Below are positions 1-64,000 of a stretch of DNA of 64,000 nt, piece by piece. Location of the stretch: contig NZ_SCFM01000016.1 of the NCBI RefSeq assembly GCF_004138295.1, positions 62,001 to 126,000 on the forward strand. Direction: 5' to 3'. Both the position numbers and the translations under genes were made by a program. Each line of letters opens with the position of its first letter. Positions within the stretch are counted from its first letter, which is position 1. The notes beneath the pieces were generated by a model. It searched no databases and was not told where the DNA came from. It saw only the letters and a list, made by a program, of their open reading frames with translations. Origin of the DNA: Ectobacillus funiculus (GTDB taxonomy: Bacteria > Bacillota > Bacilli > Bacillales > Bacillaceae_G).

Positions 1-44
1 GATAGCTTCGCAATTCAGCTATGACACTTGTTTAAAAACCGTAA

Positions 45-78
45 GTCCCAGTAGGGTAAACCCTGTTGGGACCTTTTT
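45..78 (+). terminator. Rho-independent terminator of an upstream gene
   Basis: A 12-bp stem (45-56 with 61-72, the centre closed by two G-U pairs) with a TAAA loop is followed by a T-rich run. It would end a rightward transcript that enters from outside the window. Confidence 0.8.
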
Positions 79-407
79 GTTTTCATGATTTGGTAATAAC
101 AGTTATCGTATCGAACATACAATAGGGTGTATTTCATATTTGTGCTACCAAAATTGTACTAACGATACCAAGGTAATGTTTGCTTCCATCACATTTACGA
201 AGTGTCAAAGACAGGTGGATGTTTTTAGCCATTATTTACAAGAAGCCGTATCCCTCTTTTCTAGCCCTTCTCTTTACATGGATTTGTTTATAAAAAAGTT
301 TTAGCGCTATGCATTTCTATATTCCATTTTTATTACCTCTCTTTATATAAACAAAAAACAGCAATTGAGAAGAGGATACGGAAGCTTGTTTATTCAGGGG
401 GGAGTCG
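79..407. other. Intergenic stretch without a recognisable gene
   Basis: No coding frame of note is visible. An imperfect inverted pair (about 243-258 and 368-385, sharing AAGC..CGTATCC..TCTT) flanks the middle of the stretch. The promoter of the following membrane-protein gene must lie here, but no convincing -35/-10 pair stands out. Confidence 0.4.
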
Positions 408-998
408 ATGTTATTAATTATAAGTATATTAATAGTATTAGGTTATACTGCTTACTTGATTTGCAAAATTTATTTCAATACAGATAAATTAATAGGAACG
501 ACAGGGATGATTATAGTGATGTCATTGGGAATGGTGTCTAGTTTGGTTATTGGATTAATCTCTGGCATTGTTTATAACAATAATTTAACTACTTCAACGA
601 TGATTGCAATCATTTCAAGTTTGATTGTTGGATACTTTTTAGGCAACAAGTTAGGCTTATTGGTTACAATTGAAGGAATGGCAGCTTCACTTATGGGTAG
701 CATGATGGGAGCAATGCTGGGAGTAATGTTGCCTTCAGGGAAATATCAGATAATGTTAGTATTTATGGATTTCCTATATATTATTGTTGCATCTTTAATC
801 TTTCTTCTAATTAGTAATATTGTAAGAAAAAGTAGTGATAAAGCTCCGACTATTATTAATTCTTACACTTTAATATCCATAATGGTTATTTTATCAGTTA
901 TTGTATTGATAGCTGCTTTTTATAATGGTAATTATTTCAAAAAACAGATTAATGATCGCCCTGTGGAAAGCAAAATGTATGAGCATTCTCATCATTAA
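408..998 (+). CDS. Small multi-pass membrane protein of unknown function
   Basis: This 196-residue protein starts at an ATG behind a strong GGGGGGAG ribosome site. Hydrophobicity suggests about five membrane segments: residues 1-20, 30-55, 65-85, a glycine/methionine-rich segment near 90-110 (GSMMGAMLGVML) that looks like a helix-packing glycine zipper, and two more near 120-140 and 155-175. The C-terminus is short, charged and ends in HSHH, which might bind metal. I do not recognise the family by name and assign no function. It stands alone between a terminator and the intron region. Its length and good start make it a credible gene. Confidence 0.7.
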   Translation: MLLIISILIVLGYTAYLICKIYFNTDKLIGTTGMIIVMSLGMVSSLVIGLISGIVYNNNLTTSTMIAIISSLIVGYFLGNKLGLLVTIEGMAASLMGSMMGAMLGVMLPSGKYQIMLVFMDFLYIIVASLIFLLISNIVRKSSDKAPTIINSYTLISIMVILSVIVLIAAFYNGNYFKKQINDRPVESKMYEHSHH

Positions 999-1200
999 AA
1001 GGACAATAGCTTAATTTTATTCAAAAAAAGAAGCTAAATCAGATGACTATACTGTACTCGTTAACCATAAACATATGAACTCATTTAAAATTTTCACCTC
1101 TATGTAAAATTGTATCATAAAGGGAAGTTATAGATATATAGATTTTGAGCAATGTTTTGATACGAAGTAAAAGTTATTAAATCGTTACAAATTTGCTTAA

Positions 1201-1235
1201 AATAAAAAATCTCAAAAACAATCGTTTTTGAGATT
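1201..1235 (-). terminator. Terminator for leftward transcription through the intron region
   Basis: A perfect 12-bp stem (1208-1219 with 1224-1235) is followed, on the minus strand, by a T-rich run (A-rich 1201-1207 on the plus strand). It lies just past the 3' end of the group II intron, so it would terminate the yhgE-remnant/intron transcript. Confidence 0.7.
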
Positions 1236-1339
1236 CATAACACAGATAAAATGTCACCCTTAAACTTACTTTAATGTGGCTTTTTATTTCGAGAGTCGAA
1301 TATTCAAGAAACGCGCCCGATTGTTGAAGATCGTTATTA

Positions 1340-4055
1340 TAGTGATAGGTAAGCTTTTGAAGTTATCGCCAGCTTTTCCCTCACCTCACACCGTACGGGC
1401 GAGTTTCCTCGCATACGGCGTTCCAACTAATCCAATTCATTCAATATTTTTATGTGTATGCAAGATGAAATGTAGAATCAGATTGCTTCGTTCAGACATT
1501 GCTCACGCAATTTATTGACCTCTTCGAGTTGCTTTTTATTTAACTTGAGTACACTTAAAAGCACTTGTATTTTCTCTTGATTACTCATATGAATGAGGTG
1601 GTGAACAGATTCGTGCAATATCATTAAATTCCCGTATGAATCATCTTTTGTGAGATGGTACGGTGTTTTATGATGACAATGCCAATCGTTCGGTCCTAAT
1701 TCAATTCCTGTGACGGCACATTTCCCGTATTGTGCGATAAACCGGCTAATCCGATTATCATTGTATTCGATGGAACGGCTCGGTATAAATTGTTTCATCA
1801 CATAGGTGAGTGTGTGTTTATTAATTGCCCGCAAGTTTTGATGAATTTTATCTCTACCTGCGGTAGTATAATTACAGATTGTTTGAGAGAAATTTAGATT
1901 TACCTTACATCGTTGGGCATGGATTGGAACAAGCACTATTTCTTTTATTTTATAGAGCTTACATTCATATCCTTTATACCGTTTCTGTAAGGATTTTGTG
2001 AGGTCTTGAAACGTTGCCTCTTTTCTCATTTCTTTTAAACGATTATATAATGCTTTATTAAGACGATTGTTCAACTCATTTAAGTCTTTCGTGATGTGTG
2101 ACGCTGCGGAATAATAATTTTGAATCCCCATTATAACCGTATTAAAACGCCAAACATTCTCAGCTGATTGATGTTTCTGAATGGCTTTGATTGCTTGTTT
2201 TAATTTTATCTGTGCATTTTTGAGAGCTTTCTTTGTCATGTGTGAGCGGGCAACATAGAGAATTCTTTTATTCGTCCTTTTCCGATGTGCTTTAAGACGG
2301 TATCCTAAAAACTCTGATGAGTTTTTCTTTAGATTTACCACTTTTGATTTTTCTTCACTAATCTCAAGATGTAACCTTTTTTGAAGGAAATCCTTGATTG
2401 CATAATACATTTTAATCGCTTGTGAACGAGTACGACAAAGAATTTTGAAGTCGTCCGCATATCTCACAATATAGCAGTGTTTTAATTTGGTTTGTTTCAA
2501 GGCGTTATATCTGCCACTATGTGATTGGTAGGATTTCTTTGTATCAAGACTTTCCCATTGATTACTGACCCACCAATCTAATTCGTTTAGTACGATGTTA
2601 GATAATAGAGGTGATAAAATACAACCTTGCGGTGTACCTTTCGTTGGGAAGCCTTCTCCAATGATTTCAGCTTTTAAAAGACGCGAAATAATAGACAACA
2701 GTGCTTTATCTCGAATGCCTAATGACCACATTTGTTTTAACAATTTAGCATGGTCCACATTGTCGAAAAATCCTTTTATGTCAACATCTACACAATGATA
2801 TAAGCATGCCCTGTTAATGAGCGTTTCAAATCTAGCTTTCGCATGATGTGTATTGCGATTCGGTCTAAAACCATAGCTATGTTTATAAAATCTTGCTTCA
2901 CAAATCGGTTCAAGCACTTGTAAGATACACTGTTGGAACAGCCTATCCCAAATAGTCGGAATCCCTAAGGGACGTGTTTTTCCATTTGCCTTAGGAATAA
3001 AGACCCGCCGAACGGCTTGGGGTGTGTAGTGTTCAAACATTCGTTGTATCGTCGATATGACCTCTGATACAGATAGTCGCTTTATATCTTCAATCGTTAA
3101 TCCATCATATCCAGCCGTTTTACTACCAGTATTTCGTTTAATATTGCGATAAGCTAACCGAATATTTTCATCGGATTGTATTAAATCGAGTAAACCATAA
3201 AAATTTTGACCATTAGCACTTCGAGCATATAAGGAATCCAAATGACTTTGCATATCATAATACTCGTTGTGTCTCAGTTTCTTTCGTTTTAACAAGTCGG
3301 TGGCTCCTTTCGGAGCTGAACCTCTATTAGTCTTACAAGAACCTTATTAATCGTTTAAGAACTGTCTTGCATGGTTGAATGAGTCTTTTATTAGTCTAGT
3401 GGCTATCCCTCCACGTTCATTACACGCTTCATTGGTACTGTACCACCACTTTCACTGATATGAAGAAAAGTTATACAGTCGCTATTCTCACGCCTATTTT
3501 CCTTTCCAACGCCTCATTGAGAGTAAGCTCTCCGCGTTATCAGCTTACAACGTTGAGTTACATCTATTATGGAACAAACTTAGGTGCTTCCTATGAGCCT
3601 GTTAGCCTTGCATGTGCCTGTAACACAAGATGGATTTTCATATTCTTCATTCTTACTCATCCACAGCTAACCCTACATTTAGTAGTAAATACATTTCTAT
3701 ATAACGCGCGTCTAGACCCGTACATTCAGAAGTTCGTCAGCAATACAGCATCTTATTGTATTTACATTGCATTCTCACCATATCTGTTCAACCCAAGCAC
3801 CATGATTTACACCACCCCATCGGGTAGGCTTTCGTCAGCCGGACTGTTACGGTAAATTCTCATGCCTATTAGCCGAGCTTATAACACACTTTTTCTTACT
3901 AAACAGCGTGCTATTCGACGCAGGGGGAGCCTTTCAGAGCGTTACCTCCTCATTCGACTCCTCGACATAACCCTTCAGTTTTAGAAATCTAAAACTGCCT
4001 GACCTTTACCAAAATTGTGTGTCCACATTTCATTTGAGCCAGGAACATTTCGCAC
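1340..4055 (-). mobile_element. Group II intron (bacterial class B-like) with maturase gene
   Basis: The element lies on the minus strand, about 2.7 kb long. Its 5' end is placed at 4055 because the minus strand there reads GTGCG, the group II start, directly after YhgE-like coding sequence. Domain V is visible at about 1386-1424: its minus-strand hairpin reads GCCGTATGCGAGGAAAC, then CTCGCCCGTACGG. A domain VI-like stem follows, down to about 1340, so that 3' boundary is approximate. A domain I hairpin (AGCACGC pairing with GTGTGTT) has a loop with AAAGTG, which could act as EBS1 against the exon's last bases TACTTT. The intron carries its own reverse transcriptase, whose HNH domain argues for a mobile class rather than class C. 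Confidence 0.8.
1478..3295 (-). CDS. ltrA: Group II intron reverse transcriptase/maturase with HNH endonuclease
   Basis: This 605-residue multifunctional intron protein aids splicing, reverse transcribes the intron RNA and nicks target DNA for retrohoming. The reverse transcriptase domain spans about residues 60-345, with the catalytic YADD at 279-282 and the RT block RVFIPKANGKTRPLGIP near 97-113. Maturase domain X follows (about 370-480). A C-terminal HNH domain (about 525-590) has paired cysteines/histidines (GKCAVTG, WHCHHK). Start is a TTG behind AAAGGAG at an 8-base gap; the reading frame is intact. It lies in intron domain IV, in the same orientation as the intron. It appears full length, so the element may be active. 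Confidence 0.93.
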   Translation of the reverse strand: MLKRKKLRHNEYYDMQSHLDSLYARSANGQNFYGLLDLIQSDENIRLAYRNIKRNTGSKTAGYDGLTIEDIKRLSVSEVISTIQRMFEHYTPQAVRRVFIPKANGKTRPLGIPTIWDRLFQQCILQVLEPICEARFYKHSYGFRPNRNTHHAKARFETLINRACLYHCVDVDIKGFFDNVDHAKLLKQMWSLGIRDKALLSIISRLLKAEIIGEGFPTKGTPQGCILSPLLSNIVLNELDWWVSNQWESLDTKKSYQSHSGRYNALKQTKLKHCYIVRYADDFKILCRTRSQAIKMYYAIKDFLQKRLHLEISEEKSKVVNLKKNSSEFLGYRLKAHRKRTNKRILYVARSHMTKKALKNAQIKLKQAIKAIQKHQSAENVWRFNTVIMGIQNYYSAASHITKDLNELNNRLNKALYNRLKEMRKEATFQDLTKSLQKRYKGYECKLYKIKEIVLVPIHAQRCKVNLNFSQTICNYTTAGRDKIHQNLRAINKHTLTYVMKQFIPSRSIEYNDNRISRFIAQYGKCAVTGIELGPNDWHCHHKTPYHLTKDDSYGNLMILHESVHHLIHMSNQEKIQVLLSVLKLNKKQLEEVNKLREQCLNEAI

Positions 4056-4280
4056 AAAGTAAAGCACCCGTTCAGTTCACGCGGAAACATAGCTCCACTG
4101 CTTGCAAGTTGTAATACTAGAAGGACCATCGTGAGGAATCGGCTTGGATTGCCCAATCCTATACCCAGCATCATAATCATGAGCATATAGGGAAAGGATA
4201 AGGACGGAAGTAAGATGAATAATTCCATATGATTAACTTCTAATTCCAATCCTTTTACATCAATATGTCCATGATTTCAT
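4056..4280 (-). pseudogene. yhgE: yhgE/pip-type membrane protein remnant (5' exon of the intron)
   Basis: A good ribosome site (GAGGAGG) and an ATG at 4280 open a frame that stops after six codons. A second frame from 4249 encodes about 65 residues, including FLTMVLLVLQLASSGAMFPREL, which resembles the C-terminal membrane region of YhgE/Pip proteins (ABC-2 membrane fold). The usual 600-700 preceding residues are missing. The intron begins at 4055, and after it only a short unrelated frame continues. The gene was therefore deleted to a stub and interrupted. It diverges from tetR and shares its operator region, as YhgE genes often sit beside TetR regulators. Confidence 0.65.
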
Positions 4281-4345
4281 ACCATCTACCTCCTCTTTTA
4301 CTTTCGGTTTGATTCGTTTATAAAGATGGAACTTTCGTATTTCTC

Positions 4346-4374
4346 TTGACTTTATTAATCATTTGATTAATAAT
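4346..4374 (+). promoter_or_regulatory. Promoter of tetR-CYP102A with operator between the boxes
   Basis: TTGACT (4346-4351) and AATAAT (4369-4374) are separated by 17 bases. The first operator copy fills the spacer, so regulator binding would block polymerase. Confidence 0.5.
4354..4371. promoter_or_regulatory. Putative TetR operator, copy 1
   Basis: ATTAATCATTTGATTAAT is an inverted repeat with 7-bp arms. It is nearly identical to the copy at 4388 and sits within the candidate promoter spacer. Binding by the adjacent TetR protein is inferred. Confidence 0.6.
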
Positions 4375-4387
4375 AAACATAATATTA

Positions 4388-4405
4388 ATTAATCGATTGA
4401 TTAAT
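4388..4405. promoter_or_regulatory. Putative TetR operator, copy 2
   Basis: ATTAATCGATTGATTAAT matches copy 1 at 16 of 18 positions and lies 34 bases downstream of it (start to start), just before the ribosome site of the TetR gene. The arrangement suggests autorepression. Confidence 0.6.
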
Positions 4406-4425
4406 TATAGAAAGGAACTTCTATT

Positions 4426-5064
4426 ATGAATAATGCTGATATTAAAAAAGCACCCGGAAGACCTGTCAAAGATAAAGAAGTGGCAAAAATGGAGCTTTTA
4501 GACTCTGCTACTAAGCTTTTTTCCACAAAGGGATTTGAGGAAACGAGTCTTCGCGAAATTGCCCTGGATGCTAATGTAAATATGGCTCTTGTAAAGTACC
4601 ATTTTGGCTCAAAATTAGACTTATGGAAAGAAGTGATATCAAAACTCTCCCATAAGGTGCTGCAAACCAATGATTTCACTTTAGAGGATGTAAATGATGC
4701 TTCTGATATGAGAGTCTTATTAGTCGAATTGTTTGACAAGCTGGTTGACATGAGTTTTCAACATCGAGAATTCAGTTTGTTTATCATTAACGAAACCGTT
4801 CAACAAGGTGAAAGATTTGACCATTTATTTGCTAGATTAATCAAGCCTTTTCACGAACAAAATTATCCTTTTATTGTAAAAGGGATTGAATTAGGTGTTC
4901 TCGCGGACCAGCATCCGGAGGAACTCATTGTCATGTTGTTGTCATCCGTTGCATACCAGCAGGCCACCCCTCATGTTATGAGAAATTTCACGGATATAAC
5001 AAAAGATGAAGAGAAATGGAAACAAGTGATTAAGCACAGCTTAAAAGTAAACTTTATCAAGTAA
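4426..5064 (+). CDS. TetR-family repressor beside CYP102A (BscR/FatR-like)
   Basis: This 212-residue protein has an N-terminal TetR DNA-binding domain at about residues 20-67 (FSTKGFEETSLREIA, then VNMALVKYHFGSK) and an all-helical ligand/dimer domain. In known Bacillus systems the neighbouring TetR (BscR, BM3R1, FatR) represses its P450 gene and is released by fatty acids or their acyl-CoAs. The same role is inferred here from gene order. The ATG follows GAAAGGA. The gene ends 72 bases before the P450 gene with no terminator between, so the two form an operon. Two near-identical palindromes upstream are its likely targets. Confidence 0.88.
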   Translation: MNNADIKKAPGRPVKDKEVAKMELLDSATKLFSTKGFEETSLREIALDANVNMALVKYHFGSKLDLWKEVISKLSHKVLQTNDFTLEDVNDASDMRVLLVELFDKLVDMSFQHREFSLFIINETVQQGERFDHLFARLIKPFHEQNYPFIVKGIELGVLADQHPEELIVMLLSSVAYQQATPHVMRNFTDITKDEEKWKQVIKHSLKVNFIK

Positions 5065-5136
5065 TACCGATAGTCAGAGGTTTTCAAATAAAGATAATTA
5101 ATAAAAACAACATACTTTTTTGAAAGGGTGGTTTTA

Positions 5137-8100
5137 ATGGAAAAATTGACTGCTATCCCTCAACCGAAAACCTATGGCCCGCTTGGTAATATTCCATTAA
5201 TCGATAGAGATAAACCGATTTTATCGTTTGTCAAACTAGCAGAAGAGTACGGTCCCATTTTTCGACTTCAAACTCCAGGAGGTACCGCCATTATTGTTTC
5301 TGGACATGAACTGGTAGCAGAAGTCTGTGACCAGTCACGGTTCGATAAAAGTGTAGAAGGTGCTTTAGCAAAGGTTCGTCCCTTTGGTGGAGACGGGTTA
5401 TTTACAAGCGGGACCCACGAGCCTAACTGGAGAAAAGCCCATAATATTCTGATGCCTACATTCAGCCAGCGGGCAATGAAGGATTACCATGCCATGATGA
5501 TCGATATTGCCGTACAGCTCGTTCAAAAATGGGCACGGCTTAATCCGAATGAAGAGGTGGATGTCCCGGAGGATATGACCCGTCTTACATTGGACACGAT
5601 TGGTCTATGCGGTTTTAATTACCGATTTAACAGTTATTATCGTGAGACTCCTCATCCTTTTATCGTCAGCATGGTCCGTGCTCTAGATGAAGCGATGCAT
5701 CAATTACAGCGACTGGATATACAGGACAAACTCATGGTGAGAACGAAACGTCAATTTCAGCATGATATCCAAACCATGTTTTCTTTAGTGGATCAAATTA
5801 TTGCTGAACGTAAGGCCAATGGAAACCAGGAAGAAAATGATTTGCTTTCCCGTATGTTAAATGTGAAGGATCCAGAAACAGGCGAAAAACTGGATGATGA
5901 AAATATTCGTTTCCAAATCATCACCTTTTTAATAGCCGGGCACGAGACAACAAGTGGATTGTTATCCTTTGCAATTTATTTCTTATTGAAAAATCCGGAT
6001 AAATTGAGAAAAGCCTATGAAGAGGTAGATCGTGTATTAACAGGTCCCACTCCGACATATCAACAAGTTCTGCAGCTTAAGTATATCCGGATGATTTTAA
6101 ATGAATCGCTGCGTCTATGGCCTACCGCACCAGCATTCAACCTTTACGCAAAAGAAGACACGGTGATTGGCGGGAAATACCCAATTAAGAAAGAAGAAGA
6201 TCGCATTACCGTTCTTATTCCAAAGCTGCATCGGGATAAAGACGCATGGGGAGACAATGCGGAAGAATTTCATCCTGAACGGTTTGAAGACCCAAACAAA
6301 GTCCCTCATCATGCTTATAAGCCATTTGGAAATGGCCAACGGGCATGTATCGGTATGCAGTTTGCCCTTCATGAGGCCACTCTCGTACTGGGAATGCTTC
6401 TCCAGCATTTCGAATTGATCGATTATCAAAACTATCAGCTGGATGTCAAGCAAACATTAACGCTAAAGCCAGGTGATTTTAAGATAAGGATTCGATCCCG
6501 AAATCAAGCTGCCATCCGTCCATCTGTCCTAACACCTGTAGCGGAGACGCCGGAGAATCACAAGTTGGAACAGCAAGTTCAGAATGCAGCTTCTCTCCAA
6601 GGACTCAATAATCGTCCGCTTCTTGTTCTTTACGGTTCTGATACTGGAACTGCTGAAGGTGTAGCACGGGAACTTGCGGATACAGCGAGTTTGCATGGCG
6701 TACGGACTGAAGTATCGCCTTTAAATGACCGAATTGGTAACTTACCGAAAGAGGGGGCAGTTCTCATTGTTACTTCCTCTTATAACGGAAAGCCACCGAG
6801 CAATGCTGGACAATTCGTACAATGGCTTGAAGAACTACAACCTGGTGAGCTACAAGGTGTTCATTATGCGGTGTTTGGCTGTGGAGATCATAACTGGGCC
6901 AGTACTTATCAGCATGTCCCGAGATTCATTGATGAGCAGCTTGCCCAAAAAGGAGCAACCCGATTTTCGGCACTCGGGGAGGGCGATGCAAGCGGAGACT
7001 TTGAGGAGCAGTTTGGCCAATGGAAACGCAGCATGTGGTCGGATGCGATGAAAACTTTTGGATTAGAGCTCAATGAAAATGTAGAAAAAGAACGCAGTAC
7101 CTTAAGCCTTCAGTTTATCGGTGGTCCTGGAGGGTCTCCTCTTGCTCATTCGTACGAAGCAGTGAATGCAACTATTGTGGAAAATCGCGAACTCCAATCA
7201 GCTGGCAGTGATCGGAGCACTCGGCATATCGAGGTGACCTTACCGCAAGGAGTTACTTATCACGAAGGAGACCATCTCGGAGTGCTTCCGCACAACAGTG
7301 AGGAAAATGTCAGCCGCATTCTCCGTAGGTATAATTTGAATGGAAACGATCAAGTAGTGCTGACAGCAAGTGGACGAAACGCAGCTCATCTGCCACTCGA
7401 TGTGCCTGTTAGTTTACATGATCTTCTTAGCTATAGTGTGGAAGTGCAGGAAGCAGCAACCAGAGCACAAATACGGGAACTGGCGTCGTTTACGGTTTGT
7501 CCTCCGCACAAACGCGAATTAGAAGATTTAGTGGAAGAGGGAATTTACCAGGAGCAAATATTAAAGAAACGTATTTCCCTGTTAGATCTTCTCGAAAAGT
7601 ACGAAGCATGTGAAATGCCGTTTGAGCGGTTTTTAGAACTTCTCCCTGCACTCAAACCACGTTACTATTCTATTTCAAGCTCACCACTCGTTGCCCAAGA
7701 TCGCCTGAGTATTACAGTCGGTGTTGTAAGCGGACCTGCATGGAGTGGACGAGGCGAATATAAAGGGGTCGCTTCTAACTATTTAGCTCAACGTCACAAC
7801 GAAGACAATATTGCTTGTTTTATTCGTACTCCACAATCCGGTTTTCAGTTGCCAAAAGATCCAGAAACGCCAATTATCATGGTTGGACCAGGAACTGGGA
7901 TTGCACCATTTAGAGGTTTTTTACAAGCCCGCCGTGTTCAAAAACAAAAAGGGGTAAAGTTAGGAGAAGCTCATCTATATTTCGGTTGTCGTCATCCCGA
8001 ACAAGATTATCTTTATCGTACAGAACTGGAAAAAGATGAAATGGATGGCTTACTATCCTTGCACACAGCTTTTTCTCGCTCAGAAGGACATCCCAAAACA

Positions 8101-8331
8101 TATGTACAGCACTTAATGAAACAAGATGGAGCTAAATTAATTTCATTATTAGATAATGGAGCTCACCTCTATATATGCGGTGATGGAAGTCGAATGGCTC
8201 CAGATGTAGAAGATACTCTTTGTCAGGCTTACCAAGAACATCATGGGGTCAGTGAACAAGAGGCAAAAAATTGGTTGAATCAGTTACAACGTGAAGGACG
8301 ATATGGAAAAGATGTTTGGGCTGGAATCTAA
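5137..8331 (+). CDS. CYP102A self-sufficient P450/reductase (P450BM3-like fatty-acid hydroxylase)
   Basis: The protein fuses a P450 heme domain (about residues 1-465) to an FMN/FAD/NADPH reductase. It hydroxylates fatty acids near the omega end with electrons from NADPH, in the cytoplasm. Visible motifs include the I-helix AGHETTSG, ExxR in NESLRLW, the heme-binding loop [10 protein letters not shown] with Cys404, FMN-binding [10 protein letters not shown] (about 500), FAD-binding [14 protein letters not shown]-site [12 protein letters not shown] and the terminal DVWAGI. I place the start at ATG 5137 (1064 residues), because the in-frame GTG at 5128 lies inside the ribosome site AAAGGGTGG. 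Sequence closely follows the B. megaterium/B. subtilis CYP102A enzymes, though the exact subfamily member is not decided. It is co-transcribed with tetR. Confidence 0.96.
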
Positions 8332-8363
8332 TTTTTCTTATTAAATAAGTAATTTACTCAAAG

Positions 8364-8394
8364 TCCCGTATACTTTATTGAATACGGGATTTTT
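8364..8394 (+). terminator. Terminator of the tetR-CYP102A operon
   Basis: Stem TCCCGTAT (8364-8371) pairs with ATACGGGA (8382-8389), followed by TTTTTG. Confidence 0.85.
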
Positions 8395-8523
8395 GTTTAC
8401 TCTTCTTTAGCTAACCCCGTTACTTTAAGTACATTCCTTCACAATCTTTTCTATATAATTTAACCTAAATACACAATTTTCTTTTTTAGGGTTATTCCAC
8501 AATCTGGCCCGATTGCTGAATAA

Positions 8524-9270
8524 TTGGTATTTTCCCAGGTGACCCCTCAACCCTCGAATCGTTTCCAAACCCCTCTTTACATTTTTTTCTATCTATCATG
8601 CCGTTTTTGGACTTATCTCGGACTTACCCCTATTAAAGCTAAAGAATTGCTAGATCGAAATGAAATTGGGAAACTGTTGACCTTTCGTACATTCCTAGGT
8701 GTTGGTGATAAAGAGGAGTCCGTCAGTGAAGATTGGAAAAGTTCCATTGCCGAAGTGGGATCCCACCGAATTGACTTAATGCGCTATCTCATCGACTCGG
8801 ATGTTAAAAGAGTATTCGCTCATTTAACAAATTTAAATCCAAATTTAAAAGCCTCGGGTGATGATAACGCGATGACTATTCTGGAATATCAAAACGGTGT
8901 AAGAGGTGTGCTCATTTCTAGCCGAACAAGTTATAACGGTAATGATCGCATGACTCAATTGTTTGGCACGGAAGGAGCGATTACCCTATATGGGGAAAAG
9001 CATTCTGTGATCGTGGAGAAGGAAAATGGAGAAAAAAATGTTTATACCTTTGCAAATGAACTGCCCCAATCTGTCATGGAACCAACTACTATTGTCGGAG
9101 AATTTCTTGATGCCATTGAAAATGATACAGAACCAATCATTACGGGAAAAGATGGGCTAGCGGTTATGAAGACATTGGATGCTATTTATCTTTCGAATTC
9201 CGAAGAAAGATGGGTTGATTTAGATGAAGTTGAAATAGAAACTGATCTTACTAGTCGAGAGAGAAAATGA
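8524..9270 (+). pseudogene. 5'-truncated Gfo/Idh/MocA oxidoreductase
   Basis: From about residue 37 onward this frame matches the C-terminal dimerisation/substrate domain of Gfo/Idh/MocA NAD(P)-dependent sugar oxidoreductases: IKAKELLDRNEIGKLLTFR, then the VGSHRIDLMRYLI helix and the RGVLISSRT strand. The N-terminal Rossmann domain with its GxGxxG and EKP motifs is absent. The first 36 residues look like arbitrary translated flanking DNA, with no clear ribosome site. A functional dehydrogenase cannot be made, so I call it a decayed gene. It is followed at once by a UroD-like fragment, a pairing seen in sugar-catabolic clusters. Confidence 0.7.
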
Positions 9271-9397
9271 CTTGAGAATCAATGACCAAACTAAATTATT
9301 GTCATACATGATCAATCGTGTAAAAGCAGCTTATGATCAAATTCCAAGCAATCGGTTAATGATCGCACCCGGATGTGCTTTGCCAAATGGGTGTTGA
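9263..9397 (+). pseudogene. Fragment of a uroporphyrinogen decarboxylase-like protein
   Basis: A 44-codon frame overlapping the end of the oxidoreductase remnant encodes AAYDQIPSNRLMIAPGCALP, which resembles the end of UroD-superfamily proteins (MtaA/CmuA and sugar-cluster members). It then runs into a stop. No start or upstream domain is present. I read it as the scar of a larger deleted gene. Confidence 0.45.
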
Positions 9398-9402
9398 CAT
9401 GC

Positions 9403-9448
9403 CTGCACCCCAATTGTTAGACAAAAAAAGCTAACGATTGGGGTGCAG
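9403..9448. repeat. 18-bp inverted repeat, terminator-like or IS end scar
   Basis: Arms 9403-9420 and 9431-9448 match except for one wobble position; the loop is A-rich. No T run follows on the plus strand. The sequence could terminate the upstream remnant or be a residual insertion-sequence junction; it recalls sequences seen at IS3-type ends (recollection, not tested). Confidence 0.5.
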
Positions 9449-9488
9449 TTCAGAATCAAGTTTGCCTTTTTAATGGTTACCTATCAAT

Positions 9489-10682
9489 TTATCTATATTT
9501 CTTTAGCGGTGCAAAAAAAGCTTCAGATTTATCTAGGCTTACTTGTTCTTCCTTAATCAGATTGGTTTTTCCAGATGCGAAGTCGACAATCTTATATGTA
9601 AATACTTCGTAGTAGGTTTCAACATCAGCATTATTGTACCAGGAGATGATGAAGGTATCCTTACTGATTGGATAAATATGGTCTCCGCTGTGAGAAAAGT
9701 CGCTGGTACCATCAGAGTTTTTCACTTCCACCATTTTTCCATCATGGATATAGAATATCTTGCTACTATAAGAATTGGAGGCCTCCGTCTGATTCACAAC
9801 GATTAGGTTTGGAGCATCTCCAATCACCTCACCGCTGTTCTTGTTCATGTTAAACACCCAATCTCCAATTTTAACGTCTTGAGGGATGTCGTTAATCAAC
9901 AGTTTATAGCTACCCTCGCGAATAGTGTCCCCTTCCTGTGCACCTGCCCAAGACATATCTGAAAGATACGTTTTATCTTGCTCGGCCACGATTTTCACAT
10001 TTGCTCTCTTCCCATTTGTATCCTTCACATTATCCCAATTATATACTTCTTTTGTGGGATCAATTTTTGATGATTGTGCGGCTGCATTTCCGGACTCTTG
10101 CAGTGATTTTAGCTGTGAAATGACCTCTCCATTTTTATCAATATATGCAAGCAAACCGATATTCTTCGCATAGTATGTACGACCCCCATCGTCTGCTTCA
10201 ATCACCACAACATGTTCAAACTTCCCTGCCGGTGTTTGATAAGAGTCTAGTAGTTCAGCGATTTTATAATTGGTGCAATCCTCCGGGTCCGTACATACTT
10301 CCCATGAAGCACCAACTTTAATAGGATAAACAATCGCAGTGTAGCCTTCACTATCGACAATCCCAACAAAAAGACCTTCATTACTCTCCTGATAAATATT
10401 TTGCTGTGTACCGGATTCACCTAAGTCCATATTCCATATTTGTTCACTGCCATTATCTTTTTCAATTGTTTCAATTGAAACGTATCCATTACTATATTCA
10501 TATGTATATGTTTTACTTGGATCTCGTAGGAATGATGCTTCTTTAAACGGGTCCGTCTCTTTTACTTTTGGTTTTTCAACAGTTTGTTTTTTCTCCGATG
10601 TGTTCTGAATTGTTACCTTGTTATTACAAGCTGTGAGTACCATTACTAGAATCAATAGTAATGGAAATAATCGTTTTTTCAT
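9489..10682 (-). CDS. Secreted lipoprotein of unknown function
   Basis: The product has a lipoprotein signal (MKKRLFPLLLILVMVLTAC, lipobox LTAC), predicting a cell-surface anchored protein of about 397 residues. I prefer ATG 10682 over the ATG five codons upstream, because GGAGAG lies 7 bases before it. The mature part starts with a Lys/Glu/Thr-rich linker. It then has two mostly beta halves: residues about 40-195, with paired cysteines (VCTDPEDC) and a PAGKFEHVVVIE segment seen in lipoproteins with a lipid-associating beta fold, and about 210-397. No catalytic motif is recognised. It is monocistronic and convergent with the remnants to its left. Confidence 0.75.
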   Translation of the reverse strand: MKKRLFPLLLILVMVLTACNNKVTIQNTSEKKQTVEKPKVKETDPFKEASFLRDPSKTYTYEYSNGYVSIETIEKDNGSEQIWNMDLGESGTQQNIYQESNEGLFVGIVDSEGYTAIVYPIKVGASWEVCTDPEDCTNYKIAELLDSYQTPAGKFEHVVVIEADDGGRTYYAKNIGLLAYIDKNGEVISQLKSLQESGNAAAQSSKIDPTKEVYNWDNVKDTNGKRANVKIVAEQDKTYLSDMSWAGAQEGDTIREGSYKLLINDIPQDVKIGDWVFNMNKNSGEVIGDAPNLIVVNQTEASNSYSSKIFYIHDGKMVEVKNSDGTSDFSHSGDHIYPISKDTFIISWYNNADVETYYEVFTYKIVDFASGKTNLIKEEQVSLDKSEAFFAPLKKYR

Positions 10683-10887
10683 TCTGTTACTCTCCATCCC
10701 TTTAAAAAGTTATCAAATCATCATTAAATATAGTAACAAGAATATACACTCAACGCTAGAGAAAAAGTACCAAGTACCTAGTGGATATGTTTTCCAAAAA
10801 TTATATTTGCATCAGAACCCTATTTAATCCCCTTTGAATAGAATGTACTGTTCATACAATTCTTAACTGCATGAGAGAGGGGGTACT

Positions 10888-10948
10888 TTGCACTCCAGCC
10901 TTTTATATGTTTCCTTGCACTCTAGCCTTTTATATGTTTCCTTGCACT
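10888..10948. repeat. 27-bp direct tandem repeat, 2.3 copies
   Basis: The unit beginning TTGCACTCCAGCC occurs at 10888-10914 and 10915-10941 (one difference, CC versus CT) and begins a third time at 10942. It lies in the 400-base gap between the lipoprotein gene and the amino acid ABC operon, where nothing else is recognised except the terminator at 10956. Confidence 0.85.
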
Positions 10949-10955
10949 TTAAGCG

Positions 10956-10991
10956 AAAAAGGGCAGATTTCACGAACGGGTGAAATCTGCC
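10956..10991 (-). terminator. Terminator of the leftward amino acid ABC operon
   Basis: A perfect 12-bp stem (10962-10973 with 10980-10991) is followed on the minus strand by CTTTTTCGC. It lies just past the ATPase gene. Confidence 0.8.
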
Positions 10992-11097
10992 TGAAAATGT
11001 AGAAAAACCGATTTGGGTTACATATTGAATCTAGTTGAGGTATAAATCTATGAAGCAATCTTTGTGCTTGCTTGCTTGTCCCAAAACGCGGCAGCAA

Positions 11098-11844
11098 TTA
11101 TTTCAAACTGCGGTTTAGGAACGTTTTTGTCCGGTCAAATTGCGGTTTCATAAACAGCTGTTCAGGGGACCCAGATTCGACAACTTCTCCATTGTCCATG
11201 AACATGACCTTATTTGCAACTTCCTTGGCAAAGCCCATCTCATGGGTTACGACAATCATTGTCATTTGCTCTTGCGCAAGATCCTTCATTACTTGTAATA
11301 CTTCACCAGTTAATTCTGGATCCAAGGCTGAGGTAGGCTCATCAAACAACAAGATTTCCGGGTTCATCATCAGCGCCCTTGCAATGGCAACCCTTTGTTT
11401 TTGGCCACCAGACAGGTTCGCAGGATAAGCTGCTGCCCGGTTAGTGAGACCGATTTTTTCCAGCAGCTCTTGGCTTCGCTGTTGAATCTCAGCCGAAGTT
11501 TCCTTTTTTAGCATTTTCGGAGCAAGCTCCAAGTTTTCTTTGACAGTCAGATGAGGAAAGAGGTTAAAATGCTGAAACACCATTCCCATTTTTCCTGTGA
11601 TTTGTTTAATCTCATGAGGCTTTGCGTATACGCCATCTTTCACCAAATGATTGCCGGACAAACAAATGCTGCCGCCGTCAATTTCTTCAAGGTGGATCAG
11701 ACTGCGAAGCATCGTGCTTTTGCCAGAACCAGAGGGACCGATGACTGCTACTACATCGTTTTTATTTACATCAAAGGTAATTTGTTTTAATACATCAAGC
11801 TTACCGTACGACTTTTTTAAATTGGATACCTCAATGATCGCCAT
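11098..11844 (-). CDS. Polar amino acid ABC transporter, ATPase subunit (GlnQ/TcyC type)
   Basis: This 248-residue cytoplasmic ATPase energises uptake of a polar amino acid. It shows Walker [11 protein letters not shown]-loop [11 protein letters not shown], signature LSGGQKQR, Walker [13 protein letters not shown] and the H-loop VVTHEMGF, all in the order and length typical of PAAT-family ATPases. The start ATG at 11844 sits 8 bases after AAGGAG; upstream GTG and ATG codons are too near that site. It is the last gene of an SBP-permease-ATPase operon, 15 bases after the permease stop. The substrate cannot be read from this subunit. Confidence 0.93.
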
Positions 11845-11859
11845 ATTCATCACTCCTTC

Positions 11860-12519
11860 TTATTCAAATTTGAACCGGTTCTCAAGCCATTTAAAGAACA
11901 ACGTTAATACGAGGGTCATGAACAAATAAATAAGACCGGCAAGGAAAAATGGCATAATAGTAAAGTCGCGGTTAACAGCCGTTTGGGCAAAGTGCAGCAA
12001 TTCAGGTACAGCAACCGCATAAAGCAACGCCGTATCCTTAACGAGTGTGACAGATTCATTTGCTACAGCTGGCAGGGCAATGCGGAACATTTGCGGCAGG
12101 ATAATCTTTATCATCGTCTGCCATTTGTTTAAGCCGAGAACCTGAGATGCCTCATATTGACCTTTATCAATAGCCAGGAGACCGCCACGAAAGATTTCTG
12201 CAAAGTAGGCTGCATAGTTTAAAATAAAACCAATACAGGCAGCGACAAAACGATCCAGTACCAAATATTCGCCAACTACAGGCAGCATCGGCAGCCCGAA
12301 ACAGATAAATAACAGCTGGAGCAAGAGCGGGGTTCCGCGCAGCAGATAAACATAGCCCTGAGCAAACAGGGAAAGAGGTTTAAATTGGCTCTTTATAGCG
12401 AGTGTTAATAAGAACCCTAGCGGAATTGACACTACAATGGCAATCAAAAATAAGAGGATTGTCATTTGTGCCCCTTCCAAAAGGGGTGCAAGAATTGAAG
12501 TAACATAATCAAAAGACAT
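11860..12519 (-). CDS. Polar amino acid ABC transporter, permease
   Basis: This HisMQ-type permease of 219 residues has five or so membrane segments and the EAA loop (YEASQVLGLNKWQTMIKIILPQ) that docks on the ATPase. I choose ATG 12519 (MSFDYVTS), because GGAGGA precedes it by 8 bases. The longer reading to 12582 runs through the intergenic hairpin and lacks a ribosome site. It normally works as a homodimer with the adjacent ATPase and binding protein. Confidence 0.9.
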   Translation of the reverse strand: MSFDYVTSILAPLLEGAQMTILLFLIAIVVSIPLGFLLTLAIKSQFKPLSLFAQGYVYLLRGTPLLLQLLFICFGLPMLPVVGEYLVLDRFVAACIGFILNYAAYFAEIFRGGLLAIDKGQYEASQVLGLNKWQTMIKIILPQMFRIALPAVANESVTLVKDTALLYAVAVPELLHFAQTAVNRDFTIMPFFLAGLIYLFMTLVLTLFFKWLENRFKFE

Positions 12520-12532
12520 AAAGAGATTCCTC

Positions 12533-12571
12533 CAAAAACAAAACAGGGTTTCCAAAGGAAACCTGTTTTGT
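12533..12571 (-). terminator. Intercistronic hairpin between binding protein and permease
   Basis: AAACAGGGTTTCC (12541-12553) pairs with GGAAACCTGTTT (12557-12568) with one bulge. On the minus strand a GTTTTTGG run follows. It would attenuate or protect the transcript so the binding protein is made in excess of the permease. Confidence 0.6.
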
Positions 12572-12584
12572 CTTATATTCATTA

Positions 12585-13367
12585 TTACTTTAATACTTTA
12601 TCTTCACCAAACCACTTTTTCGAAATTTCAGCGGCCGTGCCGTCTTCATTTAGCTTATCAAGCGCTGTTTGAAGTTGTTTCAATAATTCTTCATTTCCTT
12701 TTTTGACACCTATTCCATACTCTTCTGGAGCAAGAGACTCATCTAGCACCTTAAATGTGCTTTTTTCTTTCGTCATATAGTAATCAATCACAATTTCATC
12801 AATAATGACTGCATCCAAACGCCCGCTTTTTAAGTCGTTTAAGGCAGAAACATTATCGGCAAATTCTGTTACCGTCTTGATTTTAGATTTGATTGGATCA
12901 GCATTCAAGGCATCCGATGCTGAAGAAAGTGATTGAAGGCCTACAACCTTTCCTTCTAAGTCAGCTAATTTAGTAATTTTGGAGTCAGCTAACGTAACAA
13001 CAACCTGAGCATTCTTTAAATAAGGTTTTGTGAACAGAACTTTCTTTTTACGTGCATCTGTAATGGTATACCCGTTCCAAATAAGATCAATTCGGCCGCT
13101 GCTTAGCTCAGCTTCTTTTGTTTGCCAATCAATCGGTTGAAATTTGACTTCTTTTCCCATCTTTTCCGCAGCTGCTTTCGCATAGTCAATGTCAAACCCA
13201 ACAATTTCATTATTTTCATCTCGGAATCCCATCGGTGCAAATTTATCATCGATTCCGATTACCAGCGTATTGTTCGTTTTCTCAGCTGTTTCCGGTGATT
13301 TAGAGCACCCGGCGATAACTGTGAATACCGCTGCTATTACTAAGATAATAGTTGCTAACTGTTTCAT
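12585..13367 (-). CDS. Polar amino acid-binding lipoprotein of the ABC importer
   Basis: A 260-residue extracellular solute-binding protein (SBP_bac_3 family) anchored by lipid at Cys21 (lipobox IAGC). The mature part carries family landmarks: FAPMGFRDENNEIVGFDIDYA, the SGRIDLIWNGYTITDAR segment and a C-terminal SKKWFG. Such proteins bind cystine, histidine, arginine or glutamine. The WNGYTIT segment recalls TcyA-like cystine binders, but this is not decisive. It heads the three-gene leftward operon. A ribosome site AAAGGTGG precedes the ATG. Confidence 0.92.
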   Translation of the reverse strand: MKQLATIILVIAAVFTVIAGCSKSPETAEKTNNTLVIGIDDKFAPMGFRDENNEIVGFDIDYAKAAAEKMGKEVKFQPIDWQTKEAELSSGRIDLIWNGYTITDARKKKVLFTKPYLKNAQVVVTLADSKITKLADLEGKVVGLQSLSSASDALNADPIKSKIKTVTEFADNVSALNDLKSGRLDAVIIDEIVIDYYMTKEKSTFKVLDESLAPEEYGIGVKKGNEELLKQLQTALDKLNEDGTAAEISKKWFGEDKVLK

Positions 13368-13611
13368 GTTTGTACAATACCACCTTTAATTGAACGTTAT
13401 TTTGCTTTAATGCATTAATATATCAGTAAACTATAACAGTTTAACACTATAATACTATAAATTCAATATGAAGTAGATTGTATATGCCTCCTTGCTTAGC
13501 AAGGGATGGAGGAGGAAGAGCAAGTGCAATCCAAACGAGTCTATCAGAAAACAACACTCTTGATTGGGTTCGTATCTATCCAGCACGTTTCCAGTGGTGT
13601 AATAGAATCGA

Positions 13612-15123
13612 GTGAACAGGAAAAGATATGTACTAAAAACAATTTGGAAGTGGAAACAGTTGAACATTATACGAAAAAGCGGCATACATATCTTGGTATT
13701 TTCAATTTTGGCGGCCTTTTTACCGCCTTCCTCCCATTCATATGCAAATGAATCAGATCAAAGTTTGCAAGCAGAGATCAATCAAATCTTAGAGGAAGAA
13801 CCACTTTTAAAAGGAGGGCTTGCGGGAATAAGCATTCGATCGGCAAATACTGGGGAAATCTTATATGAGCATAATGGAGATATCCGGATGAGGCCTGCTT
13901 CAAATATGAAGCTCCTTACCTCAGCAGTAGCCTTATCAGTCTTAGGTGAAGAGCATCAATTTAAGACTGAAGTCAGAATAGAAGGAAAGAGAAAGGGAAA
14001 TATCCTAAAGGGAAATCTGTATGTAAAAGGTTTTGGCGATCCAACACTTTTAAGAGAAGATCTCAATCAAATGGCTAAACATATTGCCAATTCTGGAATC
14101 AGTATCATCGAAGGAGACCTCATAGGAGACGATAGCTGGTTCGACGATGTTCGTTTATCTCCTGATTTAATCTGGAGTGATGAGTACGCCTATTATGGAT
14201 CTCAAATTTCGGCACTTACAGTTTCTCCAAATAAAGATTTTGATTCTGGTACGATCCTTGTCGAGGTATCTCCAGGTTTGGAAGTAGGGGATCCCGCACA
14301 AATTCAGCTCTCACACAAAACAAATGATATACATATCATCAATCAAGCAGTGACCATATCTTCTGATGGAGAAACGGAGCTTACAATTGATCGAAAACAC
14401 GGTTCAAATACCATAATCGTTAAGGGCTTTCTGCCTATCGGAGCAAAAATTGAAAAAGAATGGATAGCAGTTTGGGAACCGACTCAATTTGCCCTTGATC
14501 TCTTTAAGCAAGAATTAGCAAAACAAGGGATCAAACTTTTGGGAACTGCTAAGGTTGGAGAGACACCTAAGGATGCTTATATCCTTACAAGTCATCTATC
14601 TATTCCCTTGTCTGAACTTCTCATACCTTTTATGAAGCTTAGCAATAACGGACATGCGGAAATTTTAGTTAAGGAAATGGGGAAAATAAGGAAAGGAGAA
14701 GGCAGCTGGGAAAAAGGGCTAGCAGTGTTAAATGAGCAGCTGCCCAAGCTAGGTGTAAATCCAAATGCATTAGTGATCAGAGACGGTTCAGGCGTTTCTC
14801 ATGTTAACTTAATTCCCGCTAATGAAATTTCGAACCTTCTGTTTCATGTTCAAAAGGAAAAATGGTTTCCCTCTTTCTTAAAATCCTTGCCTGTCGCTGG
14901 TAATAGCGACAGGATGATAGGAGGAGGCTTGAGAAAACGAATGGAATCTCTAAACGTAAAAGCAAAAACAGGAACCCTTACAACTGTTACTTCCTTATCT
15001 GGTTATGTGGAAACGAAAAAAGAAGAAACACTGATATTTTCCATTTTATTAAATAACCTGCTTGATGAAGAAAAAGGAAAAGAAATCGAGGATAAAATAG
15101 TAGAAATCATCGCAAATCATTAA
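13612..15123 (+). CDS. dacB: D-alanyl-D-alanine carboxypeptidase/endopeptidase (PBP4 type, peptidase S13)
   Basis: A low-molecular-mass penicillin-binding protein that trims or cuts peptidoglycan stem peptides outside the membrane. The S13 active-site set is present: SNMK (SxxK nucleophile and lysine), SNN (SxN) and KTGT (KTG box), with the long insertion domain between SxxK and SxN typical of DacB/PBP4a. The frame opens with a GTG at 13612 lacking a good ribosome site. A TTG at 13660 preceded by GGAAGTGG would give a cleaner signal peptide (MNIIRKSGIHILVFSILAAF, cleavage near SYA) and may be the real start. Monocistronic, closed by a terminator. Confidence 0.9.
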   Translation: MNRKRYVLKTIWKWKQLNIIRKSGIHILVFSILAAFLPPSSHSYANESDQSLQAEINQILEEEPLLKGGLAGISIRSANTGEILYEHNGDIRMRPASNMKLLTSAVALSVLGEEHQFKTEVRIEGKRKGNILKGNLYVKGFGDPTLLREDLNQMAKHIANSGISIIEGDLIGDDSWFDDVRLSPDLIWSDEYAYYGSQISALTVSPNKDFDSGTILVEVSPGLEVGDPAQIQLSHKTNDIHIINQAVTISSDGETELTIDRKHGSNTIIVKGFLPIGAKIEKEWIAVWEPTQFALDLFKQELAKQGIKLLGTAKVGETPKDAYILTSHLSIPLSELLIPFMKLSNNGHAEILVKEMGKIRKGEGSWEKGLAVLNEQLPKLGVNPNALVIRDGSGVSHVNLIPANEISNLLFHVQKEKWFPSFLKSLPVAGNSDRMIGGGLRKRMESLNVKAKTGTLTTVTSLSGYVETKKEETLIFSILLNNLLDEEKGKEIEDKIVEIIANH

Positions 15124-15134
15124 ATATATGCAAG

Positions 15135-15167
15135 AGAGCTGTAGATAAACATTCAGCTCTTTTTTTA
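15135..15167 (+). terminator. Terminator of dacB
   Basis: AGAGCTG (15135-15141) pairs with CAGCTCT (15154-15160), followed by seven Ts. Confidence 0.85.
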
Positions 15168-15308
15168 TTAAAAAACAGGCGAGAATCCCCCTTTCTCATC
15201 ATCGAATACAAATTAACATATAGAATCATTCCGTATATTTTCCAGCCACAATGGGTAGTTTTATCAATATGACACGTTGTTAGAAAACCTATTTTGGGGG
15301 AAATATAA

Positions 15309-18300
15309 ATGATTTTTAATAAAGAGCAGCTAAGAGAAGAAGCACATAAAGCGGCATTAAAGCACGATCCTTTCATAAGTCGAAAGCTTTCTGCACGCTT
15401 TATACGGTCTAACGAATCCGACTTAGAGAAGTTACGCAGCTTTGTTAACGACTTAAGAGATAATCGTTCCTCCTGTTCACAGCCTGCTGAGGAATGGTTA
15501 TTAGATAATGCTGAGTTTTTGGAAGAGCAAGTACTTGTAGTAAACCAAAATTTAACGAAAAGTTTTGTTAATTCTTTACCCCACCTCAAAAAAACGGGGG
15601 ATTCCAGGGTTTTTTCTATTTGTACAGATTATCTCCAATTTAACGACGGGCATTTGGATATGGATTCATTTATTTCCTATCTTCAGTCCTATCAGGAAGT
15701 TTCCGTACTGACAATTGCTGAGGTTTGGGCGATACCGCTTATTATGAGGGTGGCTTTGATTCGTCGTCTGGCCGACATCATGGATACAGTCAAGGAAAGA
15801 CGCGATGTTTGTTTGTTGGCTGAAGAGCTGCTTTCCGGTATCAAGGTATCGGAGATCACTCCCGAAAAAATGAAGCAAGTATTAGAAGAAGCTGGACAAG
15901 AAATGCCTCTTTCCGGTCCAATGATTGTCCATTTAGTGAAACATCTGCGCGAGCGAGCGGATTATACAGCGACAGTTGGGGAATGGCTCATTTGTAAATT
16001 GGAGAATGGACCCGAGAGCCTTGATCACATATTGTCATATGAATTTCAGCTCCAAGCAGCTTTTCAAGTGACAACAGGAAATCTAATTACAAGTATGCGT
16101 AAGCTCTCTCGCTGGGATTGGAAGGAAACCTTTGAGCAAATTAGCATGGTTGAACAGTCGCTGCGGAAAGAGCGAACAGGCTTTTATACGCAATTGGACT
16201 TCTCGAGTCGTGATACTCTCCGAAAGAGGGTCGAGCAGCTAGCGAGACGCTTAAACCTACCCGAAAACCTTGTGGCAGCAAAGGCAGTGGAGCTCGCGGA
16301 TACATATGGAGAGAATCCATCTGTGGAGCAAGCAAGAGCAGAGGGAAATAGCGAGGAAAGAAATCAGCCAATGTTTGTTGCATATTACTTATTAGAACCC
16401 AATGGCATTATGCAATTGAGACAAGCGCTAAAGATATGCGGCAAACCCCGGGCTCTTCCAGAAACAGGGTTAATGCGCCGTGCTACGGGGACGTATTTTA
16501 ATATGCTGGCAGCTTATTTCGTTATTGTCTTATTTGGCCTTTCAATTTGGATAGGCTGGGGTGAATTTTTTTCATCGTTGCAATGGCTAGCGATCCTAGT
16601 AGTTCTCTTGTTCCCTGCGATGGAGTGGGCGGTTACTGCAGCTCATTGGTTCATTGAACGAGTCAAAAGTCCAATCCCATTATTGCGATGTGATTTTTCA
16701 AAAGGGATTCCCGCTGATGCGAAAACGATGGTTGTGATTCCAGTTATCTGGTCATCCATAGCTGAAGTGAAGGAGTTAGCGGAACGGCTTGAATTGCATT
16801 ATTTGGCGAATCGAGACGCCAATCTCCATTTTGGATTATTGGGTGACTTCAAGGATGCGGGGACAGAGTCTCTCGAACAGGATGAATTTATTTTAACAGC
16901 AGCAAAACAAGAAATTAAGAGATTGCGGAATACCTATCCCAACACAAACTTTCATCTCTTTCAGCGAAAGCGGCAATGGAACCCGTCTGAGGGTATATGG
17001 ATGGGATGGGAGCGAAAGAGGGGAAAGCTCGTAGAATTTGTGGAGCTGCTAAAAGGGAGAAAGGATACCAGCTTTGCTTTTATCGAAGCAGATTTGACTT
17101 TACTTAAGGATGTCCGTTATATCGTTACTCTCGATTCTGATACGCAGCTGCCACTTGAAAGTGCTCAACGAATGATTGGGACACTGTATTTACCATATAA
17201 TCAGCCGATTCTAAATGAAGCGAAGACTCGAGTAGTAGAAGGATATGGTGTGCTTCAACCAAGAATTAGTATGAGTCATGAGGCCTCGATGAAATCGCGT
17301 TTTGCCCGTCTTTGGTCAACAGATTCAGGGGTTGACCCATATGCATTTGCTGTTTCTGACCCGTATCAGGATGGGCTTGGTCAAGGGATTTTTACCGGAA
17401 AAGGAATATTCGATGTTGATACGTTTTATCAAGTCATATGTGAACGGGTTCCAGATAACCTGGTGTTAAGTCATGATTTGCTTGAAGGCGGATTCCTGCG
17501 TGCAGGTCTACTATCAGATATCGAATTAATTGATCATCATCCGGCGAAGTTCATTGCCTTTCAAAAGCGGCAGCATCGCTGGGTAAGAGGAGATTGGCAA
17601 CTTTTACTTTGGTTGCTGCCAAGATTAAATAACCGAAGGGGTGAACTGGCACCAGTTGATTTGTCTGTGCTGACTCGTTGGCAAATTATTGATAATATGC
17701 GGCGGAGTCTATTGTCTACGACACAGTTTATCACCCTTCTTTTAGCAGTTACAGTCCTTCCAGGTTCACCTTTTCGCTGGATAGCTTTGGTGGCTGCAAC
17801 TTGGTTCCTGCCAGTTCTTCGCCAGCTTTTCACCGTTAAGCCCGGTTTAATGAATCTGCGCGGTATTTTGAACACGGCGGGTCAAGTTTTGTTTGGGATT
17901 GTCACCCTGCCGTTTCAAGCTGTCCTTTTGCTCGATGCAATTGGCAGAACGTTGTATCGTTTAATATTTTCAAAAAAACGATTGCTCGAATGGGTTACAT
18001 CAGATGAGGAGAATCGCAATAGTGAAAAGAATGGTGCTCCTATCCTCCAAGGCATGTTGGGAGGCTATGGGCTTTGTATTCTGTTTTTGGCGGCAATATT
18101 ATTTAATGACTCTATAGTGGTTCGAATCATTGGGTTTACACTAATTGTGATGTGGGTAAGCGCTCCATTTGTGATTAAGTGGTTAAACGAGCCTTTTCCA
18201 CAGGATCATATTACTTTTTCAGATGATGAGAGGGAAGAACTAACGAACTTGGCTCAGGAAATATGGGCTTTTTATGAAGATTACGTTACTGAAAAAGAGA

Positions 18301-21300
18301 ACTGGCTGCCGCCTGACAATGTGCAGATGGCACCGCCAAACGGGGTGGCCCATCGCACCTCTCCTACCAACATTGGCTTGTATCTTACTTGCGCTTTAGC
18401 AGCAAGAGATTTTGCGTTTATTGATACCCCAGGGTTAATTTTACGGCTGGAGCGTACATTAGAGACGCTTGAGCGGATGGAAAAATGGGAAGGGCATTTA
18501 TACAACTGGTATGACACAGAGACACTGAATCCGTTATTACCAAGGTATGTATCAACAGTTGATTCAGGAAACTTAGTTGGCTGTCTTATTACCGTAAAAG
18601 AAGGGTTGGCAGAGTGGCTTGAACCCTACAATAAAAAGAAACATCCGACTGACTACTCTCATAATGATGAAATGCTGAAAATTGCTTTTTCTGAAGAAAT
18701 CGCACCGGATGTCTCGGGAAGACCGAATGGCAAGAAGGCAAGCGTTAATTGGCAGGAGAGGGGTCACCTGTTGCTTGAACGTATCGAAAAATTGATTCAA
18801 GAAACTAATTTCCGGCCTCTATTTGATTATAAAGCCAATCTATTTACTTTAGGGTATCATGCTGATCGAAACACCCGAGATGAAGTGCTTTATGATTTAA
18901 TGGCCTCTGAGGCAAGAATTGCAAGCTTTGTCGCGATTGCACTTGGTCAAGTGTCAGTCTCCCACTGGCATGTACTTGGAAGAACGATGACCAAAGTTGG
19001 GAAACACCCCGTCCTCTTATCCTGGACTGGGACGATGTTTGAATATTTAATGCCATGGCTGTTAATGAGGACGTACCGTAATACATTATGGGAAAAAACA
19101 TACGCAGCGGCTGTTGATCGCCAAATTGAATATGCACACCAGCGAGGAGTCCCGTTCGGGATCTCTGAATCGGGCTACTATGCGTTTGATTATCAAATGA
19201 ATTATCAATATCGGGCCTTCGGTGTTCCGGGCCTCGGATTCAAACGGGGACTTGAGCAGGACTTGGTCATCGCGCCTTACGCCACAATCATGGCGCTGCC
19301 TTTTGCAAAGACTCAGGCTTTAACTGCTTTAAAAAAAATGGAGGAGTTAAATGGCCGAGGAAAATATGGATTTTATGAAGCAATGGATTTTACACAAGAA
19401 CGGCTGCCGAATGGGAAGCGCCATGAGGTAATTCAAAGTTTTATGGCCCATCACCAAGGAATGAGCTTACTAACTCTGGCGAACCTATTACAGCCAAAAA
19501 CAATGGTGAAGAGATTTCATCGCAATAAACAAATACGTTCAGCGGAATTGCTCTTACAAGAAAGAATTCCGAAAAACCCTAAGTATATTAAGCATCCAGC
19601 TTTGGGGCGTGTACACGAGCCTTATCCGAGAAACGCTCAGGATGTTGCAACAGTAAGGGAATATATTTCGCCTGACACAAGGGTTCCTGAGGTCAACGTT
19701 CTTTCAAATGGTTCGTTCACAACAGTCGTAACAAATACCGGCAGTGGTTTTAACCAGTACAAAGGTTTATTAGTCTCTAGATGGCGTGAAGACCCAGTAA
19801 TGGATCCGTGGGGGAGCTATGTCTATATTAGGGATGTCTCCCAAGATAAGCTATGGTCGCCATCTTACCAACCATGTAAACTGGAAGCTTCGGAACAACG
19901 TGTAGAATTTGAGCTAGACCGTGCAACGTTTATGCGTGTTGATGGGGATATTAAGACTAATATGGAGATTTGCGTTTCGTCAGAATGGAATGCGGAGCTG
20001 CGCAGAATCACTTTGACAAATAGCGGTGAACAATCAAAAGTTCTGGAGGTTACAACTTTTGTTGAGCCAGCTTTGTCAAACCCAATAGCAGATGTTGCTC
20101 ATACTGCCTTTAGCAAGCTGTTTATACGGACTGCTTTCGATGCTGAATCAGGCTGCCTTGTAGCTGGCCGAAGACCTCGCGAAGCGAAGGACCAGGCACT
20201 TTGGTCAGCCCATTCACTTATGGTTGACGGTAATACTCTTGGGACGATTGAATTTGAAACAGACCGCTCCAGCTTCATTGGTCGGGGCTATCAACTATCA
20301 GAGCCCAAAGGAATCCGGACTCGCCTTCGTGGCAAGGTTGGCTCTGTGGCCGACCCAGCCTTTGTGATGAGACGGCGCATCTGCATTGAACCAGGTAAAC
20401 AAATTCGATTGGTTGCCGTTACCTCAGTTAGTGAGACAAGGGAAGATGCGATCGAAATTGTGCGCAAGTTTACTCCTGATCAAGCAGTTGAACGGGCGTT
20501 TCAATTATCATGGAATCGAGCACAGATCGAAATTCGCAATCTGCATTTAACGAATCGAGAGGCAACTGATTTTCAAAGGCTGGCAGGACAAATTTTATAT
20601 ACATCCCCGCTGAAGAAGGATCGGATGAACAATATTTTAAGCAATACAAAAGGCCAGTCTGGACTCTGGGGCTTTGGGGTATCTGGTGATCGACCGGTCG
20701 CCCTCCTGCGAGTTGAAGACCGCAGCCAAATGCCGTTCGTTGTAAAAATGTTAGCGGGTCATGAATACATCCGGCGGCTTGGTCTTTTATTCGACCTCGT
20801 TCTCCTTAACGAATCGGAGGAAGGCTATCACCAACACTTGCAAGAGGCACTTCAGCAGGCGGCAGAGCATGGCGTTGATCGTTTTGGAGCAGGTTTGTCC
20901 GGTGTATATGTCGTTGCCTCTAATCAATTGGGTGAGCAGGATAAAGCATTGTTACGGGCAGTAGCTCGGATCGAACTCCGTGCAGGCGGAGCCAGTTTAG
21001 CAACGCAAATGCGATTGCCTAAGGTTGGCACGGAAAATGAGCTACAAAAGGTTGAAACAACGAGTGAATTGCCAAAGCAACTTATTCCGCTTCCCTCAGC
21101 TACGGATAAGACTTTTTCTTCCGGACAAGCAATCCAAGAAGAAACGAAAGAATGGTTATTTTTTAATGGCTGGGGCGGATTTTCTCCTGATGGAAAAGAG
21201 TACCGGATCATGATAAAAAATGGAAATCATTTACCGGCACCGTGGATTAATGTCCTTGCCAATCCTAATTTTGGCTGCCTCATTTCCGAGATGGGAACGG

Positions 21301-23642
21301 GTTATACATGGTGGCGAAACAGCCGTGAATGCAAGCTAACACCTTGGTCGAATGATCCCGTTCTGGATCCACCGACGGAAACAGGCTATTTAAGGGATGA
21401 GGCAAGTGGTGCGGTGTGGTCCTTCACACCATCCACAGTCCATTCAAAGGATCCATATAAGGTAACGCATGGTAAAGGATTTACAAAGTTTGACCACGAA
21501 AGAAACGGCATTAAACATGAAATGCTTGTATTCGTGCCATTAAAAGATCCTGTAAAAATCATCCGGCTGACGCTGCAGAACAAGACCTCAGAGCAAAGGC
21601 AAATTTCTTTGACCTATTATGCCGAGTGGGTTTTAGGAGTACAGCGCCAAGCAAATGCACCATTTATTGTGACCGAATGGATTGAGTCTGAGCGGCTTAT
21701 GATAGCCAAGAACATGTATCAAGAAATTTTCCGGGATGCGACTGCATTTTTGGGGATTTATCCACAACAAGATACAGATACAGGTTCCGAGGCTGCTTCG
21801 GAGCAAGCAAGTGGTTCTGTTTCTGCTTCCGATCATTCTTACAATCTAACGTGGACGGCAGACCGCGAGGAATTTATCGGACGAAATGGCAGTATGGAAT
21901 ATCCAGCGGCAATGGGGCGTGTTGGCTTGTCGTGTCGGACAGGCACGCATTACGAATCTTGTGGTGCGGTTCAGACTAAGCTCACCCTACAGCCAGGTGA
22001 GGAACAGGTTGTCTATATTTTATTGGGCTGTGACGATTCTAAAGAGAACGTCTTACAGTTAGCTAAGAAATACAGTCAACCTTCAGCTTGTGAGCAAGCG
22101 ATGGAGGAGGTTTCTGCTTTTTGGGACCGTCATTTAGGCCAAATTCAAGTGTCAACGCCGTCGAAGGAAACGGACTTTTTGTTAAACGGGTGGTTATTAT
22201 ATCAATCGCTCGCTTGTCGAATATGGGCAAGAACTGCTTTTTATCAAGCTGGAGGAGCATTTGGCTTTCGCGATCAATTGCAAGATTCACTTGCGCTCTT
22301 GCATACAATGCCGGAAAAAACAAGGTCACAAATCATCCTCCACGCATCCCATCAATATGTAGAGGGCGATGTGCAACATTGGTGGCATGAAGAAACAGAA
22401 CGTGGAATTCGAACGACATTTTCAGATGATTTATTATGGATGCCATATGTGGTGTCACGTTATATCGAGCATACTGGTGATCGAACGGTTTTGGACGAAG
22501 TAGCACCATTTCTAACGAGTGAACCGCTTACTGAGGATGAACATGAACGCTATGAACCGACCGTACGCTCTTCTGAAACGGGCACGGTATATGAGCACTG
22601 CCTAAGAGCAATTGATCGGTCTTTAAGCCGGATTGGGGAGCATGGATTGCCATTAATCGGAGTGGGAGATTGGAATGATGGCATGAATCAGGTTGGTGTG
22701 AAAGGACGAGGCGAAAGCGTCTGGCTTGGCTGGTTTATTTGTGACGTATTGAACCGTTTCACTGAAATTTGCGGTCAGCGCGGCGATGTTGAACGTGTGA
22801 AAGCATTTAAGGAAATGTACCAGCAGTTAGCCGAATCTCTTAACGAGCACGGTTGGGATGGTCAGTGGTACCGACGTGCTTTTACCGATGCAGGACAATG
22901 GCTCGGCTCAGTTGAAAATGAGGAGTGCCGAATTGACGCTATTGCTCAATCATGGTCAGTTATCTCAGGAGCAGCACCAAGGGACCGTGCTATACAAGCA
23001 ATGAATTCGTTCGATCGGGAGCTGGTGGAACAGGATCTGGCTATTATTAAGCTATTGACCCCAGCTTTCGATCGGACCGAGCCAAGCCCTGGGTACATTC
23101 AAGGCTACCCGCCAGGAATTAGGGAGAACGGTGCCCAGTATACTCATGGAGTTATTTGGGGCATCATTGCTTCGTGTCAGCTTGGCAACGGTGATAAAGC
23201 AATGGAGATGTTTACAATGCTTAATCCGATAACTCATACCCGTACCGACCAAGAAGTAAAAAGGTATGTGGGTGAACCTTATGCGATTGCCGCTGATGTG
23301 TATACGGCAGAACCAAATCACGGACATGCAGGGTGGACGTGGTATACGGGGGCATCAGGATGGTTCTATCAGGCTGGAATTGAGTGGATACTTGGGATTC
23401 GGCGACGAGAAACTCGTCTTTATCTTGATCCGCGTATACCAAGCGAGTGGCCAGGTTTTTCGGTGACTTACCGATTTGGTGGTACGCATTATAGAATTAC
23501 TGTTATGAATAATTCTGGTGGTGAAAGTGGATTAACTGTTGATGGTGTGCAAGTTCCGATTTCGGAAAAAGACACTTCTGCAGGACCATATGTGGAATTG
23601 CTGGATGATGGGCACGATCATCATGTGGAATTAAGAATGTAG
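15309..23642 (+). CDS. Cyclic beta-1,2-glucan synthase (ChvB/NdvB/Cgs type)
   Basis: A 2777-residue polytopic membrane enzyme that, in characterised homologues, initiates, elongates, trims and cyclises beta-1,2-glucan from UDP-glucose. Order of parts: a helical N-terminal domain (1-380); two membrane segments (about 395-460); a GT84 glycosyltransferase domain with D609-S-D611 and RQHRW at 754-758, the (Q/R)xxRW signature; about four more membrane segments (795-960); a glucoamylase-like domain (about 1000-1450) with VDSGNLVG and HHQGMSLL; beta-sandwich regions; and a C-terminal GH94 phosphorylase module with GDWNDGMN at 2453-2460 and WTWYTGASGW. The length equals the proteobacterial enzymes. 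It follows a GGGGG ribosome site and stands alone between terminators. Such genes are scarce in Bacillaceae; the product (cyclic or linear) is inferred. Confidence 0.92.
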   Translation: MIFNKEQLREEAHKAALKHDPFISRKLSARFIRSNESDLEKLRSFVNDLRDNRSSCSQPAEEWLLDNAEFLEEQVLVVNQNLTKSFVNSLPHLKKTGDSRVFSICTDYLQFNDGHLDMDSFISYLQSYQEVSVLTIAEVWAIPLIMRVALIRRLADIMDTVKERRDVCLLAEELLSGIKVSEITPEKMKQVLEEAGQEMPLSGPMIVHLVKHLRERADYTATVGEWLICKLENGPESLDHILSYEFQLQAAFQVTTGNLITSMRKLSRWDWKETFEQISMVEQSLRKERTGFYTQLDFSSRDTLRKRVEQLARRLNLPENLVAAKAVELADTYGENPSVEQARAEGNSEERNQPMFVAYYLLEPNGIMQLRQALKICGKPRALPETGLMRRATGTYFNMLAAYFVIVLFGLSIWIGWGEFFSSLQWLAILVVLLFPAMEWAVTAAHWFIERVKSPIPLLRCDFSKGIPADAKTMVVIPVIWSSIAEVKELAERLELHYLANRDANLHFGLLGDFKDAGTESLEQDEFILTAAKQEIKRLRNTYPNTNFHLFQRKRQWNPSEGIWMGWERKRGKLVEFVELLKGRKDTSFAFIEADLTLLKDVRYIVTLDSDTQLPLESAQRMIGTLYLPYNQPILNEAKTRVVEGYGVLQPRISMSHEASMKSRFARLWSTDSGVDPYAFAVSDPYQDGLGQGIFTGKGIFDVDTFYQVICERVPDNLVLSHDLLEGGFLRAGLLSDIELIDHHPAKFIAFQKRQHRWVRGDWQLLLWLLPRLNNRRGELAPVDLSVLTRWQIIDNMRRSLLSTTQFITLLLAVTVLPGSPFRWIALVAATWFLPVLRQLFTVKPGLMNLRGILNTAGQVLFGIVTLPFQAVLLLDAIGRTLYRLIFSKKRLLEWVTSDEENRNSEKNGAPILQGMLGGYGLCILFLAAILFNDSIVVRIIGFTLIVMWVSAPFVIKWLNEPFPQDHITFSDDEREELTNLAQEIWAFYEDYVTEKENWLPPDNVQMAPPNGVAHRTSPTNIGLYLTCALAARDFAFIDTPGLILRLERTLETLERMEKWEGHLYNWYDTETLNPLLPRYVSTVDSGNLVGCLITVKEGLAEWLEPYNKKKHPTDYSHNDEMLKIAFSEEIAPDVSGRPNGKKASVNWQERGHLLLERIEKLIQETNFRPLFDYKANLFTLGYHADRNTRDEVLYDLMASEARIASFVAIALGQVSVSHWHVLGRTMTKVGKHPVLLSWTGTMFEYLMPWLLMRTYRNTLWEKTYAAAVDRQIEYAHQRGVPFGISESGYYAFDYQMNYQYRAFGVPGLGFKRGLEQDLVIAPYATIMALPFAKTQALTALKKMEELNGRGKYGFYEAMDFTQERLPNGKRHEVIQSFMAHHQGMSLLTLANLLQPKTMVKRFHRNKQIRSAELLLQERIPKNPKYIKHPALGRVHEPYPRNAQDVATVREYISPDTRVPEVNVLSNGSFTTVVTNTGSGFNQYKGLLVSRWREDPVMDPWGSYVYIRDVSQDKLWSPSYQPCKLEASEQRVEFELDRATFMRVDGDIKTNMEICVSSEWNAELRRITLTNSGEQSKVLEVTTFVEPALSNPIADVAHTAFSKLFIRTAFDAESGCLVAGRRPREAKDQALWSAHSLMVDGNTLGTIEFETDRSSFIGRGYQLSEPKGIRTRLRGKVGSVADPAFVMRRRICIEPGKQIRLVAVTSVSETREDAIEIVRKFTPDQAVERAFQLSWNRAQIEIRNLHLTNREATDFQRLAGQILYTSPLKKDRMNNILSNTKGQSGLWGFGVSGDRPVALLRVEDRSQMPFVVKMLAGHEYIRRLGLLFDLVLLNESEEGYHQHLQEALQQAAEHGVDRFGAGLSGVYVVASNQLGEQDKALLRAVARIELRAGGASLATQMRLPKVGTENELQKVETTSELPKQLIPLPSATDKTFSSGQAIQEETKEWLFFNGWGGFSPDGKEYRIMIKNGNHLPAPWINVLANPNFGCLISEMGTGYTWWRNSRECKLTPWSNDPVLDPPTETGYLRDEASGAVWSFTPSTVHSKDPYKVTHGKGFTKFDHERNGIKHEMLVFVPLKDPVKIIRLTLQNKTSEQRQISLTYYAEWVLGVQRQANAPFIVTEWIESERLMIAKNMYQEIFRDATAFLGIYPQQDTDTGSEAASEQASGSVSASDHSYNLTWTADREEFIGRNGSMEYPAAMGRVGLSCRTGTHYESCGAVQTKLTLQPGEEQVVYILLGCDDSKENVLQLAKKYSQPSACEQAMEEVSAFWDRHLGQIQVSTPSKETDFLLNGWLLYQSLACRIWARTAFYQAGGAFGFRDQLQDSLALLHTMPEKTRSQIILHASHQYVEGDVQHWWHEETERGIRTTFSDDLLWMPYVVSRYIEHTGDRTVLDEVAPFLTSEPLTEDEHERYEPTVRSSETGTVYEHCLRAIDRSLSRIGEHGLPLIGVGDWNDGMNQVGVKGRGESVWLGWFICDVLNRFTEICGQRGDVERVKAFKEMYQQLAESLNEHGWDGQWYRRAFTDAGQWLGSVENEECRIDAIAQSWSVISGAAPRDRAIQAMNSFDRELVEQDLAIIKLLTPAFDRTEPSPGYIQGYPPGIRENGAQYTHGVIWGIIASCQLGNGDKAMEMFTMLNPITHTRTDQEVKRYVGEPYAIAADVYTAEPNHGHAGWTWYTGASGWFYQAGIEWILGIRRRETRLYLDPRIPSEWPGFSVTYRFGGTHYRITVMNNSGGESGLTVDGVQVPISEKDTSAGPYVELLDDGHDHHVELRM

Positions 23643-23654
23643 AAATGATTAATC

Positions 23655-23690
23655 AAAGCTAAGGAGAGTTGATTTCCTTAGCTTTTTTTC
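23655..23690 (+). terminator. Terminator of the cyclic glucan synthase gene
   Basis: AAAGCTAAGGA (23655-23665) pairs with TCCTTAGCTTT (23675-23685), followed by further Ts. Confidence 0.9.
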
Positions 23691-24034
23691 ATTTGAATAG
23701 CACTTTTAGTTAAGGAATTGACCGCAAATTAATAGCCATCAGAGAGTAAATGACCTCTCCTTTGAATAGGTGGTAGCGTTTTCCTACTTTTATTGGTAAC
23801 TCCAATGATTGGCAGTCGATTTATTTACTACTGTACACAGCAAACGGTAAAGGGACATTTACACTTATCAGTTGTTCGTGACATTGATCTAACCAACTTA
23901 CCTCTATGCAGTGCTTTAAAGGTGAACATCGCTCACTTATAGACATTAATTATGAAGGTGAACCCGAGATGGAGGAGAGCTATCATAAATGAATTAATTT
24001 TAAGGGAAAATAAAAACAGCAAGAGGAAACTTTA
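23691..24034. other. Gene-free stretch with possible coding debris
   Basis: No intact gene. A short frame near 23865-23915 reads VVRDIDLTNLP, vaguely like VRDIDQKSLTLP in the LacI regulator encoded downstream. Another frame ends EPEMEESYHK before a stop at 23990. These may be decayed pieces, but the evidence is weak. Confidence 0.3.
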
Positions 24035-24409
24035 AGGGAAAGGAGTTTACATTTAGTTTCGCAATCCGCTTGAGGTTCACCGCGAAAATGACCATGGCCC
24101 CCTGTAATTCCATGCCAAGGAGGCCGAGAAGGATGCAACATTATACCTGTGCTGGTGTTTTAGCTCACTGTTCTGGGACGCTTCCTAATCTGCCTGTTCC
24201 GTACTTTTGATGGATACAGAATACGTTTTGCTTTTGGCTCCCTTTTTGTAACACCCTTCTTGAAACGGACATGTCTGGCACTTCTTCACATCAAAGGAAT
24301 ACCTAAGGGTCGAGTTCTTTCCGTTTCCCGTCTTTCCATTACGCGTTTCTTTCTGGTTGCCAGATGCTGGCCTTACACACAAACATACCAGCATCTTTAT
24401 TCTATACAA
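24035..24409 (-). pseudogene. IS1182-family transposase remnant
   Basis: A frame on the minus strand contains FDVKKCQTCPFQEGCYKKGAKSKTYSVSIKS in two short blocks, typical of the zinc-knuckle segment of IS1182-family transposases. Further left, in shifted frames, are the C-terminal family features ELKHQHRYNVAS, and LLGMELQGAMVIFAVNLKRI. The N-terminal DDE part and both ends are gone, with at least two frameshifts. It abuts the stop codon of the LacI gene. Confidence 0.75.
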
Positions 24410-24418
24410 TTGCTTGTA

Positions 24419-25459
24419 TTATCGGCTTATTAAGGGTGTTGAATCCCGAATGATTGGCTCTGTGAACATATGAGAAACCTGGTGGGGTTGATCCGGATTA
24501 TTAATTCTAGATAGCAGCATTTCTGCTGCTTTAATCCCCATCTCATAACTATAAATATGGACACTTGTTAAAGGTGGCTCTACAATACCTGCTTCTGGTC
24601 CATTATCAAAGCCACAGATGGCCACATCTTTAGGGATAGAGAGGTTCATGTTTTTCAGTGCCTTCATCATGTTTACCGCTATAAAATCATTGACACAGAC
24701 AAAAGCAGAAGGGAGGGTTGTAATTTTCTGCAGGCGATCTTCTATCCAGTCAGGCCTAAAGAAGAGAGAATCATCTCCCACTATACATTGTGAAAGTTCC
24801 AGAGGGATTCCGGCCTCTATTAAAGCACGATTAAAGCCGAGCCATCTCTCGTTAAAACTAAGACAATGACTATAATCTCCAATGAATCCAAAACTTGAGT
24901 ATCCGTTTTCAATTAGTTTTTTGGTAAGTTGATAGGTGCTGTGCTGATTCTCCATTAAGAGCAAATCGGCTTTGAATTTAGGATAACAAATGTTTGCGGC
25001 ACAATCTACAAAGATTGTAGGGATACCAAGACTCATAACGAGATTACTATAGTTTAAATCAAATAATTCAATACAGATAATACCGTCAACATTCGCCGCG
25101 TCGAAATTATTAGGTAAGGTTAAAGACTTTTGGTCAATATCTCTTACAATATGAAAGGACAGATTGTATCCTTGAGAACTAATTTGCTTTTCAAGCCCAC
25201 TTATCAATCTTGAACCAAAATGAGATGTGTTAGGCAAATTTGCTGTTAATAATGCGATATTCCCTGAATTCTTGGAGAGTAGCGTACTGCTATCCATAAG
25301 AGCAAATTGTTTATATTTTAACTCAATTGCTTTTTTTATGACCTTGTTTCGTGTTTCTTCAGGGATATTGTTGCTTCCGTTTAAAGCTTTGGAAGCCGTA
25401 TTTCTGGAAATCCCAAGCGCATCGGCGATATCTTGAATAGTTATTTTTTCCTTCGCCAT
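24419..25459 (-). CDS. LacI-family transcriptional regulator, likely of the fructan region
   Basis: 346 residues: an N-terminal LacI helix-turn-helix (residues 5-50, TIQDIADALGISRNTASKALNG) and a periplasmic-binding-protein-like effector domain ending in the usual CGFDNGPEAGIVEPPLTSV block. The hinge region (LKYKQFALMDSS) departs from the usual YRPN form. It is transcribed away from the secreted GH32 gene, with a 690-base shared upstream region holding two copies of TTTACAAATGTAAA. A repressor of the fructan genes, induced by a sugar from fructan breakdown, is the likely role. The ATG follows a weak ribosome site. Confidence 0.85.
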   Translation of the reverse strand: MAKEKITIQDIADALGISRNTASKALNGSNNIPEETRNKVIKKAIELKYKQFALMDSSTLLSKNSGNIALLTANLPNTSHFGSRLISGLEKQISSQGYNLSFHIVRDIDQKSLTLPNNFDAANVDGIICIELFDLNYSNLVMSLGIPTIFVDCAANICYPKFKADLLLMENQHSTYQLTKKLIENGYSSFGFIGDYSHCLSFNERWLGFNRALIEAGIPLELSQCIVGDDSLFFRPDWIEDRLQKITTLPSAFVCVNDFIAVNMMKALKNMNLSIPKDVAICGFDNGPEAGIVEPPLTSVHIYSYEMGIKAAEMLLSRINNPDQPHQVSHMFTEPIIRDSTPLISR

Positions 25460-25595
25460 GTATCTAAGTTCACCCTTGCTTTTTATAGTCTTTAATTAAG
25501 TAAAGATTTCAATAAGCATAATCTTATTTTGTTATATCAAATGTATATTAGATCGTGAAAAATGGCAACTGGAGTTTTACAAATAGACAATTTAG

Positions 25596-25609
25596 TTTAC
25601 AAATGTAAA
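25596..25609. promoter_or_regulatory. Palindrome TTTACAAATGTAAA, copy 1
   Basis: Six-base arms (TTTACA/TGTAAA) around AA. The same 14-mer recurs 172 bases downstream in the divergent LacI/GH32 region. It may be the operator of the LacI regulator or of the AraC-type regulator; which is not known. Confidence 0.5.
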
Positions 25610-25767
25610 ATAAAAAGAGTCGAAACGCCCCTTTGTTTGATGGTGTGTTAATAAGTTTTCTGTGTTTCTTCAGGAGTTTTCTTTAGATTATTTGTTATTG
25701 AAAATCTAAAAAACATTTAGTGTATAAAAAATATAATGATAGGATGATCATTTTGTTGAATTTTATA

Positions 25768-25781
25768 TTTACAAATGTAAA
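25768..25781. promoter_or_regulatory. Palindrome TTTACAAATGTAAA, copy 2
   Basis: Identical to copy 1. It lies 22 bases before a possible -35 (TTGACG, 25803-25808) with TAAATT 17 bases on. A half-site TTTTACAA follows at about 25790. The 320-base leader between this promoter and the GH32 start shows no gene. Confidence 0.5.
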
Positions 25782-26149
25782 ATACTAATTTTACAAAAAT
25801 CATTGACGTAATTTCATAGCTTTGATAAATTGTAATTGCAGCAAGTAAGGGGGAAATGAAAGCCCTTTATTTCCCTTGCTGTGGATGGATATAGCAATCA
25901 CATCGAAGAGCTGAATATATTGTGGCTTCTTGTCTCGTACAGCGGGCTGAATTGCGGGATCATACATAATCAATGATAAAGCGCTGGGCCAGCAAATCAG
26001 GAGCCTACGCCCCAAGAACAAGAATAAATGCACAAATATTGACAAGATTGATGAAGTGAGATCAGAGAAAATTCTATGATCTTCCTCTATCAAGGAGTTT
26101 TGCTGATGCCATTTTTGGGATAAACCTATTATGGAAGAGAGGGTAGAGG

Positions 26150-29100
26150 ATGAAATCAACTTGGACAAAATGGACTTCTGTATTTGTGCCAACCGTACTT
26201 ATCATTGCCTCCGTGGGAACGCTTCTTGTTCATCCTGTGACAGGCAGGGCACTTGAATCGAATGAACCAGTAAGTAAAGAAACGAGGGAGGGATCGACCA
26301 TTTTTGAAAGCGTATCCAAAGCAGCTACTAATCTAACAGATTGGCAAATCAAAGGGAAAGGAACGCTAGAGGACACAGAACAGGGACTTTTGCTTACTTC
26401 AGAACCGAAAGAGAATGTTATGGCTATATCAAGTGTTATATCTGAAAATTTTATTTATGAAGCAGATGTAAAAGTAATAGACAAGAATGCTGATGCCACG
26501 TTAGTATTCCGTTCTAGTGAAGATGGCTGGGACTCATACATGCTGCAAATCGTTCCAAATGCAGGAATCATTCGTCTTCGTGACGCTCGTGATGACAAGA
26601 AATTAAAAGAGGAACGCCAAGTGACGCTACAAGAGGGCGGAATCTATCATCTAAAGGTGAAGGTGATAGGAGATAATATTAAAGTTTATTGGGGGAATAA
26701 GTATACTCCAATTATTGATATTAATGATACTACATATAAGAAGGGATTTCTTGGCCTTAATGTGTGGAATGGAGCAGCATTGTTTCAAAATGTAAAAGTG
26801 AGCGAACTTTCAACAAACCTAGGTTCATCCCTATATAAAGAAGGGAACTGGGAACCATCTATTAAAGGTCTGAAGGGAAGTGCTGTTGATGGTGTGAAAG
26901 CCAAACAAATCTACAATACTAGTACAAGTGACTTTGTGCTTGAAGGTAATGTTTTGTTCGATCAAAATTCATCAGAAGCAGCACTTGCATTTCGTACGAA
27001 TGAACAAGGAACAGCTGGTTACCAGGCCGCACTTATTAAAGAAGGAAGCACTGTCAAAGCACAATTGAAGAAAGCTGACGGTACGGTTCTCCAAACATCC
27101 GACCGCACCTATAAAAATCAAGAGGGTACCAAACACCACCTTGAAGTGATAACAAACGGCAATCAAATCGAGCTTTATGTTGATGGATATTCTGAGGCAG
27201 CTGTAAAGGTTACGGATATCAGTTATGAAACTGGATTTGCTGGGTTTACTGTAACATCGGGTTCTGCTTACTTCCAGGATATTTATCTTGTCCCAACATC
27301 CAGCTATTACAAAGAAAAGTATAGACCAGATTTTCATTATACTCCAGCCCGTGGCTCTGTAAGTGATCCGAATGGGCTAGTCTACTACGAAGGCGAGTAT
27401 CATTTATTCCATCAAGATGGCGGGACTTGGGCTCATGCAGTAAGTAAAGATATGGTGAATTGGAAACGCCTCCCCATTGCTTTGCCATGGAATGAGCACG
27501 GGCATGTTTGGTCCGGTTCTGCTGTAGCTGATCTGAATAATACATCCGGTTTATTCACTAATTCTGGTGGTAAAGGTCTTATTGCGTACTATACTTCCTT
27601 TAATCCAGATGAACCTAATGGTAATCAGCGTATTGGTCTTGCTTACAGTTCTGATCAGGGACGAACTTGGGAGTATTCAACGGAGCATCCAATTGTCATT
27701 GAAAATCCAGGCAAGAATGGAGAAGATCCAGGGGGCTGGGACTTCCGTGATCCTAAGGTAGTACGAGATGATGCAAACAATCGATGGGTCATGGTTGTAT
27801 CTGGAGGAGATCACATTCGCTTCTTTACTTCCACTAACCTAATTGATTGGAAGCTTACTGATAATTTTGGTTATGGAAATTATGTTCGCGGCGGTGTATG
27901 GGAATGCCCTGACCTCTTCGAACTTCAGGTAGACGGGACAGAGGAGAAAAAATGGGTCCTAATGATAAGCACAGGGGCAAATCCGAAGACACAAGGATCC
28001 GATGCGGAGTATTTTATAGGGCATTTGACAGCTGATGGCAAATTCATCAATGATAATGCAGCAGGTAAAGTGTTAAAAACGGATTACGGAAAAGAGTTCT
28101 ACGCCTCAATGTCCTTCTCTAATATGCCGGATAACCGCCGTGTGATGATGGCATGGATGACCAACTGGGATTATCCATTCGCTTTCCCGACTACAGGCTG
28201 GAAGGGAGAACTGACCATTCCAAGGGAAGTAAGATTGGTGAAAACGGACGAAGGGATAAGACTTGCACAAGTTCCAATTAAAGAACTACAGGCGATTCGC
28301 AGTACCATTTTCCAAACGCAGAACAAAATAGTAAATCCGGATAATGCTTCAAACTTGTTGAAAGGAATCTCTTCAGGAGCCTTTGAAATAGAAGCTGAGG
28401 TTGAAATTCCTTCTACTAGCACAATAACCGAATTTGGTTTTCAAGTTCGTGAAAGTACTGATCAAAAAACAGTCGTTGGATACAAAACAGCAGATCAGCA
28501 AATATTTGTTGACCGTGCTAGGTCAGGAGAAACTGATTTCTCCAGCCTTTTTACCACTCTACATGAAGCTCCATTAAAACCGGATAATAAACGTATTAAA
28601 ATGAATATATTTGTAGATGATTCGGCCATTGAAATATTTGCGAATGATGGAAAAGTTGTTTTTTCTGATGTTATTTTTCCTGATCCTTCAAGCCGTAGCA
28701 TGAACTTCTACACCAAGGGAGGCGATGTGAATATTGTCTCATTGAAAGTACATTCCCTTGCAAACACTTGGAATCAAAATGCGGATGAGGATACCAGAAT
28801 TGTAATGGATACAAATCAAAGAGAGATGAGTATTGGCGATGCTCTAACATTGTTTGCTTCCGCGGGGAACGGAAAAGGAAAGGGAACTCAGCCAATTATA
28901 TGGAAATCTAGCAATTCGGATGTGGTGAAGGTTGATTCCTCTACTAACTCCAAGGCGGTACTTAAAGCTGGAAGTAAAGGAGAAGCGATAATTACAGCCT
29001 CTACACCAAATGGAAAGACCTCAGCAAATGTCGTTGTAAGAGTGTACGAAGGTGAATTCTATACTAATCTGACTGGATGGAAATCAGATCTCTCTGCCTC

Positions 29101-29956
29101 CAAATGGACAATTACTGAAAACGGAATTCGTGGTACGTATACAAGTGATGCAAACTATATTGCAAAGAAAACTGCAGGAGACTTTACTTATGAAGCGGAT
29201 ATGATACTGGGACAAGCAGGAGGAGCAGGTTCCATTTTGTTCCGGGCAAGTGAAGATGGAAGAAGCGGCTATTATTTCAACCTTGATCCGAATATGAAGG
29301 CTTTCCGTCTTTTCTATAAGATTGACGGTGGCTTTGAGGAACGTATGGTAATTGGGAAAGTTCCTGCTTTTATTCAGCCTGGAAAGGTATATAAGGTGAA
29401 AATTGAAGCGAAAGGTCCTCACATCCAGATTTATGTGGATGGTCAGAAAATCATGGATTTACGGGATGGAACCTTTGCAGAAGGCCATTTTGGTTTAAAT
29501 GTATTTGGAGGTCAAGCTTCCTATCAGAATGTCAATGTCAGCAATGTATCAGAAGCCAACTTAGTCGTAACAAGCTTCACGAACGTAGCAACAGGCAAAG
29601 CAATTTATACTGCTAATTCTCAGAACGGTGAGCCTGTGACTGCGGCTGATGCAGATAAAGCTACAAGCTGGATTTTAATTCCAACAGGCGATGAGTATGG
29701 TTCCTATTCCATACGTACAGAGGGCGGCAAAGCGCTTGATTTGGATACAGGGCAAAATAAAATTCAACTGTATAACTATCTTGGTTATAATAATCAGCGC
29801 TGGATTATTACCAAAAATGATAATGGAACTGTAAGAATCACTTCTGTTCATAATGGCAAGCCACTCGAAATATCAGGAGAGGGAATTTTGGCACTTAATG
29901 ATGGGAATCCCGATCTAGAACGCCAGCAATGGATACTTTCGTCTGATATACAATAA
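26150..29956 (+). CDS. Secreted multi-domain GH32 fructan-active enzyme (levanase/inulinase or fructanotransferase)
   Basis: 1268 residues with an N-terminal signal (residues 1-34). Order: two LamG/DUF1080-like beta-sandwich carbohydrate-binding domains (about 50-220 and 225-385), the GH32 five-blade propeller and sandwich (385-870), a Big_2-type Ig domain (890-975), a third LamG-like domain (980-1130) and a ricin-type trefoil with QRW repeats (1135-1268). The catalytic triad is readable: D406 in SDPNG (usual NDPNG), D534 in RDPK and E585 in ECPD. The segment after the nucleophile is shortened (YHLFHQDGGTWAHAVS), lacking the usual WGxxHWGH stretch that closes the exo pocket. That fits an endo-acting or cyclising enzyme such as cycloinulo-oligosaccharide fructanotransferase. 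Exo-levanase remains possible. Confidence 0.88.
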   Translation: MKSTWTKWTSVFVPTVLIIASVGTLLVHPVTGRALESNEPVSKETREGSTIFESVSKAATNLTDWQIKGKGTLEDTEQGLLLTSEPKENVMAISSVISENFIYEADVKVIDKNADATLVFRSSEDGWDSYMLQIVPNAGIIRLRDARDDKKLKEERQVTLQEGGIYHLKVKVIGDNIKVYWGNKYTPIIDINDTTYKKGFLGLNVWNGAALFQNVKVSELSTNLGSSLYKEGNWEPSIKGLKGSAVDGVKAKQIYNTSTSDFVLEGNVLFDQNSSEAALAFRTNEQGTAGYQAALIKEGSTVKAQLKKADGTVLQTSDRTYKNQEGTKHHLEVITNGNQIELYVDGYSEAAVKVTDISYETGFAGFTVTSGSAYFQDIYLVPTSSYYKEKYRPDFHYTPARGSVSDPNGLVYYEGEYHLFHQDGGTWAHAVSKDMVNWKRLPIALPWNEHGHVWSGSAVADLNNTSGLFTNSGGKGLIAYYTSFNPDEPNGNQRIGLAYSSDQGRTWEYSTEHPIVIENPGKNGEDPGGWDFRDPKVVRDDANNRWVMVVSGGDHIRFFTSTNLIDWKLTDNFGYGNYVRGGVWECPDLFELQVDGTEEKKWVLMISTGANPKTQGSDAEYFIGHLTADGKFINDNAAGKVLKTDYGKEFYASMSFSNMPDNRRVMMAWMTNWDYPFAFPTTGWKGELTIPREVRLVKTDEGIRLAQVPIKELQAIRSTIFQTQNKIVNPDNASNLLKGISSGAFEIEAEVEIPSTSTITEFGFQVRESTDQKTVVGYKTADQQIFVDRARSGETDFSSLFTTLHEAPLKPDNKRIKMNIFVDDSAIEIFANDGKVVFSDVIFPDPSSRSMNFYTKGGDVNIVSLKVHSLANTWNQNADEDTRIVMDTNQREMSIGDALTLFASAGNGKGKGTQPIIWKSSNSDVVKVDSSTNSKAVLKAGSKGEAIITASTPNGKTSANVVVRVYEGEFYTNLTGWKSDLSASKWTITENGIRGTYTSDANYIAKKTAGDFTYEADMILGQAGGAGSILFRASEDGRSGYYFNLDPNMKAFRLFYKIDGGFEERMVIGKVPAFIQPGKVYKVKIEAKGPHIQIYVDGQKIMDLRDGTFAEGHFGLNVFGGQASYQNVNVSNVSEANLVVTSFTNVATGKAIYTANSQNGEPVTAADADKATSWILIPTGDEYGSYSIRTEGGKALDLDTGQNKIQLYNYLGYNNQRWIITKNDNGTVRITSVHNGKPLEISGEGILALNDGNPDLERQQWILSSDIQ

Positions 29957-30059
29957 CAAAGGAAATGAGAAAAAATATCGTTTGTTAAAAAGCACGTATT
30001 GGTTCCTACTAACCAATGGGGCATTTTTAAAAAGATAAGAATGTATAGAATCCTAGTCT

Positions 30060-30092
30060 ACCACGGTCAGTTTGACTGTGGTATTCTTATTT
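30060..30092 (+). terminator. Terminator after the secreted GH32 gene
   Basis: ACCACGGTCA (30060-30069) pairs with TGACTGTGGT (30073-30082), followed by ATTCTTATTT. It separates the enzyme gene from the kinase operon. Confidence 0.75.
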
Positions 30093-30240
30093 GACTCAGC
30101 GCTGGAAATAATTAATACTGAAAAATTCCGTAGTAAGTTAGGAAGGTGTATGTTTCAATTAATATAATGATTTGAAAATGTAATCATCTCTTTTTTGATT
30201 ATATCATGTAGGGAGTTTCTTATTGTTTGGGGGGAGGTAC

Positions 30241-32037
30241 ATGTTTTTTTCTTTACGAAATCGTTTAATGCTTATATTCACCTTGCTGTTAACGATTCCA
30301 TTTATTATTTTATCAATCATTATCCCAAATTGGTTTACATCTATTATGAAAGAGCAGGTTCAGGATTCAACTGTAGAAATGATGGATCAGTACTCACTTT
30401 ATATTAATTCAGTAACGACACAAGCAGAAGAGTTTGGAAAACAGGTTCTTGTGAATCAAACAACGCAAGATTGGATGAAGCTAGAAAAGGATTCTGCTGG
30501 TTCGCTTAAGGAACAGAGTTTGTTAACGAAAAACCAACTCAAAAAGCAGTTGTCCTCCATCACAATTAATAATTCAAATGGAATTTCCATCTCCGTCGTT
30601 CTTAATGATGGGACAGGCATTTGGGGGAATAATCCTTCTCTGCAGAATACGCGGTGGTTTAAAGATTTTTCAGAGCATGATCAGCGATGGGTAAAAGCAC
30701 ATATAGATCCATTTCAGCCATTTCAAGGTATGCAAAATAGCTACCTTCTTCCGTTGTTTGATATGTATACATTTGAAAGGTATGGAGTGATTAAAGTGAA
30801 TGTTCCCACATCCTTGCTCCAAAATGCGTTAAATAAAATTACTCTTGGAAAAAATGGTCGTGTTTATTTGTTGGACAAGCAGGGGACAAATGTATTACTT
30901 GGTCAAGTAAAGACTCCTAAGGATGTATTACAAAAAAGCTTGGCAGAAATAACGAATGGTAAGAGGGAAAAAGGTTTAATAGAAACTGCTTATAAAGGAG
31001 AGCAGTATCTCGTTTTTTTTCAAAAGTTAAGAGTGGGTGATTGGATTTTAATTAGTGAAGTAACGAAGTCTGAATTGTTTTCAAAAATTGAGCAGTTGCA
31101 ACGAAATTTGTTGCTCATAAGCGCTATTATTTTTATTTTAACAATCATAGCTTCCTTTATGCTTTCTTCCAATATCGTAAGCCCTCTTGGCAAGCTTACA
31201 AAGGCCATGAGATTTGTTGAACGTGGTGAATTTGCTGGAGCCAAACGCTTTATGCCTACTATTAAATCTGATAATCATGAGGTTGGGTATGTTATAAAAA
31301 TGTTTAGTCAGACAATTGATCGATTAAAGCATTTGATAGAAACGGAATATGAGGCAAATATTCGCAGAAAAGATGCAGAATACAAAGCGTTATTATTACA
31401 AATCAATCCCCATTTTTTGAATAATACTCTTGAGATTATTGGAGGATTGGCTGCCCAGGGAAAAAGTAAGGACGTAATGAATGTGAGTGTTTATTTAGGC
31501 CGGATGATGAGATATTCATTGAATACCCAAAGTGATGTAGTGAACTTGGGAGAAGAAATCAATTATATCCGAAATTTCACTAATATATTAAAGCTGCGTT
31601 ATGAGGATACAATTTCTATCGTGATTGAAGAGGATGCTGAAACGAAAGAACTTCCGATCATTAAATTTATTCTACAGCCGCTCGTGGAAAACGCAGTTAA
31701 ATATGGTTTTGTAGGAAATAAAGAGGTTGAAATAAAAATCAAAACGGAGAAGGCTGGAAATCAAATATTTATTTCAGTAGAAGATAATGGTGTAGGAATG
31801 TCTGAAGAAGTGATCGCAAACTTATTGAACCAAGAAAAGAATAATGAAACAAGAAATGTATTAGAGAGCAGAGGAAGCAGTATTGGGCTTAAAAATGTAA
31901 TTGGGAGACTGCAGCTTTACTATGGCCGAAATTTTTCGTATGGAATTGAATCTGAAAAGAATATGGGAACAAGGATTACATTCCGCATAAACTTGCATAG
32001 GGGTGATAGCCATGATGAAAGTCATAATAACGGATGA
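30241..32037 (+). CDS. YesM-type sensor histidine kinase
   Basis: A membrane kinase of 599 residues. One membrane helix near residues 8-30 and another near 290-310 enclose a large extracellular dCache-like sensor. HAMP follows (SNIVSPLGKLTKAMRFVERG), then the His_kinase domain with phospho-acceptor H391 in INPHFLNN (the usual Tyr is Asn), the N-box LQPLVENAVKYGF and the G-box EDNGVGMS. Start ATG 30241 is chosen because the TTG at 30223 overlaps the GGGGGGAGG ribosome site. The response-regulator gene overlaps its end by 26 bases, so the two are translationally coupled. It probably senses fructan breakdown products, perhaps through the binding protein two genes on. Confidence 0.9.
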   Translation: MFFSLRNRLMLIFTLLLTIPFIILSIIIPNWFTSIMKEQVQDSTVEMMDQYSLYINSVTTQAEEFGKQVLVNQTTQDWMKLEKDSAGSLKEQSLLTKNQLKKQLSSITINNSNGISISVVLNDGTGIWGNNPSLQNTRWFKDFSEHDQRWVKAHIDPFQPFQGMQNSYLLPLFDMYTFERYGVIKVNVPTSLLQNALNKITLGKNGRVYLLDKQGTNVLLGQVKTPKDVLQKSLAEITNGKREKGLIETAYKGEQYLVFFQKLRVGDWILISEVTKSELFSKIEQLQRNLLLISAIIFILTIIASFMLSSNIVSPLGKLTKAMRFVERGEFAGAKRFMPTIKSDNHEVGYVIKMFSQTIDRLKHLIETEYEANIRRKDAEYKALLLQINPHFLNNTLEIIGGLAAQGKSKDVMNVSVYLGRMMRYSLNTQSDVVNLGEEINYIRNFTNILKLRYEDTISIVIEEDAETKELPIIKFILQPLVENAVKYGFVGNKEVEIKIKTEKAGNQIFISVEDNGVGMSEEVIANLLNQEKNNETRNVLESRGSSIGLKNVIGRLQLYYGRNFSYGIESEKNMGTRITFRINLHRGDSHDESHNNG

Positions 32038-33610
32038 TGAGATTCAAATTCGTAAGGGCTTACGAATGAAGGTGGATTGGGAGGAAGAGGGCTTTCAAAT
32101 TGTTGCAGAGGCTTCTGATGGTCAAGAGGCACTCGAATTGCTTCGAAGCATGGATGTTGATGTGGTCATTACAGATATGCGAATGCCTATTATGAATGGT
32201 ATTGAATTAGCTAAACATTGTCATGAACAATTTCCAAAAGTAAAAGTAATTGTTTTATCGGGATACTCTGATTTTGAATATGTGCGAGGTTCTATGAAGG
32301 AAGGGGTTAAAGACTATTTATTAAAGCCTGTTGCCCCTGATGAATTAGTAGAGGTGTTGAGAAAAATCCGTGCAGAAGTTGAGGATGAAAAGAGAAAGCA
32401 GGCTGAATCAACTCGGCTGCATCAGCTTGTTCACACACAGCTGCAACAAGTACAAGAGCAATATTTACTGCATTTAGTCAAAGGGGAGTGGCTGCAGCTT
32501 AATATAGTGATTGATAGATTGCATCAGCTGCAGCTAGAAAATCTTGCAACCGAAAATGCTGCAGTCCAGTTTGTAACAGTGGAAATTAGGAAGCGTGACG
32601 GGGGTTCAAATAGATTAAAGGAACTCTGGCTCCCTTTTCAGATGTTATGCAAAGAAATAGCGAAAGAGCATACAGGAACATATTCGTTTTACGACCCAAG
32701 CTATGCATTTGTCGTTCATTTTTTATATCTTGTAGATTCTAGGAGTCTGGATAGTGTTTCTAGTTTAGTCGAGAAGATTCAACAAAACGTAAAAACCTTT
32801 CTGAATCTAGAAACGGCAATAGGAATTGGGAATGCTGTGACAGGTCTTGCAGAGCTTAAAAATGGCTATATTTCAAGCTTACTTTCCTGGAGTCAAAGTC
32901 AATTGGGCTCAAAATCACAGGTGATCGATGCGACGGTCATGAAGGAAGAACTATTTAAGTTTTCACCTGATTTAGAGAAAAGGTTAACAAATGCGATTGA
33001 GAATGTGAATTTTGAGGCTTTTAAACAGAATATTCACAATGCGCTAGGAAACACCGAAGACCAATCCATTTTGTCCTTTTCATTTGTTGCTAATCGAGTA
33101 CTATTTTTATTAGGCTCACTGGCTAGAAAATATGATGCTGAAACAAAAGACATTCAGAACACGATGTGGAGTTGTCAGCAGAGCATTTGGGGGCTCAATT
33201 CTCAATGTAAAGTCATAGAGCAGCTCATCCAATTAGCACAGTCCATTATTGAAAAGGTGCGTCTGACCCGTTTTTCGAATGGAAAATTAATCATTGATAA
33301 TGTTCGACATTACTTGGATCAGCATTATGCAAGTGAAATCTCTCTTACTTCGTTATCTGAATTATTTCATATCAATAGTGCGTACTTATCAGAGACTTTT
33401 AAAAATTATGTTGGACAAAATTTTAGCGATTATCTTGTTAATTTGCGAATGGATAAAGCTCAGCAATTTCTGAAAGATAAAGAACTTAAAATCATTGATG
33501 TAGCAAACTTAGTGGGGTTTTCCAACTCCGGCTACTTTAGTACGGTATTTAAAAAACATTTTGGTCAAACACCTGTTGAATTCCGTAATTCCATAAATAC
33601 AGCTGAATGA
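32012..33610 (+). CDS. YesN-type response regulator with AraC DNA-binding domain
   Basis: 533 residues. The receiver domain (1-120) has the acidic pair TDDE at its start, phospho-acceptor D55 in VVITDMRMP, and K104 in LLKPV. A long middle helical region follows. The C-terminal AraC/XylS double helix-turn-helix (about 430-530) includes SLSELFHINSAYLSETFK and DVANLVGFSNSGYFSTVFKK. It is the partner of the preceding kinase and should activate the fructan transport and hydrolysis genes. The ATG at 32012 follows AGGGGTG and lies inside the kinase gene. The binding-protein gene follows 31 bases downstream. Confidence 0.92.
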   Translation: MMKVIITDDEIQIRKGLRMKVDWEEEGFQIVAEASDGQEALELLRSMDVDVVITDMRMPIMNGIELAKHCHEQFPKVKVIVLSGYSDFEYVRGSMKEGVKDYLLKPVAPDELVEVLRKIRAEVEDEKRKQAESTRLHQLVHTQLQQVQEQYLLHLVKGEWLQLNIVIDRLHQLQLENLATENAAVQFVTVEIRKRDGGSNRLKELWLPFQMLCKEIAKEHTGTYSFYDPSYAFVVHFLYLVDSRSLDSVSSLVEKIQQNVKTFLNLETAIGIGNAVTGLAELKNGYISSLLSWSQSQLGSKSQVIDATVMKEELFKFSPDLEKRLTNAIENVNFEAFKQNIHNALGNTEDQSILSFSFVANRVLFLLGSLARKYDAETKDIQNTMWSCQQSIWGLNSQCKVIEQLIQLAQSIIEKVRLTRFSNGKLIIDNVRHYLDQHYASEISLTSLSELFHINSAYLSETFKNYVGQNFSDYLVNLRMDKAQQFLKDKELKIIDVANLVGFSNSGYFSTVFKKHFGQTPVEFRNSINTAE

Positions 33611-33641
33611 TGAAATGAAACTTGGAAAGAAGGGAATGTAG

Positions 33642-34976
33642 ATGAAAAAATCGTTAATAATAAGTGTTTTTGCCCTTATCTTATTTTGTAGCGCTGGGTA
33701 TGCATTGTCGTTTTTTAATACATTCTCTAGCCACCCAAAAGATGCAGATGATGAAACGAGTGTTTCAAACAAGGTGCAATTGACCTTCTGGCGAAATTAC
33801 GGAAACCCGGCAGAAAATAAAGCATATGAAGACATAGTTTCTGCTTTTGAAGCGCTGCATCCTAACATCATGATTGACATGAAGCTCATACCCTATGGTG
33901 ACTACGAATTAAAGTTGCGAACTGAATCTGCTGCTGGAACTCCCCCTGATATTATGGCTATAGATAGTCCTAACTTGGCTCTTTATGCAAATGCAGGAGC
34001 ACTATTGTCTTTAGACCAGTACATGAAAAAGGAAGGGAATATTGAGGATATTCCTGAATCTACGCTAAGAGGAATGAGATTTCATGAAGAAATTTACCTT
34101 GCTCCTCTTGTTGAATCCAGTGTTGCTCTATTTTACAACAAGCATCTTTTCAGAGAGGCCGGAGTTCCTTTTCCATCGGAGGATCCAAATAAACCTCTGA
34201 CATGGGACGAGGTATTGGAAATTGCCAAAAGAATAAATAATCCAGATAAGGGAGTCTATGGGATTGACCCAGCACAAGGGTTTGGCGAAGGGGAAACTGC
34301 CGCTTATTTTAAAATGCCGCTCCTTTGGCAGTTCGGCGCAAGTGTTTTAAGCCCTGATGGAACCACTGCCAGTGGATATTTAGATTCAAAAGAAGCGTTA
34401 GAGGCATTACAATTTTATCAAGATTTATATCATAGGGATGGAGTTGCGGCAATTGAATTACCTCCCCGAACCTTTGAAACGGGCAAACTTGCTATGACTG
34501 TACTTGGCTCTTGGGGATTAACAGATTTGGTAAATAATAATCCGAATTTTAAGCTAGGAGAGGACTTTGGAATTGCTCCTTTGCCAAAGGCTAAATATCA
34601 GGTTGTTCCAAACGGAGGATGGTCACTCGGAATCTCATCCAAGTCTCAATACCCAAAGGAAGCTTGGGAGTTTGTCAAATATGCTACAAGCTATGAAGGA
34701 ATAAAAACATATGTAAAGGAAACTGGGGATATTCCTGTAAGATACTCTGTAGCAAAAGATTTTCCTGAATTTAATGAATACCCTAAAAATATATTTTGGC
34801 AACAAACACAAAAGTTTGCACGGAACCGCCCGGTTACTCCCGCTTATCCTGTTGTAAGCGATGCAATCAAGACATTATTTGAGGAAGTCGGAATCGGTAG
34901 AAAAGATGTAGCAGCTTCAGCGAAGGAAGCAGTAGAAAAAATTAATATAGGTCTAAAAGAAATTCAGAAACCGTAA
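33642..34976 (+). CDS. Extracytoplasmic sugar-binding protein of the kinase/regulator operon
   Basis: A 444-residue SBP_bac_1 family protein. Its hydrophobic N-terminus (SLIISVFALILFCSAGYAL) has a Cys but no proper lipobox, so it may be a membrane-anchored or freely secreted binder rather than a lipoprotein. Landmarks: LTFWRNYGNPAENKAYEDIV, the SAAGTPPDIMAID ligand-site loop, LAPLVESSVALFYNK, and GGWSLGISSKS. It lies in the kinase/regulator operon and is closed by a terminator before the permease genes. That position suggests a sensory accessory that presents sugar to the kinase, although it could also feed the importer downstream. Confidence 0.85.
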   Translation: MKKSLIISVFALILFCSAGYALSFFNTFSSHPKDADDETSVSNKVQLTFWRNYGNPAENKAYEDIVSAFEALHPNIMIDMKLIPYGDYELKLRTESAAGTPPDIMAIDSPNLALYANAGALLSLDQYMKKEGNIEDIPESTLRGMRFHEEIYLAPLVESSVALFYNKHLFREAGVPFPSEDPNKPLTWDEVLEIAKRINNPDKGVYGIDPAQGFGEGETAAYFKMPLLWQFGASVLSPDGTTASGYLDSKEALEALQFYQDLYHRDGVAAIELPPRTFETGKLAMTVLGSWGLTDLVNNNPNFKLGEDFGIAPLPKAKYQVVPNGGWSLGISSKSQYPKEAWEFVKYATSYEGIKTYVKETGDIPVRYSVAKDFPEFNEYPKNIFWQQTQKFARNRPVTPAYPVVSDAIKTLFEEVGIGRKDVAASAKEAVEKINIGLKEIQKP

Positions 34977-34983
34977 CATAGGT

Positions 34984-35017
34984 AACCCTCTAGTTAAGCA
35001 ACTAGGGGGTTTTTTGT
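34984..35017 (+). terminator. Terminator of the kinase/regulator/binding-protein operon
   Basis: AACCCTCTAGTT (34984-34995) pairs with AACTAGGGGGTT (35000-35011) with one wobble, followed by TTTTTG. Confidence 0.9.
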
Positions 35018-35499
35018 ATTTTTTGGAAAATGATAACTGTTTAAGTTGGGGCAAATTTGAGATGGAGGGAAACTTTAAGAATAAGGTATAAGTGCAGCTT
35101 GGCGATTGCTATCCAAGTTGTCTTGATGGGATGCATTTTATGTTTCAAGGTGTATCCCTTGCTGATTCAGCGAGGGTGGAGTGTAGGAATATTGGATTTT
35201 GGTTTTTTTTGCAACCGATTTCAAATGCCGAAAATTTTAAATATCCTTAACCAAAGATATTAAAATCTTCCTTCTAATCATTTTGTTATACTCAAAACAT
35301 GTTAAGCAACACCAACGAAAGGGGGCAACAACAACGAGAGAGGGAAAAGCATTCATGGGAAAATGTAACCGATTTCTAGGAAGATGTTCCTCGGTTCTTT
35401 TTTCATAAAAGGCACACACCCTATAACATGATTTTCCCATTCTCAATGTGTGGATGCCGAAAATCTTTTGTTTAAGTTATTAGATAGGAGGTTAAGCGA
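35018..35499 (+). promoter_or_regulatory. Leader of the importer operon with an internal hairpin
   Basis: No gene is evident in these 480 bases. A composite hairpin (AACCGA at 35367-35372 with TCGGTT at 35391-35396, inner AGGAA/TTCC) is followed by CTTTTTTTC at 35397-35405, about 95 bases before the permease gene. It looks like an early terminator, so the leader may control read-through, or an upstream transcript may end here. Confidence 0.5.
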
Positions 35500-36480
35500 T
35501 TGCAAAAATTATTAAATGTTAATGAAAAGGAAGTCGTACAACAGGCCGAAACTCAAAAGAAAACAGGATCGAAAATAAGGAGTCAAATTGATTATATAAA
35601 GAAGAATTATTTTCTTTATCTACTCATTGCACCAGCTGTTATTCTTACTATCATCTTTAAATATGTACCGATGTACGGGGCAATTATTGCTTTTAAAGAT
35701 TTTAGTCCGATGAAAGGTATTGCAGGCAGTGATTGGGTTGGGCTCAAGCATTTCAAGGACTTTCTTACTTCACCAAACTTCGTTCCGATTTTGATGAATA
35801 CCATCAAACTTAGCTTGTTTGGTCTCATACTTGGTTTTCCGGTACCAATTATATTGGCACTCATGCTGAATCAATTACGAAGAGCAGCTATTAAAAAGAA
35901 TATTCAACTCGTGTTATATGCACCAAATTTTATATCTGTGGTAGTTATTGTTGGGATGACATTCATTTTCTTATCACCAAACGGTCCAATTAATCACATT
36001 GTTACCTCTATAACAGGAGAACCAATCATGTTCATGTCAGACCCAGGATATTTCCGAACAGTCTATATTTTATCTGGAATTTGGCAAGCAGCAGGTTGGT
36101 CATCCATTATTTACGTAGCTGCATTAGCAAATGTTGATCCGGAATTACACAACGCAGCTACGATTGATGGAGCAAATCTTCTGCAAAGAATCATCCATAT
36201 CGACCTGCCGACGCTGAAACCATTAATGGCTATTACTCTTATTTTAGGTGCAGGCGGTATTATGGCGATCGGTTTTGAAAAAGCATATTTGATGCAAACA
36301 GCAATGAATTTACCAACATCTGAAATTATACCCACCTATGTATATAAGCAGGGTTTACAGGCAGGGGATTACGCTTATTCATCAGCCATTGGTTTATTCG
36401 ATTCAGTGATTAACGTTATCTTACTCGTTGTGGTGAATGTGGTCGTGAAGAAATTGAATGAAGGAGAAGGCTTATATTAA
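35500..36480 (+). CDS. CUT1 sugar ABC importer, LplB-type permease
   Basis: 326 residues with a hydrophilic N-terminus (about 35 residues) and six membrane segments. The EAA loop appears as NAATIDGANLLQRIIHIDLP. It belongs to the LplB/YteP group, which works with an LplC-type partner and a large LplA-type binding lipoprotein and imports di- or oligosaccharides. Start is TTG behind AGGAGGT. No ATPase gene accompanies the transporter, so the shared ATPase MsmX or a relative must serve it. It lies 17 bases before its partner permease. Confidence 0.92.
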   Translation: MQKLLNVNEKEVVQQAETQKKTGSKIRSQIDYIKKNYFLYLLIAPAVILTIIFKYVPMYGAIIAFKDFSPMKGIAGSDWVGLKHFKDFLTSPNFVPILMNTIKLSLFGLILGFPVPIILALMLNQLRRAAIKKNIQLVLYAPNFISVVVIVGMTFIFLSPNGPINHIVTSITGEPIMFMSDPGYFRTVYILSGIWQAAGWSSIIYVAALANVDPELHNAATIDGANLLQRIIHIDLPTLKPLMAITLILGAGGIMAIGFEKAYLMQTAMNLPTSEIIPTYVYKQGLQAGDYAYSSAIGLFDSVINVILLVVVNVVVKKLNEGEGLY

Positions 36481-36497
36481 CGTAAAGGAGTCTTGAT

Positions 36498-37379
36498 ATG
36501 AAAATAAAGCACTCTCGTGTAGATCGAATGATATTGGGTGTTAATAATATCTTTCTATGCTTAGCGGTTTTAATTGTGTTAGTTCCCTTGGTCTATATAG
36601 TAATTGCATCATTTATGAATCCGACAGTGTTATTAAATAAAGGTATATCCTTTAATGTTTCAGATTGGAGTCTCAAAGGTTATAAGATCATTTTATCAAA
36701 TCCTGCGATGGTACGAGGCTTTATGAATTCCATTCTGTATTCGGTAGGATTTGCTGTTATAACTGTTATGGTTTCCATTTCTGCTGCCTATCCTTTATCA
36801 GTTAAGGGTTTCGTTGGAAAAAATGTCTTTATGACAATGTTTGTAATTACGATGTTCTTTAGCGGCGGTTTAATTCCAACATACTTGGTAGTAAAAAACC
36901 TAGGAATGCTAAATACTGTATGGGCAATTTTACTGCCTGGTGCTATAAATGTTTGGAACATTATTTTAGCTAGAACCTTCTTTAAGGGAATTCCAAATGA
37001 ATTGTATGAAGCAGCCAGAGTGGATGGTGCCTCAGATTTGCTAATCTTTTTTAAATTAGTGTTACCGCTTTCGAAACCGATCATCTTCGTTTTAGCATTG
37101 TACGCATTTGTCGGTCAATGGAACTCTTATTTTGATGCAATGATTTATCTCGAAGATCCAAGTTTGCATCCACTACAACTCGTTTTAAGATCGATATTAA
37201 TTCAAAACCAAGCAAGTCCGGGGATGATTAGCGATCAACTGGCAATGGCCGAACTGAAAAAGCTTTCGGAAATGATTAAATACTCATCTATTGTAATTTC
37301 TAGTTTACCGCTAATTGTAATGTATCCGTTTTTCCAAAAGTACTTTGAAAAAGGTGTTATGGTTGGTTCTTTGAAGTAA
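36498..37379 (+). CDS. CUT1 sugar ABC importer, LplC/YtcP-type permease
   Basis: 293 residues with six membrane segments and the EAA loop YEAARVDGASDLLIFFKLVLP. It pairs with the preceding permease to make the membrane channel. AAAGGAG precedes the ATG. The C-terminus FQKYFEKGVMVGSLK is the standard ending of this permease group. In one operon with the neighbouring permease and lipoprotein genes. Confidence 0.92.
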   Translation: MKIKHSRVDRMILGVNNIFLCLAVLIVLVPLVYIVIASFMNPTVLLNKGISFNVSDWSLKGYKIILSNPAMVRGFMNSILYSVGFAVITVMVSISAAYPLSVKGFVGKNVFMTMFVITMFFSGGLIPTYLVVKNLGMLNTVWAILLPGAINVWNIILARTFFKGIPNELYEAARVDGASDLLIFFKLVLPLSKPIIFVLALYAFVGQWNSYFDAMIYLEDPSLHPLQLVLRSILIQNQASPGMISDQLAMAELKKLSEMIKYSSIVISSLPLIVMYPFFQKYFEKGVMVGSLK

Positions 37380-37437
37380 TGAACGAATAAAATTCACTTT
37401 TGCAAATGCTTACAAATGACACGTAGGAGGAAGCTTT

Positions 37438-39060
37438 ATGAAAAATGTAAAAAAGGTAATGTTTACTTCGCTTGCTGCTATATTAGTAGCTTCTGGCTGC
37501 AGCAATAGTAAAACTAACAGTAGCAATGGAGAATCAGCATCAAAAGATTATAAGCTATCACAAGTTAATTTTCCTTTAAAGGAAAAGGTTTCCTTGAATT
37601 TTATGACACAAAGCTCACCATTGGCTCCCTCTGATCCAAATAAAAAATTAATTTATCAGCGTCTAGAAGATCAAACAGGTATCCATGTGAATTGGAAGAA
37701 CTACACATCTGATGCCTTCGTTGAAAAAAGAAACCTAGCAGTTGCGAGTGGCGATCTACCTGATGCAATTATAGATGCAGGCTATAGCGACTATGATTTA
37801 TTGAAATTAGCTAAAGATGGTACCATCGTTCCTATTGAAGATTTAATTGATAAAGACATGCCAAACTTAAAGAAGGTTCTAGAGGAAGCACCTCAGTATA
37901 AAGCGATGATGACTGCCCCTGATGGACATATTTACTCCTTCCCTTGGATTGAAGAATTAGGGACAGGTAAAGAAAGCATACAGTCCGTCGACTGCTTTCC
38001 TTGGATTAACGTAGAATGGCTAAATAAGCTAGGATTAAAAATGCCTACAACTACGGATGAATTAGAAAAAGTATTAATTGCTTTTAAAACAAAAGATCCA
38101 AATGGAAATGGGAAAGCTGATGAAATCCCAATGTCCTTCATGATTAATAAGGGAGGGGAAGATCTATCCTTTTTATTCGGCTCCTTTGGTCTAGGTGATA
38201 ACTGGGATCACACCGTTGTAAGCAATGATGGAAAGGTCATCTACACAGCAGCAGATCCGGGATATAAAGAAGGAATTAAATTCCTTAATAAATTGTATAA
38301 AGAAGGCTTACTAGATGTTGAGGCATTTGACCAGGATTGGAATACGTATCTTGCAAAGGGTAAGGATGAGCGTTATGGATTGTATTTCACATGGGATAAA
38401 GGGAATATTACAGGGATGAATGACAAATATGACCTAATGTCGCCGCTAGCGGGTCCAGATGGCCATGTTAATGTAGCGAGAACAAATGGAATGGGCTTTG
38501 ATAGAGGACGAGCGGTTATTACGAGTGCTAATAAAAACCTTGAATTAACTGCAAAATGGATTGATCAATTATATGAACCGCATCAGTCTGTACAAGATAA
38601 CTGGGGTACTTATGGAGATAAAACACAACAAAATATCTTTGAATTAGACAAAACTACAGGAATGTTAAAGCATTTACCTCTACAAGGGACAGCACCAGTA
38701 GAGTTAAGACAAAAAACGAGTATTGGTGGTCCGTTAGCGGTTCTAGATACGTATTATGGCAAGGTTACTACGAAACCAGAGGATGCTGCTTGGAGATTAG
38801 ACTTAATGAAAAAAGTTATGGTTCCTCATATGACAGCCGATAATATTTATCCAAAAGTATTTTTCTCATTAGATGAACTAAAGAAACTTTCTACTATCGA
38901 AGCAGATTTGACTGCTTATGTGAATCGAAAACGTGCTGAATGGATTACAAATGGAAAAGTTGATGAGGAATGGTCAAGCTATCAAGCTGAACTAGATCGA
39001 TTAGGATTAAAAGAGTGGTTGCAAATTAAACAAGCAGGATACGACAGAAATAAAAAATAA
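37438..39060 (+). CDS. LplA/YtcQ-type sugar-binding lipoprotein
   Basis: A 540-residue lipoprotein (lipobox VASGC, Cys21) of the large LplA class that serves LplBC-type permeases. Recognisable segments: NFPLKEKVSLNFMTQSS, then LPDAIIDAGYSDYDLLKLAKDG, given here in parts, and PWIEELGTGKES in the ligand lobe. The C-terminal half has the WGTYGDKTQQNIFE type segment typical of this group. Its place between the permeases and a cytoplasmic fructosidase argues that it captures fructo-oligosaccharides. AGGAGG stands before the ATG. Confidence 0.9.
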   Translation: MKNVKKVMFTSLAAILVASGCSNSKTNSSNGESASKDYKLSQVNFPLKEKVSLNFMTQSSPLAPSDPNKKLIYQRLEDQTGIHVNWKNYTSDAFVEKRNLAVASGDLPDAIIDAGYSDYDLLKLAKDGTIVPIEDLIDKDMPNLKKVLEEAPQYKAMMTAPDGHIYSFPWIEELGTGKESIQSVDCFPWINVEWLNKLGLKMPTTTDELEKVLIAFKTKDPNGNGKADEIPMSFMINKGGEDLSFLFGSFGLGDNWDHTVVSNDGKVIYTAADPGYKEGIKFLNKLYKEGLLDVEAFDQDWNTYLAKGKDERYGLYFTWDKGNITGMNDKYDLMSPLAGPDGHVNVARTNGMGFDRGRAVITSANKNLELTAKWIDQLYEPHQSVQDNWGTYGDKTQQNIFELDKTTGMLKHLPLQGTAPVELRQKTSIGGPLAVLDTYYGKVTTKPEDAAWRLDLMKKVMVPHMTADNIYPKVFFSLDELKKLSTIEADLTAYVNRKRAEWITNGKVDEEWSSYQAELDRLGLKEWLQIKQAGYDRNKK

Positions 39061-39081
39061 TAGATTCATAAAAGGCTCTTG

Positions 39082-39126
39082 GATTGGGGATATACAGCAC
39101 AAAGGTACATCCTCAATCTGCTTTTA
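39082..39126 (+). terminator. Hairpin after the binding-protein gene
   Basis: GATTGGGGAT (39082-39091) pairs with ATCCTCAATC (39109-39118, one wobble), followed by TGCTTTTATT. A partial terminator that would set importer genes apart from the fructosidase gene. Confidence 0.65.
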
Positions 39127-39176
39127 TTAACGGTTAGTACCTTCATTAATATAAAACGTATGAAAAGGAGAAAAAA

Positions 39177-40658
39177 ATGATGACAGAACTGTATAAAGAA
39201 AAGTATCGCCCCCAATTTCATTTTTCACCAGAAGAAAAGTGGATGAATGACCCAAACGGAATGGTATTTTTTAACGATGAGTACCACCTTTTCTATCAAT
39301 ACCACCCATTCGGCACAACTTGGGGGCCGATGCACTGGGGGCACGCGGTTAGTAAAGACTTAATTCATTGGGAACAACTGCCGATTGCATTGTATCCAGA
39401 TGAGCATGGAGCCATTTTTTCAGGAAGTGCGGTTGTGGATTGGAACAATACATCTGGCTTTTTTGATAATCAGCCTGGGTTAGTTGCCATTTATACAAGT
39501 GCTGGTACGTACCCAGACTCGGATCGTCCGCGTCAAAGACAAAGTCTTGCATACAGCAAGGACAATGGGAGAACTTGGGTTACGTATGAAGGGAATCCTG
39601 TGCTTTCTGATGTGAATATTACTGATTATCGTGATCCAAAAGTGTTTTGGCATGATGAAACGAATAAATGGGTGATGGTATTAGCTACTGGACAATCAAT
39701 AACTATTTATACATCCCCTAACCTAAGGGACTGGGAGTATGGGAGTGAGTTTGAAAACAAAGCTGGATTACATGGCGGCGTTTGGGAGTGTCCAGACCTC
39801 TTTAAATTGTCAGTAGATGGTGATGAAAACAATCAAAAATGGGTGATGTTTCTAAGTCTTGGTGATGATCCAAAAACTAAAGAAGGATCAAGAACACAAT
39901 ATTTTATCGGTGATTTTAATGGAACTACCTTTGTAAATGAAAATCCTGATGAAACAATCCTTTGGTTGGATTATGGCAGGGATAATTATGCAGGTGTAAG
40001 CTGGTCTGACATACCATCACTAGATGGAAGAAGAATTTATCTTGGCTGGATGAGCAACTGGCGTTATGCGAATCAAGTTCCAACTCAAGAATGGCGAAGC
40101 GCGATGACGTTACCAAGAGAACTATCCTTAACCTCTAGTGAAGATGGAATTCGTCTGGTTCAGAAGCCTGTATCAGAAATAGCTTCCATTCGAAAAGCTA
40201 CAGAAGCTTATCAAAATCTTACAATTGAATCCAACAATCCTTCTTCTTTTAACATGTTCAGTCAGTTAATGGAAGTGAATGTTGAATTCGAAAAACTAAA
40301 TGCAAGCTCCTTTGGTATTGTGATTCAAGGTTCTGAAACGGAAAAGACGATTATTAGTTATGACGTGGTAAAGGAGACATTATCAGTTGACCGAACCAAT
40401 TCTGGAGAAAATAGCTTTTCAGAGTCATTTCCGGCAATACAAGAAGCTTCATTGAAGATGGAAAATGGCAGGATTAGCCTTCAAATCTTTATTGATGCTT
40501 CATCCATAGAGGTGTTTGCGAATGATGGCAAGGTAGCTGTTACGAGCTTATTGTTCCCAAATCATCCATATGAAACAATCACTTTGTTTTCAAACGAAGG
40601 AAATACAGATGTGCCTTTATGCACATTAACTGAACTTGATTCAATATGGAGTAAGTAA
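39177..40658 (+). CDS. Cytoplasmic GH32 fructosidase (exo-levanase/inulinase or sucrase)
   Basis: 493 residues without a signal peptide. The full GH32 set is present: WMNDPNG (nucleophile Asp, near residue 22), WGPMHWGHAVSKD, YRDPKVFW, and WECPDLF (acid/base Glu). The C-terminal beta-sandwich with SIEVFANDGK completes the fold. It should release terminal fructose from imported fructo-oligosaccharides or split sucrose, in the cytoplasm. The start ATG follows AAAAGGAG. A fructokinase gene follows, so fructose is the expected product. Compared with the secreted GH32 in this window, it keeps the normal HWGH loop, indicating an exo pocket. Confidence 0.93.
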   Translation: MMTELYKEKYRPQFHFSPEEKWMNDPNGMVFFNDEYHLFYQYHPFGTTWGPMHWGHAVSKDLIHWEQLPIALYPDEHGAIFSGSAVVDWNNTSGFFDNQPGLVAIYTSAGTYPDSDRPRQRQSLAYSKDNGRTWVTYEGNPVLSDVNITDYRDPKVFWHDETNKWVMVLATGQSITIYTSPNLRDWEYGSEFENKAGLHGGVWECPDLFKLSVDGDENNQKWVMFLSLGDDPKTKEGSRTQYFIGDFNGTTFVNENPDETILWLDYGRDNYAGVSWSDIPSLDGRRIYLGWMSNWRYANQVPTQEWRSAMTLPRELSLTSSEDGIRLVQKPVSEIASIRKATEAYQNLTIESNNPSSFNMFSQLMEVNVEFEKLNASSFGIVIQGSETEKTIISYDVVKETLSVDRTNSGENSFSESFPAIQEASLKMENGRISLQIFIDASSIEVFANDGKVAVTSLLFPNHPYETITLFSNEGNTDVPLCTLTELDSIWSK

Positions 40659-40682
40659 TTCATTCTTTTAAAAAATAGGCAG

Positions 40683-40719
40683 AGCTCTAATCGAAATAAT
40701 CTGGTTAGAGCTTTGTTTT
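40683..40719 (+). terminator. Hairpin terminator between fructosidase and fructokinase genes
   Basis: AGCTCTAA (40683-40690) pairs with TTAGAGCT (40705-40712), followed by TTGTTTTTG. Confidence 0.7.
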
Positions 40720-40770
40720 TGTGAAAATGTTCCAAATTAATATCTGAGAATCCTCTTGATATAGAGGAGC

Positions 40771-41805
40771 ATGTTTAAAGTGAATAATCTAAAAGGACGG
40801 TTGAGAGTTATGAGCACAAATTCAGCAGTAGTTTGTATTGGAGAATTGTTAATCGATTTTTTCTGTACAGATGTGGATATTGATTTAGTCGAAGGTCAAA
40901 ATTTTGAGAAACAAGCAGGGGGCGCGCCTGCTAACGTTTGTGCAGCGATTGTGAAATTAGGGGGTAGTGCTCTATTCAGTGGTAAGGTTGGCAATGATCC
41001 ATTTGGGCATTTTTTAAAGAAAACCCTAGATGAATTGAATATTGATACCTCTATGCTTGTGCTAGATGATGAGCATCCAACTACGTTAGCTTTTGTTTCG
41101 TTAAAGGCAAGTGGAGAGAGGGATTTTGTTTTTAATCGTGGCGCAGATGCCTTCTTAACTGAAAACGATCTGAATAAAGAAAAAATCATGAATCATCACA
41201 TTATTCATTTTGGTTCAGCAACTGCTCTATTAACTAATCCATTTCAATCCACCTATTTAAAGCTGATGCATATAGCAAAGGAACAAGGTAAGTTTATATC
41301 ATTTGATCCTAACTTTCGAAGTGATCTTTGGAAAGGAAGAGAGGATAGCTTTGTTTATTTAGCTAAAAAGGGAGTGGCTCTAGCTGATTTTGTAAAAGTG
41401 AGTGATGATGAATTAAAAATTATAACAGGGTTGAATGATTTAGAAGAAGGAATTAAGGCTCTTCATAAAATAGGAGCAAAGGCAGTTGCTGTAACGTTAG
41501 GAAAAAAAGGGACATTTATCTCAAATGGGCAAAACTTTGAAACAGTTCCTAGTATTGAAGTGGAGGCAATCGATTCTACTGGTGCTGGAGACGCCTTCGT
41601 AGGGGCTACCCTTTACCAGTTAGCGAAAGAAACAGAGCCAAAAAGAATTTTAGAAGACTTTGAACATCTAAAACAAATCATCTACTTTAGTAACAAAGTA
41701 GGGGCAATGGTTTGCACGAAGATAGGCGCAATTTCTGCGATACCACCCCTTGAGGAAGTTGTCAGTTTTGAAGATCTACTCGTGAATAGCTCAAATTTGG
41801 TTTGA
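40771..41805 (+). CDS. PfkB-family sugar kinase, probable fructokinase
   Basis: Phosphorylates a ketose, most likely free fructose from the GH32 enzymes, using ATP. The ribokinase/PfkB fold is shown by [16 protein letters not shown] near residue 50, the [11 protein letters not shown] block and the catalytic [11 protein letters not shown] (Asp base). Up to 345 codons if begun at ATG 40771, which is only one base from GAGGAG. GTG 40780 (10 bases from GAGGAG) or ATG 40810 ([12 protein letters not shown]) are alternative starts that fit the family's usual N-terminus better. Neighbouring genes support fructose over ribose or ketodeoxygluconate. Confidence 0.88.
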
Positions 41806-41868
41806 CATAAGTAAAGCCGTGCATGTCCATCATCTTATTAATTACTGAATTGAGAGGAAGGTATATCA

Positions 41869-42984
41869 ATGAAATTAGGTTTTATTGGTTGTGGTGTTAT
41901 TTCGATCGCGCATGTTGAAGGCTTGGAGGAGTTAAAGAGAAAAGGGTTAGAAACATTTGAATTGTCAGCCGTTTGTGATATTCAGCAGGAAAGAGCTGAC
42001 AATTTTGCTTTAGAGGTGGAAAAACGATTAGGTAAGCGCCCTGCTGTATATACGGATTATCGTATGATGTTGGAGAAAGAACAATTAGATGCCGTGTCCG
42101 TTTTGATTAACCATGACCTGCATCATACAGTAGCAGAAGATTGCTTTGCTGCAGGCGTTCATGTGCAAATGCAAAAGCCATTAGCTATTTCCCCTTCTTT
42201 TGGTCGAAAAATGATCGCTGATGCAAAGAAGTACAATCGAGTGTTAACTTTATCCGAACCAAGTGTATTAGGGGCGGAAAATGTTGCGATAGCGAGAGCC
42301 GTAAAAGAAGGTGTGATAGGATCTGTATCTTTAATTATGGATTATGCAACTGTCACATTGAATCGAGGATTTTTTGCTGGTACGCCGTGGCGGCATATGA
42401 AAGGTCAAGCTGGAGCAGGATGGATTAATGATCATGGTGTTCATCGAACTCATTTCTTTACTGAAATCAATGGTTCAATTGATGAGGTGTTCGCCTATAC
42501 AGAAGTTTTTGAAAAAGAGTTAAGTAATGGGAAGGTGACAATTAACCCTACTGCAGAAGACACAGCAGTGACAGTATTCAAATTTAAAAATGGTGGACTT
42601 GGACATTGGATGTGTGCAACATCAACTCATGGTGAAGGAACCGGCGGAGTGTGGGTTTATGGAAGTAAAGGATGCCTCCGCCCAGGACAACATGTAGCTC
42701 TTGAAGACGGGAGCAAGATTCTGATGTCAGAATTGATTGAACGTTATGCCCCGGACATTGTTGAACATCCATTTGCTCATTCCTATGTGGAATTATGGGA
42801 AGCAATTACTGAAAATAAGACACCTATTTCGAGTGCTGAGAAAGGTCTAGAAGCATTAAGTGTTGTATTTGCTGCGCTTGAATCGGCAACGATCCGTCAG
42901 CCGGTTAAAGTTCAAGACATACTAAATGGTAAAAAACATACCTATGAAGATACAGTTTTTGAAGAGATGAAATTACCAGTATAG
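41869..42984 (+). CDS. Gfo/Idh/MocA-family sugar oxidoreductase
   Basis: 371 residues: an N-terminal Rossmann domain with GFIGCGVISIAH, and a C-terminal alpha/beta domain with GWINDHGVHRTHFF supplying the usual His. The family's EKP motif reads QKP (Q102-K103-P104), keeping the Lys but changing the Glu. The substrate is unknown. Within a fructan operon it may oxidise or epimerise a fructose-derived or keto-sugar intermediate, or act on a second sugar in the polymer. AGAGGAAGG precedes the ATG. It closes the first catabolic operon; a hairpin follows at 43060. Confidence 0.88.
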   Translation: MKLGFIGCGVISIAHVEGLEELKRKGLETFELSAVCDIQQERADNFALEVEKRLGKRPAVYTDYRMMLEKEQLDAVSVLINHDLHHTVAEDCFAAGVHVQMQKPLAISPSFGRKMIADAKKYNRVLTLSEPSVLGAENVAIARAVKEGVIGSVSLIMDYATVTLNRGFFAGTPWRHMKGQAGAGWINDHGVHRTHFFTEINGSIDEVFAYTEVFEKELSNGKVTINPTAEDTAVTVFKFKNGGLGHWMCATSTHGEGTGGVWVYGSKGCLRPGQHVALEDGSKILMSELIERYAPDIVEHPFAHSYVELWEAITENKTPISSAEKGLEALSVVFAALESATIRQPVKVQDILNGKKHTYEDTVFEEMKLPV

Positions 42985-43059
42985 TATTCCGTCTGAATAG
43001 ACAATAAAAGGAAAGAGCTATACCCAAGGAATCTAAGTGAGTGATGAACGTGAACTACA

Positions 43060-43086
43060 GACGTGGTGTTAATTACCACGTCTTAT
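43060..43086 (+). terminator. Hairpin after the oxidoreductase gene
   Basis: GACGTGGT (43060-43067) pairs with ACCACGTC (43075-43082). The following T run is short (TTATGTG), so termination may be partial. Confidence 0.5.
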
Positions 43087-43159
43087 GTGTCGGAAATCTC
43101 CTAATAGTGGAAGAGTTATACTTATGTGATTGATACACCAAGGAAGGAGGAATTGAAGA

Positions 43160-44932
43160 ATGCAAAGCTTACGATGGATATGGGGATATATTAAGAAATT
43201 CCAAGCTAGATATTTCATGGGACTTTTACTCGTCTTGGTCGTTTCTAGCTTAAATATGCTTAATCCTTACTTTGCAGGGAAGATCGTGGATAGGGTCATC
43301 TACGGTCATAATGAAGATTTGTTATGGCCTTTGCTGGGGGCAATGGTTGGCGTAACGTTTTGTAAAGCTGCTATCCGTTACGGTTATCAACTGATGTTCG
43401 AAAGCGTCTCACAAAGTGTGATATTCAAAATCAGGGAGCAGCTGTATAATCGCCTCCAACGATTAGATTTCAGCTTTTATGATAGGACAAAAACAGGAGA
43501 TATTATGGCCCGAATGACGGGTGATATAGAGGCATTACGGCATTTTACTGCGTGGAGCATTTATATAATCTTTGAAAATATTACCACATTATTGTTCGCT
43601 ATTGGATTTATGTTTTATATTCATGTTCCCTTGGCACTTACACTGTTGACTGTTACTCCTATCATTGGATTGTTTGCTTATAGGCTATCGTATGACGTTA
43701 AACCTACATTTTCGGCAATTCGAGAACAGTTTTCAAAATTAAACTCAGTTGTACAGGAAAACATAAGTGGAAACCGGGTTGTAAAAGCTTTTGCCAGAGA
43801 AGATTATGAAATTGAAAAGTTTTCTATAGAAAATAATGCTTTTAAGGAGAAAAATCTCGAGTCCGCAAAAGTTTGGGAAAAGTATTTACCGATTCTTGAC
43901 TCACTTGCCGGATTGCTTACAGTTTTAATGATTTTTGCAGGCGGGATTATGGTGATTCGAGGTTCTCTTACGATTGGGGAACTAGTTATGTTTAATTCAC
44001 TTATTTGGGCCTTGAATAATCCAATGCGTATGGCTGGTTGGCTAATCAATGATGTGCAAAGATTTATTGCCTCCGCAGAGAAAATTGAAGACTTGATGAA
44101 TACAGAACCCCAAATAGTAAATCCCGCTAATTCTAAAAAGATAAACACTTCTCTTGGTGTAGTGGAATTTAATCATGTTAACTTTGGCTATGGTGAAGAG
44201 CAGGTATTAACCGATATCAGTTTTAAAGCAATGCCCGGGCAAACAGTAGCACTGATTGGACCGACTGGTGCTGGAAAATCGACGGTAATCAACCTTCTTT
44301 GCCGATTTTATGACACTGACAGGGGAGAAGTTCTGGTTGGTGAACATAACGTTAAGGATTGGAATATACGAGAATTGCGAGAAAATATGGCAATGGTGAT
44401 GCAGGATATCTTTCTTTTTTCAGATACGATTGAAGGCAATATTGCCTATGGAGTTCCTGATGCCTCCTTTGAATCGGTTCAAACAGCGGCAAAAATGGCT
44501 GAAGCTCATGAATTCATTACCCGTTTGCCGGATGGATATGACACGATTATCGGTGAAAGAGGAGTGGGTCTTTCAGGCGGGCAAAAACAGCGGATTGCTC
44601 TTGCGCGGGCACTGTTAAAGGATTCGGCCATTCTGATCCTCGATGATACAACCTCCAGTGTTGATATGGAAACGGAGCTTCATATCCAAAAAACTCTGAG
44701 GACCTTTAATCAGGGCAAAACCTGCTTTATTATTGCACATCGCATTTCTTCTGTTAAAGAGGCAGATTTGATTTTGGTAATGGAAAACGGCAGAATCATC
44801 GAAAGAGGAAAGCATACAGAATTGCTTATGAAAAAGGGCTACTACTATAACGTATATAAAAATCAATATGGAAATTTTGATGGAATGCATCGTGAGGAGG
44901 AAGTGATCGTAAATGGCACGCAACAAATTTGA
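43160..44932 (+). CDS. Heterodimeric ABC exporter, half with degenerate site (BmrC/YheI-like)
   Basis: 590 residues: a six-helix exporter membrane domain (about 15-315) fused to an ATPase domain. Walker A GPTGAGKST lies at 367-375, the signature is LSGGQKQR, and Walker B ends ILILDD, with Asp496 where the catalytic Glu normally stands. That substitution is the mark of the degenerate site in heterodimeric exporters such as B. subtilis BmrC. Its partner overlaps its end by 20 bases. Drug or metabolite export is the family role; a link to fructan metabolism is only positional. AAGGAGGAA precedes the ATG. Confidence 0.92.
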   Translation: MQSLRWIWGYIKKFQARYFMGLLLVLVVSSLNMLNPYFAGKIVDRVIYGHNEDLLWPLLGAMVGVTFCKAAIRYGYQLMFESVSQSVIFKIREQLYNRLQRLDFSFYDRTKTGDIMARMTGDIEALRHFTAWSIYIIFENITTLLFAIGFMFYIHVPLALTLLTVTPIIGLFAYRLSYDVKPTFSAIREQFSKLNSVVQENISGNRVVKAFAREDYEIEKFSIENNAFKEKNLESAKVWEKYLPILDSLAGLLTVLMIFAGGIMVIRGSLTIGELVMFNSLIWALNNPMRMAGWLINDVQRFIASAEKIEDLMNTEPQIVNPANSKKINTSLGVVEFNHVNFGYGEEQVLTDISFKAMPGQTVALIGPTGAGKSTVINLLCRFYDTDRGEVLVGEHNVKDWNIRELRENMAMVMQDIFLFSDTIEGNIAYGVPDASFESVQTAAKMAEAHEFITRLPDGYDTIIGERGVGLSGGQKQRIALARALLKDSAILILDDTTSSVDMETELHIQKTLRTFNQGKTCFIIAHRISSVKEADLILVMENGRIIERGKHTELLMKKGYYYNVYKNQYGNFDGMHREEEVIVNGTQQI

Positions 44933-46697
44933 TGTTGACGAGGAACTGGAGTCTCCCTTTAGACTCGTTCATTTTAAAAGATTGCTAGGTTATTTGACCC
45001 CTCACAAAAAACAGATGATTCTCACTGTTTTCTTGATGCTCATGGCGAGTGGGGCAAACCTCATTGGTCCGTATTTGATTAAGCTTGCTATTGATGAAAA
45101 AATTCCAGGTAATGATATGTTGGGTCTTGCTATGCTGGCAGGCATTTATTTAATAGCTATCATTGTTACCAGGCTGTGTATGAAGTATAGGGTTAGAATA
45201 ATGTCACAAGTCGGGCAGGGAGTAATCCAGCATATTCGAGAAGATTTATTTACCCAATTGCAGAAACTTTCCTTTTCGTATTATGACAGTCGGCCCCATG
45301 GTAAGATTCTAGTCAGGGTGGTAAATTATGTGAATTCCTTGAGTGATTTACTTTCCAATGGAATCATTAACCTGATTACTGATCTCTTCAGTCTTACGGT
45401 TATTGTTGGTTTTATGATTGTCATTGATGTAAAACTGACGCTTATGGGGATGGCAGGATTTCCAATTCTTGCAATCATTATATTTGTTATAAAGAATGCT
45501 CAGCGGAGGGCTTGGCAAGATTTAAGCAACAAGCAATCAAACATGAATGCATATATTCATGAAAGTATCAATGGGATTAAGGTCACTCAAGCATTTATCA
45601 GGGAAGAAGAAAATAAGAAAATTTTCAATGAAGTATCTGGCAGTTACCGAAGCTCATGGATGAAGGCTGTTAGAATCCAGTTCCTGCTATCGCCGTCAAT
45701 TGAGAATATCTCAGCTCTTACCGTATCCTTCATCTATGTAATTGGGATATCCTCCATTGGAGAGGAAATTACTGTAGGGTCTTTGATCGCCTTTATTGGG
45801 TATATGTGGATGTTTTGGATGCCGTTATCCAACATAGGGAATTTTTATAACGCTATCATCAATGCGATGGCCTACTTGGAACGAATCTTTGAAACGATTG
45901 ATGAAAAACCAGCTATGATAAATGATCCTCATGCCGTTATACTTCCAACGATTAAAGGAAAGGTAGAGTTTGAGGATGTTGTTTTTGGTTATGAACGAGA
46001 AGAAAAGATTCTTGACCATATCCATTTTAAGGTGAATCCGGGAGATACAATTGCGCTTGTTGGAGCGACAGGATCTGGGAAAACCACCATTGTTAGTTTA
46101 ATTAGCCGATTTTACGATGTAAAAAGCGGACAAATAAAAATTGATGGGATTGACATCAAGACTGTCAACATCCCATCTCTTAGAAAGCAAATGGGTATTA
46201 TGCTTCAGGATCCATTTATTTTTTCAGGGACTATCATGGATAACATCCGCTATGGTCGACTTGATGCAACCGATGAAGAAGTAATCAAAGCAGCTAAAGC
46301 AGTGCAGGCCCATACATTTATCAGCCGTATGAAGGATGGGTATCAAACTGAAGTGAACGAGAAAGGCACAAGGCTTTCTTCCGGGCAAAGACAGCTCATC
46401 TCATTTGCCAGAGTGCTATTAGCTAATCCTAGAGTTTTGATTCTAGACGAAGCAACATCAAGCATTGATACAGAAACGGAGCTTGCTTTGCAGAAGGGGT
46501 TGGAGAATTTACTTTTAGGCAGAACATCCTTTATTATTGCGCACCGGCTCTCTACTATCCAGAAGGCTACCAAAATCTTATTTATTGAGAAGGGCAGAAT
46601 TCTAGAAGAGGGAACACACGAGGGGTTAACGAAAAAGAAGGGTCATTACTGGAAGCTGTGTAATTCTCAAAGCTACTCTTTAGAGATAGGGTCATAA
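44913..46697 (+). CDS. Heterodimeric ABC exporter, catalytic half (BmrD/YheH-like)
   Basis: 594 residues: an exporter membrane domain followed by an ATPase domain with Walker A GATGSGKTT, Walker B ILDEATSSID with catalytic Glu513, and His in IIAHRLST. The signature motif is LSSGQRQ, slightly altered. Paired with the upstream half, it supplies the working ATP site. The overlap and the ribosome site GAGGAGG inside the upstream gene point to coupled translation and a 1:1 complex. Confidence 0.92.
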   Translation: MARNKFDVDEELESPFRLVHFKRLLGYLTPHKKQMILTVFLMLMASGANLIGPYLIKLAIDEKIPGNDMLGLAMLAGIYLIAIIVTRLCMKYRVRIMSQVGQGVIQHIREDLFTQLQKLSFSYYDSRPHGKILVRVVNYVNSLSDLLSNGIINLITDLFSLTVIVGFMIVIDVKLTLMGMAGFPILAIIIFVIKNAQRRAWQDLSNKQSNMNAYIHESINGIKVTQAFIREEENKKIFNEVSGSYRSSWMKAVRIQFLLSPSIENISALTVSFIYVIGISSIGEEITVGSLIAFIGYMWMFWMPLSNIGNFYNAIINAMAYLERIFETIDEKPAMINDPHAVILPTIKGKVEFEDVVFGYEREEKILDHIHFKVNPGDTIALVGATGSGKTTIVSLISRFYDVKSGQIKIDGIDIKTVNIPSLRKQMGIMLQDPFIFSGTIMDNIRYGRLDATDEEVIKAAKAVQAHTFISRMKDGYQTEVNEKGTRLSSGQRQLISFARVLLANPRVLILDEATSSIDTETELALQKGLENLLLGRTSFIIAHRLSTIQKATKILFIEKGRILEEGTHEGLTKKKGHYWKLCNSQSYSLEIGS

Positions 46698-46822
46698 CAG
46701 TGTAAATGAAAAACAAAAAAAGATTACGATATGTATATGGAATATGTTCAATAAAAATGGAGTCGTTTCTGACGAAGACAATCTTGCAAGTACTTTAAAG
46801 TAAGTAAAGGAGGCTCATAAAC

Positions 46823-47089
46823 ATGGTAGAAAAACAATTCGTAGTCATAGCAGATTCAGGAATTTATGCTCGTCCAGCAACAAAATTGGTACAAGCAGCC
46901 AGCAATTTCCATGCTGGTATTAACTTAGAATACAATGGTACAACAGTTAACTTAAAATCAGTTATGGGTGTTATGTCTTTGGGTATTCCCAAAAATGTTA
47001 CTATCAAAATTACTGCTGAAGGATCCGATGCAGCAAATGCAATCTCTACTTTACAAGACATAATGCAAAAAGAAGGTCTAGTAAAATAA
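46823..47089 (+). CDS. HPr/Crh-like protein with Tyr15 in place of His15
   Basis: 88 residues, aligned without gaps to HPr over its whole length. In HPr, His15 (GIHARPAT) takes phosphate from enzyme I. Here codon 46865-46867 is TAT and the motif reads GIYARPAT, so PTS phosphotransfer should be lost. Ser46 and its surroundings ([13 protein letters not shown]) are intact, which is where HPr kinase acts to create the CcpA co-repressor. This is the arrangement of B. subtilis Crh, which has Gln15. A regulatory-only CcpA partner is therefore inferred. The ribosome site AAAGGAGG is strong and the frame is complete. The nearest cre sites are 0.8 kb downstream. Confidence 0.93.
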
Positions 47090-47301
47090 TAAAAAAGGAA
47101 ATGTTAGAGAGCGTCTTTCCTATCCAAACAAAGAAACAGCTCTTTAAAGCTATCTCTTGGTAGGTCTGGCCTCTAAATGGGGTCCCGGGATATTATATAT
47201 GCTAAGAATATGCTGGATTTTTATACAAACTGCTGGAACTATCCAATCTGTCAAAGGTTACTGTGATAGGTTTGTATAAAGAGATGTGTATACTAAAAGA
47301 C

Positions 47302-47340
47302 AACGGCAGGGATGAGAACTCTTTGCCGTTTCTGTGTTTT
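47302..47340 (+). terminator. Probable terminator downstream of the HPr-like gene
   Basis: AACGGCA (47302-47308) pairs with TGCCGTT (47324-47330), followed by TCTGTGTTTT. Confidence 0.5.
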
Positions 47341-47474
47341 AGAGAAAATTTACTGCTGAGAATGCTGGGTTATGTTAACTGGACATGTATGAGATATACA
47401 ATATGAAGAATGGGGGATTCTTCATATAAAATACGAACTTATAAAAAGGTATTATCCAGTAGGAGGAGTTCAAA

Positions 47475-47762
47475 TTGATAAAAAATGAAATCATGCAAGC
47501 TTATGACAAACTTGCATTAGATTATGAATACAATGTAGACTATCTTAGGGTGAATACATAGAAAAATGTAGAAAAGTTTTTGTTTCTTTTTTTTATGAAA
47601 GGAAGCAATTGATCTATTTAAAAAAGGAAGTTAAGAAAAGAAGGTAGACGATTAATCTTATTGACCTCCTGAAAGAAACGAATTTTCAAACACTATCTAC
47701 GTATGGAAGATTGGGATGAAAACGACTCAAAAGCAATTTCTCTCTTATCTTTTGGGATTTAG
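47475..47762 (+). pseudogene. Collapsed class I SAM-dependent methyltransferase
   Basis: A TTG behind AGGAGGAG opens 28 codons reading MQAYDKLALDYEYNVD, like the N-terminus of small SAM methyltransferases, then stops. About 80 bases on, IDLLKETNFQTLSTYG and, one base out of frame, DWDENDSKAISLLSFG look like the C-terminus of the same family. The SAM-binding core is deleted. The start signals are still good, so the loss may be recent. Confidence 0.55.
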
Positions 47763-47894
47763 AACGAATTATTCTTAGCATATATTTTTGCTAGGATATG
47801 ATCCAGATCCTTAATTGATTGGATTCTAAAAATATATGACGTTTTTAAAAAATATTAGAATTTCCAAACTCCTAAAATACTTTTAATATTGTAT

Positions 47895-47909
47895 ATGTAA
47901 ACGTTATCA
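47895..47909. promoter_or_regulatory. Perfect cre-like site (CcpA operator), copy 1
   Basis: ATGTAAACGTTATCA fits the consensus WTGNAANCGNWNNCW at every fixed position. It lies upstream of the GH172 pseudogene and the second importer, so carbon catabolite repression of that cluster is likely. Confidence 0.7.
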
Positions 47910-48019
47910 ATTAACAAAACTTTGAAAGAGGTGATGCATTATTGAAATAGGTCTATTTAATAAAATCATTTATTTTTTTGAACTGCTATTAGTCATCGGT
48001 ATTCTATTTTAGGTTTAAT

Positions 48020-48034
48020 TTGAAAGCGTTTTCG
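48020..48034. promoter_or_regulatory. cre-like site, copy 2
   Basis: TTGAAAGCGTTTTCG fits the cre consensus except the last base. It lies 125 bases downstream of copy 1 and about 160 bases before the GH172 pseudogene start. Confidence 0.6.
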
Positions 48035-48178
48035 TAAAATATAAAAAGAAAATGAAGGAATAATCCCTTCATTACAAATGAAAAGTGTGTACCTTTTAAA
48101 ATTGCCTGATTAAATCATAACAAATTTATGAAAAAAGTAAAAGATTCTAATGTAAAGAATATGAAAGGGGAAAAAAGC

Positions 48179-48785
48179 ATGAACGTATGAGAACCAAATA
48201 GTCCTTTAGGGGGATTACCAATCATAAAAGATGCGCGTACAAAACGGGAGTCAAGTTGGGATCTTCCAGGTGTGAATCTAACTGGGGACGAAAACTATGT
48301 GATTTTAGATGCAGAAGGAAAAGGACACTATGTTGGATATGTGTTAAACATTGACAACTTTGATGCATCGAATTAAGAGTTTACATGGCCGGGAGAAGGG
48401 GATGATATGTTCTTTATCGATGGTGAACAATGGCCTCCATCCATTATCCATTCGTGGTACAGGGACTGAAGATTACTTTAATGCAGCGTGGGGATTCCCA
48501 AGTGGAGAGTATGCCGGGCCATATCATGGTATTTCATTAGGAAGAGGTGTACAGGAACACTTTGGAAAATGGAGCCTGTATCGTTTCCATATTGGAGACC
48601 CAATCCGTTTCAATACATCTATTCGAGCAACCATTGAACATGGGCATGCCAATGTTCAAGGAAATGAATTTTCAAGTGTAGCATATTGGTATCAGCTTGA
48701 GCCTCATAAACCATTGCCGGAACTTCCACCTGTGAAAGAACAGTTACCTAGAAGATGGCCAGAACACGACTTATGGGATAGATAA
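48179..48785 (+). pseudogene. Broken GH172 (DUF2961) difructose anhydride/fructofuranosidase-family gene
   Basis: Pieces of a DUF2961 protein in order: the start EPNSPLGGLPIIKDARTKRE, SWDLPG, then LDAEGKGHYVGYVLNIDNF, GEGDDMFFIDGEQWPPSI and the conserved GTGTEDYFNAAWGFPSGEY. Damage: a TGA as codon 4 (48188), an internal deletion after SWDLPG, a TAA at 48374 where a Gln would fit, and a frameshift near 48440-48452. DUF2961 founded GH172, whose characterised member makes and hydrolyses difructose anhydride I. That fits the fructan setting. The ribosome site and start survive. The binding-protein gene begins 36 bases after its end, so it once headed this operon. Confidence 0.75.
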
Positions 48786-48821
48786 TGTTTTGTAGAAAAA
48801 ACTTTCAAGGGGGAAATAGAT

Positions 48822-50174
48822 TTGTTTAAAAGAAAAGCTATTGCAGGTTTGATGACATGCTCAATGCTTCTTTCTGCTTTCCTCACCGGATGTTCTGGTA
48901 CCCAGACTTCCGGTGATGCACAAAATAGTAAAGGTAACTCAAATGGTAATAGTGACAAATCTTTAACGGTACTTGTTGAAGGTGGGAGTCCTGCCTTTAA
49001 AGTAGCTGAGAAAACCGCAGATGAATTTAAAAAATCAACTGGTTACGAAGTGAAAATTGAGTCTGTTCCTTATGTCGGTGTGTATGACAAGCTGAAGGCA
49101 GAAGTTGCTTCACGAGCAGGGTCTTATGATGTTGCAACCATTGATATTCTCTGGTTTCCTTCACTTGCAAGTGGATTACTCCCTCTTGATAATCTAATGA
49201 CAGATGAAGTGAAAAACGATCTTTTCCCTGGACTTATCGATGGCGGTAGCTATAAAGGACACACATATGGAATGCCTGTTTGGACAAATGCGAAAACGTT
49301 AATTTACCGTAAAGATTTATTTGAAGATGAAGCTAATAAGAAAGCGTTTAAAGAACAGTATGGTTATGAACTTCAACCACCAAAAACGTGGAAGGAATAT
49401 GAAGATACAGCTAAGTTTTTTACACGTGATACAAATAGAGATGGACAAATTGATCAATATGGAACAACTGTTTTTGGCGCAAACAACGGTGATACAGTTG
49501 CGAGTTGGTTAGATATGGCGGCACAAGCGGGAGCCAAGCCATTAGTTGTGGATAATGGTAAGGTACTTATCAACACTAAACCTTATGTCCAAGCACTCGA
49601 ATTATTGACAAATATGTTAAAGAAGGATAAGTCTGTTCCTCCTGGTGCTCTTGAAATTTCTTCAGCAGAAACTGCTGAGTTATTCCAGAGTGGAAAGGAC
49701 GCAATGATGCTAGCTTGGGGACACTTTTATGTACCATCAAATGACCCGAGCAAATCAAAAGTTGCTGGTAAAGTTGGGGTTGCACCAATGATTGCTGGTT
49801 CTGAAGGAATTGGCGCTGTTCCAGGTCCATGGTATCAAGTGGTGCCGAAATCATCTAAGAAACAAGAAATTGCTAAGAAGTACATTCAATTTCTTTATGA
49901 TAAAAATGCATTATATATGGAAGCGCTAGGTGTAGCGGCAAGAAAATCAGTATTTGAAGAATACAGTAAAAAAGCAGGATATGAACATTTAGAACCACTA
50001 ATGGCAACTCTATCTGGGAAGCAGACTCAAAATCGTCCTGCTATTAAAGAATGGCAGCAAATTGAAAGTGAAGCATTAATTCCTGCTGTGCAATATGCAT
50101 TATCAGGCGAAAAAACACCGCAGGAAGCACTTGATTGGGCTGCAACTATTATTAAAGGTATTGTACAACAATAA
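48822..50174 (+). CDS. Sugar-binding lipoprotein of the second CUT1 importer
   Basis: 450 residues, lipobox LTGC, SBP_bac_1 family. Mature features: SLTVLVEGGSPAFKVAEKTA, the GSYDVATIDILWFPSLASG hinge loop, YGMPVWTNAKTLIYRKDLF, and MMLAWGHFYVPSN near the ligand site. TTG is the start, with AAGGGGG 7 bases before it. It follows the GH172 remnant and precedes two permeases and the GH91 gene. Its ligand is therefore predicted to be a difructose anhydride or short inulin fragment; this is inference from context. Confidence 0.9.
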   Translation: MFKRKAIAGLMTCSMLLSAFLTGCSGTQTSGDAQNSKGNSNGNSDKSLTVLVEGGSPAFKVAEKTADEFKKSTGYEVKIESVPYVGVYDKLKAEVASRAGSYDVATIDILWFPSLASGLLPLDNLMTDEVKNDLFPGLIDGGSYKGHTYGMPVWTNAKTLIYRKDLFEDEANKKAFKEQYGYELQPPKTWKEYEDTAKFFTRDTNRDGQIDQYGTTVFGANNGDTVASWLDMAAQAGAKPLVVDNGKVLINTKPYVQALELLTNMLKKDKSVPPGALEISSAETAELFQSGKDAMMLAWGHFYVPSNDPSKSKVAGKVGVAPMIAGSEGIGAVPGPWYQVVPKSSKKQEIAKKYIQFLYDKNALYMEALGVAARKSVFEEYSKKAGYEHLEPLMATLSGKQTQNRPAIKEWQQIESEALIPAVQYALSGEKTPQEALDWAATIIKGIVQQ

Positions 50175-50231
50175 GGATAAAGAAACTGTACCATACTTTA
50201 CAAAAAATGCTTGTATTTAATTGATAACAGA

Positions 50232-50296
50232 CAGAATTCTCCTCAAAATCATGTTGTAGTTAATCTAACTTTTGTGAATGAGGAGATTCTGTTCTT
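50232..50296 (+). terminator. Intercistronic stem-loop after the binding-protein gene
   Basis: CAGAATTCTCCTCA (50232-50245) pairs with TGAGGAGATTCTG (50279-50291) with one bulge, followed by TTCTTTATC. It would lower permease expression relative to the binding protein. Confidence 0.65.
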
Positions 50297-50405
50297 TATC
50301 TATCGAAGAGAGGGAATAGATTATTAAGTAGATTTGCAACTGAATTCCCCGCTTATTTATTAAACAAAATAAAATGTTATTTCGATTTAGGAAGAGGTGG
50401 TCAAT

Positions 50406-51296
50406 ATGAAAATGAAAAATGGAATGCTAGCCTTCTTGTTTTTTTTGCCCGCAGCAGTTGTCTTACTCATGTTTTTCGTCTATCCGATTTTTCTACTCAT
50501 AAAAGACAGTCTATTTACGTTTGATTTAAATGATCCGTCCTTAAAAGAATTTGTAGGGATCAAACATTATATCGATACCTTTACCTCTGCACGTTTCCTA
50601 CAATCAGCACTTAATACGGTTATCTTTATCGTTGTGGCTGTAGGATTTGAGTTTACAATAGGTCTTATTTTAGCCTTATTGTTAAGTAATGGTTTTAAGG
50701 GCAGTCAAATTATTCGAACATTATTGTTAAGTCCATTAATGTTAGCTCCGTTAGTATCAGGATTAATATGGAAATTCATGCTCAATGATCAATTCGGTAT
50801 CATAAACTGGGGACTTTACAAACTGGGAATTCTTTCAGATCCTCATCAAATTTTATGGTTATCCGATTCAAAGTTTTCTCTATTGTCTACTATTATTGCA
50901 GATGTTTGGTTAACAACGCCGTTTATGATGCTTATTTTTCTTGCTGGGATTCAAGGAATTCCAAAGAGTTTATATGAATCGGCACAAATTGATGGTGCGA
51001 ATAAATGGCAAACATTTCGCTATATTATCATCCCTTCTTTAGTACCAGTTGCGACTGTTGCGCTCGTCATTCGAATCATTGATGCAGCAAGAACATTTGA
51101 CATTGTATGGGTATTAACGCAAGGAGGACCCGGTTTTTCATCTGAAGTATTAAGTACGTATATGTACAAAACGTTAACAAGGTATGGCGCTGTTGGTGAA
51201 TCTAGTGCAATGGCAGTTATCTTTATTGTCCTGCTGCTTGCATTAAGTTCTTTCTTTATGACAAGAATGTGGTCTCCAGGTAAAAAACATGCTTAA
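50406..51296 (+). CDS. Second CUT1 importer, MalF/UgpA-type permease
   Basis: 296 residues, six membrane segments and the EAA loop YESAQIDGANKWQTFRYIIIP. The start is ATG 50406, 5 bases after GAGGTGG; an in-frame GTG at 50397 lies within the ribosome site. It forms the channel with the next gene's product, 21 bases downstream. No ATPase gene is linked. Confidence 0.92.
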   Translation: MKMKNGMLAFLFFLPAAVVLLMFFVYPIFLLIKDSLFTFDLNDPSLKEFVGIKHYIDTFTSARFLQSALNTVIFIVVAVGFEFTIGLILALLLSNGFKGSQIIRTLLLSPLMLAPLVSGLIWKFMLNDQFGIINWGLYKLGILSDPHQILWLSDSKFSLLSTIIADVWLTTPFMMLIFLAGIQGIPKSLYESAQIDGANKWQTFRYIIIPSLVPVATVALVIRIIDAARTFDIVWVLTQGGPGFSSEVLSTYMYKTLTRYGAVGESSAMAVIFIVLLLALSSFFMTRMWSPGKKHA

Positions 51297-51317
51297 TAAT
51301 GGAGAGGTGATTTCAAT

Positions 51318-52214
51318 ATGTTAGATAGACTTTTAAGTAATTCTAGACCAACAAAAACACCAGTGATAAATAAGATAGTAGAAAAGCTGAGTTTAAAAAA
51401 TACTTGGCAGCTATTTGTTATCTTATTGACTTGTATGATTGCTCTTGTATTTTTAGGGCCATATATTTATTTACTTCTTACTTCTTTAAAGCCATCTGCA
51501 GAAGCAGTAAGTTCACCACCCACATTATGGCCTTCAAAATTTTCTTTAGAAAATTACTTTGCAATGTTTAAACAATTACCTATCGGAAACTATTTCCTTA
51601 ACAGTTTAATTACAGCAATAATTAGTATGGTGTTAAGTGTCTTTATAGGATCATTGGCAGCTTACGGTTTTTCACGATTTTCATCAAGAGTGAGTAATAT
51701 CTTTTTGCTTATAACGTTAGCGATACGTATGGTTCCAATGATTAGCATTGCGATACCAATGTATATGATTATCAATGATATGGGATTAGTTGATACAAAA
51801 CTTGCGTTAATTTTAGTTTATACCAGCATTAATGTTCCTTTTGCAATCTGGATGATGATTGGTTTCTTCGACGGAATTTCCAAGGAGCTTGATGAAGCAG
51901 CTCGTATTGATGGATGCAGCCGTTTGGGAGCGTTTCTTCGTATTATTCTCCCTGTATCGCTTCCGGGACTTGCCACGACAGCTATATTTACCTTTATGTT
52001 AGCGTGGAATGACTTTTTATTTGCCTTACTTTTAACGAGTACAAATACTAAAACGGCAACAGTAGGGATTTCACAGTTTTTAACAGCTTATAATCTTGAT
52101 TTGGGACCTATGACAGCAGCTGCTATTACATTTAGCTTACCGGTTATGCTTTTTTCACTTTTAGTTCAACGGTATATCGTAAGCGGAATGACTCTGGGAG
52201 CTGTAAAGGAATAG
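51318..52214 (+). CDS. Second CUT1 importer, MalG/UgpE-type permease
   Basis: 298 residues with an unusually long hydrophilic N-terminal stretch (about 30 residues) before the first membrane segment. The EAA loop reads DEAARIDGCSRLGAFLRIILP and the C-terminus ends GMTLGAVKE, as usual for this subunit. GGAGAGGTG precedes the ATG. It is separated from the GH91 gene by 380 bases. Confidence 0.92.
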   Translation: MLDRLLSNSRPTKTPVINKIVEKLSLKNTWQLFVILLTCMIALVFLGPYIYLLLTSLKPSAEAVSSPPTLWPSKFSLENYFAMFKQLPIGNYFLNSLITAIISMVLSVFIGSLAAYGFSRFSSRVSNIFLLITLAIRMVPMISIAIPMYMIINDMGLVDTKLALILVYTSINVPFAIWMMIGFFDGISKELDEAARIDGCSRLGAFLRIILPVSLPGLATTAIFTFMLAWNDFLFALLLTSTNTKTATVGISQFLTAYNLDLGPMTAAAITFSLPVMLFSLLVQRYIVSGMTLGAVKE

Positions 52215-52595
52215 AAGCGTCTTACTAATAAATAACTACGACAACTATACCTTTCATTTCTAGAGATTACTAATAAACAATATATACAGGAATTAATCTA
52301 ATAGGAGTCACCGTATTATTTTGAGAAAAATGCGCAATAACTAAACACTTCCTATGTGGGTGTTTACTAGGATTGGTAATCGGTAATCCTGTTCAAATCC
52401 TATTAATAAGAAATTATCAATGGACAAACATATCACAAAATCCACAATATAAGGTATCTATATAAGCATTCAATAATATAAACATTATCAGAAAAGTTGC
52501 AGGAAAAGTACGAATTCGTAAGGCTTTACTTCTAGCTATATCAAGGAAAAAGTAGTTTATGAACAAACACACTAAATTGATAGGAGAATTTACTT
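52215..52595 (+). other. Gap before the GH91 gene
   Basis: No gene is seen. A weak inverted repeat (AGGATT ... AATCCT, about 52368-52396) lies here without a T run. The GH91 gene probably has its own promoter in this stretch, but I cannot point to convincing boxes. Confidence 0.4.
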
Positions 52596-53939
52596 ATGGC
52601 TAGTAAAAATTATTACGACGTAACAGAGTGGCCTGTCGGTAATCCGTATGAGGATATTGGTGAGGTAATCAATAGCATTATAGCAGATATTAAAAGTAGG
52701 CAAACGGACACTGATGTGAATAAAGGCGGAAAGCCGGGTGCGGTTATCTATATTCCACCGGGAGATTATCATCTTGTCAGTCAAGTAGTTATAGACATCA
52801 GTTATCTTAAAATTATGGGTTCTGGACACGGGTTTACATCTTCGAGTATTCGTTTTAATACTTCTGGGAATGAATGGGCGGATTTGCATGAATTGTGGCC
52901 GGGAGGAAGTCGCATACTCGTAGATATTCCCCTAGAAGTAAATGACGAGGAATATAAAGGAGCTGCATTTTATGTTGAACGAAGTGGAAATCCCCGAATA
53001 AGTTCGGTAGAGTTTTCTGACTTTTGTATTGATGGTTTGCATTTTATTGAAGATGGTTCAGGAGCAACAAATCCGGAAAACACATACACTAACGGGAAAA
53101 CGGGTATTTATGTTGCAAGTGCTTGTGACTCATTTCGGATTACAGGCATGGGGTTTGTGTATTTAGAGCATGGAATTACTATTTATCATGCAGATGCACT
53201 GACTATACATGATAATTTCATAGCTGAATGTGGTAACTGTATAGAACTACGAGGTTGGGGACAGGCTTCAAAAATAACCGATAACTTGATAGGAGCCGGT
53301 TTTAAAGGATATTCAATTTACGCTCAAAATTTTGGTGGACTTTTGATTACAGCGAATAATGTTTTTCCACGAGGTGCGAGCAGTATCTATTTTGATGGTG
53401 TGACACGTTCCAGTATCACAAATAATAGACTTCATTCATTTTATCCAGGAATGGTGGTATTCAGGGAAAATTGTTCGGAAAACTTGGTTTCTTCAAATCA
53501 CTTTTTACGTGACCATGAACCCTGGACTCCTTTTGTGGGAATAGACAATGGTTTAGATGATTTGTATGGTCTCCTCTATATCAGTGGCAATAATAATTCT
53601 GTAATTGCTAATCACTTTTCTGAAGTAATTAATACTCAGAACATCAAGCCGGTAGGTGCAACACCTGTAATCATACGTATTGTTTCGGGTAATGGAAATT
53701 ATATTTCTAATAATCATGTTGTTGCCACGGAGGTTCATGCCAAGATAAGTGATTCTTGTTTCTCTGCGCAAGTAGACGCTTTGTTGACTACCGAAGCATC
53801 AGAGCCGCTTACCGTAACAACAGTATTGGTAGAAAAAGAATCGCTTCAAAATACGATTCTTGATTCGGGAAGTGATGCACAGGTTGTTATGGACAAGACT
53901 GTAAATGCATTCAGAGCCACTCCAACGCCAGGAGCATAA
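52596..53939 (+). CDS. GH91 difructose anhydride enzyme, probably cytoplasmic DFA hydrolase
   Basis: 447 residues matching GH91 from end to end (inulin fructotransferases forming DFA I or DFA III, and DFA III hydrolase): YDVTEWPVGNPYEDIGEVIN, then PGAVIYIPPGDYHL and the beta-helix core. D206 and E217 (HDNFIAECGNCIE) fall at the spacing of the catalytic Asp/Glu known for the family (D233/E244 in a Bacillus inulin fructotransferase; D207/E218 in an Arthrobacter DFA III hydrolase; recalled, not looked up). There is no signal peptide; the start follows AGGAG at 9 bases. Secreted fructotransferases have one, so hydrolysis of imported DFA to inulobiose is preferred. The GH32 fructosidase and fructokinase could finish the pathway. 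Confidence 0.88.
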   Translation: MASKNYYDVTEWPVGNPYEDIGEVINSIIADIKSRQTDTDVNKGGKPGAVIYIPPGDYHLVSQVVIDISYLKIMGSGHGFTSSSIRFNTSGNEWADLHELWPGGSRILVDIPLEVNDEEYKGAAFYVERSGNPRISSVEFSDFCIDGLHFIEDGSGATNPENTYTNGKTGIYVASACDSFRITGMGFVYLEHGITIYHADALTIHDNFIAECGNCIELRGWGQASKITDNLIGAGFKGYSIYAQNFGGLLITANNVFPRGASSIYFDGVTRSSITNNRLHSFYPGMVVFRENCSENLVSSNHFLRDHEPWTPFVGIDNGLDDLYGLLYISGNNNSVIANHFSEVINTQNIKPVGATPVIIRIVSGNGNYISNNHVVATEVHAKISDSCFSAQVDALLTTEASEPLTVTTVLVEKESLQNTILDSGSDAQVVMDKTVNAFRATPTPGA

Positions 53940-54128
53940 ATAATATATTCAACTATGTTTTTGTGGTAGTTTTTGTTCCAAAGTTTCAATTGCAAGTCGG
54001 ACACTTGAATTATTTCGTTTGTCATTTAATTTTTTGGGTGCTTTCTAGCGATGGAAGTGCCTCTTTTTATAGTGTTTCCCATATTTGGATAAATGCCAAT
54101 AAAGTAGACAGAAAAAAGGAATGTTTCT

Positions 54129-54470
54129 TTAGGGAGACTGCCAGAAAATGTCTCCTTTTAAGTTTGCAGAAAGCATGATAATGGCAGAATGAGGTCTTCT
54201 AGGATTATAAAACCCTTCAATATATTCGAAACAAGCCAGTTTCACTTCTTTTAACGAAGTAAATTTTTTACGATTCAGTTCTTCTTTCTTCATATATTTG
54301 AAAAAAGGTTCTATTACTGCATTATCCCAGGGATAAGCGAGCTTTGAATAAGATGGAACGATGGCTAAATGGTCTTGTAATTGACGGAGTTCAGAAGAAA
54401 GGTACTGTGAGCCTCTATCTGTCTTTTCCATAAAAAAATCCTTTATAATGGATTGGAGGCAGTAATCCAT
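54129..54470 (-). pseudogene. IS3-family transposase OrfB, C-terminal fragment
   Basis: 113 residues with TDRGSQYLSSELRQL, the YPWDNAVIEPFFKYMKKEE segment carrying the last catalytic Glu, and YIEGFYNPRRPHSAI, all typical of the IS3 integrase core. The helix-turn-helix and first catalytic Asp are missing. The right end is replaced by the IS4 remnant. Confidence 0.85.
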
Positions 54471-54496
54471 CCAAATCCAAAATAAAGGACAAACCC

Positions 54497-55141
54497 ATGG
54501 ATAAGATTACAAGAAAAACTGCATTTAAGCAATGGGCGATGTTCCGGCAAACCAAGTCCGGCATCAAGCTTCATCTGCGGCTCGTGTTCATGGAAAATGG
54601 CTGTTCCTACCCTGATCAGGCGGTCTTGACGAACGCCAAGGAACATGATCGCGGCCAACTGGAAGTGCTGGTTGATGACAAGGAATGCATGTATGTGTTC
54701 GACCGCGGCTACCTGGATTACGAGCGATTCGACCGCATGAGGGACGAGGGCTATTTCTTTGTTTCCCGCCTGTGAAAGAACGCAGTCGTACGGTCACTCG
54801 AACACTTCGAACTACCGGAAGACTCTGTCGTAATGTCGGATGAAATGATTGTGATCGGCACTGCGCAGAACCGGTTCGATTTATCCGCGGACGAAATCGC
54901 TGAACTGTACAAGTCCCGCTAGGCCATTGAACTGTTCTTCAAATGGGTAAAACAGCACTTGAACATCAAGAAGTTCTACACGCAAAGTCAGCAGGGTGTA
55001 CACAATCAGGTGTACATTGCGTTGATCGTCTACTACCTGAACGTCCTTGCGCAATTGCGGACGAACAGCAAGCGAACCTACTTGCAGATCAGCCGCTATC
55101 TGAAGGCTTCCTTATGGAAGTCCGCGCATATTAAACAGTAA
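54497..55141 (+). pseudogene. IS4-family transposase remnant with stops and a deletion
   Basis: One frame of 215 codons matches an IS4-type transposase: FRQTKSGIKLHLRLVF, FDRGYLDYERFD with a catalytic Asp, IELFFKWVKQHLNIKKF with the catalytic Glu region, and RTYLQISRYLKASLWKSAH at the C-terminus. It is inactivated by TGA at 54773 and TAG at 54920 (replacing Trp in SRWAIELF), and by an internal deletion joining GTAQNR to FDLSADE. It ends 13 bases before the next kinase gene, so it has replaced whatever promoter stood there. Confidence 0.85.
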
Positions 55142-55154
55142 TGAGGGATGTCAT

Positions 55155-56885
55155 ATGAGTAAAAATTGGTCCGTTAAGCGAAAAGTTATTCTATTAGCCC
55201 TTTTTTCAACATTAATTCCATTATTCATAATTGGTCCAGTTACTTTTTTATATTTAAACAAAGTTATTGAAAATAAGGTTTCGATAACAACTTCAAATTT
55301 TTTAAGTGCAGTGGATTGGAACATTAATACATTCGTTACTGATATAGAGAATGTTTCCAATATAATTTTCTCTTCAGATGATATTCAAGGCTATTTAAGT
55401 TACAAAAAAGTGTCACCAAGGTTATATATCTTAGAAACACTCTCAAAAAACCTTTTGAGAAATATTACTATTGTTAACAAACCATATATTAATGCAGTAT
55501 ACATCGGGAATGGACAACATGAATTTCTAAAATTAAATAAAGGTGAAAGCAATTATACAGGTAATATTTATAATCATATTAAAGATGCAAGTTGGTATAA
55601 AGTTTTAAAACAAAGTGACTGGGCGGGTGTTTGGGTTAAAGGAAATGAAACAAGCCTTGTAAAAGGGGATAAAAGCCCATTAATGTTTGGCAGAATTATT
55701 AGAGACATCGGTACGTCAGAGGAGATTGGCGTATCTATTATAAGTGTTGATAAAGCTGTTTTTAATAATATGTTCAAAGACATTAAAACAGATGGCGATA
55801 TTTTAATAATGGACAATAAAAATATAATTTATTTTAGTGGAAGTGAGAAAAAATTTAAAACAAAGGAACTAGCTAACATACTAGAAAATACAGGCGATCA
55901 AAGTAAGGTAATAAAAAAAATTAATGGAACAAAGTATAGTGTAAATTTTCACACAAACGTAAAAACAAATTGGAAGATTGTTAGCATCATTCCTTACCAA
56001 AATATTGTTAAAGAAGTTAATTATATACGAATTATCAATGTGTTATTATTGGTTACTTCCTTTTTTATATCAGTGCTTAGCGCTTTATTAATATCAAAAA
56101 AAATTACAAAGCAACTTACGTTATTAAGAATAGTAGCGAAAAAAATGGAATCAAGGGAATATATCTCTGGTATAACATTTGATAATGGAGATGAAATTGG
56201 GAATATAGGTAATCGTTTTGTCGAACTGTACAATCGAAATAATGAGTTAACCGTAAAGCTATATGAATCACAATTAAAGGAAAAAGAAGCAGAATTATTA
56301 GCATTACAAAGTCATATTAATCCACATTTTTTATATAATACGCTGAACTCTATATTCTGGATGGCAGAAAAGGCAAAGGTAAAGCCTATTGCCAAAATGG
56401 CGGTAAGCTTGTCCAAGTTGTTTCAACTGACACTAAATAACGGTAAGCATATTACATCGGTAAAAAATGAAATTGAACAAGTAAAAAGTTATCTACAGAT
56501 ACAAAACATTCGATTTGATAATAAGATTGAATATTTGATTGATGTTGACCCATCCATTCTCGATGAAAAAATAATTAAATTGCTTTTGCAGCCTATTGTA
56601 GAAAATGCTGTTCAACATGGCCTGGAACAACAAAAAGATCAAGGCAAAATAGTTATTAAAGGGGTAAAAAAAGAAGGAATGATGGTGTTTGAAGTAACCG
56701 ATAATGGAGTTGGATTTAATAGTGAAGAGATTTTTTCGAAAAATCAAGGATATGCTTTAAAAAATATTAATGAGAGAATTAAGCTTTATTATGGCCCTGA
56801 ATTTGGATTAAGCATTACAAGTAAATCAAATATAGGAACAAAGGTTGTTTTAACGATTGGAATTAAAAGTGAGGAGTATGTATGA
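55155..56885 (+). CDS. YesM-type sensor histidine kinase, second copy
   Basis: 576 residues. Membrane helices at about 12-35 and 295-317 enclose an extracellular sensor. A HAMP-like segment and coiled coil (KLYESQLKEKEAELLALQSH) lead to the His_kinase domain with H391 in INPHFLYNTLNS, the N-box LQPIVENAVQHGLE and the G-box TDNGVGFN. The ATG follows GAGGGATG. It is coupled to the next gene. IS4 debris ends 13 bases upstream, so the native promoter has probably been lost or lies within the remnant. Confidence 0.92.
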   Translation: MSKNWSVKRKVILLALFSTLIPLFIIGPVTFLYLNKVIENKVSITTSNFLSAVDWNINTFVTDIENVSNIIFSSDDIQGYLSYKKVSPRLYILETLSKNLLRNITIVNKPYINAVYIGNGQHEFLKLNKGESNYTGNIYNHIKDASWYKVLKQSDWAGVWVKGNETSLVKGDKSPLMFGRIIRDIGTSEEIGVSIISVDKAVFNNMFKDIKTDGDILIMDNKNIIYFSGSEKKFKTKELANILENTGDQSKVIKKINGTKYSVNFHTNVKTNWKIVSIIPYQNIVKEVNYIRIINVLLLVTSFFISVLSALLISKKITKQLTLLRIVAKKMESREYISGITFDNGDEIGNIGNRFVELYNRNNELTVKLYESQLKEKEAELLALQSHINPHFLYNTLNSIFWMAEKAKVKPIAKMAVSLSKLFQLTLNNGKHITSVKNEIEQVKSYLQIQNIRFDNKIEYLIDVDPSILDEKIIKLLLQPIVENAVQHGLEQQKDQGKIVIKGVKKEGMMVFEVTDNGVGFNSEEIFSKNQGYALKNINERIKLYYGPEFGLSITSKSNIGTKVVLTIGIKSEEYV

Positions 56886-56921
56886 TGTAGAGTGGTGTAA
56901 ATATATAAGAGGTGAAAAAAG

Positions 56922-58475
56922 ATGTATAAACTTCTAATAGTAGATGATGAAAAGATTGTAATTGAGGGCTTAAAATCTGCAATTAACTGGGAAGAACATC
57001 AAATTGGGACTGTCGAAACTGCTTCAGACGGACAAGAAGCGTTTCAGTGCATTATAAATAATCCCCCTCATATTGTGTTAGCTGATATCCAAATGCCCGG
57101 ATTAAATGGTTTGGATTTAATACAAAAGGTTAAAAAAATTCATCCTGATATTGTATTTATTATTATTAGTGGTTATACAGAATTTGATTATGCTAAAAGA
57201 GCGCTTAAATTAGAAGCGGCTGATTATTTAGTAAAGCCTATAGAACTTGATGAAATTGTCAGTGCAGTAAAAAAGGGGATCATTAAATATGAAAAAATGA
57301 AAGTGGAAAAGGAAAACAATGATCAGATTCAAAAATATCAAATGGAGTTAGAAGAAAAGCATGTGTTGGATCTTATTTTAGGTCGAAATATTGATAACTT
57401 TGAAGTAAGCAATAAATTTAAAGGCTGGAAAATATTAATTGCTGGTTTTAAAAGTGCAACATGGAAAAACAATATTGAAAAGGATGGTCAGGGAATAGTT
57501 AATCGTTTGAAAATACCTTTTGAAGAAAGAGGATATGAAACATTTATTTACATCATTGAAGACTTTATTGTTATAATGTATGCCAATTCTATTCAAAAAG
57601 AAGTTCAAGACTACTTTTTAATTGAATTTTCATCTCTTCTACAACATGAATTGAATGTGTCTCCTATTATCGGGGTTAGTAATACTTATTATGATTCTTC
57701 ATACATTCGTCAATCATATCAAGAAGCAAAAGAAGCATTCCAAATAGGGATTTATTTAAATCAATTGGTTACTCATTACAAAGATTTAGAAAAGATAAAT
57801 AATACTGTTGGCAATGAGATTATTGATAAAATCGATCATTACTTTAAAAAAAATAAGTTTAATTTAGATAAAATAAACTTATTAATCCATGATATATTCA
57901 GTTATTCAATTGATAATATGCTTTCTCCAGTAAAATCTAAATATTTACATTTTAAGCTTGCTAATTATATTTTCGAATATGTTCAGCATGAATTTGAATT
58001 AGAAATTGAAAGTATTTTAGGAAATGAATATCAGTTATATGAAGAACTGAATAGATTGCAATCGATTGGAGAAATTAGCCATTGGATTGAAAATTTGGTT
58101 AATAAAATTTTTGATTATGTGAATGATAACAGGGTTTCATATAAGGATAAATTGATTTTAGATGTGAAAAGCTATTTGCAAAAAAATTTCAACCAATCAA
58201 TTATTTTGGATGAAATAGCGGAAGGTTTTCATATAAGTCCACCTTATCTCAGCAGTTTATTTTCAAAAAAAGTTGGCATGACTATTTTTGAATATATTAC
58301 TAATATTAGAATAAATAAAGCGAAAGAGTTATTACGAACAACAAATTATAAAATCTTGGACATATGTAATGAGGTTGGTTACAAAGATCCAAAATATTTT
58401 AACCAAGTTTTTAAAAAACAGGTGGATCTAACACCAAGCCAGTACCGTTCTGAACATTTAATCAGAAATAAATAA
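56922..58475 (+). CDS. YesN-type AraC response regulator, second copy
   Basis: 517 residues. The receiver domain has VDDEKIV, phospho-acceptor D55 in VLADIQMPG and the KP pair in YLVKPIE. The C-terminal AraC helix-turn-helix pair is at about 415-515 (LDEIAEGFHISPPYLSSLFSKK, shown in part, and LDICNEVGYKDPKYFNQVFKK). Its partner is the preceding kinase, 36 bases away. Candidate targets are the YesL-like gene and the third importer downstream, or the fructan genes; the sequence does not decide. Confidence 0.92.
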   Translation: MYKLLIVDDEKIVIEGLKSAINWEEHQIGTVETASDGQEAFQCIINNPPHIVLADIQMPGLNGLDLIQKVKKIHPDIVFIIISGYTEFDYAKRALKLEAADYLVKPIELDEIVSAVKKGIIKYEKMKVEKENNDQIQKYQMELEEKHVLDLILGRNIDNFEVSNKFKGWKILIAGFKSATWKNNIEKDGQGIVNRLKIPFEERGYETFIYIIEDFIVIMYANSIQKEVQDYFLIEFSSLLQHELNVSPIIGVSNTYYDSSYIRQSYQEAKEAFQIGIYLNQLVTHYKDLEKINNTVGNEIIDKIDHYFKKNKFNLDKINLLIHDIFSYSIDNMLSPVKSKYLHFKLANYIFEYVQHEFELEIESILGNEYQLYEELNRLQSIGEISHWIENLVNKIFDYVNDNRVSYKDKLILDVKSYLQKNFNQSIILDEIAEGFHISPPYLSSLFSKKVGMTIFEYITNIRINKAKELLRTTNYKILDICNEVGYKDPKYFNQVFKKQVDLTPSQYRSEHLIRNK

Positions 58476-58496
58476 ATATGGGGTCCAGTCCCGAAA

Positions 58497-58637
58497 ATGC
58501 GGATTTACAACGTTAAGACTTTTGAGACAGGTCATATGAGGCACTAACAAGCCTGATTTGGCGCAAAACAGATTAAGTATCAATAGACTAAACCCTATTG
58601 ATAGAAGGATTTCTACCTTAACGTTGTAAATCTGCAT
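58497..58637. repeat. 141-bp element with 21-bp terminal inverted repeats
   Basis: The ends 58497-58517 and 58617-58637 are inverted copies with one mismatch (core GATTTACAACGTTAA). An inner perfect 9-bp hairpin (TATCAATAG/CTATTGATA, 58578-58603) lies near the right end. It follows the regulator gene directly and codes for nothing. It may be a miniature transposable element or a processed-RNA structure; no clear target-site duplication is seen. Confidence 0.55.
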
Positions 58638-59060
58638 AATCTGATGATCCCCCATGCCTATCAAGTTAAGCACAGAACTTTTCAAAATGTCCCAGTACCA
58701 GGTAAAGTAGGCCTAACAATCGATAAGACCGTGTTCCAACAAAAAGGAACACGGTCATACAAATTAGGGGGTATATAAACAATGCCCCTTCAATTAAAAT
58801 AGCCATCATAGGTAAGAAAGAGAAAACAACTGTAAAGGGAGAGCTAACAAACAACGCAATCATTTATCTATACACCTTCACTTCAATTTGATAGTTACAT
58901 AATATTAAAAATTAACAATGAACTCTACCTTTTAAAATGTCCTTTACAAAGGGATAAGTGGGTCGTAAAATTGAAATACAAAATTGCGAAGTGTTCTTTA
59001 ACTCTTTATTTTATCGTTTATTTTGTTATTTCCAGAAAACTCAAAAAGGAGGGGAAGCAG
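58638..59060. other. Gap before the YesL-like gene, with one hairpin
   Basis: A perfect 11-bp inverted repeat (58727-58737 with 58746-58756, GACCGTGTTCC) lies here without a following T run on either strand. A short hydrophobic minus-strand frame (58666-58863) runs through it and is not convincing. Nothing else is recognised. Confidence 0.4.
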
Positions 59061-59681
59061 ATGAACAAAGGTGTACTAAGTAAGATACATGGATTTTCTA
59101 CATGGTTTTCTAATTTAGTATATATAAACATTTTGTGGTTAACTTTTATATTATTAGGTGGCGTATTTCTTGGATTTTTCCCTGCCACAATAGCAATGCT
59201 TTTTATCATAAGAAAGTTAATGGTAGAAAAAGACGATTTTAGTATAAGAAAGGAGTTTATTAGCGCTTTTAAGAGAGAGTTCAGAAAGAGTAACCAACTA
59301 TTTTACCCATTTATTTTATGTGGCTTTATTATAATCATGGATATCCGTTTTATTTCATCATTAAATTTTATGTATAGTCATTCAGTCGTTAAATTATTTT
59401 ACATCCTTGTGTTTTTATTAGTTATGATTTTCTTATATAGTCTCGTCGTTTATATCAACGGTGTTGTAGGGAAAAGAGAAATTCTAAAGAAAGCTATCCA
59501 TCTCTTAATAAATAATCCAATGATAAACTTATACATTTTAACAGGTGTACTTTTGCTACAATTCTTGGTAGTAAAGATCACAGGAGCATTCTTTATGTTC
59601 TCTGGCTCATTGTTTAGCTGGTTCTTGTTAATTACAGTGTCCAAAACTACAAAAAACTCTATAAGTAATATTGACAAGTAG
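59061..59681 (+). CDS. YesL-like (DUF624) membrane protein
   Basis: 206 residues with about five membrane segments. The opening GFSTWFSNLVYINILWLTFILLG is given here only as a description: its WxxNLxYxNxLW pattern and the FPATIAML turn are the DUF624 hallmark. The function of YesL is unknown. In B. subtilis it stands beside yesMN in a polysaccharide region, and here too it follows a kinase/regulator pair and precedes an importer. I start at ATG 59061, directly after AAAGGAGGGG, rather than at the in-frame codon at 58971. Confidence 0.85.
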   Translation: MNKGVLSKIHGFSTWFSNLVYINILWLTFILLGGVFLGFFPATIAMLFIIRKLMVEKDDFSIRKEFISAFKREFRKSNQLFYPFILCGFIIIMDIRFISSLNFMYSHSVVKLFYILVFLLVMIFLYSLVVYINGVVGKREILKKAIHLLINNPMINLYILTGVLLLQFLVVKITGAFFMFSGSLFSWFLLITVSKTTKNSISNIDK

Positions 59682-59707
59682 TGGAAATTACCCTAAAATC
59701 AGAATTA

Positions 59708-59722
59708 AAGAAAGCGGTTACA
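59708..59722. promoter_or_regulatory. cre-like sequence upstream of the second LacI gene
   Basis: AAGAAAGCGGTTACA matches the cre consensus except at position 2. It stands just before the operator array, so CcpA control of this operon is possible. Confidence 0.35.
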
Positions 59723-59758
59723 ATATTTATTATCCTCTTGGTATCTTTCTAGAAATGT

Positions 59759-59953
59759 ATTTAATCGATTAAATGGAATTTTAACAGGTGTTAACAAAGG
59801 TTTTTTATTTATCACTTTATTTAATCGATTAAATGATGGTGTCTCTATAGTTTTTGTAAGGATTTTTATTTATCAATTCATTTAATCGATTAAATGGAGG
59901 TGTTATCGAGCATATATAAATTTTTATTTATCACTTTATTTAATCGATTTAAT
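59759..59953. promoter_or_regulatory. Array of four 16-bp LacI-type operators
   Basis: The perfect palindrome ATTTAATCGATTAAAT occurs at 59759-59774, 59819-59834 and 59880-59895. A fourth copy with one change is at 59938-59953. Start-to-start spacing is 60, 61 and 58 bases. Copies 2 to 4 are each preceded by a TTTTTATTTATCA-type segment, so the array looks like a roughly 60-bp unit duplicated in tandem. A central CG within a palindrome is the usual form for LacI-family operators, and the LacI gene starts 105 bases on. Confidence 0.75.
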
Positions 59954-60058
59954 AATTTTATTAGATGTTTTAACTCTTTACTAATAATCTATTGAACTGA
60001 AAGCAAGAAATAGTTCCTTTATTTCGAAAGGGAGAAAAAAGTTTAGGAGTGAATTCTT

Positions 60059-61081
60059 TTGGAAACAAAGAAAGCAAACATTAGGGATGTTGCAAATAAG
60101 GCTAATGTATCTACGGCGACTGTTTCAAATGTAATGAACTCTTCCAGATTTGTAAAAGAAGAAACTAGAATGAAGGTTCTTAAAGCAATGGAGGAGTTGA
60201 ATTATAGACCTAGTACAGTTGCAAAATCCTTAAGGGGGAAAGATACGAAAGTTATAGGTCTAATCATACCAATTCAGCAGAAAGATACATCGGGAGAATT
60301 CTTCATTTCACTTTCAAATGGAGTTGAAAACGCTTTAAGTGAGGCGGGATATAGGCTGTTAATTAGTAATTCCAATGAAAATATCAGTAATGAGTTAGAT
60401 CAAATTGATATGTATAACACACAGTTTGTGGATTATATTGATGGATTGATTATCGCTCCCACTTCCAATACTGAAGACGAAGTAGATAATTCATTACACA
60501 TTAGATGTCCTGTAGTTTATGTAGATAGAAAGCCAAATTTAAAAGATAGGTTAGATTTAGTTTACACCGATAATTATTTTGTAACTTATGAAGCCATTGA
60601 AATGATGTTCAGGAAGAAAAGAAGTAGGATAGCCTTTATTTCTGGTCCTATTGATGTATCAAGTACAATTGAGCGTTTTGAGGCATATAAAGATGTCCTA
60701 AGGAAATATCGAATTGAGTTAAATGAAGAACTAGTCTTTGTAGGGGAATCTTCATTTGAGTCTGGATACGAAATAGCTGGTCGATTATTAGATAATCATG
60801 ATGTTGATGGTATCGTAGTAGTAAATAATACAATTTCCATGGGAGTATACAAATACTTAAAAGAAAAGAATATTCAAATTCCGAAAGATATTTCATTCCT
60901 GTCTTATGATGATTTTCCTTGGATGGAACTAACAGATCCGTCTATTACAACTATAAGACAACCGGCATTTGAAATGGGACAGGCTGCGGCTAAACTTTTG
61001 CTAGAGAAGCTAGAAGATGATAGGAAAGAGCCGAAGGAAATTTGCATTGAATCATCTATAGTAATTAGGAATTCTTTGTAA
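60059..61081 (+). CDS. LacI-family regulator of the third importer operon
   Basis: 340 residues: a helix-turn-helix with NIRDVANKANVSTATVSNVMN, the hinge NYRPSTVAKSLRG, and an effector domain ending in SFLSYDDFPWMELTDPSITTI, shown here as its last landmark. Start is TTG, 9 bases after AGGAG. Four palindromic operators precede it, so it should repress itself and the importer genes that follow 44 bases downstream. The effector sugar is unknown. Confidence 0.9.
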   Translation: METKKANIRDVANKANVSTATVSNVMNSSRFVKEETRMKVLKAMEELNYRPSTVAKSLRGKDTKVIGLIIPIQQKDTSGEFFISLSNGVENALSEAGYRLLISNSNENISNELDQIDMYNTQFVDYIDGLIIAPTSNTEDEVDNSLHIRCPVVYVDRKPNLKDRLDLVYTDNYFVTYEAIEMMFRKKRSRIAFISGPIDVSSTIERFEAYKDVLRKYRIELNEELVFVGESSFESGYEIAGRLLDNHDVDGIVVVNNTISMGVYKYLKEKNIQIPKDISFLSYDDFPWMELTDPSITTIRQPAFEMGQAAAKLLLEKLEDDRKEPKEICIESSIVIRNSL

Positions 61082-61125
61082 GTAGCTACACTTTAGATCT
61101 TAAATTAGATAAAGGGGGACTTAAT

Positions 61126-62445
61126 ATGAAAAGAAGTCGAAACATCATTTTCAGTTTGCTATTGTTTCTAGGTTTATTCCTATCCGCTTGTAGTAGTAAC
61201 AGTGGGACTAGTTCTACTTCAGGGTCCAAATCATCTGCCGATGGTACCACAACTATCAATTTTGCAATTCATGTAGCAAATCCAAAAGATCAAGAACCTG
61301 CATTTTATCAAGTGATAAAAAAATTCGAAGCTGCAAACCCAGATATTAAAGTTAATCTGATTGGAAAAGAACAACAAGAACATGTAAAAAGTATTAAAAT
61401 GGCATCCCAATCTGATAAACTTCCAGATGTTTTCTGGATGCTACCAAGTTCAGCTGCAGAGCTAGAAAAGGCAGACATGTTAATGGATTTAACAGATTTT
61501 ATTGAAAAAAATCCAGAAATTAAGAATTCTCTCAGAAAAAACATGTTAAACACCTATAAGGATAGTGGTAAATTATATGGCTTACCGTATCAACCGTTAG
61601 TAACAGGTTTGTTTTATAACAAAGCACTTTTTGATAAATATGGAGTGAAGGTTCCAGAGACTTTTGAGGATCTAGTAGAAGCAACAAAAGTATTCGAAAA
61701 GAATGGCATTACAACAATTGCTAAAGGTGCTAAAGATGATTATTCAGTATGGGCTTTTCTAACAATGCTATCTAGATATGGATATTTTGATAAGATTAAT
61801 TCCATTCTTGCTGGAAGAGAGAGCTATGATAATGCAGATTTCGTAAAATACTATGAAAAGATCGATGAACTAAGAAAAGTAGGTGCATTTCCTAAGAACG
61901 TAACAACACAATCCTATTTTCAAGCGGTTGAGCAATTTTTAAGCGGTAAGGCAGCGATGCTGGATTCCGGTATGTGGGATGTTCAAAAAATTGAAAAAAG
62001 CGCTATTGGTAAAGATGTAGGGTTTTGGTGGGGGCCAACATTTGCTGATGGTGTAGGCGACCAGAAGATAAGCTCAGTTGTACCAGCTGCACCTTTACTT
62101 GTCAGCAAAAAAGCTGGAGAAGATAAAGCTAAAAAAGAAGCGATATATAAGTTGCTAAAATTCTACTATGGTACAGAAGGTACACAAATTATGGTGGAGA
62201 ACCAAGTTCCGCCTATGACAAATGTTACAGTGAATGTTGATGAAACTCAACATCCGGTATTTAAAAAGTTAGTTGATCAGATGCAACTTCAAGATTGGAA
62301 GAGTCAACCAAATCAACCGGATTTAGTTATTCCAGAAGCGATTGCCACTTCTATCTATGACAGTATTTATGGCGTAATTAATGGAACATACACTCCTAAG
62401 CAAGCTGTTAAAGTTGTTGAAGATAAGATTTCAGCAACCAAATAA
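61126..62445 (+). CDS. Sugar-binding lipoprotein of the third CUT1 importer
   Basis: 439 residues, lipobox LSAC, SBP_bac_1 family. Serine-rich linker after the Cys, then INFAIHVANPKDQEPAFYQV, the SDKLPDVFWMLPSSAAEL loop and GLPYQPLVTGLFYNKALF of the sugar-binding cleft. AAGGGGG precedes the ATG. It is the first transporter gene after the LacI regulator and is followed by a stem-loop and two permeases. Confidence 0.92.
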   Translation: MKRSRNIIFSLLLFLGLFLSACSSNSGTSSTSGSKSSADGTTTINFAIHVANPKDQEPAFYQVIKKFEAANPDIKVNLIGKEQQEHVKSIKMASQSDKLPDVFWMLPSSAAELEKADMLMDLTDFIEKNPEIKNSLRKNMLNTYKDSGKLYGLPYQPLVTGLFYNKALFDKYGVKVPETFEDLVEATKVFEKNGITTIAKGAKDDYSVWAFLTMLSRYGYFDKINSILAGRESYDNADFVKYYEKIDELRKVGAFPKNVTTQSYFQAVEQFLSGKAAMLDSGMWDVQKIEKSAIGKDVGFWWGPTFADGVGDQKISSVVPAAPLLVSKKAGEDKAKKEAIYKLLKFYYGTEGTQIMVENQVPPMTNVTVNVDETQHPVFKKLVDQMQLQDWKSQPNQPDLVIPEAIATSIYDSIYGVINGTYTPKQAVKVVEDKISATK

Positions 62446-62454
62446 TTCTCAAAG

Positions 62455-62490
62455 GACTCATGCAATAAGATAAATCCTATTGCATGAGTC
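62455..62490 (+). other. Intercistronic stem-loop after the third binding-protein gene
   Basis: GACTCATGCAATA (62455-62467) pairs perfectly with TATTGCATGAGTC (62478-62490). There is no T run, so it more likely protects the upstream mRNA from 3' decay than terminates transcription. Confidence 0.7.
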
Positions 62491-62514
62491 TAATATAAAG
62501 GGGTGGATGGAACA

Positions 62515-63396
62515 ATGCGATGGTTTAGTAGCAACGGTAAAAAGATAGTAATGCTGTTACCAACGATACTAGTGTATTTAACGTATATCATGATGCCTAT
62601 TGTAATTGCAATATATTATAGCTTGACTAACTTCTCGGGAATTGGAACACCAAAGTATGTTGGAATGTCTAATTACCAGCGGTTGTTCAGTGATCCGATT
62701 TTTCTAATAGCATTAAAGAATACCTTTATTATTCTAGTAGTCACTATAGCTATCCTTATACCAGGTGCGTTCCTACTTGCATTGCTATTGAATAAAAAGG
62801 CAAAAGGAGTAGGCGCATTAAGAGCAATTAACTATTCTCCTTCAATTATTGCACCAATCATGGTTGGATTGATCTGGGTATTTATCTTAGATCCTAAGAT
62901 TGGTCTTATCAATTCCTTCTTGACGAAGATTGGATTAAGTAGTTTAGCCTTTGACTGGATTGGAGGAGAGACATTAACACCGTATTCAGTTGCAATTGTA
63001 CAAAGTTGGCAAAGCCTCGGGTATATTGCCACAATATTTTTAGCTGGACTGACATTAATTCCAGAAGAACTCTATGAGGCCGCTGATATTGACGGAGCGA
63101 GTAAATTCCACCAATTGATTAATATCACAATTCCTTTACTAAATGAAACTTTCAAGTTGAACACCATTTTAGTTATTACACTTTGTTTTAAAATTTTTGA
63201 AACCGTTCTCCAACTAACAAACGGTGGACCTAACCATCTGTCAGATGTATTGGTGACTTATATGTACAGTACAACCTTTACTTCTGGAGAGTATGGTTAT
63301 GGGATGTCAATTGCGGTTGCATCATTAATAGCAACGATTTTATTTGCAGGGGCTTTTCTTGGAATTCACACATTAGGGAGAAGAGTAAATAATTAA
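62515..63396 (+). CDS. Third CUT1 importer, MalF/UgpA-type permease
   Basis: 293 residues from ATG 62515, chosen over the in-frame GTG at 62503, which is part of the ribosome site AAAGGGGTGG. Six membrane segments and the EAA loop YEAADIDGASKFHQLINITIP. A partner permease follows after 19 bases. Confidence 0.92.
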   Translation: MRWFSSNGKKIVMLLPTILVYLTYIMMPIVIAIYYSLTNFSGIGTPKYVGMSNYQRLFSDPIFLIALKNTFIILVVTIAILIPGAFLLALLLNKKAKGVGALRAINYSPSIIAPIMVGLIWVFILDPKIGLINSFLTKIGLSSLAFDWIGGETLTPYSVAIVQSWQSLGYIATIFLAGLTLIPEELYEAADIDGASKFHQLINITIPLLNETFKLNTILVITLCFKIFETVLQLTNGGPNHLSDVLVTYMYSTTFTSGEYGYGMSIAVASLIATILFAGAFLGIHTLGRRVNN

Positions 63397-63415
63397 GGGA
63401 AGGAGTGTAAAGCAG

Positions 63416-64000
63416 GTGAATTTAAATGATACTTATATTGCATCAGTTAATCGTAATAACCTCCAAGTGTCAGGTAATCGTAAGAAAAATAGAACAAAAA
63501 TACTAGCATATATCCTTACTTATGGTATCACTTTTCTTGTAATGATTCCTTTTATTTGGATGATAGTATTGTCATTTAAGGATAATCAATCCATTCTTAC
63601 AAATCCATTTTCATTGCCTAAGAGTTTGAGCTTAGACAACTATAAACGAACTTTTGAGACTTTAAATATGGGCTTGCTTTATAAGAATACCTTTATTATT
63701 GCAGCAATTTCAATATTCTTAGAAATGATTATCACCTTTATGAGTTCTTTTGCAATTAGCAGAATGATATTTAAAAGGGAGAAATTAAAAAACGGTTTGT
63801 ATTATTTCTTAATTATCGGACTTGCGATTCCGCCGTTTATCTTACTATTCCCAATCTACCGAATTACAATTCTATTGGGAATAGAAAATACTTATTTATC
63901 GCTTATATTACCATACGTTGCAACTTCCATCTCATTTAATACTCTGTTATTTATAGGGTTCTTAAAGGACTTCCCTTCAGAGCTTGAAGAAGCTGCTGTT
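63416..64000 (+). CDS. Third CUT1 importer, MalG/UgpE-type permease (runs off the window)
   Basis: The frame opens with GTG behind GGAAGGAG and stays open for 195 codons to the window edge. It has a hydrophilic N-terminus (about 30 residues), then membrane segments starting LAYILTYGITFLVMIPFIW. The visible end, LKDFPSELEEAAV, is the start of the EAA loop. The remainder (about 80 residues expected) is outside the window. Confidence 0.9.
   Translation, partial: MNLNDTYIASVNRNNLQVSGNRKKNRTKILAYILTYGITFLVMIPFIWMIVLSFKDNQSILTNPFSLPKSLSLDNYKRTFETLNMGLLYKNTFIIAAISIFLEMIITFMSSFAISRMIFKREKLKNGLYYFLIIGLAIPPFILLFPIYRITILLGIENTYLSLILPYVATSISFNTLLFIGFLKDFPSELEEAAV

What the first reader, a model, noticed from the sequence alone, without database searches (positions are those of the whole stretch)
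24419..53939. Two-armed fructan and difructose-anhydride utilisation region
The region combines a secreted GH32 enzyme with five accessory domains, two importers, a cytoplasmic GH32, a fructokinase, a cytoplasmic GH91, a broken GH172, LacI, YesMN and a Crh-like protein. GH91 and GH172 are both tied to difructose anhydrides, so the region seems built for cyclic as well as linear fructans. I know of no described Bacillus locus with this set.
Basis: partly seen in the sequence, partly recalled or inferred. Interest (0 to 1): 0.8.

Follow-up and report, generated by a model that had tools for sequence, protein, structure and literature searches.

The report
Fructan locus with a roaming gene
A Bacillus relative carries neighbouring gene sets that look built to eat both linear and ring-shaped fructose sugars, and its ring-opening enzyme gene is nearly letter-for-letter the same in many other bacterial species although the genes around it are not, which suggests that this one gene has recently travelled by itself.

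Summary
In detail: window 24419-53939 encodes the listed genes. GH91 is a leaderless DFA III hydrolase type (73% identical to solved AcDFA-IIIase, lid kept). The decayed GH172 belongs to a subtype whose six intact relatives examined lack the lysine that αFFase1 uses for DFA I. An intact αFFase1-type GH172 lies just past the window edge, behind its own importer. The unit is therefore a fructan arm, a DFA III arm and a DFA I arm; Bacillus taeanensis has a similar arrangement. The parts match published Blautia (DFA III) and Bifidobacterium dentium (DFA I) clusters.

The surprise is evolutionary. The GH91 gene alone is at least 95% identical in DNA in 27 of 34 Bacillales loci. It exceeds EF-Tu DNA identity in 136 of 136 pairs of 17 genomes (median 96.8% against 79.9%); the operon's binding-protein gene has 62.6% (105 pairs). 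In five Bacillales GH91 loci, this one included, a broken GH172 remnant sits directly before that gene. I read this as recent spread of GH91, largely as a single gene, onto older alpha-fructoside operons.

The parts
24419..25459 (-). LacI-family regulator of the fructan arm (divergent)
   Evidence: Pfam LacI + Peripla_BP_3; 62-64% relatives beside the same arm in two Paenibacillus genomes
26150..29956 (+). Secreted multidomain GH32 (exo-inulinase/levanase type), 1268 aa
   Evidence: GH32N/GH32C, three PF06439 stretches, ricin lectin; best solved match exo-inulinase 8i12; residues 963-1132 match the CBM66 module of levanase (4b1m, 4azz)
30223..32037 (+). YesM-type histidine kinase with dCache sensor
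   Evidence: Pfam
32003..33610 (+). YesN-type response regulator (AraC HTH)
   Evidence: Pfam
33642..34976 (+). Importer 1 binding protein
   Evidence: SBP_bac_1
35500..36480 (+). Importer 1 permease a
   Evidence: BPD_transp_1
36498..37379 (+). Importer 1 permease b
   Evidence: BPD_transp_1
37438..39060 (+). Second binding protein (540 aa)
   Evidence: SBP_bac_1 (one search lists downstream genes, this one); relatives of 67-81% in 20 of 34 GH91-bearing Bacillales genomes
39177..40658 (+). Cytoplasmic GH32 beta-fructofuranosidase
   Evidence: GH32N/C, no leader by eye; best solved match exo-inulinase 8i12
40771..41805 (+). PfkB-family fructokinase
   Evidence: PfkB; NCBIfam best match fructokinase, below its cut-off
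41869..42984 (+). Gfo/Idh/MocA oxidoreductase of unknown role
   Evidence: Pfam; 88% and 77% relatives in the same arm of two other genomes
43160..44932 (+). MsbA-type ABC exporter half A
   Evidence: ABC_membrane + ABC_tran; 76% relative in the same place in L215
44913..46697 (+). MsbA-type ABC exporter half B
   Evidence: 80% relative
46823..47089 (+). HPr-like protein with Tyr15, Ser46
   Evidence: PTS-HPr, alignment
47896..47909 (+). Full match to a CcpA cre consensus upstream of the DFA III operon (a second, one mismatch, 48021-48034)
   Evidence: the consensus itself is recalled
48160..48785 (+). Type-B GH172 remnant (large deletion, stop, frameshift)
48822..50174 (+). Importer 2 binding protein (proposed DFA III)
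   Evidence: SBP_bac_1; relatives beside GH91 in 66 of 80 loci at E<=1e-60
50397..51296 (+). Importer 2 permease a
51318..52214 (+). Importer 2 permease b
52487..54421 (+). Near-identical block shared with other genomes (longest extents left and right, from different genomes): GH91 plus flanks
52596..53939 (+). GH91, DFA III hydrolase type, no leader
   Evidence: 5zks full-length match, E 1.4e-221, 327 identical residues over 446 columns
54129..54470 (-). IS3-type transposase fragment (rve), shared in part with several GH91 flanks
55155..58475 (+). Second histidine kinase / response regulator pair
60059..61081 (+). LacI-family regulator of the DFA I arm
61126..64000 (+). DFA I arm importer: binding protein 61126-62445, permease 62503-63396, second permease from 63416 past the window end; intact GH172 follows at C56:126296-127708 (L005:6296-7708)

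Best explanation
A fructose-polymer and difructose-anhydride utilisation region with three import arms. Arm 1: a secreted, fructan-binding GH32 trims fructan outside; importer 1 brings in the products; a cytoplasmic GH32 and a fructokinase finish them. Arm 2: importer 2 takes up DFA III, GH91 opens it to inulobiose, and GH32 splits that to fructose. Arm 3 (mostly beyond the window): importer 3 plus an intact alphaFFase1-type GH172 do the same for DFA I. Arm 3's own GH32 and ROK kinase are reduced to a fused remnant and arm 2 has none, so the GH32 and fructokinase at 39177-41805 probably serve all three (the genome has four further full GH32 genes elsewhere). The cell has no ring-forming GH91 of its own and would scavenge rings made by others or by heat. 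The GH91 gene reached this operon recently by horizontal transfer of little more than the gene itself; the operon's older type-B GH172 then decayed. Shown: gene content, family membership of GH91 and of the intact GH172, conserved partnership with importer 2, near-identity of GH91 against diverged neighbours, GH172 decay. Inferred: the sugars carried by each importer, the shared use of one GH32, the order of GH91 arrival and GH172 loss.
For: GH91: full-length match to AcDFA-IIIase, 73% identity, lid segment aligned without gaps (20 of 30 identical); inulin fructotransferases align only to about residue 380-407 and more weakly. Importer 2 relatives stand within 10 kb of GH91 in 65 of 80 loci at E<=1e-60 for all three proteins; in 398 genomes of the class the binding protein had a relative at E<=1e-100 in 2, this genome and a GH91-bearing one. 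Intact GH172: full-length match to 7v1v, all ten tested active-site or calcium residues kept, +1-subsite E85 and K147 included. DUF2961 genes occur in 17 of 34 GH91-bearing genomes against 21 of 397 others of the class (Fisher p 2e-11). Transfer: GH91 median DNA identity 96.8% and 4-fold-site identity 91.9% over 136 pairs of 17 Bacillales genomes, EF-Tu 79.9% and 60.4%, importer binding protein 62.6% and 30.4% (105 pairs); GH91 above EF-Tu in 136 of 136. GH91 G+C stays 37.6-39.5% where locus G+C runs 32.7-48.9%. 31 of 43 GH91 rows form an unresolved, short-branched clade over nine named genera and two families.
Against: No growth, expression or enzyme data. Importer specificities rest on gene neighbourhood. 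GH91-bearing genomes were the 80 best of 251 hits, so near-copies are over-represented, and the 16 genomes compared with this one were my choice. The GH91 tree is not random by family: Bacillaceae need 4 changes and Paenibacillaceae 3 where shuffles average 13.5, so transfers between the two families may be few (half of its inner branches are unresolved). The importer genes too are 90-98% identical between some Paenibacillus loci, so the rest of the operon moves as well, only less widely. GH172 loss before GH91 arrival is not excluded. Of two Arthrobacter genomes checked as possible ring makers, neither had a second GH91.
Confidence: 0.8

Rival explanations
1. GH91 is not recently transferred but under extreme nucleotide-level constraint, so that it looks nearly identical everywhere.
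For: Protein identity is high even across phyla (76-79% in Arthrobacter, Lachnospiraceae and enterobacteria).
Against: 4-fold sites of GH91 fall to 27-36% identity in comparisons with Arthrobacter and Lactococcus (L041/L046 27%, L046/L078 30%, window/L046 31%, window/L049 36%), so synonymous sites do drift. Non-coding flanks beyond the gene are shared as well, up to 109 bases upstream of the window's gene and about 480 downstream.
Confidence: 0.05
2. GH91 moves as part of an IS3-type or composite transposon, not by general recombination.
For: An rve-type transposase fragment and a DDE transposase fragment follow GH91 in the window, and part of the first is inside the shared block of several genomes.
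Against: The ends of the shared block differ between genome pairs, most falling within about 50 bases of the start codon and 30 of the stop codon. I found no complete element or terminal repeats around GH91, though I did not scan every flank for transposases.
Confidence: 0.2
3. GH91 here is an inulin fructotransferase acting on linear fructans that are imported, making DFA III inside.
For: Same family; published DFA-IIIases also act on nystose and inulin in vitro (PMC11538131, read).
Against: Closest to DFA-IIIase with the lid that the literature ties to hydrolysis (PMC11538131); no leader; constant pairing with an importer.
Confidence: 0.07
4. The arms are unrelated sugar loci that happen to lie together.
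For: The fructan arm lies far from GH91 or on another contig in most genomes located: of the 20 genomes with a close second-binding-protein relative, only L011 shows it within about 10 kb of GH91. The alphaFFase1-type GH172 lies within 20 kb of GH91 in 3 of the 9 other genomes that have it.
Against: DFA I and DFA III arms adjoin in this genome, B. taeanensis, Paenibacillus L016 and L020, and co-occurrence of DUF2961 with GH91 is far above background.
Confidence: 0.15

Closest known systems
DFA III degradation cluster of Blautia species (PMC11538131)
   Same: GH91 DFA-IIIase type, GH32, ABC importer, sugar kinase in some strains; import then opening to inulobiose then fructose.
   Different: Here importer 2 and GH91 have no GH32 or kinase of their own between them; a fructan arm and a DFA I arm adjoin; a dead GH172 heads the operon.
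DFA I operon of Bifidobacterium dentium, alphaFFase1 BBDE_2040 (PMC8605356)
   Same: LacI regulator, ABC importer, GH172 with the same active-site residues, GH32 beside it.
   Different: Here the GH32 and ROK kinase of the arm are reduced to one fused fragment (L005:8020-8505).
Three-stage inulin use by Arthrobacter and Streptomyces davawensis (PMC8605356, section 15)
   Same: Importer plus intracellular hydrolases of DFA III or DFA I.
   Different: No ring-forming GH91 was found in this genome; it looks like a consumer only.
Levanase SacC-type secreted GH32 with CBM66
   Same: GH32 plus CBM66-like module (levanase chains 4b1m, 4azz).
   Different: 1268 residues with two further PF06439 stretches before the GH32 domain and a ricin-type domain after it.

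Membership tests
GH91 DFA III hydrolase (DFA-IIIase) | Sequence of the DFA-IIIase branch (over 65% among characterised members, PMC11538131) | tested here: met
   73% to AcDFA-IIIase 5zks over the full length
GH91 DFA III hydrolase (DFA-IIIase) | Lid segment absent from inulin fructotransferases | tested here: met
   Residues 379-408 align without gap to the segment missing from the construct 5zky; 20 of 30 identical
GH91 DFA III hydrolase (DFA-IIIase) | Intracellular (no signal peptide) | tested here: met
   N-terminus has no hydrophobic leader, by eye; no predictor was run
GH91 DFA III hydrolase (DFA-IIIase) | Opens DFA III to inulobiose | not testable with these tools
   Needs an assay
GH172 DFA I synthase/hydrolase (alphaFFase1), intact gene outside the window | Catalytic Glu270/Glu291 and the -1 and +1 residues (E85, K147, Y187, W267, D292, W298), calcium ligands N31 and D33 | tested here: met
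   10 of 10 residues kept (numbering from PMC8605356)
GH172 DFA I synthase/hydrolase (alphaFFase1), remnant in the window | Intact frame and +1-subsite residues | tested here: not met
   Frame broken; six intact type-B relatives lack K147 (gap in 6 of 6) and five of six lack E85
Blautia-type DFA III cluster | GH91, ABC importer and GH32 next to each other | tested here: inconclusive
   GH91 and importer adjoin; nearest intact cytoplasmic GH32 is 12 kb upstream in another arm
Crh (HPr-like corepressor) | No His15, Ser46 kept | tested here: met
   Tyr15 (not Gln as in Crh), Ser46 kept (against recalled B. subtilis sequences)
Crh (HPr-like corepressor) | Closest to Crh rather than HPr | tested here: not met
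   Best NCBIfam model is HPr PRK13780, above its cut-off (132 against 110 bits); the genome has a separate better Crh candidate with Gln15 (L096)
Cycloinulooligosaccharide fructanotransferase | Ring-forming activity of the secreted GH32 | not testable with these tools
   Solved matches are exo-inulinases, levanases, invertases and, more weakly, levan fructotransferase

The most novel reading that the evidence does not exclude
The DFA III hydrolase gene behaves as a gene-sized travelling trait of soil Bacillales: copies drawn again and again from one slowly changing source land at the end of pre-existing GH172-importer operons (after a permease, a GH32 or a kinase gene), make the old GH172 dispensable so that it decays, and turn the host into a thief of the semi-private rings that other bacteria make from inulin.
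Probability: 0.35. Interest if true: 0.78.

Novelty: new variant of a known kind. Interest (0 to 1): 0.62.

Why it matters
DFA I and DFA III use is described for gut bacteria and actinobacteria; here is a Bacillaceae region that seems to combine both with linear-fructan use. More important is the pattern in GH91: a catabolic enzyme gene that is about 97% identical in DNA between genomes of two families and many genera, more alike than EF-Tu, is a distribution I would expect of a drug-resistance gene rather than of a sugar hydrolase. It makes testable how a single enzyme gene can spread ahead of its operon, what selects it, and whether it displaces an older, unrelated enzyme (GH172) for cyclic sugars.

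Tried and rejected
Considered and rejected: that the window's GH172 supplies DFA I use (broken, wrong subtype). That a secreted GH91 in the genome makes DFA III (only one GH91 match). That GH91 travels on phages or viral contigs (no match). That it sits on known plasmids of Bacillales: 84 plasmid records match, none above 80% identity, 70 of them Rhizobium. That contamination explains the near-identity: the gene lies inside contigs with different neighbours, among them records titled complete genome (L023, L028) and chromosome (L016). That a discrete mobile element with fixed ends carries it: block ends differ between pairs. That all three arms are shared by relatives of the same genus: 0 of 3 other genus genomes have the GH91, and 0 of 18 other family genomes have the Gfo/Idh/MocA gene at E<=1e-60. 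Promoter and terminator scans gave no excess over shuffles. A promoter of arm 2 was not resolved. The role of the exporter pair and the oxidoreductase stayed open; of the ten regions mapped the exporter pair recurs in one and the oxidoreductase at 77-88% in two; the HPr-like gene in none.

Literature seen: PMC11538131 parts 1-3 of 6 of the text; PMC8605356 passages and sections 13, 14, 15; PMC8718956, PMC11311677 and the papers only in listings. Seven searches of the library listed no paper on transfer of GH91 or on a Bacillus DFA locus; subscription journals are mostly not held.


Full report
1. What is there. The secreted GH32 (1268 residues) has a hydrophobic leader by eye, two PF06439 stretches, the GH32 catalytic and C-terminal domains, a weak Ig-like stretch, a third PF06439 stretch that aligns with the CBM66 module of levanase, and a ricin-type lectin domain. 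Its best solved relative is an exo-inulinase (8i12). The cytoplasmic GH32 matches the same structure more strongly.

2. The GH91. The 447-residue protein matches AcDFA-IIIase (5zks) over its whole length with 327 identical residues in 446 columns, including the lid (residues 379-408, 20 of 30 identical) that the published work ties to hydrolysis of DFA III (PMC11538131). Inulin fructotransferases align more weakly and without the lid. It has no leader. It is the only GH91 match in this genome. Of the 35 Bacillales genomes (this one and 34 others), each has one close copy; four also have a distant relative (28-33% identity, one with stops), and none has one in the range the literature gives for inulin fructotransferases (41-49%). 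These bacteria thus look like consumers of DFA III, not makers. The two Arthrobacter genomes in the same call also showed one copy each.

3. Two GH172 genes. The remnant before importer 2 keeps pieces of the C-terminal half in two frames plus a short N-terminal piece, with a stop and most of the N-terminal half gone. Six intact relatives of this subtype (type B) all lack the lysine K147 of the DFA I +1 subsite and five of six lack E85, though they keep the catalytic pair. The intact GH172 at C56:126296-127708, found by reading past the window, matches alphaFFase1 over its length and keeps 10 of 10 tested residues. It follows a LacI gene and an importer; after it comes a fused fragment of a GH32 start and a ROK kinase end. 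In B. taeanensis a full-length GH32 and a PfkB kinase gene stand at that place. So in this genome the DFA I arm lacks its own finishing enzymes, and arm 2 has none. I infer that the GH32 and fructokinase at 39177-41805 serve all arms; four further full GH32 genes elsewhere could also serve. A MalK-type ATPase that could power the importers, none of which has its own, lies at C56:133996-135111.

4. Conservation of the arms. Of 80 GH91 loci fetched, the best of 251, 65 have relatives of all three importer-2 proteins at E<=1e-60 within the fetched stretch. The binding protein of importer 2 had a relative at E<=1e-100 in 2 of 398 genomes of the class, this one and G385, whose neighbourhood also holds a GH91. 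The fructan arm's second binding protein has relatives of 67% or more in 20 of 34 GH91-bearing genomes; in Bacillus sp. MM2020_1 the arm from histidine kinase to second exporter is present in the same order at 70-88%, without the HPr-like gene. DUF2961 genes occur in 17 of 34 GH91-bearing genomes against 21 of 397 others. The alphaFFase1-type occurs in 9 of those 34 and adjoins GH91 (within 20 kb) in 3 of the 9 and in this genome. The class sample is not matched for genome size or lineage, so the contrast is rough.

5. The GH91 gene has moved almost alone. Against this gene, 27 of 34 Bacillales loci are at least 95% identical in DNA over all 1344 bases. For this genome and 16 that I chose, all 136 pairs show GH91 above EF-Tu in DNA identity: medians 96.8% against 79.9%; 4-fold sites 91.9% against 60.4%; the importer's binding-protein gene has 62.6% and 30.4% (105 pairs, two genomes lacking it). 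Two non-Bacillales genomes of the same script (L041, L046) were left out of the pair counts, and for L078 no EF-Tu was recovered over the cut-off. GH91 keeps a G+C of 37.6-39.5% in loci of 32.7-48.9%. Block ends cluster close to the gene, and the nearest matched upstream gene is a permease in 10, a GH32 in 14, a GH32/ROK-type piece in 5, a regulator in 3 and none in 2 of 34 loci. In a tree of 43 rows, 31 (15 Paenibacillaceae, 15 Bacillaceae, this one; nine named genera) form one clade without resolved order at its base. Against a picture of free exchange: family labels cluster on the tree (3-4 changes, shuffles 13.5), and its bootstrap had not settled. Other parts of the operon are also 90-98% identical between some Paenibacillus loci. 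So GH91 is the farthest-travelled part of an operon that moves in pieces. No vehicle was found: no phage or viral-contig relative, plasmid copies only at 60-80% identity and mostly in Rhizobium, 7 of 5426 E. coli genomes at 60-80%.

6. GH172 decays beside GH91. Type-B remnants occur in the window, L010, L012, L019 and L021, in each directly upstream of the importer-2 binding-protein gene, and short C-terminal remnants in three Arthrobacter loci (L051, L060, L074), whose neighbours I did not examine. None of these eight is intact. L012 and L060 were found only with the window remnant as query and are short (21 and 41 residues). Two other loci, L016 and L041, hold GH172 genes of other subtypes. 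One type-B relative without GH91 within the fetched stretch (L139) has the order GH172, binding protein, permease, permease. This fits an ancestral GH172-importer operon onto which GH91 was added, after which GH172 became dispensable. The order of events is inferred.

7. Regulation. A full cre-like match and a one-mismatch match lie upstream of the dead GH172 and importer 2; the window has 16 strand matches at up to one mismatch (10 distinct places) against a mean of 4.9 in shuffles; none without mismatch in L005. The HPr-like protein with Tyr15 and Ser46 could act only as a CcpA corepressor (inference).

8. Verdict. The region is real. It belongs to a known kind, with a new combination of arms and an unusual evolutionary history of one gene.

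Noticed in passing
window 46823-47089; L096-L110: This genome has 16 HPr-fold genes: by alignment 5 with His15, 6 with Gln15 (Crh-like), 1 with Tyr15 (window) and 4 divergent. Some Gln15 copies sit beside sugar genes: alpha-amylase and ROK kinase (L100), a sugar-binding protein (L102), a xylose-isomerase-like protein (L104), pyruvate kinase (L105). An expanded set of Crh-like proteins tied to single sugar loci would be worth a study of its own.
   Followed up: partly
window 1339-3978 (-): Group II intron: two Rfam matches flank a reverse transcriptase frame at 1478-3295.
   Followed up: no
window 15309-23642 (+): A 2777-residue protein with GH94 and glucoamylase-like domains, in make-up like a cyclic beta-glucan synthase (recalled): possibly a maker of another cyclic sugar next door.
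   Followed up: no
window 5128-8331 (+): P450-reductase fusion of the CYP102 kind (name recalled; domains).
   Followed up: no
window 54129-55140: Two decayed transposase pieces (rve and DDE type) directly after GH91; part of the first lies inside the block shared with other genomes.
   Followed up: partly
window 47100-48160: About 1 kb without a plausible gene between the HPr-like gene and the GH172 remnant; looks like decayed coding DNA.
   Followed up: no
L010, L207-L208: In B. taeanensis the DFA III operon is rearranged: permeases and GH91 precede the GH172 remnant and binding protein, which are followed by a 29-residue permease piece and a 75-residue GH32 piece.
   Followed up: no
plasmids collection: GH91 relatives sit on 84 plasmid records, 70 of Rhizobium, 30 of the 84 predicted conjugative.
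   Followed up: no
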